From the IMG/VR virus record IMGVR_UViG_3300014838_000037, positions 1 to 41,744 of that record: DNA of 41,744 bases. The stretch is one strand, 5' to 3'. This DNA is from a virus. This document shows positions 1 to 41,744 of the stretch, piece by piece (within the stretch, counting starts at the first letter, position 1; the number at the start of each line of letters is the position of its first letter). The notes beneath the pieces are model-generated. The model searched no databases, had not been told where the DNA came from, and saw only the letters and a list, made by a program, of their open reading frames with translations. Position numbers and translations under genes: made by a program.

Positions 1-49
1 CCTCCAGCAATGGGAGAGACTAGCGGGGAATGTTCTGCCTTTAAACTAC

Positions 50-106
50 TGACAAGATTGTCAACCGGCACCAACGCTTTCAGCGTTGGCTCAAGCCGCG
101 CGAGCC
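50..106. repeat. cluster of inverted repeats at the left edge
   Basis: Three stem-forming sequences lie in a row: TGACAA-GA-TTGTCA (50-63), CCAACGC-TTTCA-GCGTTGG (71-89), and GGCTC-N9-GAGCC (88-106). The middle hairpin has a 7-bp perfect stem but no U-tract on either strand, so it is not a clear intrinsic terminator. On the minus strand it follows two tRNA genes and could be a processing or termination signal. I see no ORF in 1-122. Confidence 0.4.
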
Positions 107-122
107 CGGACTTTTCCCCTCG

Positions 123-194
123 TGCATGCGGAGAGAATTGAACTCCCTTGAGGCTGGGTTACGGCCAGCGGCTCGACCATTGAGCATCACATGC
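123..194 (-). tRNA. tRNA with GTA anticodon (Tyr-like)
   Basis: The minus strand folds into a 72-nt cloverleaf. The acceptor is GCATGTG/CGCATGC, the D-stem GCTC/GAGC with loop AATGGTC, the anticodon stem GCTGG/CCAGC, and the T-arm GGGAG-TTCAATT-CTCTC. The discriminator is A and no CCA is encoded. The seven-base anticodon loop CCGTAAC puts GTA at positions 34-36, which reads tyrosine codons. Two points are odd: position 33 is C instead of the nearly universal U, and the variable loop is short, whereas bacterial tRNA-Tyr is normally a long-variable-arm (class II) tRNA. The identity is therefore less certain than the fold. Confidence 0.65.
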
Positions 195-198
195 ATAG

Positions 199-269
199 CA
201 CCGGGACGAGGATTTGAACCCCGATTAACAGATTTGGAGGCTGCAGTCCTGCCATTAGACGACCCCGAT
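199..269 (-). tRNA. tRNA-Trp (CCA)
   Basis: The minus strand folds into a 71-nt cloverleaf. The acceptor is ATCGGGG/TCCCGGT, the D-stem GTCT/GGAC, the T-arm CGGGG-TTCAAAT-CCTCG, and the discriminator G, as usual for bacterial tRNA-Trp. The anticodon loop CTCCAAA gives CCA. The anticodon stem GCAGC/TCTGT has one C-U mismatch next to the loop. CCA is not encoded at the 3' end. It lies 4 bp upstream of the GTA tRNA in the same direction, so the two are probably co-transcribed. Confidence 0.8.
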
Positions 270-287
270 ATTTGTGGCTGATGAGCA

Positions 288-353
288 CCAGCAAGTTAGT
301 CTCTTTGGGAGCCCCTGCATGTGGCTTGAGCTTCTACCCCCAGGACTTGCTGG
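288..353. repeat. 9-bp inverted repeat, possible structured RNA
   Basis: CCAGCAAGT (288-296) and ACTTGCTGG (345-353) are perfect inverted copies separated by 48 bp. They sit between the tRNA pair and the terminator at 418-442. The size (66 nt) is close to a tRNA, but I could not fit D-, anticodon- and T-arms inside. No ORF is convincing in 270-417. Confidence 0.35.
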
Positions 354-417
354 CTATGGAGCCATACCGGTAAACCGTGTAGAGCGGCACACCCGATACA
401 AACTCTGTTGAGAGACT

Positions 418-442
418 AGAAAGGCCGGCCTCTCGGCCGGCC
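418..442 (-). terminator. intrinsic terminator, minus strand
   Basis: The minus strand carries GGCCGGCC-GAGA-GGCCGGCC followed by TTTCT: an 8-bp GC-only stem with a tetraloop and a short U-rich tail. It lies 28 bp after the stop of the 42-aa ORF (599-471) and closes that small transcription unit. Confidence 0.7.
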
Positions 443-470
443 CCTCAATCTTCTCCTGTGTTAAGAGATA

Positions 471-599
471 TTATGAGGAGCCTCCTGTATCCGTACCCTG
501 AAAGCCTTTGATGGTGGGTTGCCACGCGCTTAGGGACGGGCGGGCGTGATTATATACACACTCTCCCACTGACCCTGGCAACATGGTGAACTTGTCCAT
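471..599 (-). CDS. small hypothetical protein (42 aa)
   Basis: This 42-codon ORF begins at ATG 599 (MDKFTMLPG...) and ends with ...TDTGGSS before TAA. A purine-rich AAGGGATAGAG lies just before the start and could serve as a ribosome-binding site. I do not recognise the protein; it has one Cys and no obvious membrane segment. The case for a gene comes from context: a phage-type promoter (632-666, minus) lies upstream, a strong terminator (442-418) lies just downstream, and nothing else is encoded between them. The transcript could instead be a noncoding RNA. Confidence 0.45.
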   Translation of the reverse strand: MDKFTMLPGSVGECVYNHARPSLSAWQPTIKGFQGTDTGGSS

Positions 600-631
600 C
601 TCTATCCCTTCGGCTACATTGTGCTGAGACT

Positions 632-666
632 AAAGTAGGACCTACCATAGCGCTTGTCAAGGGACG
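632..666 (-). promoter_or_regulatory. phage-family promoter P1 (minus)
   Basis: On the minus strand the conserved CGTCCCTTGACA (666-655) contains the -35 hexamer TTGACA. After 17 bp comes TACTTT (637-632) as the -10. It would start a transcript near 625 running leftwards through the 42-aa ORF to the terminator at 442-418. It is one of about ten copies of the same module in the window. Confidence 0.7.
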
Positions 667-678
667 TTGCAAGTTATT

Positions 679-864
679 TTAGGGGATGGGATGGCGGCCC
701 ACCCTACCGCGGTCGGGTTCGGCAGGGCCGCACTCCTGCTCCCACACTTCATGCTCTTCCCTCACCACCCGACGCAGACCGGAGCGCTTTCCGAAGAGCT
801 CATAGAGTACTACCAGCGCTACCAGGATGTTCGCGACTTCAGCGGCGGCTTGGAGAACCCTCAT
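679..864 (-). CDS. small single-pass membrane protein (61 aa)
   Basis: The ORF starts at ATG 864. An N-terminal helix with a hydrophobic stretch (about residues 6-23, ANILVALVVLYELF) is followed by a charged C-terminal half rich in Arg and Glu. This suggests one transmembrane segment with a cytoplasmic tail. No family is recognised. It is the last gene of the long leftward operon. Its ribosome-binding region lies inside the 26-bp direct repeat (866-891) that is also present at the 3' end of the sigma-factor gene, so it may once have followed the sigma gene directly. Confidence 0.5.
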   Translation of the reverse strand: MRVLQAAAEVANILVALVVLYELFGKRSGLRRVVREEHEVWEQECGPAEPDRGRVGRHPIP

Positions 865-865
865 G

Positions 866-891
866 GTCGCTCTGGTGGAAGCTTACTAGCA
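866..891. repeat. 26-bp direct repeat, copy 1
   Basis: This is identical over 26 bp to 1884-1909 and in the same orientation. The two copies flank the beta-propeller-like gene (1873-893). Copy 2 lies inside the last codons of the sigma-factor gene; this copy has no coding role and lies just upstream of the 61-aa membrane protein. Confidence 0.9.
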
Positions 892-892
892 C

Positions 893-1873
893 TCACGAAC
901 ATCGAACTCCTCCAACATGCCAACCGACATCGCCTGGTGTAAGCAATACGGCAACTGACGCACCGCCGCCATAGATGCCCTGAACACCTAGCACTGTAGA
1001 AGCGGTACCGTCAGAACATGCTAAATCTACCTCTATACCACCAAGAGACCCTGAGAGGGGAGATGGGCTAGTTATGATTCCTGTACTGAGATGGCACTGA
1101 TTCATAGTGACAACCGTTTCCTCAGTGAGGGATGACGTTATCACTTCATCTCCCCAAACAGTTCCTCCCATCCAGAAGTAAAAGTCACCGTTAGTAAAGC
1201 CAGAAGGCAGAGCTACTTGTGCAGCGGGCACGATAGCCGAATAGCCGTTAGAGAGGAACATCGAGGTTCGCCTATCGAGGTTGTAGTTCGGCACCCCCCC
1301 CATATTGGCATATGTAGCCTCCAGGGTCGGCGTTGTTCCTACTAACTGGTAAGCGTAAGCGGTGGGGCCACCCCACCCGTTGGAGAGGATGGCGTATGTG
1401 TCATCTATAGCCCCCATGACGACTCCACTTACACTTCCACCCACGAAACTGCCGGTTGCGGCATTGATGAGAACGGTGGTGTAAGTGCCGGTGGTGTAGA
1501 AACTGATCCAGACGTAGTCGCCAGTCCAGCAGACCTCGTCGCTGTACAGTGGCACCGAAACGCGATGGTTCAGTCCACCGGTCGCGGTATTGATGATGTC
1601 TACGTAGCTGTTGCCGATATCATCATTCCAGAGAATAGCGAGTTGTGTTCCGTCAGCTGAGAACGCATAGGCTGAGATCTCCGATACAGACGTAGGAGTA
1701 TACGTCTGGACGCTACTTACTGTAAGGCTGCCACCGGACGAAGTAACAGTACACCATTGCATAGTTGCAGGGAATAGTTTACCAACGGCTACGATCCATT
1801 GTTCGGAACCAAGATAAACGATGTCGCCTTTATTTCCATCGTTTGTGGCGAATAGTTCGACGGTCGGACCCAT
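893..1873 (-). CDS. beta-propeller-like protein (326 aa)
   Basis: The protein is rich in Gly, Ser, Thr, Val and aromatic residues. It has repeated beta-strand-like blocks resembling YncE/WD-type propeller blades, for example ISAYAFSADGTQLAILW near residue 65, VDIINTATGGL, and VLINAATGSFVGG. There is no signal peptide or obvious membrane segment. It starts at ATG 1873 with a GGGAGG ribosome-binding site, and the ATG overlaps the TAA of the sigma gene (TAATG), so the two are translationally coupled. Possible roles are a virion-associated or host-interaction protein; nothing in the sequence fixes this. The 26-bp direct repeats at both ends suggest the gene was inserted behind an older sigma gene end. 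Confidence 0.7.
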   Translation of the reverse strand: MGPTVELFATNDGNKGDIVYLGSEQWIVAVGKLFPATMQWCTVTSSGGSLTVSSVQTYTPTSVSEISAYAFSADGTQLAILWNDDIGNSYVDIINTATGGLNHRVSVPLYSDEVCWTGDYVWISFYTTGTYTTVLINAATGSFVGGSVSGVVMGAIDDTYAILSNGWGGPTAYAYQLVGTTPTLEATYANMGGVPNYNLDRRTSMFLSNGYSAIVPAAQVALPSGFTNGDFYFWMGGTVWGDEVITSSLTEETVVTMNQCHLSTGIITSPSPLSGSLGGIEVDLACSDGTASTVLGVQGIYGGGASVAVLLTPGDVGWHVGGVRCS

Positions 1874-2646
1874 TATACCTCCCGTCGCTCTGGTGGAAGC
1901 TTACTAGCAGCCAGAAGCTGCAGGGCGGCCTTGGTGTGAATCTGGCAGACTCGGCTCTCCGTCACTCCCAGCACCAGCCCAATTTCGGCCAGCGTCAGCT
2001 GCTCGTAGTAGTAGAGGGACAGTACCACCCTCTCCCTGTCAGGTAGGTCGTCAAGGGCTTTGGCTAAAGCCTCCCTGATCCCGTCAATCCAGAAGTCCAC
2101 AGCAGCCGCGTGATAGTCAGGCAGGGTATCCCCCAAGGTGGCCGACTCTCCCTGGTCGCTCGACAGAGGTTCGTCGAGGGCCACCATGCCGCCAAGGGAG
2201 ATTTGCATCAGTTGTGCCCTGAGGTCGGCTTCAGGGATCGCCAGCTGCACCGCCACCTCTGCCGGCGTAGGGGAACGAGCAAGTTGGGCCTCCAACGCCT
2301 GAGTCGCCCTCTCAATTGCCCTCGCTTTAGCTCTGACTGAACGAGGTACCCAGTCGAGGCTCCTCAGTTCGTCGATGATGGCGCCCTTGATCCGCGTGAT
2401 GGCATAGGTCTCGAACTTGACCGAACGCTCCAAGTCAAACTTCTCGATAGCATCCAGCAGACCAAACGTGCCATAGCTAACCAAGTCCCCCACCTCAATG
2501 GTGCTGGGAAGTCCAACAGAGACGCGACTGGCTACGTACCTGACGAGAGGAATATAGGCGGCGACAAGCTCATCCCATAGTTTCTTCTCGCCGGTACGTT
2601 TGTAGTCAATCCACAGTTGAGTGGTGTCCGGTCGGACCGTAGTCAT
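1873..2646 (-). CDS. RNA polymerase sigma factor, WhiG/FliA (sigma-28) type
   Basis: At 257 aa it is the normal length for a group 3 sigma factor. Region 2 covers about residues 22-95, with GDLVSYGTFGLLDAIEKFD and KFETYAITRIKGAIIDELRS. The stretch LDWVPRSVR follows at 97-105 and is typical of WhiG/FliA proteins. Region 3 covers about 108-160, and region 4 about 199-245 with a helix-turn-helix (LAEIGLVLGVTESRVCQIH). It should redirect host RNA polymerase to a separate promoter class. In Streptomyces WhiG controls sporulation and in many bacteria FliA controls motility; the target here is unknown. The start ATG 2646 has AGGAG upstream and overlaps the TAA of the upstream gene. It is the penultimate gene of an operon of overlapping genes. 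Confidence 0.92.
   Translation of the reverse strand: MTTVRPDTTQLWIDYKRTGEKKLWDELVAAYIPLVRYVASRVSVGLPSTIEVGDLVSYGTFGLLDAIEKFDLERSVKFETYAITRIKGAIIDELRSLDWVPRSVRAKARAIERATQALEAQLARSPTPAEVAVQLAIPEADLRAQLMQISLGGMVALDEPLSSDQGESATLGDTLPDYHAAAVDFWIDGIREALAKALDDLPDRERVVLSLYYYEQLTLAEIGLVLGVTESRVCQIHTKAALQLLAASKLPPERREV
1884..1909. repeat. 26-bp direct repeat, copy 2
   Basis: This second identical copy of 866-891 lies within codons for the last residues of the sigma factor (around AASKLPPER). See the entry for copy 1. Confidence 0.9.
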
Positions 2647-3128
2647 TACACTCCTAAAAGAGCTCGGACTGTTGCAAAACTCTCTTCGATAGTAGGAATG
2701 ATGTAACCCGACACTTCCCTCACCATAGCATGGTCATGGATGTTCTCGGGCTCCATGGTCGTCACTATTGGGACTCGTGCGGCGTCAGCCCACCCGAACT
2801 CTATGCAGGTGCCGATCGAAACGCGCTCGGCACCGAGAAGATTGACCCACACAACCTCTGACCGCTGACAGTCCCAACGGTCCCTGGTAGTGATACCCTT
2901 TTGAGTGGAGAGTACGTGGTTGGCGTACACATCTTGGAGAGATGACTCGTCTTTGAGGTAATCTTTGTATCGCAGTGGCGACAGCCCCAATACCCCTACC
3001 GCAGCCAGTTGTAACTTGGCCCAGTCACGCCAGCTGGTAGCCTCACCGAAACTCAAACCGGTGATGGGTCCAGCCAGGTACACCTGATGTACCGGTGCGG
3101 CCACGTCATTAATACCGCGCATTGTCAT
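2646..3128 (-). CDS. nucleoside 2-deoxyribosyltransferase-like protein
   Basis: The 160-aa protein has VYLAGPITG near the N-terminus and SIGTCIEFGWADA near residue 115. Both are hallmarks of the nucleoside 2-deoxyribosyltransferase fold, in which a Glu in a GTxxExG-type motif attacks the deoxynucleoside. Members cleave or exchange the base of deoxynucleosides or deoxynucleotides. The start ATG 3128 is chosen because it overlaps the TAA of the upstream gene (TAATG), as elsewhere in this operon; the ORF stays open further upstream but that part is out-of-frame sequence of the neighbour. With the adjacent deaminase it suggests phage remodelling of the deoxynucleotide pool. The exact substrate cannot be told. 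Confidence 0.75.
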   Translation of the reverse strand: MTMRGINDVAAPVHQVYLAGPITGLSFGEATSWRDWAKLQLAAVGVLGLSPLRYKDYLKDESSLQDVYANHVLSTQKGITTRDRWDCQRSEVVWVNLLGAERVSIGTCIEFGWADAARVPIVTTMEPENIHDHAMVREVSGYIIPTIEESFATVRALLGV

Positions 3129-3400
3129 TATGTCTCCTGTACCTCCGGGATAGAACGCAAGCAGCCTCCGGCTGCGATAGCGAGAACGAATTCCCCGTTG
3201 AACAACAGGGGACCAACAGCTCGACAAGAATAGTACTCGTATACCGGAATGTCGCCAGGAAGCTCATCCACCTGTATCTGGATGATGACCTTGCGCCAGT
3301 CCGGAAGAGTAGGAATGGGTATAACACCGGCTATACTCTGTGGACCATTGACCGCTTCACGTAGCTCACCTATGGTCATAGGCTCGACTCTCATCTTCAT
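3128..3400 (-). CDS. hypothetical protein (90 aa)
   Basis: I do not recognise a family. The protein is small and mixed alpha/beta, with one Cys in ...YYSCRAVGPLL and another near the end. The start ATG 3400 overlaps the TGA of the upstream deaminase gene (ATGA), and the stop overlaps the start of the deoxyribosyltransferase-like gene. It is therefore translated as part of that cassette. Confidence 0.65.
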   Translation of the reverse strand: MKMRVEPMTIGELREAVNGPQSIAGVIPIPTLPDWRKVIIQIQVDELPGDIPVYEYYSCRAVGPLLFNGEFVLAIAAGGCLRSIPEVQET

Positions 3401-4005
3401 ACTCTCATTGGTTGTTCGCCACGGAGCAAAGTAAAGGGCTCGGGCGTAACAGGGTGAGGAATGTACTCAACCACCACGCCAGCCTCCGCGAGCATCTCCA
3501 CTCCAATGGTGATACTTGCGTCCCAGCTGCCGTCGGTACCAGGACGAGAAGACTCCAGGGTGACAAGACGTTTGATGCCCGCCTCAATGATCTGGGCAGC
3601 GCAAGGACCACAGGCCGCCCAACAAGCAAACATAGTCTGTCCCCGGATCTTCCTACCGTCCCTGGCTGCGTGGGTAATAGCTCCGGTCTCTGCATGTACC
3701 ACGCGGTAGTACTTCTCCGGCCTTTCCCAACGAGAGGCCGGTGCAACATCAACCCCAACAGGGAAGGTGTTGATAGCGACAGACAACGGGTACATGAACA
3801 TGTCTGGTGCCCATGCTGGCCGTGGTACATCTCCGGGTGCTGGGAAGATAGCTGCAGCGTTTTGGGAGGATGGGTCAGGCGACAAGTCTGCCACGCGACA
3901 GAGGATCGCCAAGATCCCAGCATCAGTTATCTTACCCTTGTATGTGGCCTCAATCAGGTTGAAGTCATAAAGATCTTCAGGAGTCATCACATGATCTTTG
4001 TACAT
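3397..4005 (-). CDS. dCMP/cytidine deaminase family protein
   Basis: The 202-aa protein has the zinc-dependent deaminase signature. HAE is at residues 104-106 (H104 ligand, E106 proton shuttle). C132 and C135 are in WAACGPCAAQIIEAGIKRLV, which matches the PCxxC motif of phage dCMP deaminases except that Ala replaces the Pro. A dCMP deaminase makes dUMP for thymidylate synthesis. The N-terminal 50 residues are helical and do not look like the catalytic domain. The start ATG 4005 overlaps the upstream TAA (TAATG). Another deaminase substrate is possible. Confidence 0.8.
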   Translation of the reverse strand: MYKDHVMTPEDLYDFNLIEATYKGKITDAGILAILCRVADLSPDPSSQNAAAIFPAPGDVPRPAWAPDMFMYPLSVAINTFPVGVDVAPASRWERPEKYYRVVHAETGAITHAARDGRKIRGQTMFACWAACGPCAAQIIEAGIKRLVTLESSRPGTDGSWDASITIGVEMLAEAGVVVEYIPHPVTPEPFTLLRGEQPMRV

Positions 4006-4313
4006 TATTTATGCCCCAAGAAGAGATACTGAACAGCTTCGGTTAAGAGACGATCAGATGTGGTCCAGTCGACCCAAACGAGATACCCATACTCATCTAT
4101 CTCTCCGTCAAGAAACCCAGCCTTGATCATCGGGATCTGTAGCTCGGTCTTCCAGCCAGACGTCCCAAAGGGACGCTTACCCGAGAAGTTGTCCACTTCG
4201 TCAAGTAAGGTAAGCAACAGTTGCCCAAGATACCCACCAATAGTCTGAGTTCCCGAGGACCCCTTGCCTTCCTCTTCGAGAGGAAGGTTAAGGATGGCAA
4301 CAGGTGCGGCCAT
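4005..4313 (-). CDS. conserved phage hypothetical protein (102 aa)
   Basis: The C-terminal two thirds contain FSGKRPFGTSGWKTELQIP and AGFLDGEIDEYGYLVWVD. These look like a small uncharacterised protein I recall from actinobacteriophages; I cannot name a function. There are no Cys and no membrane segment. The start ATG overlaps the stop of the upstream gene. Confidence 0.65.
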   Translation of the reverse strand: MAAPVAILNLPLEEEGKGSSGTQTIGGYLGQLLLTLLDEVDNFSGKRPFGTSGWKTELQIPMIKAGFLDGEIDEYGYLVWVDWTTSDRLLTEAVQYLFLGHK

Positions 4314-4714
4314 TACGGAACCACCAACCCGCTTTTAGTCCTGTTGCCCGGCATTGCGCGGCCTTGGGATGCTAATTGTTGCTGAACCTGCTCTTCGATA
4401 CCAGTTAGAGCAATTCTGGTCTTCTCCTCGAAGGCTTGATCGAAACGAGCTTGCATCTCTTCATCCAACAGGAGTTCTTGCAGAAGTGATGTTTGGATCT
4501 GGAGAAGCTCCTGGTTGACGGCGTGACCGGCCCCGACGAGCTGTAGCATCATGTAACGCTTAGCGTTATCCATGTGCAGAAGCTCTTGAGGAGTCGGAGG
4601 GGTAGGCGTCTCGGCAGATACCTCAGGAGCGGGCTGTAATTCAGCACTTGGGGTAGGGAGTGCCTTGAGGGGACTCTTGGTCCGCTTCCTGATGGGTGTT
4701 ACTTTGTCTGTCAC
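4313..4714 (-). CDS. hypothetical protein (133 aa), basic N-terminus and coiled coil
   Basis: A basic N-terminus (TPIRKRTKSPLK) and a Pro-rich stretch (about residues 15-42) precede a long helical region (about 45-120) rich in Leu, Gln and Glu, probably a coiled coil. The family is unknown. It lies directly upstream of the 102-aa protein (end-to-start overlap) and overlaps the end of the 107-aa gene by 4 bp. The organisation resembles a small structural or DNA-associated protein, but that is only an inference. Confidence 0.65.
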   Translation of the reverse strand: MTDKVTPIRKRTKSPLKALPTPSAELQPAPEVSAETPTPPTPQELLHMDNAKRYMMLQLVGAGHAVNQELLQIQTSLLQELLLDEEMQARFDQAFEEKTRIALTGIEEQVQQQLASQGRAMPGNRTKSGLVVP

Positions 4715-5034
4715 ACGAACTCCTTTGGTGGTTGGGCCAGGCGAACAGCATGGTCTAATGCAGTTCCTAGTACATGCTTAGCAAACCTGTAAAGGTACGC
4801 GGTGGCTTCCGCGTTTTGGTTGGATGAACGATAATTCTCTATGTTGTCCGCCAGGTCCTTCAGTTGGATTGCCGTAAAAGGCAATGGAAGAAGCATCTCT
4901 GGTTCATTAATCGGAACAAGGACACCCGCCTCTACTGCCTGAAAAACAGGCTCTAGGCTTTCGGAGAGCACCCATAAATCAACTAGCCGTTTACCGACCA
5001 CCGACGGGTGTTGAGACTTCTCTTTAGGTGTCAT
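4711..5034 (-). CDS. hypothetical protein (107 aa)
   Basis: This small, mainly helical protein belongs to no recognised family. A central segment (PINEPEMLLPLPFTAIQLKDLADNIENY) is followed by a helical C-terminus. The start ATG overlaps the TGA of the preceding gene (ATGA), and the stop overlaps the next gene. It belongs to the overlapping-gene operon 5318-679. Confidence 0.6.
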   Translation of the reverse strand: MTPKEKSQHPSVVGKRLVDLWVLSESLEPVFQAVEAGVLVPINEPEMLLPLPFTAIQLKDLADNIENYRSSNQNAEATAYLYRFAKHVLGTALDHAVRLAQPPKEFV

Positions 5035-5318
5035 CGTTTAATCTCCAGATAACCAGCAGCAACTAATGCGTGTAAGGCTAGTTCGATAGCTAGACCCTCA
5101 GCATCCTCTTCCTGCACTACGATATAACGGCCACGCCAGATACCTTGTTCCCGAAGTCTTCGAGCCGGCTCTCGACACCAAGCCTTCGGCTTGTCAAGAA
5201 ACTGCGCGATACGAGTAATATTGGGACCTACGTACCAAGCGGCTATCGCTACGGCATCTGCTGGATCTTCCGGATTGTATTTGCCTTCCTTCAGGAAGGC
5301 CACGAACTCCTGTTTCAT
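5031..5318 (-). CDS. hypothetical protein with possible winged-helix fold (95 aa)
   Basis: Residues 30-65 (VGPNITRIAQFLDKPKAWCREPARRLREQGIW) have the pattern of a helix-turn-helix followed by a wing. A DNA-binding role is possible but not established. The start ATG 5318 has a good ribosome-binding site (GAAAGGAAGGG). It is the first gene after a 100-bp intergenic region with two inverted repeats, so it probably heads the leftward operon of small genes ending with the sigma factor and beta-propeller. Confidence 0.6.
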   Translation of the reverse strand: MKQEFVAFLKEGKYNPEDPADAVAIAAWYVGPNITRIAQFLDKPKAWCREPARRLREQGIWRGRYIVVQEEDAEGLAIELALHALVAAGYLEIKR

Positions 5319-5345
5319 CGCCCTTCCTTTCAGAAAGAACCCTCA

Positions 5346-5415
5346 GAGGGGTTGATTTCCACGCCAACCCCTCCTTATGGGCGTGTCAGTTGACACGTGG
5401 TTGTTGAACTGACAC
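5346..5415. repeat. two 9-bp inverted repeats in an intergenic region
   Basis: GAGGGGTTG/CAACCCCTC (5346-5354 and 5365-5373, 10-bp loop) and GTGTCAGTT/AACTGACAC (5383-5391 and 5407-5415, 15-bp loop) sit between the stop of the gene at 5421 and the start at 5318. On the minus strand the first hairpin is followed by TTCTTTC, a weak terminator-like tail. Partial termination or processing between the SSB unit and the downstream operon is likely. Confidence 0.5.
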
Positions 5416-5420
5416 TTGAC

Positions 5421-5738
5421 CTAGGGGAAAATCAGGTTCTTCCTGAGCTTGAACTGAATAGTGTCTCCGAGAGTCTCTACCGTTACCCTAGTAGCACCCA
5501 GGCGAAAGAGTATCTTGGCCGGTTCCAGCTCACAGATATGACTGCTAACAGGCCCCCAAGCACTCCAGGTCGTGTCGGGATCATTGTAACGAAACCCGGT
5601 ACGGTACTTGTAGTTCTCGTCAATGTCGAATTCATCAGGAGGGTCCGGGACTGGATTACACTCAGGGGAGTCTGGAATCAAGTCACGCAATCCGTTGACA
5701 AACCCCTGCACAAAGTCGTTGAGATCCTTGAGCTCCAT
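5421..5738 (-). CDS. hypothetical protein (105 aa)
   Basis: An acidic, Pro-rich centre (PECNPVPDPPDEFDIDENY) precedes a beta-rich C-terminus. No family is recognised. The start ATG overlaps the TGA of ssb (TGATG), so it is coupled to SSB synthesis. An SSB partner role is possible but only suggested by position. Confidence 0.6.
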   Translation of the reverse strand: MELKDLNDFVQGFVNGLRDLIPDSPECNPVPDPPDEFDIDENYKYRTGFRYNDPDTTWSAWGPVSSHICELEPAKILFRLGATRVTVETLGDTIQFKLRKNLIFP

Positions 5739-6271
5739 CAGAATTTGTCCTCATCGGTTTCGTCCCTGACTGTTTGCCGGCGACGGGGAGGGGGATTGTC
5801 ATCGTCGTCCCGGCTGGAACGGCGTGTTGGCTCCGCTGAGCGGGATGAACGGGAACGAGTAGGCTCGTCATCGTCTCGTGCCGAACGGGTGTTGGAGCGC
5901 CTAGGTTCATCCCTGTCGGAGCGGTCATCTACTTTCTTGATGACGGCCGTTGCCCACAGCAGGCTAGGAGCAACATCTTCAGCCTGGACGATAATCTTAC
6001 TGCGCTTCTCACCGTCACGGCTTTCCCAAGACTGCTGCTTGATTCGACCAAAAACGATGGTCCGGTCACCCTTGCGGAGGGTATCAGCCGCATTTTCAGC
6101 GAGCCCCTCCCACACTGTCACATCGACGAAACTGGTGGACTTTTCTCCACCCGAGTTCGCACGATGTTCCAAGGCAAGCCCAAAGGTGCAAACAGCTTTC
6201 CCACCTGGGGTGTGCTTGAGTTCTAGATCAGCGACAACTCGCCCATCCAGTACCACAGAACTTTCAGGCAT
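5738..6271 (-). CDS. ssb: single-stranded DNA-binding protein
   Basis: The 177-aa protein has an N-terminal OB fold (about residues 1-110). Typical SSB segments are VVLDGRVVADLELKHTPGGKAVCTFGLALEH, STSFVDVTVWEGLAENAADTLRKGDRTIVFGRI and a second strand pair. A long disordered tail rich in Arg, Asp and Ser follows and ends in DETDEDKF, an acidic tip with a terminal aromatic like the DDDIPF tip of bacterial SSB. The start ATG 6271 is chosen because AAGGAG lies 5 nt upstream; an earlier in-frame start at 6289 lacks this. It has its own promoter inside the 3' end of the sliding-clamp gene. Confidence 0.92.
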   Translation of the reverse strand: MPESSVVLDGRVVADLELKHTPGGKAVCTFGLALEHRANSGGEKSTSFVDVTVWEGLAENAADTLRKGDRTIVFGRIKQQSWESRDGEKRSKIIVQAEDVAPSLLWATAVIKKVDDRSDRDEPRRSNTRSARDDDEPTRSRSSRSAEPTRRSSRDDDDNPPPRRRQTVRDETDEDKF

Positions 6272-6320
6272 ATTTTCTCCTTGGGCCAAAGCCCCTATTG
6301 ACCCACTGGGTCTCTGTTAG

Positions 6321-7478
6321 TTACAGGTTACCTTGCTGATTGGGCGTGTCAAGGGACGGAACAGTGAGATGAGGAATAAGCGGCATCATATAATAGTGTA
6401 ACCGGCCTTCGCCACTAAGATGCAGGGGTACGTTGATGCCAACATCACTGGGAGTGTTGAACTCCAGTATCATTTTCTTCCCCTCCAACATCTGCAGGCC
6501 TTCGAGAAATTTCCGCAAGCGGAACCAACCCCAGCCCACATATGTCCCTTCGCGAGAAGCACAAGAAATGTCCTCAGCAATGTCTGGGTGGGTACCCAGG
6601 CGCAGGAAGTCTGATGCGATCTTCAAGTATAGACGGCCTTCTCGATCGGTGGTGGTGGCCAGGCGTTTGACTGCATCCACCAGAACCTTGCTGCCAAAAA
6701 CGAACTTATTATCAAATGTGGTAGGACAAAAGTTGCGCCATATGGGATAGGGCCAGGGTAAGGAACGCCCGGCTATCCGCACCCCATCACATAAGGCAGC
6801 AAACTTTTCTTCATGCCACGCAAGTTGTACATCCCCACCGCTTCGTAAACGGGAGAGCAAAACCCTCATCAAAGGCTCCGTGGCCACCACGGACTCTCCG
6901 GTGAACTGGGCATCCAAACCGAGCTCCCAGTAGGCCAGGCGCGTGGGGTCACATGCCACCAAAGTGGGACCGGTGGCATCGATATAGACGCTTTCCAAAA
7001 CTGGGTATTTCAACAGCTGATTGTGTGGCCCCATCGGGCCAACCGAGCCGCCCTTGCTGATCTTGAGAAGACGGGTCAGGGCCTTCTTCAGTACATCAGC
7101 TCCAACCATCATGTTTGGATGAGAGAAGCTAATGTCAGACTTGGGCATCGTTTCTTTGGGTACTGCTATAACCATTCCCTTTTGCCCACCAGCTTGCCAT
7201 TGTACCATGTCTCTGGTTTGGTTGAATTGGACAGGCTGGGTATCCAGACCCTTCAACACCGATTTCATCGATGCGAGAGGCAACACCACTGCTCCCGGCG
7301 TACCGATAGCCTCTACGTCCACAGCTACCACTACATCATCAGAGCGTGTATGTGCCGTGAGAACAGAGCCCTCTAGGTCAAGACGAACATAAGCTTGGCG
7401 AGGTTGAGCAACCAGATCAAAGGCGTTGCTTAGTACGTCAGCCCGAACGGTGAACTGCTTAATCACCCTTGGCCGCAT
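6321..7478 (-). CDS. dnaN: DNA polymerase sliding clamp (DnaN-like)
   Basis: At 385 aa it is the usual size for a bacterial beta clamp. It starts MRPRVIKQFTVRADVLSNAFDLVA, like the first DnaN helix. Clamp-type segments follow: VLTAHTRSDDVVVAVDVEA, LESVYIDATGPTLVACDPTRLAYWEL in the middle domain, and HYYMMPLIPH near the C-terminus, where DnaN usually has a YLVMPMR-type ending. The protein should encircle DNA and tether a polymerase. Identity is divergent, so the call rests on these segments, the length and the replication context. The start ATG 7478 overlaps the end of the upstream small gene by 20 bp. No polymerase gene is seen in the window. Confidence 0.8.
   Translation of the reverse strand: MRPRVIKQFTVRADVLSNAFDLVAQPRQAYVRLDLEGSVLTAHTRSDDVVVAVDVEAIGTPGAVVLPLASMKSVLKGLDTQPVQFNQTRDMVQWQAGGQKGMVIAVPKETMPKSDISFSHPNMMVGADVLKKALTRLLKISKGGSVGPMGPHNQLLKYPVLESVYIDATGPTLVACDPTRLAYWELGLDAQFTGESVVATEPLMRVLLSRLRSGGDVQLAWHEEKFAALCDGVRIAGRSLPWPYPIWRNFCPTTFDNKFVFGSKVLVDAVKRLATTTDREGRLYLKIASDFLRLGTHPDIAEDISCASREGTYVGWGWFRLRKFLEGLQMLEGKKMILEFNTPSDVGINVPLHLSGEGRLHYYMMPLIPHLTVPSLDTPNQQGNL
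6325..6358 (-). promoter_or_regulatory. phage-family promoter P2 (minus), drives ssb
   Basis: CGTCCCTTGACA (6358-6347) is followed after 16 bp by TAACCT (6330-6325). It lies within the last codons of the clamp gene. The predicted leader to ssb is about 45 nt and contains the small palindrome GACCCAGTGGGTC. Confidence 0.65.
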
Positions 7479-7653
7479 TCTTCTGATGAAGCGCCTGGAT
7501 AATTGAGTCCCTAACTATAGGATAGGGAGCCCCCCGGCGACGCGCCTTCGCACCACGCCAGCCCACAGTTCTCGCCAGCTGTCGTAGCTCACGTCTTGAA
7601 AGATGTACCTCTGTACCGGCATAGGGACTAGGCAATGGTGGCCTTCTTATCAT
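7459..7653 (-). CDS. hypothetical small basic protein (64 aa)
   Basis: The reading frame is open far upstream (to 7923), but that part is antisense to nothing and overlaps the WhiB gene in another frame. I place the start at ATG 7653, which overlaps the last codons of whiB. The C-terminal part (SRRELRQLARTVGWRGAKARRRGAPYPIVRDSIIQAL) is basic and helical and resembles a small DNA-binding module, but I do not recognise a family. It sits between whiB and the sliding clamp. Confidence 0.5.
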   Translation of the reverse strand: MIRRPPLPSPYAGTEVHLSRRELRQLARTVGWRGAKARRRGAPYPIVRDSIIQALHQKNAAKGD

Positions 7654-8029
7654 CCATGGCTCTCTGGACAACAGGGAGCGCTTGTTTCTTCTGGCGAGGA
7701 ACTCGGTGCTTGACGGGAGCAACATCCCCGAAGTACCGGCGTCTTTGTGTGGCATCCATCCCGCCCCAGACACCATATGGTTCAGCGTCTGGCTTACGCA
7801 ACGCAAACGCCCGGCACTCAGGTCGGACAAAGCACTGCATGCATATTTCCTTAGCCTCGGCAATATCGAGGGTAGCATTTGAAAAGAAGATTTCTGGGTC
7901 CCCAACGGTACGGCACAGGCCACGTTTGGCCCAACCGGGTCGTCCGTCTATGGGCGCCAGCTCTTCAAGAGGTCCTGAAAGAGCCACTGCACCTTTACCT
8001 TTATGTAGACGCGTGAGAAAAAGTATCAT
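7628..8029 (-). CDS. WhiB-family iron-sulfur transcription regulator
   Basis: The 133-aa protein has the four WhiB cysteines at C39, C63, C66 and C72 (RGLCRTVGDPEIFF, then KEICMQCFVRPECRAFAL), ligands for a 4Fe-4S cluster. The signature turn GVWGGM is at 86-91, followed by a basic tail (RRRYFGDVAPVKHRVPRQKKQ). WhiB proteins occur only in actinobacteria and their phages and act on host sigma-factor region 4. Start: ATG 8029; a GTG at 7987 (behind AAAGG) would remove 14 residues that are not part of the domain and is an alternative. A structured leader with repeated hairpins and a phage promoter lies upstream. Confidence 0.93.
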   Translation of the reverse strand: MILFLTRLHKGKGAVALSGPLEELAPIDGRPGWAKRGLCRTVGDPEIFFSNATLDIAEAKEICMQCFVRPECRAFALRKPDAEPYGVWGGMDATQRRRYFGDVAPVKHRVPRQKKQALPVVQRAMDDKKATIA

Positions 8030-8035
8030 CTCACC

Positions 8036-8124
8036 GGACTTTGTCCTTGCGCCTCAAAAGGCACGGACTACCAGTGCTGTTTGCTGGGCTCTGCCCTAAT
8101 GCCTGAATAGGCACGGACTGCCAG
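8036..8124 (-). promoter_or_regulatory. structured leader of whiB with repeated hairpin module
   Basis: Two 24-bp elements in the same direction (8124-8101 and 8074-8051) differ at only three positions. Each reads CTGGyAGTCCG followed by TGCCT, a 4-nt loop and AGGC, a small hairpin. A third hairpin, GGAC-AAA-GTCC (8046-8036), lies just before the whiB start. This leader of about 110 nt lies between the predicted start of transcription (about 8138) and whiB. It could be a translational control region or protein-binding repeats. Confidence 0.55.
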
Positions 8125-8144
8125 GATGTGCTGCGAAGGTTCTT

Positions 8145-8178
8145 AGCCTACCCCCGCGGTACGCCCCGTCAAGGGACG
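8145..8178 (-). promoter_or_regulatory. phage-family promoter P3 (minus), drives whiB
   Basis: CGTCCCTTGACG (8178-8167) is followed after 16 bp by TAGGCT (8150-8145). It lies at the 3' end of the 160-aa Zn-protein gene and points towards whiB. Confidence 0.65.
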
Positions 8179-8651
8179 CCTAACTGGATTGTAGCTAAAA
8201 GCTCCAGCTCAGCCAGAAGGTCCGACTCAATCGAAAGCTCAGCTTTCGGCCTTCGGGGAGTGGTACCATACGCGCTCTCCAGGCAATCCAAGTGAAGGTC
8301 AGTATAGACCACCGTGAAGTTGTAGTCAAGGCCCCTGTCAAGACGTAGTGAGAAACGGGCATCGTTGGTATACTTGTGACAAAGGGCACACCACCAGGCC
8401 CCCAGGGGATAGATTGACCAGGTCTCTCTCGCCAAGAGAGGCCGGACAGCGTCGTAAAGCTCCCCACCTGCCGGCCCGCCGGCCCTGACCCAGTCCAAAA
8501 TAGACAGAGCACACTCCAGATGGATGCATAGTGGCAGCTGGCGACGCTTGTGGTCCAGCTCAGTCAAAGTCCCACTCCGACCACCACAGAGGTGACAGAT
8601 AGGGAAGAATGGGAGGTGATGTCCCTCCCTCCATACCTGGCTTCGGGTCAC
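8169..8651 (-). CDS. putative zinc-binding protein (160 aa)
   Basis: Cysteine pairs occur at CHLCGG (about residues 19-22), CIHLEC (about 42-47) and WWCALCHKY (about 87-92), with a further His and Cys downstream (LHLDCLE). This arrangement suggests one or two zinc ribbons. LDHKRRQLPLC resembles part of an HNH/zinc-ribbon core, but the full HNH motif is not present. The start is GTG 8651, since the frame is closed upstream. The start codon lies within a perfect 9-bp inverted repeat. The function is unknown. Confidence 0.6.
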   Translation of the reverse strand: MTRSQVWREGHHLPFFPICHLCGGRSGTLTELDHKRRQLPLCIHLECALSILDWVRAGGPAGGELYDAVRPLLARETWSIYPLGAWWCALCHKYTNDARFSLRLDRGLDYNFTVVYTDLHLDCLESAYGTTPRRPKAELSIESDLLAELELLATIQLGVP

Positions 8652-8660
8652 GACCCGAAG
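8641..8660. repeat. 9-bp inverted repeat over a start codon
   Basis: CTTCGGGTC-AC-GACCCGAAG is a perfect inverted repeat covering the GTG start of the 160-aa Zn protein. In the mRNA it could hide the start codon; as DNA it could be an operator. Confidence 0.6.
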
Positions 8661-8664
8661 TGTA

Positions 8665-9375
8665 CTACCATCCTAAGCGCGGGTCAACCCGCTCAAGCTG
8701 AGCCGGCGTCATGATATGCTTGCACATGGCATCAGCGGCCCACCGGAACCGGACGCCGGCTCGGGCGCAGGCCTGAGCCCACCCTACGTCCTCGCCCTGG
8801 GAGTGGTACTCGTACTCGACATGGTACGCCTGAGGCGTCATCAGGATGCTGCCCATAAGGACGTCCACCTTCTGACTGCCGTGGAGCTCGGTCTCAGTGA
8901 CAGGGCGGAATACCATGGCGTTGCCACCTAGCATGGCCTTGGAAGGATGCTCACGTCCAACGGAGCTCATATAGAGGTGCATCCCCACAGCGCCAGCATC
9001 GGGATGGGAGTAGTAAACGCTGAGCACCTCCACCAGTGCATTTGGAGCGGGGAGAATATCCGAATCGAGGGACCAGAAGAATTCTGGTCTCTGCCGACAA
9101 GCCTGTGCCAACAATTGGTTGCGCAATGTAACCATGTGATGTAGCCGAGGCGGCGCCCAGTTTCTGGCCTTGGGGGGAGTAGGCTCATCCGTCAACAGGA
9201 CATCGGCATCTTGTGCCAAAACCAAGTCTTGAGTCTCTGTGTCCCACCTAGGACAGACAAAAATGAACTCAGGACACAAATCAGCCTGCTCACAAGCTAC
9301 CCGGACATATTCAAACCACGTAGACAGGACCCACGCCCGGTTTGTAACGGGGCAGCCTATAAGCAGGCTGGTCAT
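8665..9375 (-). CDS. glycosyltransferase, GT-A fold
   Basis: The 236-aa protein starts LLIGCPVTNRAWVLSTWFEYV, followed by alternating strands and helices. A DxD metal/nucleotide-sugar motif lies in FFWSLDSDILP (D104, D106). LGGNAMVFRPV and the C-terminal EDVGWAQACARAGVRFRWA match the second half of family 2-like or Anp1-like transferases, with an acidic ED base candidate. It transfers a sugar from a nucleotide donor. The acceptor could be modified phage DNA, a virion protein or a host surface component. The start ATG 9375 lies 13 bp after the upstream stop and has no strong ribosome-binding site. Confidence 0.8.
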   Translation of the reverse strand: MTSLLIGCPVTNRAWVLSTWFEYVRVACEQADLCPEFIFVCPRWDTETQDLVLAQDADVLLTDEPTPPKARNWAPPRLHHMVTLRNQLLAQACRQRPEFFWSLDSDILPAPNALVEVLSVYYSHPDAGAVGMHLYMSSVGREHPSKAMLGGNAMVFRPVTETELHGSQKVDVLMGSILMTPQAYHVEYEYHSQGEDVGWAQACARAGVRFRWAADAMCKHIMTPAQLERVDPRLGW

Positions 9376-9388
9376 GTTGTGAGGTGGA

Positions 9389-9994
9389 TCAAACGCCGGT
9401 AGCTACACCGACGATGGTGTCTGGAGGAGCTGGGGCGGCTGCTGGAGGAACGGCAGGCGGAGCCACCGCCACATTGACCGCAGATGGACCCGCCGTAACT
9501 GACCCGAGTAGCTTCTTCAGTTCATCTCGAACAATGGCGGCGATGGCCTCTTGGTCCACACCTGGAATAGTGGCGTAACGTGCCTTGAGATCACTGACAT
9601 CACTTTCCACAGTAGTCAGTCGACCGGTTGCGGAAGCAAGTAGAGGCTGGATGACGGGAACGCTGGCCAAAAATTGCTTCAGCTTGTAAGCAGATATCCT
9701 GATGTCACTGATGTTATCAGCCACCCATTGCTGGGAGGACGTATATACCCGGTCAAGGGTAGCTCGACTGAGGCCATGTGCCTTGATAGCGTCTATCACG
9801 ATCTCCGCTATGTGCACAGTAGCAGCAAGGAAGACGCCGACGGAGACGATGACGGCTTGAGCCGTTGCCGTATCAAAGGCATGCCCCGGCTTCCAGATGG
9901 CCAACACGGTCGGCACGGCGACGAGAAGGAACTTGACGAAATTATTCACCCATTTGGGCGTGTTGGTGGGAAGGACTGGAGTAGGGGTGCTCAA
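9389..9994 (-). CDS. membrane protein with coiled-coil tail (possible holin-like)
   Basis: The 201-aa protein has two hydrophobic segments near the N-terminus (about residues 18-36 and 46-68), a helical region to about 160, and an Ala/Pro-rich end. The topology is compatible with a holin or other inner-membrane protein, but no lysis genes lie next to it. The start codon is TTG 9994 with GAGAGG 5 nt upstream; no ATG in this frame is better placed. A variant copy of the phage promoter precedes it. Confidence 0.6.
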   Translation of the reverse strand: MSTPTPVLPTNTPKWVNNFVKFLLVAVPTVLAIWKPGHAFDTATAQAVIVSVGVFLAATVHIAEIVIDAIKAHGLSRATLDRVYTSSQQWVADNISDIRISAYKLKQFLASVPVIQPLLASATGRLTTVESDVSDLKARYATIPGVDQEAIAAIVRDELKKLLGSVTAGPSAVNVAVAPPAVPPAAAPAPPDTIVGVATGV

Positions 9995-10027
9995 TGGAAC
10001 CTCTCTTATGGGTTAGCGGTTGATATG

Positions 10028-10062
10028 ATTCAAACCGACAGGTGGTGGGTTGTCAATGGACG
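10028..10062 (-). promoter_or_regulatory. variant phage-family promoter P11 (minus)
   Basis: CGTCCATTGACA (10062-10051) differs from the family at one position. TTGAAT (10033-10028) lies 17 bp downstream as a weaker -10. It would serve the membrane-protein gene (9994-9389). Confidence 0.45.
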
Positions 10063-10063
10063 C

Positions 10064-11653
10064 TCAAATTTGATCATTGTCGTCGAAATATGTGTCGTCA
10101 GATCGGAACTTCTCTACCAAGGTTAGCCTGCCATTGTCCAGCTTCAGATGCTTTTCTTCTAGGAGTACCCGGATGGCGGCAGCCACAAAGACGGGCTTTT
10201 GGACCTGCTTACCGACAACATCCTGGATCTTCTCTTCGGAACAGGAACCGTTACATTCCATGTAACGCGAGACCTTCTCCATGATGTTGGTTGGCCTTAG
10301 GTTAGGAGACGCTCCACCTGGGTACAACTGAGCAAAGAGCATAGGCCCAATAGGGGTGAGGAAGAAGTCGGCTATAACGCCCTCATCGTCTGTATAGGCT
10401 CGTAAGTAGCCACCCTTGTCCTTATAGAGACGAAGACGAATCAGCCCCCTCTTGCCTTTGGGTGCCCCCGCAGAAACCCGGCCGGGTTTCTCCAAGGCAG
10501 TAAATGAATAGGCAGCCCCAGTGGTTGCGGCTTTCTTGTGCTGAGCCCCGAATATGGTTGGTGTCTCTGACCCCTTGGGAGTGTGGTCAATGCAAAGCAA
10601 GGCCGCCCCCTGGGCCATCAGAGGGCGAAGAAATTCCAGCTCGAAGTGAGAAAAGTCAGAGTTAGACTCCGGCACCTTGCCCATAATAGACATAGCTCCG
10701 GTCATGCCGTCCACAATCACCAGGTCAGGTTTGCGCGCAACGCATGCCTGCAACAAAGCCTCCGCAGCGGGATCCCAACCACTATGAGGGGCTATGTACA
10801 TAGCGCGCCCCTCATCCATTGTCATGCGACTGGTGTCAGCACCCAACAGCTTGAAGTGATCAGCAACATCTCGTGGTCCGTTTTCAGCATCGATATAGAG
10901 AAACGACCCTCCGCCGTTGAACACTTCCACACACGCCAGCTGAGCAAACCAACTCTTACCCGACTCGGGCGGCCCAAACGCAAAGTTCAGCTTGCCACGG
11001 TAGAGAAGCGCTACACCATCTGACCGGTGAAGAATGTCAGGCGGCGGCGGTGGCCCTAGTTGTGCTGCCAAGGACAGATCGATCAGTGCCCATGTGGATC
11101 CACCAGTATGTTGGACACCCTCTTCTATCTGCAGGTAGCCTTCTATGTCCTCAATAAGGGTGCTGTCTTCGCCTAAGAACGTGGGCTCACCATAGCCACT
11201 TGCTGCCAGGTCTCGTACACAGGCTTCAAAATCACCATTGAACTGAGTGGCCACCCAAAGACCAAAGGGATCATAACTCTTGCGTAGTTCTACTTGTGGG
11301 TAAAGGTCTGTTACCCCAGAGGACCAAATGGCTATACCACCGTCAGGATAAACAGTGGCGCTAGCTCCTTGTCGTGGGTCCTTACCTGGGCGTGTCCAGT
11401 GATCACCCTGGTGATCAGTATGAGCATGAGTGAACCCCAGCCAACCCAGCACCTCTTCTCCTGTGTGCTGGGCATTGAAATCATCACCAGGACGCCCGGC
11501 GGCTGACGGAAGACGAGTGATAGTAGCTTCAACAGGCCTTGGCTTCTCTTCCAGGATCTTCTGGCCGGCGGCGAGATAAGAGGCCAGGCTATCGAAAGTA
11601 TAAACTGGTGCCCGTTCGATATGATCCAGTGATAGTTGTTCGATGGCGCTCAT
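10064..11653 (-). CDS. replicative helicase / RepA-like RecA-fold ATPase
   Basis: This is a 529-aa protein. The N-terminal part (about residues 60-150) has a small domain reminiscent of those that precede helicases in phage primase-helicases. A RecA-fold ATPase follows: Walker A FGPPESGKSW (227-235), the strand FLYIDAENGP, Walker B LVIVDG (311-316), and CIDHTPKG as the third motif. The C-terminal about 90 residues look like a winged helix. It likely unwinds DNA at the fork or loads at the origin. It is the last gene of the operon starting at 13255 and lies 8 bp after the primase gene. Alternative: a RepA-type origin helicase. Confidence 0.8.
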   Translation of the reverse strand: MSAIEQLSLDHIERAPVYTFDSLASYLAAGQKILEEKPRPVEATITRLPSAAGRPGDDFNAQHTGEEVLGWLGFTHAHTDHQGDHWTRPGKDPRQGASATVYPDGGIAIWSSGVTDLYPQVELRKSYDPFGLWVATQFNGDFEACVRDLAASGYGEPTFLGEDSTLIEDIEGYLQIEEGVQHTGGSTWALIDLSLAAQLGPPPPPDILHRSDGVALLYRGKLNFAFGPPESGKSWFAQLACVEVFNGGGSFLYIDAENGPRDVADHFKLLGADTSRMTMDEGRAMYIAPHSGWDPAAEALLQACVARKPDLVIVDGMTGAMSIMGKVPESNSDFSHFELEFLRPLMAQGAALLCIDHTPKGSETPTIFGAQHKKAATTGAAYSFTALEKPGRVSAGAPKGKRGLIRLRLYKDKGGYLRAYTDDEGVIADFFLTPIGPMLFAQLYPGGASPNLRPTNIMEKVSRYMECNGSCSEEKIQDVVGKQVQKPVFVAAAIRVLLEEKHLKLDNGRLTLVEKFRSDDTYFDDNDQI

Positions 11654-11661
11654 GCGCCCTC

Positions 11662-12279
11662 CTAAATTGTTTCAGAAATTGTAACAGGCACTACTGTTGG
11701 TAGCTGCTTAGCATTGACGCTTCCAGCAAGACGCAAGATCCTGTCGATGTTATAAACATCATCCAACTTGTAACCTACGGCAGACGCCTTGGCCATAATG
11801 GTAGCACCCCACTGACGCAAGGCGATACCCGCCTCAGGCATAACCAAGGGTTCATCTAATAGCCAGTATGGATGATAGCCGCCGCCTGTCCTGACCACCA
11901 GAGACGGTGGAGGTAGTTGGTCTAAAAAGAGTCTCACAGCAGCTTCGTCCGGAGGATAATTGGTAGCCTTGTGGTTCGGTCCCAGGGTGTCTATATCGGC
12001 AAAGAAGGCAGGTAGATGCGCGCAGTCATCGATGCCGCCTCGTCCATGAGAAAGACGTTCTATCCTGGTAGCGACACCGTACCAGACACAGTGGGTCTCC
12101 ACCAAGGGGGCGATTTGCCTAATTAACCTGCCTAGGCGGCCTACTTCACCCCACAACACTTTCTGAGGAGCCTCAGTGTGTGCCCGGTCGATAGCAAAGA
12201 CACTGACCCACTCATCTTCGGGGCAGCGACTAAAGACCGTCTCTAGGAAGGTCAGTGCCACCTCTTCATCAAAGCTCAC
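11662..12279 (-). CDS. primase-polymerase (archaeo-eukaryotic primase fold)
   Basis: The 205-aa protein contains the three motifs of the AEP/PrimPol superfamily: FFADIDTLG (about 92-100, metal-binding Asp pair), SLVVRTGGGYHPYWLLDEP (about 126-144, with His near the nucleotide) and DRILRLAGSVNAK (179-191). It makes primers, possibly with polymerase activity, and pairs with the helicase gene just downstream. The start is GTG 12279, which overlaps the TGA of the exonuclease gene. It is shorter than primase-helicase fusions because the helicase is a separate protein here. Confidence 0.82.
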   Translation of the reverse strand: MSFDEEVALTFLETVFSRCPEDEWVSVFAIDRAHTEAPQKVLWGEVGRLGRLIRQIAPLVETHCVWYGVATRIERLSHGRGGIDDCAHLPAFFADIDTLGPNHKATNYPPDEAAVRLFLDQLPPPSLVVRTGGGYHPYWLLDEPLVMPEAGIALRQWGATIMAKASAVGYKLDDVYNIDRILRLAGSVNAKQLPTVVPVTISETI

Positions 12280-12896
12280 TCCTGTCCCACCGTAAGATGA
12301 CTAGTGATCTCCCTGTACAGAGCCCGCGCCCACCGCGCATCTTCCAATGCCTCATGAGCCGTGAAGGCTTCGATATCCACGCCCACCGCCAGGGAGAGCG
12401 CCTTGGAGCTCCATGGCAGGGGTATCGGCAAGACCGATTGTCCAGCCTCCGCCCGGCCGGCCAGGTACCCAACACACAAAGCTTCCACGTCGATCAGGTG
12501 GTAGTGCCAGTTATGAGGGATGCGGAGACTGTTTAGAAGAAGCCGAAGTCGCTCCTCGTCAAAGCTCACGACCGCACCCACCAGATGATGGCCCCAGGTC
12601 AGTTTCGCTACTTCCTCGGCTACCACCGCTTTCGGGTAAGCCCCCTTGAGACTCCGGCATCGCCAACCCTTGGACTCTGGGTTTACTGGCACCTCCACCA
12701 TGAACCCCTGTGGGTGCCGCTTATGGAAACCACCAATCTGGAGAGCGAATGGGTCAGCATCAGCCAGCTCCTGGTTTGTCAGCTCTACCATCCAGGATTT
12801 CTCGTCTCCCTTTGCGGTGATCAGGCCCACCTCCCAGATGGCATGCTTGGTGGGGTCAAGCCCCGTTGTCTCGGTATCAATGTAAACCTCACCCAT
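12276..12896 (-). CDS. DnaQ-like 3'-5' exonuclease (DEDDh)
   Basis: This is a 206-aa protein. Exo I is YIDTETTGLDP at the N-terminus (Asp and Glu metal ligands), followed by WEVGLIT. Exo II is probably the VSFDEERL/HLIDVEAL region. Exo III is HEALEDARWARALY near the C-terminus (His and Asp of the DEDDh type). Such proteins proofread or trim DNA ends. The start ATG 12896 overlaps the upstream TGA (TGATG). With the sliding clamp, it resembles parts of a bacterial Pol III system. Confidence 0.85.
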   Translation of the reverse strand: MGEVYIDTETTGLDPTKHAIWEVGLITAKGDEKSWMVELTNQELADADPFALQIGGFHKRHPQGFMVEVPVNPESKGWRCRSLKGAYPKAVVAEEVAKLTWGHHLVGAVVSFDEERLRLLLNSLRIPHNWHYHLIDVEALCVGYLAGRAEAGQSVLPIPLPWSSKALSLAVGVDIEAFTAHEALEDARWARALYREITSHLTVGQE

Positions 12897-13255
12897 CAAA
12901 AACCCTCCTTATCTACTTGACCGCCATAGTCCAATATGGCGTCGCGGATGATCCCTCTGAACTCTTCACTCAGCTCTACGCCGGCTTCCATGATCTGTCT
13001 GAAATAGTTACCAGAGAAATCGGTCGCACTCTCCCCAACAGGAGGTCCAGCAAGAGCCTGAATTGAGACGTTGACGGCGGCGAGTGTGTCTAAGAGCATG
13101 ACTGAGCCCACCGAGGCACCGATCCAGTCACGCCGTTCTACTCTTCGAGCCAGAACATCCGTCGATTCGCGAAGTAACTGGGCTATGACCAGGGGTTCGG
13201 TTTCCTCAGTGAGGCCGTACCTCTCCCGTAGTGCGGATTCTAAGTCTTGCGTCAT
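12896..13255 (-). CDS. hypothetical protein, first gene of replication operon (119 aa)
   Basis: This helical protein, MTQDLESALRERYG..., belongs to no recognised family. I start it at ATG 13255, although the frame is open to 13321, because a promoter with -10 TACTAT (13270-13265) lies inside the longer version. The ATG is 9 nt after that -10, so the mRNA would be leaderless or have a leader of 2-3 nt. No ribosome-binding site is needed or seen. The stop overlaps the exonuclease start. Confidence 0.65.
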   Translation of the reverse strand: MTQDLESALRERYGLTEETEPLVIAQLLRESTDVLARRVERRDWIGASVGSVMLLDTLAAVNVSIQALAGPPVGESATDFSGNYFRQIMEAGVELSEEFRGIIRDAILDYGGQVDKEGF

Positions 13256-13264
13256 GATGAATGC

Positions 13265-13299
13265 ATAGTAAGGAGAGGCAGCCGGTCCGTCAAGAGACG
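13265..13299 (-). promoter_or_regulatory. phage-family promoter P4 (minus), replication operon
   Basis: CGTCTCTTGACG (13299-13288, one difference from the family) is followed after 17 bp by TACTAT (13270-13265), a strong -10. It drives the operon 13255-10064 from a start codon 9 nt downstream of the -10. Confidence 0.75.
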
Positions 13300-13444
13300 C
13301 GCCCTTCGCGTCCATTGACACTTGACAAACGAGCTGCTAGACCTCTTGCTGGAGGGATCTGGGCGCCAGAACCAGACTCTTTGTTTGCTTGGTGCCACCA
13401 GTGAGGCGAGGAATTTGATCCTGGATGGTTACCAGAAACGGATC

Positions 13445-13490
13445 GTAGGTTTCATTTATTGCAGATTGTAGGTTGCGTTTATCGCAAACT
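13445..13490. repeat. tandem 23-bp iteron-like repeats
   Basis: Two adjacent 23-bp copies (13445-13467 and 13468-13490) share 18 positions and begin GTAGGTT. The second contains a perfect hairpin, TTGCG-TTTAT-CGCAA (13473-13487). Together with the neighbouring AGATCT palindromes they form the core of the only long noncoding stretch in the window. An origin of replication or regulator-binding array is plausible. Confidence 0.6.
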
Positions 13491-13497
13491 CGCCACT

Positions 13498-13554
13498 AAT
13501 AGATCTATTGGATTTGTTTACTAATAGATCTATTAGATCTATTAACAAGATCTT
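13498..13554. repeat. array of AGATCT palindromes in an AT-rich segment
   Basis: The 12-bp palindrome AATAGATCTATT occurs at 13498-13509 and 13523-13534. A third, partly overlapping copy (TTAGATCTATTAA) and a variant AAGATCTT follow to 13554. The segment is much more AT-rich than the rest of the window. It lies just upstream (to the right) of the iteron-like pair, and both lie in 13256-13621, where I find no ORF. Confidence 0.7.
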
Positions 13555-13581
13555 TAAACAAGCGCCCTGGGGGCTAAGTCG

Positions 13582-13616
13582 AGTGTAGAGGTAGATGTGA
13601 GGCTTGTCAAGGGACG
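13582..13616 (-). promoter_or_regulatory. phage-family promoter P5 (minus), no gene directly downstream
   Basis: CGTCCCTTGACA (13616-13605) is followed after 17 bp by TACACT (13587-13582). The predicted transcript starts near 13575 and crosses the palindrome array and the iterons. There is no credible ORF before 13255. It may make a noncoding RNA, a long leader for the replication operon, or a primer transcript. Confidence 0.65.
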
Positions 13617-13621
13617 CTTCC

Positions 13622-13837
13622 TCAAGAGCCTCTGAGCTGCCTGTCTATCAAGGCGGCTACGAGTGGACTTTGCGGTAATGTTCGGTGGAGGCGCTCAACA
13701 GATTCTGCTGTGGGTTTGACCGCCTCGCACTTGACATGCACCCAGGCTTCGTAGCTGTCGTCATAGATGATTGGGTCTCTCACTTCGATGGGGTCTTCAC
13801 ATCTGCGACAGTCCGTCGCGTACTTGGCTCGTGGCAT
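13622..13837 (-). CDS. small zinc-finger protein (71 aa), leaderless
   Basis: The pattern CRRCEDPIEVRDPIIYDDSYEAWVHVKC (C-x2-C ... H-x2-C, residues about 10-37) is a compact zinc-binding module resembling a PARP-type or treble-clef finger. The C-terminal half is helical. The start ATG 13837 lies only 6 nt after the -10 box TAATCT (13849-13844), so transcription would begin at the A of ATG. It is the first gene of the left arm, next to the divergent promoter pair; an early regulatory role is possible. Confidence 0.75.
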   Translation of the reverse strand: MPRAKYATDCRRCEDPIEVRDPIIYDDSYEAWVHVKCEAVKPTAESVERLHRTLPQSPLVAALIDRQLRGS

Positions 13838-13843
13838 GAGCTG

Positions 13844-13877
13844 AGATTAACTAGGTCTAGGGGTCTGTCAAGGGACG
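13844..13877 (-). promoter_or_regulatory. phage-family promoter P6 (minus), leaderless start
   Basis: CGTCCCTTGACA (13877-13866) is followed after 16 bp by TAATCT (13849-13844), then 6 nt, then ATG 13837. It is back to back with P7 (13889-13923), and the two conserved 12-mers are separated by 11 bp. Confidence 0.8.
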
Positions 13878-13888
13878 AGCTGGTGGAC

Positions 13889-13923
13889 CGTCCCTTGACA
13901 ATATCGAACGTATGTTCCATCAT
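13889..13923 (+). promoter_or_regulatory. phage-family promoter P7 (plus), head of right arm
   Basis: CGTCCCTTGACA (13889-13900) is followed after 17 bp by CATCAT (13918-13923), the weakest -10 of the set. The ATG of the endonuclease gene begins 8 nt later, so its mRNA is leaderless or nearly so. The spacer holds the LexA-like palindrome described separately. Confidence 0.7.
13905..13917. promoter_or_regulatory. LexA/SOS-box-like operator in P7
   Basis: CGAACGTATGTTC contains GAAC-N4-GTTC, the core of the Gram-positive/actinobacterial SOS box (TCGAAC-N4-GTTCGA). It lies exactly between the -35 and -10 of P7, where bound LexA or a phage repressor would block RNA polymerase. The P10 promoter has the same element at the same distance from the -35. 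Confidence 0.6.
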
Positions 13924-13931
13924 GGTCTAAT

Positions 13932-14396
13932 ATGGAAGAGTTGCGTCGAGAATGTGAGGTCTGTCATAGACGTCGAGCGCTGCGTTTTTTTCCGCTTGAT
14001 ACTCGACGCAGGGATGGCTTGTCACTTCGTTGTATGACTTGTGCCGGTAAGGCGCGCAAGCGCAGTACTCATGGCACGCGTATTTTTGAGAAGTTTGGGA
14101 TCACGCAGGAGCAGTATGATGCTCTCTTTGCAGCTCAGGGTGGTGTTTGCGCTATCTGTAAAGGCCGGCGGCCGTACAACCTGGACGTTGATCATGATCA
14201 TGAGCTAGAGGCTCAGGGTCTACCGCCGGCTCAGACCATACGTGGCCTGTTGTGTAAGCAGTGTAACCGGCATCTTCTTCCGGGTGCTCGAAACTCAGCC
14301 TCCACTCTACGTGCTGCTGCTGAGTATTTGGAACACCCACCGGCTGTTGGAATCCTGTTCCCTGTTACGAAAGAAGTAACAACTGCCGATGGATAG
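13932..14396 (+). CDS. HNH endonuclease, recombination endonuclease VII type
   Basis: This is a 154-aa protein. An N-terminal zinc ribbon (CEVCHRRR ... CMTCAGKARK, residues about 8-42) precedes the endonuclease VII core: GITQEQYDALFAAQGGVCAICKG, LDVDHDHE (catalytic His/Asp), IRGLLCKQCNRHL, and the helix NSASTLRAAAEYLEHPP. The CxxC pairs bind structural zinc. Such enzymes resolve branched DNA before packaging or act as free-standing HNH nucleases near terminase genes. The start ATG 13932 lies 8 nt after a -10 box, so the message is leaderless. Confidence 0.9.
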   Translation: MEELRRECEVCHRRRALRFFPLDTRRRDGLSLRCMTCAGKARKRSTHGTRIFEKFGITQEQYDALFAAQGGVCAICKGRRPYNLDVDHDHELEAQGLPPAQTIRGLLCKQCNRHLLPGARNSASTLRAAAEYLEHPPAVGILFPVTKEVTTADG

Positions 14397-14399
14397 ATC

Positions 14400-15041
14400 G
14401 TGAGTAATACGAACCCAGTTGAAAAGGGGCTTCCGGTCACCTTGCCGTCCGGGACCAAATGGCTTGTTTTGACTACGGGGGAGCAGAAGTTCGTTCAACG
14501 TCTGACCAAGGCGTACACGGACACATTCAAGTTTACTAACATCAGTGATGTCTCCGGGCTAGACCAGATTGTCCAGCTGGAGATGTTGATGCACCGGATT
14601 GCTAGTCAGCTCGCTCTAGGTCATGATTACCTAGGTGGAGTACTGCCTGACGAAGGTGGTATGCGTCGTCAGCTACAGCAGCTATCTGCTGAGCTCCGAC
14701 AGCTCAAAGACTCTCTGCGTTTGGACCGTACATCTCGTACTCAGGACGAGGACACAGAGACGATCGGCTACATCACTATGCTCCTCAAGCGTGCTGATGT
14801 TTTTGGGATCAAGCGTGATGACGAGACCGCTATGGCCATAGAGCTGATGAACGAAGTTTTAGGCAAGGTTCAGCTTTATCATAACTCGACTGAAGAAGAA
14901 CGCAAGGAGATGCGCTGTACTCCCGTAGACATCGTGGAGTGGTTGCACACTAAGGGGCGGGAGAAGTTTGATGCGATTGATCGCCACTTCCGTGAGGTTA
15001 ATAAGTTCACGTGGTTCCCGATTCCTGGGGAGGGACTATGA
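14400..15041 (+). CDS. putative terminase small subunit or packaging-associated protein
   Basis: The 213-aa, mainly helical protein has a central coiled coil (about residues 75-105, MRRQLQQLSAELRQLKDSLRL). I do not recognise specific motifs. Its place between the endonuclease and the large terminase, and its size, suggest a small terminase or associated protein. It starts at GTG 14400, 4 bp after the endonuclease stop; the end overlaps the next ATG (ATGA). The next gene carries a helix-turn-helix and is the stronger small-terminase candidate. Confidence 0.6.
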   Translation: MSNTNPVEKGLPVTLPSGTKWLVLTTGEQKFVQRLTKAYTDTFKFTNISDVSGLDQIVQLEMLMHRIASQLALGHDYLGGVLPDEGGMRRQLQQLSAELRQLKDSLRLDRTSRTQDEDTETIGYITMLLKRADVFGIKRDDETAMAIELMNEVLGKVQLYHNSTEEERKEMRCTPVDIVEWLHTKGREKFDAIDRHFREVNKFTWFPIPGEGL

Positions 15042-15646
15042 CGGTACTGCCGGCTCCTGTGCTCGTTGGCCCTAATCGTATTGACATCTCTGGCTTAATG
15101 GAGATGAACAAGTCGGCTCACAAGATCCCTTATACCGAGCGGAAGGTTGTGATTGAACGGTCTTTCCCCTCAGCGCGCAGGGGGACGATCAATTGGTCTC
15201 GGGTGTTTAGTGACCTGCATACGTTAGGCTTTGTTCTACAGGATGTACTGAAAGTGGACAGTGCTCCTCCTGGTCGTGATGGTCCTCGTCCCTTGGTAAA
15301 TGAGCGTGAAGGCATGCAACGGCTGCGTGAGATGTGGTCTGAGGACTACTCCTACTTGTCGTTCGATGAGATCCTGCAAGCCCTACAGCGGGCTAGGGGA
15401 TTGTCTGTGCGTGGGTTGGCGGCCAAGATAGGTATCAACTATGGCACAGTTTTTCGCCTGTTGCAAGGTACGCGGTCGCCCACACCTGATGAAATAGTGA
15501 TGGTGGCTGCCGCGTTCCATAAGGAACCCGCCTTCTTCCTTGACTATCGCATCGTTGTCATCACTTCAGCGTTGGAGCAGCAGCTGCGAGCCCTCCCTGA
15601 GTTGAGCGTCAAGCTTCACTCTGACCTAGTGAAGGGCGTAATTTGA
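15038..15646 (+). CDS. helix-turn-helix protein, probable terminase small subunit
   Basis: In this 202-aa protein, residues about 105-165 form an XRE-like helix-turn-helix (LSVRGLAAKIGINYGTVFRLLQGTRSPTPDEIVMVAAAF). The start ATG 15038 overlaps the upstream TGA and has GGGGAGGG in front; an earlier in-frame start at 15011 is within the previous gene. A DNA-binding protein just before the large terminase is most simply the packaging-site-recognising small subunit. A transcription repressor cannot be excluded because the domain is of the Cro/CI superfamily. Confidence 0.7.
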   Translation: MTVLPAPVLVGPNRIDISGLMEMNKSAHKIPYTERKVVIERSFPSARRGTINWSRVFSDLHTLGFVLQDVLKVDSAPPGRDGPRPLVNEREGMQRLREMWSEDYSYLSFDEILQALQRARGLSVRGLAAKIGINYGTVFRLLQGTRSPTPDEIVMVAAAFHKEPAFFLDYRIVVITSALEQQLRALPELSVKLHSDLVKGVI

Positions 15647-18463
15647 GTGCCGGTTTATGAAGCTCTTAGTGATGCAGAGAAGCGTCTTGTCGCCATTTTG
15701 CAGGACCACTCTGGCTTAGACCTGGCCGAGTTCTCTTGGTATGAGCCCAGGAACCCCGACGGGTTCTTTCGGGCCTATCCGTACCAAGTTCCTTGGTGGC
15801 GTTACCGCGACCCGATGACGATCGATTTTTGCGGTCGTTCTGTTGGCAAAACGTTGGGTATTCAGGTCAGGGGTTTCTATTTCCCGTTTGGTAATCCTGG
15901 TCACGATATGTTGATCACCGCCCCGGAGCTCACTCAGCTGACCCCCATCACCGACTTGATTGAAACTCGGTTTCTCAACCAGCGTCTAGGACGAGAGATG
16001 ATGAGGAAGCCGGCGACTCACAAACCTCACTTTCAGTTGGATTGTAAGACCAATAGTCGCATCATGGGGCGCATCCCTCACACGGATGGTACGGGTGTGA
16101 AGGGTCAGCATCCTCTTGTCTTGGAGCAGGATGAATGTTTCGTGGCTGGGACATTGGTTCTGACGCGTCGTGGCCAGGTGCCCATTGAAGACGTTGTGGT
16201 AGGGGATGAAGTTTTGACGCACAAGCGTCGTTGGCGCAAGGTAACGGCGACAACAACGCGGGAACGTGAGACTGTTATTTTGCGAGGGCAAGGACATCCG
16301 GGGCTGGAAGTCTCGGTGAAAGAGCCATTTTGGGCCGCTAGCGAAGAAAAGGGAATCTATTTACTGGAAGAGAATAGAATATCCCGCAGGAATAAGCGGT
16401 TCATACGTCCCGAATGGGTTGCTGCTGAGGATATGGAGGGGAGGTGGTGGAGCGCTCCTACGGTATTTCCCCAGAAGAAGTGGGTGCCCAGCTTGCGTTC
16501 GCCTGGCGAACGCGGAGAACTCTTGTGCGAGACAAATAACTCTGATTTTTTGTGGATTATGGGGTTATGGCTTGCCGAAGGGAGCGTCGGTGGCCATCAG
16601 GTTTGCTTTTCTGTTCACCAAAAAGAAGCTGAATATGTGAACCAACGCCTGGCTGGGTTAGGTTTGAAGACTTCAGTCTATCTCCAGAAGGGCACACTTG
16701 GTTGTAATGTTGTGGTCCAAAACTCACGCGAGTTGGGAGATTGGCTTGTAAAGAACTGTGGAAAAGGTGCTCACAATAAGGAAATTCCTTGGTGGGTACT
16801 GGGCCTGAAGGAAGAGTGGCGTCGGGCGGTTTTGGAAGGTCTAATCTACGGTGACGGCTTTGAAGACTCTGATGAACGTTACGCTCCTGGTCGTTGGAAA
16901 TTGACGACCGTTTCAAAGAAGTTGTCTGTATCATGTCGGCTCCTTGCCCTGAGTCTAGGGTATTCGGTTTCATGGTACTGGAACCCTCCTCGCAAGGTTC
17001 CTTCGGTTATCAGGGGACAAGAGGTCAAGCCGACGGGTTTCTATCAAGTCGTAGGCAACACCAAGGGCCAGGGGTTTGTTTATGACAATTGTGCGTATAC
17101 CAAGGTCCGCGAGGTGACACCCTCTGGGTGCCAGAAGACTCTTTATGACCTGACGGTCGATGAGGACCATTCATTTGTGGCAGACGGGTTCTGTGTATCG
17201 AATAGCCAAGATTATCCAGAGCGCGGCTGGGTTGAGTTGGTATCAACACTCAAGCGTGGAGAACCTCACGCAGCGCGACACATACATGGCGTTACAATAG
17301 GGGTGGAAGGAGAGTTTTATCGACAGTCCAAGCATGCCTTAGATGAGCCCGATCTGTGTCCTGTGAGTCATGCTGACCAAGGGCTGTATACTGTTTTCCG
17401 CATACCGGCTATGGCCCATCCTCTATGGACCGACGAAGAGCGTCTACGCCTCAAGAATGAGTTTCCTGATGAATCTGAGTGGCGCCGGAACGTGAGAGGT
17501 CTGCCTGGAGATGCCCTCAGTCCTATCTTCCGTAATGCCGCCCTCATGCGGGCCACTGAAGATGACCTGTCCAATCCTTTCAACACTGAGGTTTATTGGC
17601 ACAAGACCATCAAGGAGTATGAGCTATCGCCTGATCAGATGGACATCCTCGATCTTCTTGTGAAGCCTGAGGCCCACCAGACGGTTACGACGGTTTGGGT
17701 TGGTATGGACGTGGGGTTGATCAACGATCCGACTGAGATCTTGATCGTGGCCGAGATGCCCGTCTCCCCCGAGAAGCGCAAAGAACTACTCTCTCGTAAG
17801 AAGGCCTGTCCCAAGCCGGGGTTGTCACGACTGGTGCAGATCGGGCGTATATCACTACACAAGGTTACGGCTGCAGCTCAGGCTCGCGTCATCAGTTGGG
17901 TTTGTGATAACTATCCGGTCAAGCGGTTTTCTATGGACTCGACGGGCATTGGCCTGCCGATTTTTCAGGTTGTCCAGTTCCTGGCGGCACTTCCTAACGA
18001 TGACATGAGGATCCCGGCCAAGAAGGCTCTGGACGTGATCCAGCCGTACAACTTCAAGAGCAAGATCCTGGTGGCGTTCGATGACAGGATAGAGCGTGAC
18101 TTCGCCAACTTGGACGACAAGGTCAAGGAGGAGGGCCTGTATCGTGAGGTGAAGGACTGGGCTACCGACCAGTGTCGCCTCTACATCGATAACGAACGGT
18201 ATTGGTTCCCTTGGGACGTGGAGATGCTCCAGCAACTGCAGGCGTCCAGGTACAAGTACCAGCGCAATGCGTTTGACGACTACGGTCGGCGGACACGCGC
18301 TTTCACTCAGGGAGCCGACCACTGCGTGGACGCTCTTAGGATGCTTCTTTTGGGCCACTCCCAGATGACCATTGATACTTTCATGGCTAAAGAGGATGAA
18401 GTGATACACGTCCGGGTCATTGATGGTGGCTACTCTGGTGATTTTCCTTGGTTCGACGGCTAG
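15647..18463 (+). CDS. terL: terminase large subunit, intein-containing precursor
   Basis: The 938-residue precursor would give a 582-residue mature protein after removal of the intein at 164-519. The ATPase domain has a deviant Walker A CGRSVGKT (about 62-69) and Walker B LVLEQDE (157-163). The intein interrupts immediately after the acidic pair D162-E163. The RNase H-like nuclease domain has VGMDVGLINDP (D688), FSMDSTGIG, and GADHCVDALRM (D895). The protein packages DNA into the prohead and cuts it. The start is GTG 15647, directly after the upstream stop. Sequence on both sides of the intein joins smoothly into a normal terminase. Confidence 0.95.
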   Translation: MPVYEALSDAEKRLVAILQDHSGLDLAEFSWYEPRNPDGFFRAYPYQVPWWRYRDPMTIDFCGRSVGKTLGIQVRGFYFPFGNPGHDMLITAPELTQLTPITDLIETRFLNQRLGREMMRKPATHKPHFQLDCKTNSRIMGRIPHTDGTGVKGQHPLVLEQDECFVAGTLVLTRRGQVPIEDVVVGDEVLTHKRRWRKVTATTTRERETVILRGQGHPGLEVSVKEPFWAASEEKGIYLLEENRISRRNKRFIRPEWVAAEDMEGRWWSAPTVFPQKKWVPSLRSPGERGELLCETNNSDFLWIMGLWLAEGSVGGHQVCFSVHQKEAEYVNQRLAGLGLKTSVYLQKGTLGCNVVVQNSRELGDWLVKNCGKGAHNKEIPWWVLGLKEEWRRAVLEGLIYGDGFEDSDERYAPGRWKLTTVSKKLSVSCRLLALSLGYSVSWYWNPPRKVPSVIRGQEVKPTGFYQVVGNTKGQGFVYDNCAYTKVREVTPSGCQKTLYDLTVDEDHSFVADGFCVSNSQDYPERGWVELVSTLKRGEPHAARHIHGVTIGVEGEFYRQSKHALDEPDLCPVSHADQGLYTVFRIPAMAHPLWTDEERLRLKNEFPDESEWRRNVRGLPGDALSPIFRNAALMRATEDDLSNPFNTEVYWHKTIKEYELSPDQMDILDLLVKPEAHQTVTTVWVGMDVGLINDPTEILIVAEMPVSPEKRKELLSRKKACPKPGLSRLVQIGRISLHKVTAAAQARVISWVCDNYPVKRFSMDSTGIGLPIFQVVQFLAALPNDDMRIPAKKALDVIQPYNFKSKILVAFDDRIERDFANLDDKVKEEGLYREVKDWATDQCRLYIDNERYWFPWDVEMLQQLQASRYKYQRNAFDDYGRRTRAFTQGADHCVDALRMLLLGHSQMTIDTFMAKEDEVIHVRVIDGGYSGDFPWFDG
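16136..17203 (+). mobile_element. intein with LAGLIDADG homing endonuclease in terminase
   Basis: The insert of 356 residues starts at C164 (CFVAGTLVLTRRGQVPIEDVVVGDEVLT, intein block A) and ends VDEDHSFVADGFCVSN519. The next extein residue is Ser520. Two LAGLIDADG-type motifs, IMGLWLAEG (304-312) and LEGLIYGDG (396-404), keep acidic residues (E311, D403), so the endonuclease may be active. The penultimate residue is Ser instead of the usual His, as in some non-canonical inteins. Splicing must occur for a working terminase because the insertion splits the Walker B region. Confidence 0.95.
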
Positions 18464-18472
18464 AAGGACGAT

Positions 18473-18787
18473 ATGAGAAACATGCCTTCTACCAGGCCTG
18501 ATGACTTAGAACCCATTTACCAGGAGTTGATGGAGTATTCGGAGAAGATGAAGAGTCTTCATCGGATGGACTTCGACGAAGCTCGGGGTTGGATCAGTGG
18601 CACGAGCGCCAGGGTGCTGGAACTTACGTACCGAAGCCTGCGGCAGCCCAACTCACGTGCCCAGCAGATGCTACGGCTGGAGTGGTTGATCCCCATGCGG
18701 GACGAGTTGGATCGTCAGTGGAAGGTTGTGAGCCGCTCTTTGACTAACCGGCAGAGTGAGTGGGATATGACACGAGGTGGGGTATGA
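18473..18787 (+). CDS. hypothetical protein between terminase and portal (104 aa)
   Basis: The small helical protein has no recognised domain (LEPIYQELMEYSEKMKSLHRMDFDEA...). It starts at ATG 18473 with AAGGACG just upstream and ends overlapping the portal ATG (ATGA). It is translated with the portal and may assist the portal or terminase. Confidence 0.6.
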   Translation: MRNMPSTRPDDLEPIYQELMEYSEKMKSLHRMDFDEARGWISGTSARVLELTYRSLRQPNSRAQQMLRLEWLIPMRDELDRQWKVVSRSLTNRQSEWDMTRGGV

Positions 18788-20622
18788 CTACAAAGATTCA
18801 GTCTTTTACTGACCCCGTGACGGGGATGACGGGCACCGTCATCAATGACACAGATGTACCCACCGAAGAGGTATTGGCCGCTGATTGGGTGCCGAAGGAA
18901 GAGGCTACCAGGCAGCTGGCCGACGCCTTGGTGCAGTGGTCAACTCGTGTTCTTGGTCCTCCTGGTGGACGTAGGAACGGGAGCTTGTTTGATCGTGACC
19001 GGTTCATTAGCCCCAACAACCCCTTAGAGCAGATGCGCACCGCCTATGAAGCGGCCAAAGACGATGTCGTTGGTGGCTTTCTCAATTCCTCGGAGTCTCT
19101 GGCCTTTTCTAGTATTCGCATGGAGTGTGGTGACGAAGACGAGGAGGACGTCTGGTCTCAGATCATGGACCAGATCAGCATCGAGGCGCGCATTCGTGAG
19201 ATATGGCGAGAGCTCAACATCGTTAGTCAGGTCTATATAGCTGTCTGGTACGGTGAGAAGTCCTACAAGCTTCGTGGTAAGTCCCTTGATACCGGGATCA
19301 AGCGCAAGAAGCGGTACAATGACCTCAAGGTCCCACTGGGTATCACGGTATTGGATGCTTTGCGTGTCATTCCTTGTGGTGCTTACCTTTTTCACGAGCC
19401 GACCTTGTGTTACGTGGCTGAGCCGGCGGAGCTTGACGCCATTGATTCTTGGCTGATGGGAGATGATGCTAGTGGTGTCGATCCTATCGTGGCCAGGCTG
19501 ATCATAGCTAAATACAATCCTGACTACCGTGATCGTAAAGAGCTGGGTGGTCTCGGTATCGACCCCAACCGCCTGTACACCCTCAACCCGAACTGCGTGT
19601 TTAGGCACACAGTGACGCGCCCGAGTTATGAGCGCTGGGCGCCCCTGAAGATGGCAACGATCTTTGAGTTGCTTGACATGAAGACCCAGCTACATGCTTC
19701 TGATCGTGCCATGCTTTTAGGTGCAGCCAATTTTATTGTTCTGATCAAGAAGGGTACCGATACTCTCCCGGCTAAGCAGATGGAGATTGACGAGCTGCAG
19801 TCCCGTGTGCTGCGTCTGGGGCGTAATGCCATCTTGGTCGGTGACCACCGTATGTCCGTTGAGATCATCACCCCCAAGACGGACGACACGATCAATCCCG
19901 AAAAGTGGTCTGTGCTCGATATGAACATCCAGGCTGCTCTGTGGGGTCTGTACCATCGCCAGCATACCGGTATGGATGACTCTCTCAAGCTCGCTCGTGT
20001 TACGGCCAGAGGTATGGAGTCTCAGCGTGACATGCTGACCAAGGAGCTGATGAAGAAGATCTTCCTTCCGACTTTCGAAATGAACGATCAGCTCGTCCAG
20101 TTTCCTTCCTTAGAGATGTACCCACATCGTATTGCTTTGGACTGGGACCCGTCTCTGGCAACCTTCTACCTCGATCTGGCTGACAGGAAGCTTCTCAGTA
20201 ACCGGACTACCCTCAACCTGGTGGACATTGATCTTGTTGTTGAGGTGGAACGGCGGAAGTTGGAGATAGAAAAGTACGACAAGTTCCTTGGTCCCAATGC
20301 TGGTCTCAGTGAGGCAGAGGTGCACCAGCAGGCCCTTGGCCCTCTTGCCCCCGCTCTACTTACTCCTGCCAACAGTACCGCCCCACAGAAAGGGGAACCC
20401 AAGCCTGGTGCTGCAAATGATCCCAAGTCAGCCGGTAGGGCTCAGGGTGGTAACCATGGCCAGGGTGGCAATGGTGGTGCTCGTCGTGGGGCCGGCCAGG
20501 CTCCTCGCAGTGGAGTATCCACAACGGATGGTCCTAAGCGTCCAGCGGTTCCAAGTAGTGGAGCTCCAAAGGGTGTTCGTAGTCGGCCGGCGGCAGAGAA
20601 GCACAATGTCCCCAGCAACTGA
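18784..20622 (+). CDS. portal protein
   Basis: The protein has 612 aa from ATG 18784, which overlaps the previous stop (ATGA) and follows GAGGTGGGG; an upstream ATG at 18760 is less likely. The size, position after terminase, N-terminal region with paired helices, central region (IREIWRELNIVSQVYIAVWYG), and long helical segment (QAALWGLYHRQHTGMDD...LTKELMKKIFLP) match dodecameric portal proteins of siphophages. The C-terminal about 110 residues are low complexity, rich in Gly, Pro, Ala and Arg. The portal forms the DNA entry vertex. Confidence 0.85.
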   Translation: MTTKIQSFTDPVTGMTGTVINDTDVPTEEVLAADWVPKEEATRQLADALVQWSTRVLGPPGGRRNGSLFDRDRFISPNNPLEQMRTAYEAAKDDVVGGFLNSSESLAFSSIRMECGDEDEEDVWSQIMDQISIEARIREIWRELNIVSQVYIAVWYGEKSYKLRGKSLDTGIKRKKRYNDLKVPLGITVLDALRVIPCGAYLFHEPTLCYVAEPAELDAIDSWLMGDDASGVDPIVARLIIAKYNPDYRDRKELGGLGIDPNRLYTLNPNCVFRHTVTRPSYERWAPLKMATIFELLDMKTQLHASDRAMLLGAANFIVLIKKGTDTLPAKQMEIDELQSRVLRLGRNAILVGDHRMSVEIITPKTDDTINPEKWSVLDMNIQAALWGLYHRQHTGMDDSLKLARVTARGMESQRDMLTKELMKKIFLPTFEMNDQLVQFPSLEMYPHRIALDWDPSLATFYLDLADRKLLSNRTTLNLVDIDLVVEVERRKLEIEKYDKFLGPNAGLSEAEVHQQALGPLAPALLTPANSTAPQKGEPKPGAANDPKSAGRAQGGNHGQGGNGGARRGAGQAPRSGVSTTDGPKRPAVPSSGAPKGVRSRPAAEKHNVPSN

Positions 20623-21049
20623 GGAGGACAAGAAGGCTTTCAGTTTTGGTGGTCTGGACGGTGCCCAAGCCGCCATAGGGCTGGTGATTGTTGCCAGTGC
20701 CGCTGGGCGTCTGGCCGTCCTCTTGGTGATTGTGGGGCTGCTTATTACTGAGGGCCTGGGGATGGCAGCCGACGATTGGGCTTCAGAGACAGCTCATGGG
20801 TTCCGGGAGGTAGTCGATATGGGGATCGGGACCTCCCTGCCTATCTTCATGGTCGGTCTTCCCTGGTTGTTTGCTCAAGGTACGGTGGCTATCGTACAGT
20901 CAGCCCTCATTGCCTTTTTTATAGTGCTGGGGTTGTGTTGGATGGTGAACCCTCGGCTCTCGAAAGTCCTGGTCAAGATGGGTATTCTCTCCGGCTTATG
21001 TGGACTGTCCCTCTTGGCGAATATATATCTGCCCGGTCTTGTCCATTAA
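20606..21049 (+). CDS. membrane protein with about four transmembrane segments (147 aa)
   Basis: I start it at ATG 20606, within the last 17 bp of the portal gene, because the rest of the open frame upstream is out-of-frame portal sequence. Hydrophobic segments lie at about residues 20-48, 72-90, 92-112 and 120-143. There is no known family. Holin-like or prohead-associated functions are possible; head genes surround it. Confidence 0.6.
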   Translation: MSPATEEDKKAFSFGGLDGAQAAIGLVIVASAAGRLAVLLVIVGLLITEGLGMAADDWASETAHGFREVVDMGIGTSLPIFMVGLPWLFAQGTVAIVQSALIAFFIVLGLCWMVNPRLSKVLVKMGILSGLCGLSLLANIYLPGLVH

Positions 21050-21061
21050 TGAGGAGTTTTT

Positions 21062-21253
21062 ATGACTGATACCCTATCCACTGAAGCTGAGCTTCAGGAA
21101 GCTCAGGCGCTTGTCGTTACACTGCAGCGCGAAGTCGCCACCGAAGTGGATGCTGCTGCTGTTGTAGCTGCGACGCCACCACTTCCGACAACTGCAGCTA
21201 CCGCTGTGGAGCCTCTAAGGGACGTTGCTCCGGAGTTGAAGACCGGCTGCTAG
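21062..21253 (+). CDS. small hypothetical protein (63 aa)
   Basis: ATG 21062 follows a good ribosome-binding site (GAGGAG, 21051-21056). The first 30 residues are helical; the rest is Ala-, Thr-, Val- and Pro-rich. No family is recognised. It ends with a 4-bp tail-to-tail overlap with a minus-strand gene. Confidence 0.5.
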   Translation: MTDTLSTEAELQEAQALVVTLQREVATEVDAAAVVAATPPLPTTAATAVEPLRDVAPELKTGC

Positions 21254-21516
21254 ACCGTCCGGGACAACCGCTCTTCGATGAAGGCCGGGAGGAGCTCCTC
21301 GACAAGTAGATGGTACACGAGGCCGCCACAGCAGCCGGCAAGTACCGGGCCGAGGAGTTGATGTGGTAGGTAGTGACCAAGGGTACGGCTCATTGTCGGC
21401 CGTCCTGTCTTGATAGCCCAGGCGTCAAACGCGACAACACCACCGAGGGTTGCTACCCAACCGATGATGCCGACTTTGTCAAATTTTGCCGCGGTGTCTA
21501 GTGGTAGTGCCTGCAT
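21250..21516 (-). CDS. minus-strand membrane protein inside the head operon (88 aa)
   Basis: The protein reads VGIIGWVATLGGVVAFDAWAIKTGRPTMSRTL, then HQLLGPVLAGCCGGLVYHLLVEE. It has two hydrophobic segments around a basic loop. The DAWAIKTGRPTMSRT and HPxLGPVLAG patterns remind me of small membrane proteins of actinophages. It fits exactly between two plus-strand genes, so it is unlikely to be a shadow ORF. A degenerate copy of the phage promoter element (GTCCCTCGACA, minus, near 21565-21575) lies upstream. It could act in lysis or superinfection exclusion. Confidence 0.6.
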   Translation of the reverse strand: MQALPLDTAAKFDKVGIIGWVATLGGVVAFDAWAIKTGRPTMSRTLGHYLPHQLLGPVLAGCCGGLVYHLLVEELLPAFIEERLSRTV

Positions 21517-21556
21517 ATAGTTGGTATCGCCCGAGGCGGTGTCGAAAGGTATGGCG

Positions 21557-22318
21557 ATGAGTATTGTCGAGGGACCGCGATCCTTTCACCTTTTGGGTAC
21601 AGCTTCGGTTGTAGTTGATGACCGGGAGCTTGCTTGGGCTGAAGTGCATGTTCGGCCTGCGCCAGACATCAAATGGATTTTGGGTAACTATGTCCAGAGC
21701 TCGACTTCTGGGGATCCACAGCCTAACCTGAATGGGCACATCTTCCCGTATGAGGACCTGAAGACTTCTATCCTGGACATTCCGCACCGCCCTTTGAACT
21801 ACCTCCATATCCCTAACAAGAAGGTGGGGGCTTTTGCTGCTGCCGAGTTTACGTATCCTACCGATACGACCACTGCCTCTGGCGCGCCCGTTGTGGAGGC
21901 TCTTGCTGCTTTCTGGACTTACTACGACTCCGAGGGTTTGTTCGCCAAGGTAGAAGAGGCGTACCAGGAGGGTCGACTCGCCTATTCTATGGAGGCAGTC
22001 CCTGAACAGGTGGGCTGTGGCAATGTCGCTTGTAATGCCATTTTTGACTATGACGGCCCGGCTAGCGCTAAGTACTGCGCTCACCTTCAAGAACATCGTA
22101 GTAAGAAGATCCTCCATAAGCCACACTTTCTGGCCGGCGCTCTCATCGTTCCTCCAGCGAAGCCTGGATGGGCTGGAGCGCAGATCAAAGAGATCACTCA
22201 GCTCTTAGAAGCCGACCTTGGATTGACCGATGCAGCTTATAGAGAGATCGCGGCCGAACAACCAGATCTCAAGGAATCTCAGATCGAGACCATCATCGCC
22301 TGGCTGCTCTCAGCCTAG
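21557..22318 (+). CDS. capsid maturation (prohead) protease
   Basis: The protein has 253 aa from ATG 21557 (an in-frame ATG lies at 21551). NLNGHIFPYEDLKTSILDIPHRPLNYLHIP and VGAFAAAEFTYP, then VEALAAFWTYYDSEG and AYSMEAVPEQV, resemble capsid-maturation proteases of actinophages. A zinc-finger-like insertion, CGNVACNAIFDYDGPASAKYCAHLQEH (about 155-181), is followed by HFLAGALIVPPAKPGW. It should cleave scaffold and capsid precursors during head expansion. Catalytic residues cannot be assigned safely by eye. Confidence 0.75.
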   Translation: MSIVEGPRSFHLLGTASVVVDDRELAWAEVHVRPAPDIKWILGNYVQSSTSGDPQPNLNGHIFPYEDLKTSILDIPHRPLNYLHIPNKKVGAFAAAEFTYPTDTTTASGAPVVEALAAFWTYYDSEGLFAKVEEAYQEGRLAYSMEAVPEQVGCGNVACNAIFDYDGPASAKYCAHLQEHRSKKILHKPHFLAGALIVPPAKPGWAGAQIKEITQLLEADLGLTDAAYREIAAEQPDLKESQIETIIAWLLSA

Positions 22319-22329
22319 AGGGGCTAAAT

Positions 22330-23325
22330 ATGTTCACAACCGCTGAATGGGAAAAGGCCATGGAGTTGGCCTTAGTGACAGAGATCCCTGCTGGGGGTGG
22401 GTGGGAAGCTCGCCCGTCTCAGACGAGGCCTCAGGGACCCACCTACACAGAGATCCAAGGCCACGTTAACTCTGGAGGTGGCGCTCCAGCCAAAGCTTCT
22501 GGACTGACTACAGAGATCCCTGCTGGGGGTGGGTTTAGGACTCGCCCCACCCAGAAGGCTCCCACTGGTCCAGTGACTCAGGAAGTCCCTGACAATCACC
22601 CCGCCGAAGGTGGTCCTCGCACTGCTTTGGAGTGGGCGCAACAGGCATTGGTCGCCCTCAGGGCAGGGAAGGAATTACCTGCCCTCCCTTTCAAGGCGAC
22701 CATGGGCAAGATGGCTAATGGGGACCCTGTGGTCCGGACAGGTCCGGAATCCCCAAAATCTAAGGCCGGGGCACCTAACGCGTCTTTGACCAAGACTGAC
22801 GATGGTACCCACGGCGCTGACCTTGCTATGTCTGATGGTTCCTTTTTTATCCAGAATGAAGGAGACCTGAGGGCTGCTATTGACCGCGTCGCAAATGCGG
22901 ACAACGGTAGCCTGGTCCCTCAGGGCGGTTTTATGGCAATCAAGCAGCACATCGTCAATCGTGCTGACGCGATGGGCCTGACTCACCTTCTTCCTCCTAG
23001 CTGGCAGTTGTCTATGGCCGTAATGGCTGCTGTTCCTCTTGTTGAAGAGGAGGAGGACAGCTTGAGCGCCGAGCCTTACTGGGCTCGGGACTTCTCAGAA
23101 GAGGAGCGTCAGCAGCTCGTCAAGGAGGGTAAGGCTATTGGTCCGAAGGGGTCTTATCCAATTGAGAGCCTTGCGGACCTTGATAATGCCATCAAGGCTT
23201 GGGGGCATAATCCTACCCCTAAGGTGAAGGCCCATATCTTGAAGATGGCTAATCAATTGAAGGCCGGCCCCGATGTCTTGGCTCGTATCAAGGCTCTGGG
23301 TAAGTCTACGCCGGCTAAAGTTTAG
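22330..23325 (+). CDS. head protein with two copies of a DUF6582-like helical domain
   Basis: This is a 331-aa protein. Residues about 1-75 contain two copies of TEIPAGGG...RPxQxxPxGP, encoded by a perfect 25-bp DNA repeat (22378-22402 and 22510-22534). Residues about 180-225 (MSDGSFFIQNEGDLRAAIDRV...LTHLLPPSW) and about 275-325 (KGSYPIESLADLDNAIKAWG...) are two forms of a small helical domain often seen next to phage prohead proteases. It may be a scaffold or a protease partner. ATG 22330 follows AGAGGGG. Confidence 0.65.
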   Translation: MFTTAEWEKAMELALVTEIPAGGGWEARPSQTRPQGPTYTEIQGHVNSGGGAPAKASGLTTEIPAGGGFRTRPTQKAPTGPVTQEVPDNHPAEGGPRTALEWAQQALVALRAGKELPALPFKATMGKMANGDPVVRTGPESPKSKAGAPNASLTKTDDGTHGADLAMSDGSFFIQNEGDLRAAIDRVANADNGSLVPQGGFMAIKQHIVNRADAMGLTHLLPPSWQLSMAVMAAVPLVEEEEDSLSAEPYWARDFSEEERQQLVKEGKAIGPKGSYPIESLADLDNAIKAWGHNPTPKVKAHILKMANQLKAGPDVLARIKALGKSTPAKV

Positions 23326-23357
23326 ATCTGTTATAGACCGGAACGACACTGATAACG

Positions 23358-24074
23358 ATGAATCAGCGCGAGCTACACGACAGGTTGCTGGCCATGAGGG
23401 CTCAAAACCCTGAATTGGCAACGGCTAAGCACGACGCTCAGTCTTGCGTTTTTTGTTCAACCCAGGGAGGCCCAGTGGGGTACACCGAAGAGGAATTCCG
23501 AGCTGCTCTTGCAGCGGAGACGGCCCCGCTTCTGACCAGGCTCGCAGAGCTTGAGGCTGTACAGCAGACGACCGAAGTTGCGGGTCTGATAGCTGCTGCA
23601 GTCACTGATGCTGCAGGACAGGTCGAGGAGCTCCGCACTCAGCTCGATGTTGTTGTTCTTGAGAAGCAGGCGGCAGTCGATGCGCTTGCAGCAGTCGAGA
23701 CCAAGGCAGCCGAGTTGGTAGCAGCTGCGGAAGCCGAGAAGCAGTTGGGCGCAAGGCGCGATGAGCGCCTAAAGCGTGTCACGGAGGTGGCTAACTTCCC
23801 CCAGGATCATCTGGACGGTAATGCCGACCGCTGGGCCGCTATGGATGAGGATGACTTCTCCAAGCTCCTCCATGAGTACGCATCTTTGACAGGGGCTCCT
23901 CGCAAGGACGTCATTCCCAAGGGAACGGCGCAAATGGCCCTTCACGCTGGTCGTGAGACTGCTAGTGCTGGTGATTCTGACGGAGTGACGCTCTACAAGA
24001 ACGTCGTCGGCGCCGGTGTGATCGACAGTCGCATGGACCCAAGGACACTTCATCTTCTCGGAGGGAGTAACTGA
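23358..24074 (+). CDS. scaffolding-like coiled-coil protein (238 aa)
   Basis: The central region (about residues 40-135) is an uninterrupted Ala/Glu/Gln/Leu-rich coiled coil, as expected of a scaffold just upstream of capsid genes. An N-terminal CVFC pair and a C-terminal globular part (FPQDHLDGNADRWAAMDEDDFSKLL...) flank it. The stop overlaps the start of the next gene (TGATG). The assignment is by position and composition. Confidence 0.65.
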   Translation: MNQRELHDRLLAMRAQNPELATAKHDAQSCVFCSTQGGPVGYTEEEFRAALAAETAPLLTRLAELEAVQQTTEVAGLIAAAVTDAAGQVEELRTQLDVVVLEKQAAVDALAAVETKAAELVAAAEAEKQLGARRDERLKRVTEVANFPQDHLDGNADRWAAMDEDDFSKLLHEYASLTGAPRKDVIPKGTAQMALHAGRETASAGDSDGVTLYKNVVGAGVIDSRMDPRTLHLLGGSN

Positions 24075-24721
24075 TGTTTTACGGTCGTAATCTCGACATT
24101 CGGATTCCCCCTCGGGCAGAAGCTCGCGGCGCCAGGTTCTTGGCGCCTGCTACGCCAGGCACGGGTGTGGGGGCAAAAGGTGGTACATCCTCCTTCTCTG
24201 GTGGCGTAGGGCAGATAACCCTACCCGCTGGATGTCTCCCGATAGGTGCGCCGGTCGTCGTCAATCTCGACGTACCTGAAGATGCTTATGGTCGTCAGGT
24301 TGTAGAGCTTGCCGGAGAGGGCGCCCTCACTACGGACCAGGGTATTTTCGGGGTCGCACTCTTCGAGTACGGTCCCGCTTGGTCTGCTGGGTATGACATC
24401 TACATCACCACGTACTCTGACATGGGGTTCATTCCTCCTGGTCAGGCGATTATCGTGGTCTGGGGCGATCCTGCCACCAAGTTCGTGTTCAGGAACACCG
24501 TCCCCAACCAGTTCTTGGGTATCCAGAATTATCCCGGTCGCACCATGGTTGCCGGTATGGGCGCTACCCCCACGTTTAGTCGGGGTCAGTACCTGGTTCC
24601 CGGCAACGGCAATGACACCGATGGCTACTGGCAGGCAACTGCTACACGCGCTGGTGCCTGGGCCGTTATCACATCCGTCAACCCGTCTCGGCTTGAGGTC
24701 GAGGCACAGCTGCTGTTCTGA
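24074..24721 (+). CDS. virion protein, possible capsid decoration or head protein (215 aa)
   Basis: A beta-rich, Gly- and Pro-rich sequence without helices lies directly between the scaffold-like gene and the major capsid gene. This is a common place for a decoration (cement) protein. ATG 24074 overlaps the preceding TGA. No family is recognised. Confidence 0.6.
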   Translation: MFYGRNLDIRIPPRAEARGARFLAPATPGTGVGAKGGTSSFSGGVGQITLPAGCLPIGAPVVVNLDVPEDAYGRQVVELAGEGALTTDQGIFGVALFEYGPAWSAGYDIYITTYSDMGFIPPGQAIIVVWGDPATKFVFRNTVPNQFLGIQNYPGRTMVAGMGATPTFSRGQYLVPGNGNDTDGYWQATATRAGAWAVITSVNPSRLEVEAQLLF

Positions 24722-24732
24722 GAGGAGGAGCT

Positions 24733-25719
24733 ATGAGCGATAAAACCCTACGCGATCTTTACGGACGTGACCGTGAAGATGTTGCTACGCAGCGCGAAAT
24801 GGCATCTCGTCTCAACGAGATGGCTCGTGACAGGTTCTTTGATGATTCCTGGCGCAAGGAGATGACTCAGGTTCTTACTGAGACCATCTATTTGGGCTTC
24901 GAGCATGAGAACCTTCTGGCCCTCATGACTCAGGTTCAGAACGCCGGCTTCGACGAGCGTGTTACGGTCGAAGAGCGTCGGGGCCTTCGGGCTTTCTTCG
25001 TGGCTCGTGGTGGGTACATCGAGGCCAGTGGCATGAATGCACAGGTCATCGAGGTCCCCCGTGTTACTTGCGGGTTCCACGTTTTCGAGTTTGAGGACAA
25101 GCTTCGGGTCAATTTCGCTGAAACTCAGGCCACCCTTGTGGAGCTTGGTGTTCAGCGGCTCGATGCCACCGTCAACAGCTGGATGTTCGGTACGCTGCAG
25201 TCTGCAGTCCCGAGCGGCAGCCCCTTCTACGAGAGTGTAGCTGGGTTGAACACCAACCTCGCCACACTGGATGCAGCCATTACCAACGTACGTCAGGTCA
25301 GCCGTGACTATGAGTGCGTCATCGTCGGTCTTCCTTCCATGGTCGACCAGATTCGTGATGCACTGATTGGCACCGCTGGTGGCCTCGTACAGAGCAGGTT
25401 CCTTCCTGAGACCAACGAAGAGTTGTTCCGCAGGGGCGTTATCGGTAAGTACTGGGGCGCCAACATCGTTACCCTGAAGAACTACACCGATGATCTCGGC
25501 AACCCGTTCTTCCCGGCCAACGAGCTCTGGGTTTTGGGCCGTGACGCTAGCAAGTTCGTCTTTTATGGTGGTCCCACCACTCACGAGTGGCTCAACCCCG
25601 CAGCCGGCGAATGGCACTACCTCACCCGCCGGGACCTCGGTATGATCGTTCACCGTCCATACCGTACTCGCCGCATCGTCGACACCGACATTCAGCCGTA
25701 CACCCCAATTTACGACTGA
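24733..25719 (+). CDS. major capsid protein
   Basis: The 328-aa protein follows the portal-protease-scaffold order and is followed by a terminator. The sequence has the mixed alpha/beta pattern of HK97-fold capsid proteins, with an N-terminal helical arm, IYLGFEHENLLALMTQVQNAGFDERVTVEE (E-loop-like region), and a C-terminal domain ending LGMIVHRPYRTRRIVDTDIQPYTPIYD. ATG 24733 follows GAGAGGAGG. It forms the icosahedral shell. Confidence rests on position and overall pattern rather than a diagnostic motif. Confidence 0.85.
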   Translation: MSDKTLRDLYGRDREDVATQREMASRLNEMARDRFFDDSWRKEMTQVLTETIYLGFEHENLLALMTQVQNAGFDERVTVEERRGLRAFFVARGGYIEASGMNAQVIEVPRVTCGFHVFEFEDKLRVNFAETQATLVELGVQRLDATVNSWMFGTLQSAVPSGSPFYESVAGLNTNLATLDAAITNVRQVSRDYECVIVGLPSMVDQIRDALIGTAGGLVQSRFLPETNEELFRRGVIGKYWGANIVTLKNYTDDLGNPFFPANELWVLGRDASKFVFYGGPTTHEWLNPAAGEWHYLTRRDLGMIVHRPYRTRRIVDTDIQPYTPIYD

Positions 25720-25739
25720 GCAGTCCAGCTCTGAAGAAG

Positions 25740-25768
25740 CGCCCTCCGAAAGGGGGGCGTTTTCTTTT
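25740..25768 (+). terminator. strong intrinsic terminator after the capsid gene
   Basis: An 8-bp stem, CGCCCTCC/GGGGGGCG, with a GAAA tetraloop is followed by TTTTCTTTT. It separates the head operon from the next unit, whose promoter starts 4 bp later (25772). Confidence 0.9.
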
Positions 25769-25771
25769 GAG

Positions 25772-25806
25772 CGTCCCTTGACGCTCTTCGATGAGCACAC
25801 TAATAT
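25772..25806 (+). promoter_or_regulatory. phage-family promoter P8 (plus)
   Basis: CGTCCCTTGACG (25772-25783), then 17 bp, then TAATAT (25801-25806), one of the best -10 boxes of the set. The gene at 25846 has a normal ribosome-binding site, so this transcript has a leader of about 33 nt. An ATG at 25815 starts a 17-codon frame within it. Confidence 0.8.
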
Positions 25807-25845
25807 GCCGCTATATGTGTCTATGGACAAAACAAGGAGTAGTCA

Positions 25846-26433
25846 ATGCCTGCTTTGAAAAACTTTAACCCGCCAGCGATGGTGGCTGTTGATGTGGAGA
25901 CATGGCGCAATGTCGCCCGCGGTGGGACCTCGGTGAAGAAGGTTGATCACTTGGGCAATATTCGTGGGCAGCGCATTCTCCCTGGTGGAACCATTACCAT
26001 AACGCCCTATGAGCGTCGCATTAACCATGACTATGCCGCTACGACTGAGCTTGATCCGTTCTTGAACGGTCGTCTCACGCCGGTGCGTCTGCTCGATGAC
26101 GAAGAGGACACGCAGTTCTTGAAGGCCAACCCCAACAATCTGGGTGAGGACGACCTGAAGGAGCTCTTCAAGCTGTCTTTGGCGAAGTTGACTGCTCGTC
26201 TGGCAGAAGTCAGCAATCCCATCGTCCTGGAGCGTGTCGTGGCTATTGCTGAAGAGCAGGGAGCCACCATCAAGCAGCTCAAGGTTGCTCAGGAGCGCCT
26301 AGAGGCTGTGCAGGAGAAGCCCATCAAGGTGCAGGTGTTCGCTGATGTGCTGAAGGACCCCGCGGTCCAGCAGGCAGCGCAGGGTAACCCTAACCTCATG
26401 GGTGGTGGAGAGAACCTCGCCGGTATTTCCTAA
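25846..26433 (+). CDS. hypothetical head-region protein (195 aa)
   Basis: ATG 25846 follows AAGGAG. Residues 1-60 are beta-rich with VDVETWRNVARGG and a Gly-rich turn; residues about 95-170 are helical, likely a coiled coil (RVVAIAEEQGATIKQLKVAQERLEAVQEK). The C-terminus is Gly/Asn-rich. Its position after the capsid suggests a head or head-tail protein. No family is recognised. Confidence 0.6.
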   Translation: MPALKNFNPPAMVAVDVETWRNVARGGTSVKKVDHLGNIRGQRILPGGTITITPYERRINHDYAATTELDPFLNGRLTPVRLLDDEEDTQFLKANPNNLGEDDLKELFKLSLAKLTARLAEVSNPIVLERVVAIAEEQGATIKQLKVAQERLEAVQEKPIKVQVFADVLKDPAVQQAAQGNPNLMGGGENLAGIS

Positions 26434-26606
26434 TGCCTGATGAGAGTCGCACTTATGGCCTGCGTTGTTCTGCGGGCCATGAGGTAACATTAGATGCTCC
26501 CTCTGCAGCGAGGATGGTTCTGAAGCCGTGCTTTGAGTGTGGCTGTCAACTAAGGCGTTTCGCTGTTTTCATCAACGGAGCGCCTCGGTCACATCCTGCA
26601 GCCTGA
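26433..26606 (+). CDS. small zinc-ribbon-like protein (57 aa)
   Basis: The 57-codon frame starts at ATG 26433 and overlaps the TAA of the previous gene (TAATG). Its pattern LRCSAGHEVTLDA...KPCFECGCQLRRF contains C-x3-H and C-x2-C pairs, consistent with one zinc ion. Function unknown. Confidence 0.6.
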   Translation: MPDESRTYGLRCSAGHEVTLDAPSAARMVLKPCFECGCQLRRFAVFINGAPRSHPAA

Positions 26607-26619
26607 CGATACCTTGTGC

Positions 26620-26805
26620 ATGAGTGGTATGTTTTGGGACGATCCGGCAGATAATTCTCCCGGTGTATCTAATCATGTCGAGCTGACCGGTCCCGATGCC
26701 AACGGGAATGAGTGGGCGCCTGGACTTTATGGGCGTAGTGCCGGGCATATGCCACCGGTAGAGATGGTGGGAGATGTAGGTCTCGATCGGAGGACAATGC
26801 CATGA
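26620..26805 (+). CDS. small hypothetical protein (61 aa)
   Basis: I begin at ATG 26620 rather than the upstream TTG. The protein is Gly- and Pro-rich with no visible domain (MSGMFWDDPADNSPGVSNHVELTG...). It overlaps the next gene by ATGA. It may be one of a series of small virion or assembly proteins in this stretch. Confidence 0.45.
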   Translation: MSGMFWDDPADNSPGVSNHVELTGPDANGNEWAPGLYGRSAGHMPPVEMVGDVGLDRRTMP

Positions 26806-27002
26806 GTGAGTACAGCCAGCTAATGACTCGTGATCCTGATACTGGCGACAGTCGTTTGGATGAGGCTTCCGGGCAAGAGACTATAGGCCGGGATAGCGGT
26901 ATGGGGTACGGCGGTGCGCCCTTAGTCGGTCCTGTTACAGATCCTTGGTCTGGTGAAGAGTCTGTCCATAACTTCGGTGGTGGGTTTGGACGGGTGAGCT
27001 GA
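26802..27002 (+). CDS. small hypothetical protein (66 aa)
   Basis: ATG 26802 overlaps the preceding TGA; the end overlaps the next ATG (TGATG). The sequence is rich in Gly, Asp and Ser and looks disordered (SRLDEASGQETIGRDSGMGYGG...). No domain is recognised. Confidence 0.5.
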   Translation: MSEYSQLMTRDPDTGDSRLDEASGQETIGRDSGMGYGGAPLVGPVTDPWSGEESVHNFGGGFGRVS

Positions 27003-27595
27003 TGCCGTCGCCCGAGTGGTCCCACGATGTTGTGCGTGATCAGTTGATCGCCGGCATTCTAGAGGACCAGATTGATGCGAGACATGGGGCTCACGGCTTG
27101 CCTAATCAGGGGCCGTACGCTCCCGAGGCTCCTACTCTGGAGCCGGACATACGTGGGCAGCGGGGCAGTGTGCCGACCGGCTCTGCGTTTGGGACCGGGA
27201 AAGTGAACGTCTTTCCTGGTAACAAGGAGCTGAATGTCTTGGTAGCCGATACGCCGGCTCTGCGCGAGACGGGCGTGCAGAACCGGGATGACGTCGGGAT
27301 GGCTAACGGGACCTATGACGGGATGGTCTTTCAGTGGAGTGAGGATACTCAAGCTGCCCTTCACAACAAGAACGTTAGCTTTCCTGTTAGTGCCGCTTGG
27401 TTCGATTCTAGTGGTATGTATGTCGACCACACCCATCTGCGCCCTGGCCAGGCTACTCCTGTAAGCCCCAAGGGTAAGCACCGGTCTGTCTTGGAGCTCC
27501 ACTCCGATGACTGGGATGCACTGGGTATGGGACCCAACTCATCCATCTCGATCACCAAGGCTGTCCAGAACACCCCTACCGTCCAGATGGGATAG
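27002..27595 (+). CDS. DUF192-domain protein (197 aa)
   Basis: A disordered N-terminal 65 residues precede a DUF192-like beta-fold (about 70-190): LNVLVADTPALRETGVQNRDDVGMANGTYDGMVFQW, then PVSAAWFDSSGMYVDHTHL and KGKHRSVLELHSDDWDALGMGPNSSISI. These match the DUF192 order of strands (VADTPxxRxxGL..., a variable centre, ...VLEL...GD.V). The function of DUF192 is unknown. It is unusual in a phage structural operon. ATG 27002 overlaps the previous TGA. Confidence 0.75.
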   Translation: MPSPEWSHDVVRDQLIAGILEDQIDARHGAHGLPNQGPYAPEAPTLEPDIRGQRGSVPTGSAFGTGKVNVFPGNKELNVLVADTPALRETGVQNRDDVGMANGTYDGMVFQWSEDTQAALHNKNVSFPVSAAWFDSSGMYVDHTHLRPGQATPVSPKGKHRSVLELHSDDWDALGMGPNSSISITKAVQNTPTVQMG

Positions 27596-27630
27596 CGTCC
27601 CTTGACGGACGCTGGTACTAGTCTTACCCT
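27596..27630 (+). promoter_or_regulatory. phage-family promoter P9 (plus), leaderless start
   Basis: CGTCCCTTGACG (27596-27607), then 17 bp, then TACCCT (27625-27630), then 6 nt, then ATG 27637. It begins right after the DUF192 stop codon. Confidence 0.75.
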
Positions 27631-27636
27631 GGCTGT

Positions 27637-27900
27637 ATGCCTGAGCGTTACTACGAACCCGCCCGCCATGGGCAATGGGATAACCTTCCTATGCCAACCA
27701 CAGTGGAGGAGTTGACGCAGCGTGTAGCGGTGTTGGAAGCGGCGCTGGGCTTCTACTCTAACGCTCAGTCATATGGTCTTGATGCGGACGGGCCGCCCTC
27801 TAATTGGGACCTTGTTGTTGATGCCGGTTTGCGAGCACGGCTGGGTCGTACATCTGGGACTATGGATGACTTTCTCAACAGGCTTCAGGCCCTTTTGTGA
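27637..27900 (+). CDS. small hypothetical protein (87 aa), leaderless
   Basis: The start ATG 27637 is 6 nt after a -10 box, with no ribosome-binding site, so the message is leaderless. Residues 20-45 form a predicted coiled coil (TVEELTQRVAVLEAALGFYSNA) and the end is helical. No family is recognised. It precedes the AAA+ ATPase gene. Confidence 0.65.
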   Translation: MPERYYEPARHGQWDNLPMPTTVEELTQRVAVLEAALGFYSNAQSYGLDADGPPSNWDLVVDAGLRARLGRTSGTMDDFLNRLQALL

Positions 27901-27927
27901 AGACTGTTACAGGCTTTGTAATGGATC

Positions 27928-29187
27928 ATGTCTACTTCATCTAATGTCGTAGAGTCTACCGATACTAGTCCTCTCGGTATCCTTACTCGTTATGGTGGCA
28001 AGTACGGTAAGTGGATTGGCATGGCTCTTGCCACGCATCAGGTTGTGTGGCCGGCATATAAGAAGATTCGTGACTGGCATAAAGACCGGTCTGTTTACAC
28101 CATTACTGTGAATGGTACCGATGGGATCTATCTCGATTTACACGAGTGGGTTTTGACTCTTTTGCCCGCAGTGGATAGACGTGCTCTTGTTGCTGAGAGT
28201 AGCTGCGGTGTTATATCGGGAGATATAGATTCGGACTTTCAACAACCCAAGGCAATGCCTTCTCAGATGCGTTTGCGTTATGATGGGAGTCGTACACAAA
28301 AGATCATTCTCAATGGGTTTGAGGTGACGGTTGCCATAGAGCACGAAAATATCCCTGATCGTGAGAAATTGCCAGACCAATGGCAGCGGTTTTTCGAGAA
28401 GATCGTGTTTACGGTCTATTCGACGGAAGCTCGCGATGTGGTAGTGGAGCGGTTAGAGGAGGTCGCTCAAGCGAAACTTCTTCAACCGGGACCGCCGCCT
28501 CTAAAGATTCCCAACAGGTGGGGTGACGGTTTCAGCACACGTCTCGATATTCCTCCTCGGCGGTTGGAGAGCGTCATACTCAAAAAGGGCCAGCTTGAGT
28601 ACTTGGTGGACGACCTGCAAATGTTCTTGGATTCAGAGCAGCAGTATGGTGATTTTGGGCGCCCGTACCATCGAGGGTACCTGTTCTACGGTATTCCTGG
28701 CACTGGCAAGACGACAGTGGCGAGAGCTTTGGCAGACCATTTCAAGTTACCGATTTACTACTTGCCTTTGGCGGATATCAAGAAAGACACTGATTTGATG
28801 GCATTGATGGGTGCTATTCGTCCTCGGTCTATATTACTGTTAGAGGATGTTGATATTTTTCAGGCCACCACGCAGCGCACTGAGGAGAAGGGTTCGGTAA
28901 CTCTATCTGCTGTATTGAATGCGCTTGACGGGATCTGGACGCCGCATGGGTTGATTACCATTATGACGACCAACGATCTGACCGCCTTGGACCCGGCACT
29001 TTTACGTGCTGGTCGTATTGATATCAAGGAAGAATTCACTGCCCTGGATGAATATCAGATCGGGCGATTTTTGGAGTTTTTCCAGGTATCACGTACATCA
29101 GATTTTTGGCATTTTTTGAGCCATTCTCCAGCGGAGCTTATCGAGACAATCTGTGCTCAGAAGTTAATGGCTCGCAAGAAGGCATGA
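27928..29187 (+). CDS. BCS1-like AAA+ ATPase
   Basis: This is a 419-aa protein. A helical N-terminal segment (about 15-50, including a moderately hydrophobic stretch) precedes a beta-rich domain (about 55-180) and the AAA+ core. Core motifs are Walker A YGIPGTGKT (254-262), Walker B ILLLEDVD (302-309), sensor 1 TTN (347-349) and LLRAGRID (358-365) with the arginine finger. The LLEDVD-Q and N-A-LDG-W (about 331-337) motifs are typical of the BCS1 subfamily. In eukaryotes BCS1 translocates a folded protein; bacterial homologues are largely unstudied. The start lacks a clear ribosome-binding site. The stop overlaps the methyltransferase start. Confidence 0.88.
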   Translation: MSTSSNVVESTDTSPLGILTRYGGKYGKWIGMALATHQVVWPAYKKIRDWHKDRSVYTITVNGTDGIYLDLHEWVLTLLPAVDRRALVAESSCGVISGDIDSDFQQPKAMPSQMRLRYDGSRTQKIILNGFEVTVAIEHENIPDREKLPDQWQRFFEKIVFTVYSTEARDVVVERLEEVAQAKLLQPGPPPLKIPNRWGDGFSTRLDIPPRRLESVILKKGQLEYLVDDLQMFLDSEQQYGDFGRPYHRGYLFYGIPGTGKTTVARALADHFKLPIYYLPLADIKKDTDLMALMGAIRPRSILLLEDVDIFQATTQRTEEKGSVTLSAVLNALDGIWTPHGLITIMTTNDLTALDPALLRAGRIDIKEEFTALDEYQIGRFLEFFQVSRTSDFWHFLSHSPAELIETICAQKLMARKKA

Positions 29188-29810
29188 TGGATCTTCCTGT
29201 CGGTCCCTTTGGTACTTGTCTTGCCGATCCACCCTGGAGGTTCATCAATCGGCATGGTAAGGTGGCACCCGAGTATCGCCGGCTGAAGAAATATGAGACG
29301 ATGACTGTGGATGAAATCAGTGCCATAGAGGTTGGTGGTGTGATGGCTTCTCAGTCTCACTGCTATCTTTGGGTGCCCAATGCTTTGGTTGCCGAGGGGC
29401 TGCAGGTCATGGCCGCGTGGGGGTTCACTTATAAGGCTATGATTGTGTGGCATAAGATCCGTAAGGATGGCGGTACCCACGGCGGAGGGGTGGGGTTCTA
29501 TTTTCGCAATGCTACAGAATTGGTGCTCTTTGGTAGTAGGGGTAAGCTGCGAACCTTGTCGCCAGGTCGTACGCAAGTAAACTTTATCGAGGCGCAGAAG
29601 CGGGAGCACAGTCGTAAACCAGATGAGCTTTACTCAATCATTGAAAGTTGTTCGCCAGGGTCTTACTTAGAGTTGTTTGCTCGCTATTCTCGGGAAGGTT
29701 GGGTGTCTTGGGGCGATCAGCTCGTGAGTATGCCGGCTCTTAGGGACGATACAGGACTTGATGATCGATCTCAGCGACACAGCGATAGGCAGCCTGCAAA
29801 ACTTTCTTAA
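29184..29810 (+). CDS. MT-A70 family adenine-N6 methyltransferase
   Basis: The 208-aa protein starts at ATG 29184 (ATGA overlap with the ATPase). The catalytic DPPW motif is in LADPPWRF (15-18). The later region (KIRKDGGTHGGGVGFYFRNATELVLFGSRGK, REHSRKPDELYSIIESCSPGSYLELFARYSREGW) fits MT-A70 enzymes, with the SAM-binding Lys-Pro-Asp-Glu and LELFAR segments near the end. It methylates adenine N6 in DNA or RNA. It may protect phage DNA from restriction or mark it. There is no linked restriction enzyme. Confidence 0.9.
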   Translation: MMDLPVGPFGTCLADPPWRFINRHGKVAPEYRRLKKYETMTVDEISAIEVGGVMASQSHCYLWVPNALVAEGLQVMAAWGFTYKAMIVWHKIRKDGGTHGGGVGFYFRNATELVLFGSRGKLRTLSPGRTQVNFIEAQKREHSRKPDELYSIIESCSPGSYLELFARYSREGWVSWGDQLVSMPALRDDTGLDDRSQRHSDRQPAKLS

Positions 29811-30363
29811 CCCCGCCGGGCAGTCAGTGGTGGTTATGACCGATGCGCAGGCCTTATCGCGTTTGTTTGATGCCTTTTGGTGGCTGCGGATGGCCGGCAT
29901 GGACATCTTGTCTTCGTGGACTTGTGACACCGATGGCATCATCACACCCCAGCCCAATCCGCCGCAGTGGACCTTTGGGCAAGATGTTCCTACCGGATGG
30001 TATACGGATGCTCAAGGGGCCACCGACCTGGGGCAAGAGATTGTCATGGCTATCGTTGTAGTGGCCGCCCATCACGCAATAGTAGCTCAGTTGAGCCAGC
30101 TGCAGACTTCCTTATCCGTCAAGGCCGGCCCAGTGAGCTACGAGGTGCAGCAGTCGTCTACCATGATGTTGGGGGTCCTAAAGAATATCCAGAATCAGGT
30201 CGCTCTTATCCTGAAGCGTCTTTCTGACCTGGGCTTTACGACTGAGGCTGTCTTCGATGCCGTGTTGACTAATACCCAGGCCATTGAAAACGATGTTGCC
30301 TCCTGGTCGCGTGGGGGGTATGCCGACATGGGCGGTCCATACCGTAGTTATTCGGGGTACTGA
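29761..30363 (+). CDS. hypothetical protein (200 aa)
   Basis: ATG 29761 lies within the last 50 bp of the methyltransferase gene, so the two overlap in different frames. A hydrophobic stretch (about 90-112, EIVMAIVVVAAHHAIVAQL) is followed by a long helical coil (about 110-185). The C-terminus is Gly/Tyr-rich. It may be a membrane-associated or structural protein. No family is recognised. Confidence 0.55.
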   Translation: MIDLSDTAIGSLQNFLNPAGQSVVVMTDAQALSRLFDAFWWLRMAGMDILSSWTCDTDGIITPQPNPPQWTFGQDVPTGWYTDAQGATDLGQEIVMAIVVVAAHHAIVAQLSQLQTSLSVKAGPVSYEVQQSSTMMLGVLKNIQNQVALILKRLSDLGFTTEAVFDAVLTNTQAIENDVASWSRGGYADMGGPYRSYSGY

Positions 30364-30608
30364 TGCTTGATGTCAAGCTGAAGAGTCTTCTGGAGGTGCC
30401 ATTGGTCGCCTTACATAAGGCTACTGAGGCTATTGATTTCACACCTCTTGAGCACGGCGGATTTGTAATGGATGCCTTCTTGCCTGGTGACAGCGGTCTC
30501 ATTGAGATTGCGTTTGATGAAGATGGGTACCTGGTGAGCGCCTGGTGGCAGGTAGGAGACGTGGAAGAGTGGAGAGAGTGGGTGGGTGATGGCGGGGACC
30601 AATCCTAA
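30363..30608 (+). CDS. small hypothetical protein (81 aa)
   Basis: ATG 30363 overlaps the previous TGA (TGATG). The sequence is acidic and beta-rich (DSGLIEIAFDEDGYLVSAWWQVGDVEEWREW). No family is recognised. The end overlaps the next gene by 20 bp. Confidence 0.55.
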   Translation: MLDVKLKSLLEVPLVALHKATEAIDFTPLEHGGFVMDAFLPGDSGLIEIAFDEDGYLVSAWWQVGDVEEWREWVGDGGDQS

Positions 30609-31050
30609 GTTCAACGCAACATCGGTAAGGGCCGCCCTCCACCTGGGTATGACCATGGGGCAACCCAATACTCCAAGCGACCGAGCAACCTTTCAATGGA
30701 AGCCTCAACCGGTCTATGCTCCTAAGCCAGCGGGACCGAGTGGGGTGCCTTACGATCTAAATGAGCTTCCTACCTCCAAGACGGCCATCAAGGATATACA
30801 GCTACTTTGTGCTGTGGAGTATGGTAATGCTGCACAGGAAGGAACCCCTGCTGGGTTCGAGGAAGCCCTGAAGGCTACCGTTACGCTCATGGATACCGAG
30901 TATACCCAACTACTTGCCCGAGGAAAGGGTAGGCTACCTGACTTCATCCTTTTGGGAGGGGCGCTTTTCAACATAGATTATACCGTGGGTCCATATGCCG
31001 TCTTTGACATGGAAGCGCGGCAATTCTACTGCACAGCACAGGACAAATAA
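30589..31050 (+). CDS. hypothetical protein, possible head-tail connector (153 aa)
   Basis: ATG 30589 lies within the preceding gene's end after a purine-rich stretch. Residues about 65-90 are helical (AIKDIQLLCAVEYGNAAQEG) and the C-terminus is beta-rich (PDFILLGGALFNIDYTVGPYAVFD). It sits in the connector/tail-completion region. I recognise no family; the role is by position only. Confidence 0.5.
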   Translation: MAGTNPKFNATSVRAALHLGMTMGQPNTPSDRATFQWKPQPVYAPKPAGPSGVPYDLNELPTSKTAIKDIQLLCAVEYGNAAQEGTPAGFEEALKATVTLMDTEYTQLLARGKGRLPDFILLGGALFNIDYTVGPYAVFDMEARQFYCTAQDK

Positions 31051-31053
31051 GCC

Positions 31054-31647
31054 ATGAGCGCCACCAATACATCTTTCTATGCTTCGGGTATCGCCTCTTT
31101 TCTGAGTGGCGCCGTTGACTGGACCAGTGACGATGTCTACCTGGCTCTAGTGCAGGCTAGTTACAGTCCCAACTTGGCTGCTGATTCTGCTTGGGCACCC
31201 GTTAGTGAGTGCGAGGCTGTTGGGGCCGGTTACACTCCCGGCGGTGCTCAGCTGGCATCAACGAGTATCAATGTGGTCTCGGTTGGTGGTAACTGGTTGG
31301 CCAGCACCGCCTTTGCAGAGAACCAAGTGGTGCAAGCAGGGTCTGGTCTTGCTGTCTGTGTGGTGACTGGGACGACTGGTAGTGTTGTGCCTAAGTGGCC
31401 TACTGCTCAAGGGGTGACGGTCCAAGATGGGACTGTGACGTGGGCCTATTTGGGTAAATGGGGAATTGCGCTGAGCTCGTCTGCTGTGAGTTGGAACCCG
31501 CTTACTGTGACGAATGTTCGTTATGGGGTGATCTACTCGGGCGAGCGTCTTTTAGCTCTGATCGACATGGGAAGTGCTTTCACTCTCGATGGTCCTTGGG
31601 GTCTGCAGCCCGACCCTGTCACTGGTTGGCTGTTCTACAGTGGCTAA
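31054..31647 (+). CDS. virion structural protein with carbohydrate-binding-like module (197 aa)
   Basis: The middle part (about 85-130) reads NWLASTAFAENQVVQAGSGLAVCVVTG...PKWPTAQGVTVQDGTVTWAYLG. This motif, W-x2-TAY/F-x3-Q-VV ... WP-x6-V-x-DGTVTW, recurs in phage virion proteins and resembles a small chitin-binding-type beta fold. It may decorate the virion or help bind the cell surface. The N-terminal part (MSATNTSFYASGIASFLSGAVDWTSDDVYLALV) is typical of phage structural proteins. ATG 31054 follows the previous stop. Confidence 0.65.
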   Translation: MSATNTSFYASGIASFLSGAVDWTSDDVYLALVQASYSPNLAADSAWAPVSECEAVGAGYTPGGAQLASTSINVVSVGGNWLASTAFAENQVVQAGSGLAVCVVTGTTGSVVPKWPTAQGVTVQDGTVTWAYLGKWGIALSSSAVSWNPLTVTNVRYGVIYSGERLLALIDMGSAFTLDGPWGLQPDPVTGWLFYSG

Positions 31648-32290
31648 CATCACCGTCGGCAGTGCCTGGGCACCTGCTTACTCGCAGGTGGTGACTAGGA
31701 ATAATGTCTCCTATGGCGGCGGCGTTCGGGCGCGTTTCATCTACGATAGTCTGTGGTACATGCTCAAGGGGTCTTTGGGGCTTCTTGGCTGGTTTAATCC
31801 CACCGTCACTGATATTCCACCAGGTACGCGTCAGAACCTACCGGTGCAGTTTTTGGCTAGGCAGTTGGATTGGACTCAGCCGATCACACTCAATACTCTT
31901 GCTTTTGCCCCCGACGACGTGAGCTCAGAGGAGAAGGAGCTGGGCAGCATCATGATGGAGGACGTCTGGGTCTACTACTGCGACATCTTCGCTGAGAGTG
32001 AAGCAATTAGTTTGCAGCTAGCAGGGGATATGAAGGACATTCTCTGGGGTAAGATGTCGGCCGTGGGCCGTACTTTTGGTCCCACGGTGGATATCTTGGA
32101 CCTTGATCAGCCGGGGCACTACAAGATCGGGTATGTGGAGATCGCCAACGTTACCGCCACCAGGAGCCCCAATGTTGCTCAACGTTGGCAGCAGTTCCTG
32201 CGGGTTGTGCGGTTTGAGGTGTGCGACTGGTATATCTTGGATAACGATGACCTGTCTACCGGTCGAGCTCAGTGGGCGTTTCAGCCGTGA
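31640..32290 (+). CDS. hypothetical head-tail or tail protein (216 aa)
   Basis: The start is GTG 31640, overlapping the end of the previous gene by 8 bp; the open frame upstream is out-of-frame sequence. It is mixed alpha/beta with a long acidic stretch (about 95-150). It lies before the tail genes and may be a connector or tail terminator. No family recognised. Confidence 0.5.
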   Translation: MANITVGSAWAPAYSQVVTRNNVSYGGGVRARFIYDSLWYMLKGSLGLLGWFNPTVTDIPPGTRQNLPVQFLARQLDWTQPITLNTLAFAPDDVSSEEKELGSIMMEDVWVYYCDIFAESEAISLQLAGDMKDILWGKMSAVGRTFGPTVDILDLDQPGHYKIGYVEIANVTATRSPNVAQRWQQFLRVVRFEVCDWYILDNDDLSTGRAQWAFQP

Positions 32291-33285
32291 CGGGACCAAC
32301 GGAGGCGCGGGCTATACCTAATAGTATTGCTGAGTTGCAGCGCCAGCGACAGTTAGCCGAGGCGCGTATCAAGGCCTCAGCTATAGGTGTCATTAAGCAG
32401 TCCGTTGCTGTTGCTGTTGGGGACTTGCTGGAATCTATCAACATTGAGCTGACTGCTTGGGCGAGCCGTCTCGCCTCAGCTTTGAGCGAGAAGAATACAG
32501 GTGCTCTACAAGGGGACCTCATGACGTTGGGTCGTGAGGCTCAATTGAGGATGCTCAATGCCTATGGACAGTTGGTGACGCGCCAGGAAGGCCCTGCTTC
32601 CCGTACCCATTATCGCGCCGGCCAGGGGCGTTTAGCTGGAGGGATTTTGTTGAGGGCTTTGGGTCGTGGGGACTTTTTTGAGGTACATGGGACCACCCTC
32701 TCCTGGGGCAATGTCTCTATGCTCGACGGTGCCGCCCGTCAGTGGCACCGGATAGCTTTTGGGGCTGGCCGTGGTGGTATTCATGACGAGTTTGCTGTTA
32801 CTTTTAATGATCTCGTGCTGGCCACAATTGGAGTGGCGGGTGGGCCATCTCCTGGGTTCTCAATGCCTGCAGGTATCTGGGTCCCTCCTGGTAGCGCAGG
32901 TCAGAAAGGAGCGCTACGTGCTCCTAGCGGGGGCCGGGGTGACGATGAGTTTTATCCTCATCACGGTGGTGTTTCTCAAGCGGTTGAGTTCAAGCCTGGT
33001 CATTTTACGATGATGCCTAACTTGTCGGCCAGTGAGATGTTACTCAGGGACCGGGGTCGGCCACGCAAGATGACTATGCAGGGTCCTCGTCCAACGCGAG
33101 GTATCAAGCCTCACGACTTCTTCAACGCTGGTGTCCGTTATCTTGCTGGGCAAGCAGGCGGTAAGCAGGGTGGTTTGGGGATGGTGTTGGAGAGGTACGC
33201 CAACAACCTGACCAAGGCGTGGGTGGACAGTGCTGGGCGTATGCAGAAAACGGTCCGGGTGAATGTGGTGGCGCGTGGGCTCTAA
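32287..33285 (+). CDS. hypothetical virion/tail protein (332 aa)
   Basis: The start is GTG 32287, overlapping the previous TGA. Residues 10-100 are helical, with a putative coiled coil; residues 100-330 are Gly-, Arg- and beta-rich (FFEVHGTTLSWGNVSMLDGAARQWHRIAFGAGRGG, GFSMPAGIWVPPGS). It may be a minor head or tail protein. Position before the major tail protein supports a connector or tail-completion role. Confidence 0.55.
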   Translation: MTGPTEARAIPNSIAELQRQRQLAEARIKASAIGVIKQSVAVAVGDLLESINIELTAWASRLASALSEKNTGALQGDLMTLGREAQLRMLNAYGQLVTRQEGPASRTHYRAGQGRLAGGILLRALGRGDFFEVHGTTLSWGNVSMLDGAARQWHRIAFGAGRGGIHDEFAVTFNDLVLATIGVAGGPSPGFSMPAGIWVPPGSAGQKGALRAPSGGRGDDEFYPHHGGVSQAVEFKPGHFTMMPNLSASEMLLRDRGRPRKMTMQGPRPTRGIKPHDFFNAGVRYLAGQAGGKQGGLGMVLERYANNLTKAWVDSAGRMQKTVRVNVVARGL

Positions 33286-33379
33286 TAAGAAACAAAGGTC
33301 TGTCGATACTGCTGGTGTGATTTGTAACGAGATGACGGCCTGCTCGCCGTCCATGCCGTCTGATCGGAAGGTGTTCTAA
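33275..33379 (+). CDS. possible very small ORF before the major tail gene (34 aa)
   Basis: A GTG-initiated 34-codon frame (VGSNKKQRSVDTAGVI...) overlaps the end of the previous gene by 11 bp and ends one base before the major tail ATG. It would keep ribosomes moving into the tail gene. The evidence is only the tight fit of its ends, so it could be accidental. Confidence 0.3.
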   Translation: MGSNKKQRSVDTAGVICNEMTACSPSMPSDRKVF

Positions 33380-34762
33380 ATGGCTCTCAAGTCTAATCAG
33401 ATTCTTTTCACAGGTTCTGTGGGCGGAGGTAGTTCGGGGACGTCCTATGGCAACTCCTTCATCATCGATCGTATTCAGAGTGGGGACATCAACCCCAACA
33501 TTACCAATGAGACGATCACTGAAGTTGGTAACCCCAAGCCCGTTGGCATCATTCGTGATGCCCCGGCCGCTCTCACTACGACCATTGAGTCGTACGACGT
33601 CACCGCCAAGCTAGAGGCCATCTTACTCAACCTCGATCCCCAAGATTCCACCTCCCTCACTCCTGGGATGGCACTGGACTTTGGTAACCAGGTTCCCTTC
33701 AGTCTTTTGTGCCCCATTCGGCAGGGCATCAATTTGTCTGCGGTCTATGGCGGCGTCATCATGCCTCACATGTCGCTCTCCGAGGTCAGCTATAGGTTTG
33801 GGCTCAAGCAGGATGCCCAGCAGACCTATACCCTCAACGGCGACAGCATGTTCTACGGTCCGGCGGGAACGGTACCATGCGAGATGATCAGCGCGGGCGA
33901 CGGGACCCTTGGGCAGGTTTTTACTCTGCCCTATGCTCCCGTCGCTTATACTGACCCGGCTTCAGGGAACACCATGTTCGTCTTGAATGTCACCGTCTAC
34001 CCCGCCGATTCCTCGACTCCTTACCGTTTGCTCAACGGGCCTTCTTTTGACTACCAGGACCATGGCCAGGCCGGCAATGGCTACGGTGGTGCCATTACCA
34101 CCTTCACCCTCAACAGCAACGTTTCAATTCCTACTGGCTGGATGGTCAAGGCTCAGTATTTTACGCTGAACTCGGCTGATGCCCTGTCCATTCCGCAGGC
34201 TGATAACGCTGCTGACGGTATAACTGTCAAGCCGGCCGCCATTCGGGCCTGGAACATCGATGTGTACTACGCCACCACAGTTACCACTCCTGTGTGGCAC
34301 CGGTTGAGCAACGTTCAGTCTGTCGACGCCACCTGGCAAGCGACAGGCTTCGAGGCGAACGATGAGTTCGGGTCTCCGCTCTCGGTGTCTTATGACTATG
34401 TCACCTCTGCTGTTTCGGGGACCATCACCACCCGTCCTGACAGCGTGAAGATCATGGTAGGCCAGCTTTCTGAGCTGCTGAACGTCGATTCTTCTCGGGT
34501 CATTGGTATGCTTTCTGGTCTACCTTTGAGCATTCTGATGGTCTTGAAGTGCCCCAACGGCGTCGCCGGGGTTGCCCCTGGAACGATCCTCAAGACGCTC
34601 TACGTTCCTGATGCCATCTTTGATCCGCCTCAGCTGACTTCTCGTACAGCTCAGAAGATCGACCTGCCATTCAAGTTCTATTCGAACACCGGCACGCTCA
34701 TTACCTACAACGGTGGTACCGGAGACCTCGTCACCGGTGGGACCATAGGATCTTCGGGATAA
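33380..34762 (+). CDS. major tail protein
   Basis: The 460-aa, nearly all-beta protein lies just upstream of the tail-chaperone pair and tape measure. It begins MALKSNQILFTGSVGGG and includes TLTGEV-like strands and Thr/Ser/Gly-rich loops. The size is larger than the simplest tail-tube proteins, perhaps because of an added beta domain (about 160-300). It assembles into the tail tube. The role is inferred from position and composition. Confidence 0.75.
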   Translation: MALKSNQILFTGSVGGGSSGTSYGNSFIIDRIQSGDINPNITNETITEVGNPKPVGIIRDAPAALTTTIESYDVTAKLEAILLNLDPQDSTSLTPGMALDFGNQVPFSLLCPIRQGINLSAVYGGVIMPHMSLSEVSYRFGLKQDAQQTYTLNGDSMFYGPAGTVPCEMISAGDGTLGQVFTLPYAPVAYTDPASGNTMFVLNVTVYPADSSTPYRLLNGPSFDYQDHGQAGNGYGGAITTFTLNSNVSIPTGWMVKAQYFTLNSADALSIPQADNAADGITVKPAAIRAWNIDVYYATTVTTPVWHRLSNVQSVDATWQATGFEANDEFGSPLSVSYDYVTSAVSGTITTRPDSVKIMVGQLSELLNVDSSRVIGMLSGLPLSILMVLKCPNGVAGVAPGTILKTLYVPDAIFDPPQLTSRTAQKIDLPFKFYSNTGTLITYNGGTGDLVTGGTIGSSG

Positions 34763-34763
34763 G

Positions 34764-34798
34764 CGTCCCTTGACGACATAGAACGCTTGTTCTATTCT
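34764..34798 (+). promoter_or_regulatory. phage-family promoter P10 (plus), LexA-box type
   Basis: CGTCCCTTGACG (34764-34775), then 17 bp, then TATTCT (34793-34798), then 6 nt, then ATG 34805. The spacer contains the palindrome listed next. Confidence 0.8.
34779..34794. promoter_or_regulatory. LexA/SOS-box-like operator in P10
   Basis: TAGAAC-GCTT-GTTCTA is a perfect 6-bp inverted repeat and contains GAAC-N4-GTTC. Its GAAC begins 5 bp after the -35, as in P7. Binding would cover the promoter spacer and the start of the -10. Confidence 0.6.
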
Positions 34799-34804
34799 AG
34801 CAGT

Positions 34805-34945
34805 ATGGAACAGTACAGCCGGCAAAGATCTCCGACTGTACTCTGTTCCGCTGTTGTGGTCGGCACCCATGGCGCTGGAGGAGAGCTCCAGACGGGTGAC
34901 TTTCTCCTTTCACACCTTAGGCAACAGGTGCCGACCGCTCTCTAA
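34805..34945 (+). CDS. small leaderless ORF under the LexA-box promoter (46 aa)
   Basis: The ATG lies 6 nt after the -10 box, so transcription would start at the ATG itself. The sequence MEQYSRQRSPTVLCSAVV...LRQQVPTAL has a short hydrophobic stretch (about 11-19) and ends at TAA 34945, 12 bp before the tail-chaperone gene. No family is recognised. The promoter and operator arrangement makes it a credible gene; alternatively it marks the 5' end of the downstream tail transcript. Confidence 0.55.
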   Translation: MEQYSRQRSPTVLCSAVVVGTHGAGGELQTGDFLLSHLRQQVPTAL

Positions 34946-34957
34946 GAGGGGAGAATA

Positions 34958-35746
34958 ATGCCTGACGATCTCAAAGTCCCTGAACTTGCTGATATCACCG
35001 ATCTCTTTGTTCGTGGTGCTGAACTAGAGGTAACAGATCCAGAGACGGGACGTATTTCGAGGAACTGGCTTCAGAAGCTTAATCCAGTGGAGCAGCAAAG
35101 GGCTGTCCGCAAGGCTAATGCTGCTCGTGCTCGTTTTCTGGCGGCGAGGTTTGAGGAGGATTCCGAAGAGTACTTGAGTGTAGTTAATCACGTTGAGTCT
35201 CTTTCTCGGGACGAGCAGATTGAGGTCTTGTTGAACATAGAGCGGATCAAGCTCTTTGATCTCAAGAGTTCTCAACTCTCCTTCGAGGACCCTTGGAAGG
35301 ACGGGTACCTTGATGGGCTTCGGGATCTTTGGAACGGGGGGTTAGAGACGACCTTCTCTGAGAATCCCGAGGACGAAGAGGCTAAGAGGGTTCAGGGTCA
35401 GCTTATGAAGTTCAGGGATGAAGTTTTGGTGCTCGTTGAGGAAGACCTTGATGTTTATCGTGGCGCTTATTCTGAGAAGTCTGCGGCAGTTCTGCGACAT
35501 GATGTTGTTGAGTTCCTTTTTAAGGGTATATCTGACGGCGTGTGGGAGGATGAGTACAATCGTTGTTATGTCTGGCTTGGTACGCGTAACATCACGGACC
35601 ATGCTAAGTCGACGTTTGCTACTCGTGAGGCTGTGGATATGCTTCAGGCAGAGTCTATCGCTGTGTTGGAGGCTGGTTTCAGAAAGCTAGTAGTGTCTCC
35701 GCAAGAGGGAAAAGACTCGCCGGTGGACCCGGCTTCCTCCAACTAA
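34958..35746 (+). CDS. tail assembly chaperone, G-like (262 aa)
   Basis: This acidic, helical protein precedes the tape measure and has a -1 slip site near its 3' end (GGGAAAA at 35707-35713). It matches the position and behaviour of lambda gpG. It starts at ATG 34958 (GAGGGGAGAA upstream) and stops at 35746; 14 residues follow the slip site in the zero frame. It coats the tape measure during tail assembly. Confidence 0.8.
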   Translation: MPDDLKVPELADITDLFVRGAELEVTDPETGRISRNWLQKLNPVEQQRAVRKANAARARFLAARFEEDSEEYLSVVNHVESLSRDEQIEVLLNIERIKLFDLKSSQLSFEDPWKDGYLDGLRDLWNGGLETTFSENPEDEEAKRVQGQLMKFRDEVLVLVEEDLDVYRGAYSEKSAAVLRHDVVEFLFKGISDGVWEDEYNRCYVWLGTRNITDHAKSTFATREAVDMLQAESIAVLEAGFRKLVVSPQEGKDSPVDPASSN

Positions 35747-36045
35747 TTCGAGCAGTTTCTTCGGGTGGTAACGGTGCGGTTTTATGGCCTCGTGGGGTTA
35801 CCTGTGTTGATGACTTGCCCATGGATCTTGTTGATGCCATTGCTCATGCCCATCGTATTCTTGACTGGCATAATGGCAATCTGACCGAAGACGAGGTACC
35901 CCCTCAGTATATGTGGTCTTTTGGAGATGCTGTGGAGGAATGGTTTGAGGGGATCAAGATCAAGCGTGATCGTGATCACGAAGACGTGCCACCTGATGCT
36001 ATACAGAGCGATGACCCTAGAATAGCTGCCCTAAAACGCCGGTGA
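34958..36045 (+). CDS. tail assembly chaperone frameshift product, GT-like (about 362 aa)
   Basis: If ribosomes slip by -1 at GGGAAAA, they continue after codon 252 in another frame, open from before 35713 to TGA 36045. This adds about 110 residues (RLAGGPGFLQLIRAV...DDLPMDLVDAIAHAHRILDWHNG...). This frame has no good independent start before 35821. The size and position are those of lambda gpGT. It is a ribosomal frameshift, read as join(34958..35713, 35713..36045). Confidence 0.78.
35707..35713 (+). other. -1 ribosomal slippery site GGGAAAA
   Basis: In the zero frame the codons are G-GGA-AAA, exactly the X-XXY-YYZ form (X=G, Y=A). GAC and a CG-rich stretch follow, which may form a stimulatory structure. 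The downstream frame stays open to 36045. Confidence 0.85.
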
Positions 36046-36090
36046 CTATGAACCAGTTTTTATTCAACTTCTGTCGATAGCTGAACTGAT

Positions 36091-39000
36091 ATGGCTGAAA
36101 CAGCACTGATCCGAGCCGAGCTAGAGCTCGTTATTGCTCAAGCTCAGGCGAAATTGGCTGAATTGGGCAAGACCGGCGTTGCCATGGTCAATGAGGTGGC
36201 TAGCGCCGGTACTGGCTCCTCTGGGGTTTCGGCCACGCGTGTGGCCCCTGTGGCTGGCGTTAGAGGCGGTAAGAATAACGAGCATGAGGAGCTTGTTCGC
36301 CGGCTTCAGCGGATGTATGGTGTTATGGGCAAGGAGTTGGGGCGTCAGGGTCCCAGTGCCGCCGGGGAAGTGGCGCAGTGGCGTACTGCTATCAGCACTT
36401 CTCTCAGGGAAAGCGTAGCCCCCCTCGCACTGGCGGCCAAAGATATAGAGAGAGTCTCGCGGAGCTTTAATAAAAGCTTGAGGGGGAGCCTGCCTGAATC
36501 TACCCGGACTGCCCTTGATGCTAGGTGGTATCAGCGGTCAGGAGCGAGCCGGGCGGTCCTTAGCCCCGGTGGTCAGGGCTATGTCATTCCTAGTCGTGTC
36601 CCTAGCCTTTCTGAGCAAGAGCGAACTCCTGGTGACCGTAGGGCGCAGGAAGAGGCGCGAAAGAAGCAGGATAGCCAGGCTAGGGTTGCTGCTCGGGCTA
36701 GGAAGCCAGCACCTCATCCGCAAGAGAAACCAGCACCTCATCCACAAGAGAAAGCTGTTGAAGAGCCCAAGAAGGCAGAAGAGGCGCGAAAGAAGCAGGA
36801 TAGCCAGGCTAGGGTTGCTGCTCGGGCTAGGAAGCCAGCACCTCATCCGCAAGAGAAACCAGCACCTCATCCACACATCGTGGAGCAGTCCATCGCCGCG
36901 TTCGAGGAGGCTCGCATCGGGCCGAACGGGGAACGCCGAGGCGTTCCTCCTCGTCGGAAGAGGGGGGTGTACCACGAGCCGTCAAAACCAGCCGCTTCTC
37001 AAGTTCCTAAAGACGAGCCTAAGTCTTCACCGTCTGGCGGAGGTGGGAAAAAGTCACCTCCGACAACTCCAACACCTCCGACAACTCCGCCACCTCCATC
37101 TAAAGACGAGCCCCCGACACCACCCTCACCCCCACCCCGGCCGAGGTGGCAGAGGACAACACCTCCGACAACTCCGCCACCTCCACCTAAAGACGAGCCT
37201 AAGTCTTCACCGTCTGGTGGAGGTGGCGGCCGGAAAAAGCCAGGCCAGCCTGGCGGGGCCTCCACTCCGCCGGTAGGATCTAATGCCGCGGCTCTTAAGG
37301 TGATAACCGCCCTTGATGCCAAAATAGCGGAGCAGCAGTTGGTTTCAGAGTTTCTTGCTAAGGATCCCCTCAGGATAGGGAGAATTGGTGCTACTTATTT
37401 AGGTTCTAGCCATGTACATAATCTGGTTCATTTATCAGCTAATGCTCAATGGATGGGGGATTCCGATAAGATCAGTGCTTCTCAAAGGGCAGCAGCTTCA
37501 CAGAGTACTCGTCTTTCTCTAACTCAGTCCGGTAGGAAGAACATACAAGCCGCTGATCACGATGCCATAGAGGTGATTGCTAACCTCAAGGTTGCAACCG
37601 CCAATTTGGCCGCTGTTACCAAGGAGTTCAATCGTTCTCGTGGGCGTCTTCCTAGCGGCCAGACTCATCTGGAGCATGCCCAGGAAGTAGCCGCCACTAA
37701 GAGAGACAGAGAACAGAATGCTGCGGCGTACCAGCAGGTTACCGGGAAGACGCCAGGTCTATTCCAGCGTCTGCAGTACTATGCTCACGGCGGTGCTGCT
37801 CGTGGTGCCGGCGGTGACATGGGTGCTCTGGGCATGCCTACTGGTAACCAGTTCATGGCTTCTCACACAGCTAATACCCTGGGGTATGCCCTACCTGGAA
37901 TAGGGTTTGGTATTGTTTTGATGGGCTTGCGGGAGACTGTGACTGAGGCGGCAGAGGCTCAAAAGACTTTGGCTGAGGTCGCTGCAGAGTTCAGTGCCTT
38001 GGGCCAGAGCAGTGCGTTCCAGGGGTACTCCCAGTCTATTCAGAGCATAGCTTCTAATACTGGTGTGGCCATCAATGAAGTGGCTGAATTAGGCCTTGCT
38101 TTTAAGGGTGTTTTTGGTAATACCCAACAGGCCACTATCGCCCTGACGGCTGCAGCTCAAGGCGCGCAGGCTTTGCAGATGCCCATGACGGAGCTACAGG
38201 AGTCTCTGACTGCTATTTCACAGGGGTTTGACTCGCTGCGTGGTCAGGGTGGTCAGTCTTTTGTCAACATTCAGAATGAAGCTCTCCACCTTCAGGACGT
38301 TTATGGAGTCCCCGCTAAACAGACTATAGCGGGGTGGGGTGCTGTGGCTCCCATCGCCCAGCAGATGGGTCTGACGCCTAATTTCACCGCTCAGATGATT
38401 GCTGTCACATCTCAGATGACAGGTCAGAGTGGAGAGATGATTGGTGAGGGACTGACTCGTATCCTGCCTGGGTTTACTCAGAACTTGAGTCAGTTGCTGC
38501 AGTATGCCAGCTCTACTGGTAAAGCCGGTCAGCCTTTTGTGCAGTCTGTATATAACGGGGCGTCTGGTCAAGCTGTATTTGAGTCTTTCATCAAGATGTT
38601 TGGTGCTGTACCTGCCGGTGCACAGAATGCTTTGGTGGGTGACCTGGGGGGCAATGCTTCTTCGCGTGCCATATTGTTGTCGTTTTTGAAAGCTATCAAT
38701 ACCCCGAAGGAATTAGCTAAGGGTACGGGTAGCGCGCCTCCTGATCGTCTGCATCAAGAGTTTGACCGTCAGATGGGCACGTTGTTGGGGCAGGTAGAGA
38801 AGTTTGGTACCAGTCTTGAAAACGTGGGGATCTCTATATTGGACTCGGGGATCGGGACTACTTTGACGGGTATCGTTGATGTTGGTCACAATCTTATCAA
38901 CTGGATCAAGAACCTGAATCAAGCTACCGGTGGGTTGATTGGTCATTTTGCTGAGCTAACTATATTGGCAGGAGGCATCCGGGTTGTTGCGGGCGCTAGT

Positions 39001-41744
39001 AAGAGTATCTATAGTATGGCAACTGGCGGTGGTTCCCCGGCAGCACAGGCCTTTAATGAGAGGATCATTATAGGTGCTAATGATTGGAATGCCACTACTT
39101 TGGCCGGCGCCAGGGAATGGGCAGCCACCGCGGGGGCAGGTGGCGTTGTTTCTGGTGGTCGTATTCCTCTTATGACCAATACTGCTCTTGATGAGGACGC
39201 GGCCATGCTCGACGCTTCATCTGCTGGAGCCGTAGCATCTGCTGGCCTGTTGAGTAGAGCTGGGGGTACCGCCTCTTCTCTTCTCAAGAATCCTATGATT
39301 GGTACTATAGCTATTGTGGGTGGGGCGCTGGCTATGTCCAGTGCTTATGAACAGTCGAAGACCACGAAGGGCGTTCCGGCTGTAGAAGGGCTTGAGGTCG
39401 CGGGTAAGAATATCATCGGTGGCACTGTTGCCGGCGCTGAGATTGGTTCGATATTTCCTGGTCTTGGTACCGCTATCGGTGCTGGTATCGGTGCTGGTGT
39501 TGGTGCCATTGCTACCGCTGCTGAATTGCTCTCTCAGATAGCTCCTGCCCAGTTGTCTGCCGCACAAAAACTGTATGACGCTGGGCAGAAGTTAGAGGAA
39601 GCCTCTTCTGAGGGAAATAAGCCATCATCGATCCCCGCACAACAGAAGTCACTAGTCCAGCAATTTGAGGCTCAGGGTAACTATACTCCTGCGCAAGCTA
39701 AGGCAGCCGCGCTTAGTATTGTAACCGGTTGGGGGCAGTTTACTCCCGCTGAGGCCAAGGCGGCCGGGTTGAGTAATAAGACACTAAAGTTGCTGCAGCA
39801 GAACAATATCCCTGTGCCGACATGGGGTAGTGTTTCGACTCAGAATGGTAAGGATTTTGTAAATGTCCCTTCTTCGCAGCAATGGCAGGGGGCCACTCCG
39901 AAGGGTTTTAAGGTTGTTGATAACATCTGGGAAGAGCCTCTTGCGCAATGGGCTGCTGCACAGCTAGCACCTAAGCTTACTCAGGGCGGCAAAGCCTCTT
40001 GGAAAAACTGGAAGGACCTGGCACCCTGGCAGCTCCAGCAGGAGGGGGCTGTGGCCGGAACGGGCCAGACGTATGCCAATGGTATGTTGACTGCGGTGTC
40101 TACCAACCCGGTTACGCAGGCCAATTTAGAGCAATACAAGATTCCGATTGTGCCCACTAAAGACTTGGTGAGCATGGGTCATCATCGCGTTGGTGTTGAG
40201 CAGATTTCTGTTGTAAACCATCAGGAAGTTAAGACGCTCATACCCCTTCAGCAACACTATGCTGAAGCAATTGCTACTGCCCAGGCGGAGGCTGCCGCCC
40301 AGGTAACTAAGGCCTCTTCTACTGCTGGTGGCACTAAAACAGTAGCCAAGACCGTGCAGGGTCTTTCCAAGCAGGCTAATAGTTTGTTGCTCGGGTTTGG
40401 GTCTGACTTTGCCAGCGTCTCGTCCGCTTATCAGGAGACGGGTGCTAGTTTTGGTCAACTATTCTCTGAGGCCAAGGACACATTGAGGATCGCCATAGGT
40501 AGTTACCTTAAGACGCCTACTCAGGCTGGTGCTGAGGCCATACAACAGGATGCTGCACAGATGAAGCAACTCCTTGATCAACAGACTGCTGCTGTTTCTT
40601 CGGTGTCTGAGTCCTTGATCCAGTCTGGGTCTGTCAGTGGTTCGTCCAGGTTGGGTGATATAAGTGCCTATGTAGAAAGGACTTCAAGTGGTTTAGGACA
40701 GAAGCAACAGGCTGCAGCAAGTATTATTCAGGCCGCACAACAGAAGATAGCCAACGAGATGGCTGCCGCAACGACTCAAACTGGGGCTAACGTCATTGCT
40801 AAGGCTGGAACTAACCTTTCTATGCCTCAAACCAAGGCAGTGCTCAATGCTCTATCTTACCAGTTCAGTGGTAAAGGTGTTAGTGCTGCTCAAGCCACTG
40901 CTGAGGCTAAAAACTGGCTAAAGTCTCAGGGAGTGACTTTTAATAAACAGGGTGAACTTCATGTTTCTGGTCCTGTTGTTGTTCCTACGTCAGCGTTCTC
41001 TGCTGCCCAGGGGGCCATAGCGGCACAATACGCTAAGCCCGAAGCTATAGCCAGTCAGAACCCCATTCTTCTTGGTCAACTCCAGGTGGGGGCTCTTAAG
41101 GCACAGATCAAGGCGGGAAAAGCTACTGGTGAGTTTAGTGGTCCGGGGGGCAAACAAAATTTATTGACTCTCCAGGGTCAGGTTATTGCTCAGGAGAAGA
41201 CCAACTACGTCAATGCTCAGGGGATTCTTGCGGCACAGACTGGGTTGTACGCTGCTATCTTTTCTAATGCTCCTATTCAGAATGCCAAGTCTCTGATACA
41301 AGAGTACCAGCAGGAGGCCGCCACAGCTCTTGCTACTGGTAACAAGGCTCAGTATCTGTCAGATGAGGAGCAGATAAAGGCTACCCAGGCCACTTTAGCA
41401 ACAGACGTGGAGGCAATCACGCAGTCCCAGTTGGGTATTGCTGTTGCTATGACCTCACTAGACCCTGTGGCTAATGCTGTCGCGACGCTGGCCCAGGAGG
41501 CTCAGTCGGCTAAGTACTATAGTACTCCAGGCACGAACTACAATCTGTCACAGGCCAATGCGTCGATTGCATCCATGGTGACGACTAAGAACCAGCAGCT
41601 TCAGAATACACAGGCCATTGTCCAGGCGCAAGGGAATCTCTATACCACACTGTTTGGACCCGAGGGTGTGTTGTCTGCTGATCAAACCATCCGTTACGCT
41701 CAGAAAGCTTTGAAGTTTGCTGAGAAGTACCAGGGTGGGAAGAA
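36091..41744 (+). CDS. tape measure protein (partial, at least 1884 aa)
   Basis: Begins at ATG 36091 and stays open to the window edge; the 3' end is missing. The N-terminal about 110 residues are helical. Then comes a low-complexity linker (about 185-400), Arg/Ala- and Pro-rich, containing a duplicated block and runs of PPTTPPPP and KDEPKSSPSGGGG. The rest is helical and Gln/Ala-rich with hydrophobic segments at about 590-606, 1066-1080 and 1108-1145, as in tape measures. It sets tail length and guides DNA entry. Confidence 0.92.
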   Translation, partial: MAETALIRAELELVIAQAQAKLAELGKTGVAMVNEVASAGTGSSGVSATRVAPVAGVRGGKNNEHEELVRRLQRMYGVMGKELGRQGPSAAGEVAQWRTAISTSLRESVAPLALAAKDIERVSRSFNKSLRGSLPESTRTALDARWYQRSGASRAVLSPGGQGYVIPSRVPSLSEQERTPGDRRAQEEARKKQDSQARVAARARKPAPHPQEKPAPHPQEKAVEEPKKAEEARKKQDSQARVAARARKPAPHPQEKPAPHPHIVEQSIAAFEEARIGPNGERRGVPPRRKRGVYHEPSKPAASQVPKDEPKSSPSGGGGKKSPPTTPTPPTTPPPPSKDEPPTPPSPPPRPRWQRTTPPTTPPPPPKDEPKSSPSGGGGGRKKPGQPGGASTPPVGSNAAALKVITALDAKIAEQQLVSEFLAKDPLRIGRIGATYLGSSHVHNLVHLSANAQWMGDSDKISASQRAAASQSTRLSLTQSGRKNIQAADHDAIEVIANLKVATANLAAVTKEFNRSRGRLPSGQTHLEHAQEVAATKRDREQNAAAYQQVTGKTPGLFQRLQYYAHGGAARGAGGDMGALGMPTGNQFMASHTANTLGYALPGIGFGIVLMGLRETVTEAAEAQKTLAEVAAEFSALGQSSAFQGYSQSIQSIASNTGVAINEVAELGLAFKGVFGNTQQATIALTAAAQGAQALQMPMTELQESLTAISQGFDSLRGQGGQSFVNIQNEALHLQDVYGVPAKQTIAGWGAVAPIAQQMGLTPNFTAQMIAVTSQMTGQSGEMIGEGLTRILPGFTQNLSQLLQYASSTGKAGQPFVQSVYNGASGQAVFESFIKMFGAVPAGAQNALVGDLGGNASSRAILLSFLKAINTPKELAKGTGSAPPDRLHQEFDRQMGTLLGQVEKFGTSLENVGISILDSGIGTTLTGIVDVGHNLINWIKNLNQATGGLIGHFAELTILAGGIRVVAGASKSIYSMATGGGSPAAQAFNERIIIGANDWNATTLAGAREWAATAGAGGVVSGGRIPLMTNTALDEDAAMLDASSAGAVASAGLLSRAGGTASSLLKNPMIGTIAIVGGALAMSSAYEQSKTTKGVPAVEGLEVAGKNIIGGTVAGAEIGSIFPGLGTAIGAGIGAGVGAIATAAELLSQIAPAQLSAAQKLYDAGQKLEEASSEGNKPSSIPAQQKSLVQQFEAQGNYTPAQAKAAALSIVTGWGQFTPAEAKAAGLSNKTLKLLQQNNIPVPTWGSVSTQNGKDFVNVPSSQQWQGATPKGFKVVDNIWEEPLAQWAAAQLAPKLTQGGKASWKNWKDLAPWQLQQEGAVAGTGQTYANGMLTAVSTNPVTQANLEQYKIPIVPTKDLVSMGHHRVGVEQISVVNHQEVKTLIPLQQHYAEAIATAQAEAAAQVTKASSTAGGTKTVAKTVQGLSKQANSLLLGFGSDFASVSSAYQETGASFGQLFSEAKDTLRIAIGSYLKTPTQAGAEAIQQDAAQMKQLLDQQTAAVSSVSESLIQSGSVSGSSRLGDISAYVERTSSGLGQKQQAAASIIQAAQQKIANEMAAATTQTGANVIAKAGTNLSMPQTKAVLNALSYQFSGKGVSAAQATAEAKNWLKSQGVTFNKQGELHVSGPVVVPTSAFSAAQGAIAAQYAKPEAIASQNPILLGQLQVGALKAQIKAGKATGEFSGPGGKQNLLTLQGQVIAQEKTNYVNAQGILAAQTGLYAAIFSNAPIQNAKSLIQEYQQEAATALATGNKAQYLSDEEQIKATQATLATDVEAITQSQLGIAVAMTSLDPVANAVATLAQEAQSAKYYSTPGTNYNLSQANASIASMVTTKNQQLQNTQAIVQAQGNLYTTLFGPEGVLSADQTIRYAQKALKFAEKYQGGK
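36649..36875. repeat. 98-bp perfect direct repeat in the tape measure gene
   Basis: 36649-36746 and 36778-36875 are identical for 98 bp and lie 129 bp apart (43 codons, so the frame is preserved). They encode EARKKQDSQARVAARARKPA and a PHPQEK-type stretch. It is a recent duplication that lengthens the linker by 43 residues. Confidence 0.9.

Follow-up and report, generated by a model that had tools for sequence, protein, structure and literature searches.

Two promoters in a 41,744-nt stretch of DNA from an uncultured tailed phage (the window, meaning the whole of the DNA that was analysed) carry the palindrome GAAC-N4-GTTC in the spacer between their -35 and -10 elements, and the arrangement that results is the SOS promoter layout of bacteria. 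Judged from the sequence, the two palindromes are probably LexA operators, the SOS layout of the host's own LexA class having been built into both promoters. Host LexA would then most likely restrain the genes behind them until the SOS response sets in.

A promoter family and its divergent hub

The two promoters, PR and PT, belong to a nine-member family defined by the 12-mer CGTCCCTTGAC[A/G] and a -10-like hexamer at a distance of 16-17 bp. The members of the left arm lie on the minus strand and those of the right arm on the plus strand.

660, 6352, 8172, 13610 and 13871 (-): -35 positions of the family members of the left arm
13895, 25778, 27602 and 34770 (+): -35 positions of the family members of the right arm
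13844..13871 (-): divergent leftward promoter PL, -35 TTGACA 13871-13866, -10 TAATCT 13849-13844, without the palindrome
13866..13900 (no strand): promoter hub, perfect inverted repeat TGTCAAGGGACG / CGTCCCTTGACA
13895..13923 (+): promoter PR, -35 TTGACA 13895-13900, 17-bp spacer, -10 CATCAT 13918-13923
13906..13917 (+): SOS-box-like candidate operator 1, GAACGTATGTTC; extended AT-C-GAAC-N4-GTTC-C-AT at 13903-13920
34770..34798 (+): promoter PT, -35 TTGACG 34770-34775, 17-bp spacer, -10 TATTCT 34793-34798
34781..34792 (+): SOS-box-like candidate operator 2, GAACGCTTGTTC; perfect 18-bp dyad ATAGAACGCTTGTTCTAT at 34778-34795

An earlier, sequence-only reading had placed the palindrome 5 bp after TTGACA or TTGACG at 13906-13917 and 34781-34792 and had found it missing from the other copies of the family. 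A pattern search confirms both points, the palindrome being carried by the promoters at 13895 and 34770 and lacking in the remaining seven of the nine. The same reading had each palindrome ending at the -10 or overlapping it, which calls for a small correction: each of them starts 5 bp downstream of TTGAC[A/G] and runs through the 17-bp spacer up to the base that precedes the -10. The first abuts its -10 as claimed and overlaps it only when the AT flanks are counted. Including these flanks, the dyad of both sites reads AT-n-GAAC-N4-GTTC-n-AT, and at site 2 it is perfect over all 18 bases.

The hexamer CGTCCC directly precedes the -35 of PR (13889-13894) and of PT (34764-34769), and it is invariant directly upstream of TTGAC[A/G] in all nine promoters. 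An extended -35 of this kind hints either at recognition by a second factor or at an operator that overlaps it; the stoperators of mycobacteriophages offer a comparison. The phage also encodes a sigma-70-family factor with regions 2, 3 and 4 (1873-2646, minus strand), the nearest relative found being in the viral contig L002 (57%); this factor is no more than a possible reader of the CGTCCCTTGAC promoters.

Site 1 lies at a divergent early/late promoter hub, in which the extended -35 elements of PL and PR stand back to back and form the inverted repeat. The two -35 hexamers are 23 bp apart, so that two polymerases may not fit, and the start codon behind PL lies at 13837. To the left of the hub, intergenic AT-rich AATAGATCTATT palindromes at 13497-13544 are a possible replication origin or regulator site. 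Farther to the left, an exact 26-bp direct repeat (GTCGCTCTGGTGGAAGCTTACTAGCA, 866-891 and 1884-1909) flanks the gene 893-1873 beside the sigma gene and looks like a duplication or insertion scar.

Promoter context rather than palindrome count

The window holds two copies of GAAC-N4-GTTC. Dinucleotide shuffles average 0.47 copies and reach two or more in 5 of 100 cases, a count that is only mildly significant, and the palindrome by itself was dropped as evidence for being too weak. The part that is not chance is the promoter context. The composite TTGAC-N6-GAAC-N4-GTTC matches with 0 mismatches at just the two palindrome sites, where about 0.0012 exact matches would be expected per window under uniform base composition and shuffles average 0.07 matches at up to 1 mismatch.

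When PR and PT are aligned over 32 nt, 26 positions are identical. The 6 differences spare the 12 dyad positions (AT, GAAC, GTTC, AT) as well as the 11 positions of the extended -35, with p about 9e-5 if they were randomly placed; the same test confined to dyad and filler positions gives p = 0.0015. Because the differences avoid it, the dyad looks preserved, even if one promoter was copied from the other. The two are in fact so alike that one is maybe a duplicate of the other and not an independent gain.

The layout in bacterial genomes

Named bacterial genomes were scanned with the pattern common to both sites, TTGAC-N3-AT-n-GAAC-N4-GTTC-n-AT, which yielded at least 120 matches. Most of those listed come from Actinomycetota, Firmicutes and Chloroflexota, in which GAAC-N4-GTTC is the sequence that LexA recognises. 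Fifty ORFs directly downstream, hand-picked as plausible genes among the matches listed and hence giving an SOS fraction that is not unbiased, include 11 ImuA', 8 DNA polymerase IV, 2 error-prone DnaE2, 2 LexA and 1 RecA. For counts by phylum the pattern was combined with a -10 and run on even draws of genomes, with the reversed pattern as a control. Chloroflexota gave 33 matches in 151 genomes (control 0) and Actinomycetes 8 in 198 (control 1), while none of the 143 genomes drawn from a proteobacterial class matched (control 1). It is because SOS genes lie downstream and the enrichment is phylum-specific that the layout, of which the phage has two in 42 kb, can be equated with that of SOS promoters.

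The phage promoters have in common with bacterial imuA'/dinB SOS promoters the -35, the 5-nt gap, the operator and the -10; in the bacterial promoters an ATG or GTG often follows about 35 nt from TTGAC. They differ in that the phage copies have CGTCCC before the -35 and drive phage genes. Both sites carry the core dyad of a LexA operator, placed where a bound repressor would occlude the core promoter and in the same register as in the imuA', dinB, dnaE2, lexA and recA promoters. The proposal of LexA/SOS-like operators, put forward earlier from the palindrome, is therefore strengthened by the promoter layout and by the phylum enrichment over the reversed control, the operators themselves being predicted ones. 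Many viral contigs, among them L212, L218, L232 and L243, share one element, TTGACTTAATTGAACGCTTGTTCTATTCGCGCGC, in nearly identical form; it has the same SOS-like layout, and its 17-mer GAACGCTTGTTCTATTC matches site 2 of the window at every base.

Operator flanks as clues to the host

Site 1 (ATCGAACGTATGTTCCATCAT), with its ATG 37 nt from TTGAC, is close to actinobacterial imuA' promoters (..CGAAC..GTTCGATCAT), in which ATG or GTG most often stands 35 nt from TTGAC. Its 17-bp spacing and the placement of its -10 match theirs, and of the -10 hexamers in actinobacterial SOS promoters of this layout GATCAT, which may be compared with the CATCAT of PR, is one of the two most frequent. The outer base pair of the dyad tells a different story, being C/C and asymmetric at site 1 and A/T and symmetric at site 2 (ATAGAAC..GTTCTATTCT). 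An outer A/T pair is found at 18 of 23 Chloroflexota, 10 of 39 Firmicutes and 0 of 32 actinobacterial sites, and 27 of those 32 have the C/G pair of the actinobacterial box, a comparison that is only indicative, the pattern itself having been used to select the sites. That box, tCGAAC-N4-GNNCGa, is the LexA consensus of Streptomyces venezuelae (PMC9380542). The likeness to the core of actinobacterial SOS boxes claimed earlier accordingly holds for the core dyad and fails at the outer C/G pair, and the actinobacterial label is not secure for either operators or host. Homology of endonuclease VII and SSB points to actinophages; single-gene homology was set aside as proof of host, the sigma factor, a methyltransferase and an AAA protein disagreeing.

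Genes behind the two promoters

13932..14396 (+): endonuclease VII gene, first in the right arm (PF02945 8.7e-17; phrog_307 2.8e-29)
15011-15646: HTH_3 protein, made from the PR unit, directly before the terminase
15647..18463 (+): terminase large subunit with intein (Hint/LAGLIDADG domains), PR unit
18760..20622 (+): portal-like protein, PR unit, assigned from gene order
24733..25719 (+): probable major capsid protein, PR arm, assigned from gene order and conservation
34805..34957 (+): leader, from the predicted start of PT to the next gene, within which lies a 46-codon ORF lacking homologs
34958..35746 (+): probable tail assembly chaperone, 31% match to the GX15bay protein at the same place
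from about 36085: tape-measure frame, running off the window (phrog_34405 match 3.4e-6)

The claim that site 1 opens the right, virion-gene arm is supported, with endonuclease VII, the HTH protein, terminase, the portal-like protein and the probable capsid all downstream. The start codon of endonuclease VII comes 9 bp past the end of the -10, so the transcript is probably leaderless. Since the promoters at 25778 and 27602 further along the arm have no operator, LexA could delay only part of it. The terminase matches those of GX15bay and L002 on both sides of the inserted stretch; the L002 homolog is shorter and has no intein. The GX15bay homolog of the portal-like gene is annotated PhoH, and it carries an insertion of its own.

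PT lies between the gene 33380-34762 and the probable chaperone at 34958. The chaperone gene is overlapped, in a different frame, by an open frame (35629-36042) that lies upstream of the tape-measure frame. Site 2 had been said to control a tiny ORF before the chaperone gene, and as to placement this is correct. The ORF (34805-34945) has no PHROGs family match, however, and coincides with a strongly folded RNA, its ATG at 34805 falling on the predicted start of PT. The 154 nt from 34804 to 34957 fold with -64 kcal/mol (z -3.84, 0 of 200 shuffles) into a 5' hairpin, a pair of hairpins enclosed by a 12-bp stem, and one further hairpin in which the ribosome-binding site of 34958 is paired. No Rfam family scores above threshold for the leader, and the same gap in GX15bay, L053 and L060 holds one strong hairpin. 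The segment 34805-34957 is probably in the main a structured leader RNA, from which a 46-aa peptide could still be made.

Conservation in related phages, proposed earlier as a check, lends no support. Neither GX15bay and L002 nor any of the 39 capsid relatives, whose capsids are 40-59% identical, have the composite at the equivalent places; at no more than 59% they are too distant to refute it either. Queries with the portal, capsid, major-tail, recombinase and sigma proteins recovered distant relatives only, and no match to known phages was found at the DNA level.

How host LexA could act, and other readings

PR and PT would have adopted the layout TTGAC-N6-GAAC-N4-GTTC-nATnnT, PR starting the packaging/virion arm and PT the tail-chaperone/tape-measure unit. 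With host LexA sitting in their spacers, both promoters would be closed to RNA polymerase, and at PR the bound repressor would at the same time favour PL, the leftward, replication-side promoter of the hub. RecA activated by outside damage, or by ssDNA arising from the phage's own replication, would bring about LexA cleavage and so open PR and PT. This would serve either the timing of late genes during infection or the induction of a dormant state, the sequence fitting both.

A dormant state is possible, if doubtful. The phage would then be a temperate or plasmid-like element, kept dormant by LexA as its lysogeny repressor and induced by SOS. GIL01 is the precedent: its lysogenic promoter P1 is kept off by host LexA (PMC4551915). 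This is a variant of the LexA explanation and compatible with LexA binding, and the failure to find an S24-domain phage repressor agrees with it. It sits less well with the leftward, replication-side promoters, which have no operator, and with the lack of integrase and partition genes among the genes scanned, although missing lysogeny genes prove little, the contig being incomplete. Scans for the capsid in sequenced bacterial genomes and in a set of 796 genomes from two phyla found no copy, a weak result given that there was no positive control.

A rather unlikely, though conceivable, reading is that the phage is mostly lytic and that host LexA serves it as a checkpoint on replication. PR would stay closed and polymerase be steered to PL until replication, through ssDNA and a UvsX-like recombinase or host RecA, triggered the cleavage of LexA and released the packaging and tail genes; SOS would in effect be an early-to-late clock.

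The dyads might instead be operators for a regulator that the phage itself encodes, such as the HTH_3 protein of 15011-15646; it would feed back on PR and PT, and the likeness to LexA sites would be convergent. The HTH_3 gene does lie in the PR unit, and the two sites of the genome are both in phage promoters. We nevertheless regard such a regulator as quite improbable. The full geometry of an SOS promoter would have to be a coincidence, and a gene for an S24 peptidase (LexA/CI-like) is missing among the genes scanned. The HTH_3 gene is moreover shared with GX15bay and L002, neither of which has the palindrome; from its conservation and its place directly ahead of the terminase, it may encode a small terminase subunit. 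Least plausible is a dyad of no regulatory role, caught by chance in the spacer of a promoter that was then duplicated: a palindrome that is only mildly rare and the 26 of 32 positions shared by PR and PT would allow it, but the differences between the two avoid the dyad, which stands in exact SOS register.

Comparison with known systems

If the palindromes are bound by host LexA as proposed, a lineage of phages seen almost exclusively in metagenomes would join those that read the damage state of their host, with LexA placed at the switch to virion genes and not at a lysogeny repressor. The pattern search would also be a cheap and testable way to spot SOS-wired promoters in metagenomic phages, with hints at the phylum of the host.

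Host LexA is used by several phages (PMC9437464). In GIL01/Bam35-type tectiviruses, CTXphi, coliphage 186 and similar phages, a phage promoter has a site for the host SOS repressor, through which phage genes are tied to DNA damage (PMC4551915, PMC9437464); the site here is a predicted one. GIL01 has LexA on its early, lysogenic promoter P1, and its lytic genes are activated by a phage-encoded LexA homologue (PMC6182141). The candidate operators of the present phage, in contrast, are in the packaging/virion and tail promoters, and the leftward promoters are free of them. Phage structural genes within a LexA regulon are known from S. venezuelae, where the prophage tail-fibre gene vnz_21525, up 526-fold in the SOS-regulon table, and its neighbours have a TCGAAC box (PMC9380542). 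In that prophage the boxes are imperfect, and each starts 123-182 bp ahead of the start codon, whereas here full dyads lie inside the core promoter with near-leaderless starts. Phages controlled by CtrA or Spo0A (lytic deferment) likewise have a host transcription factor delay their development (PMC9437464), the factor and the signal differing from those proposed here. LexA-controlled phage promoters are thus already known, and what is particular to this phage is the position of the candidate operators, at the virion and tail promoters.
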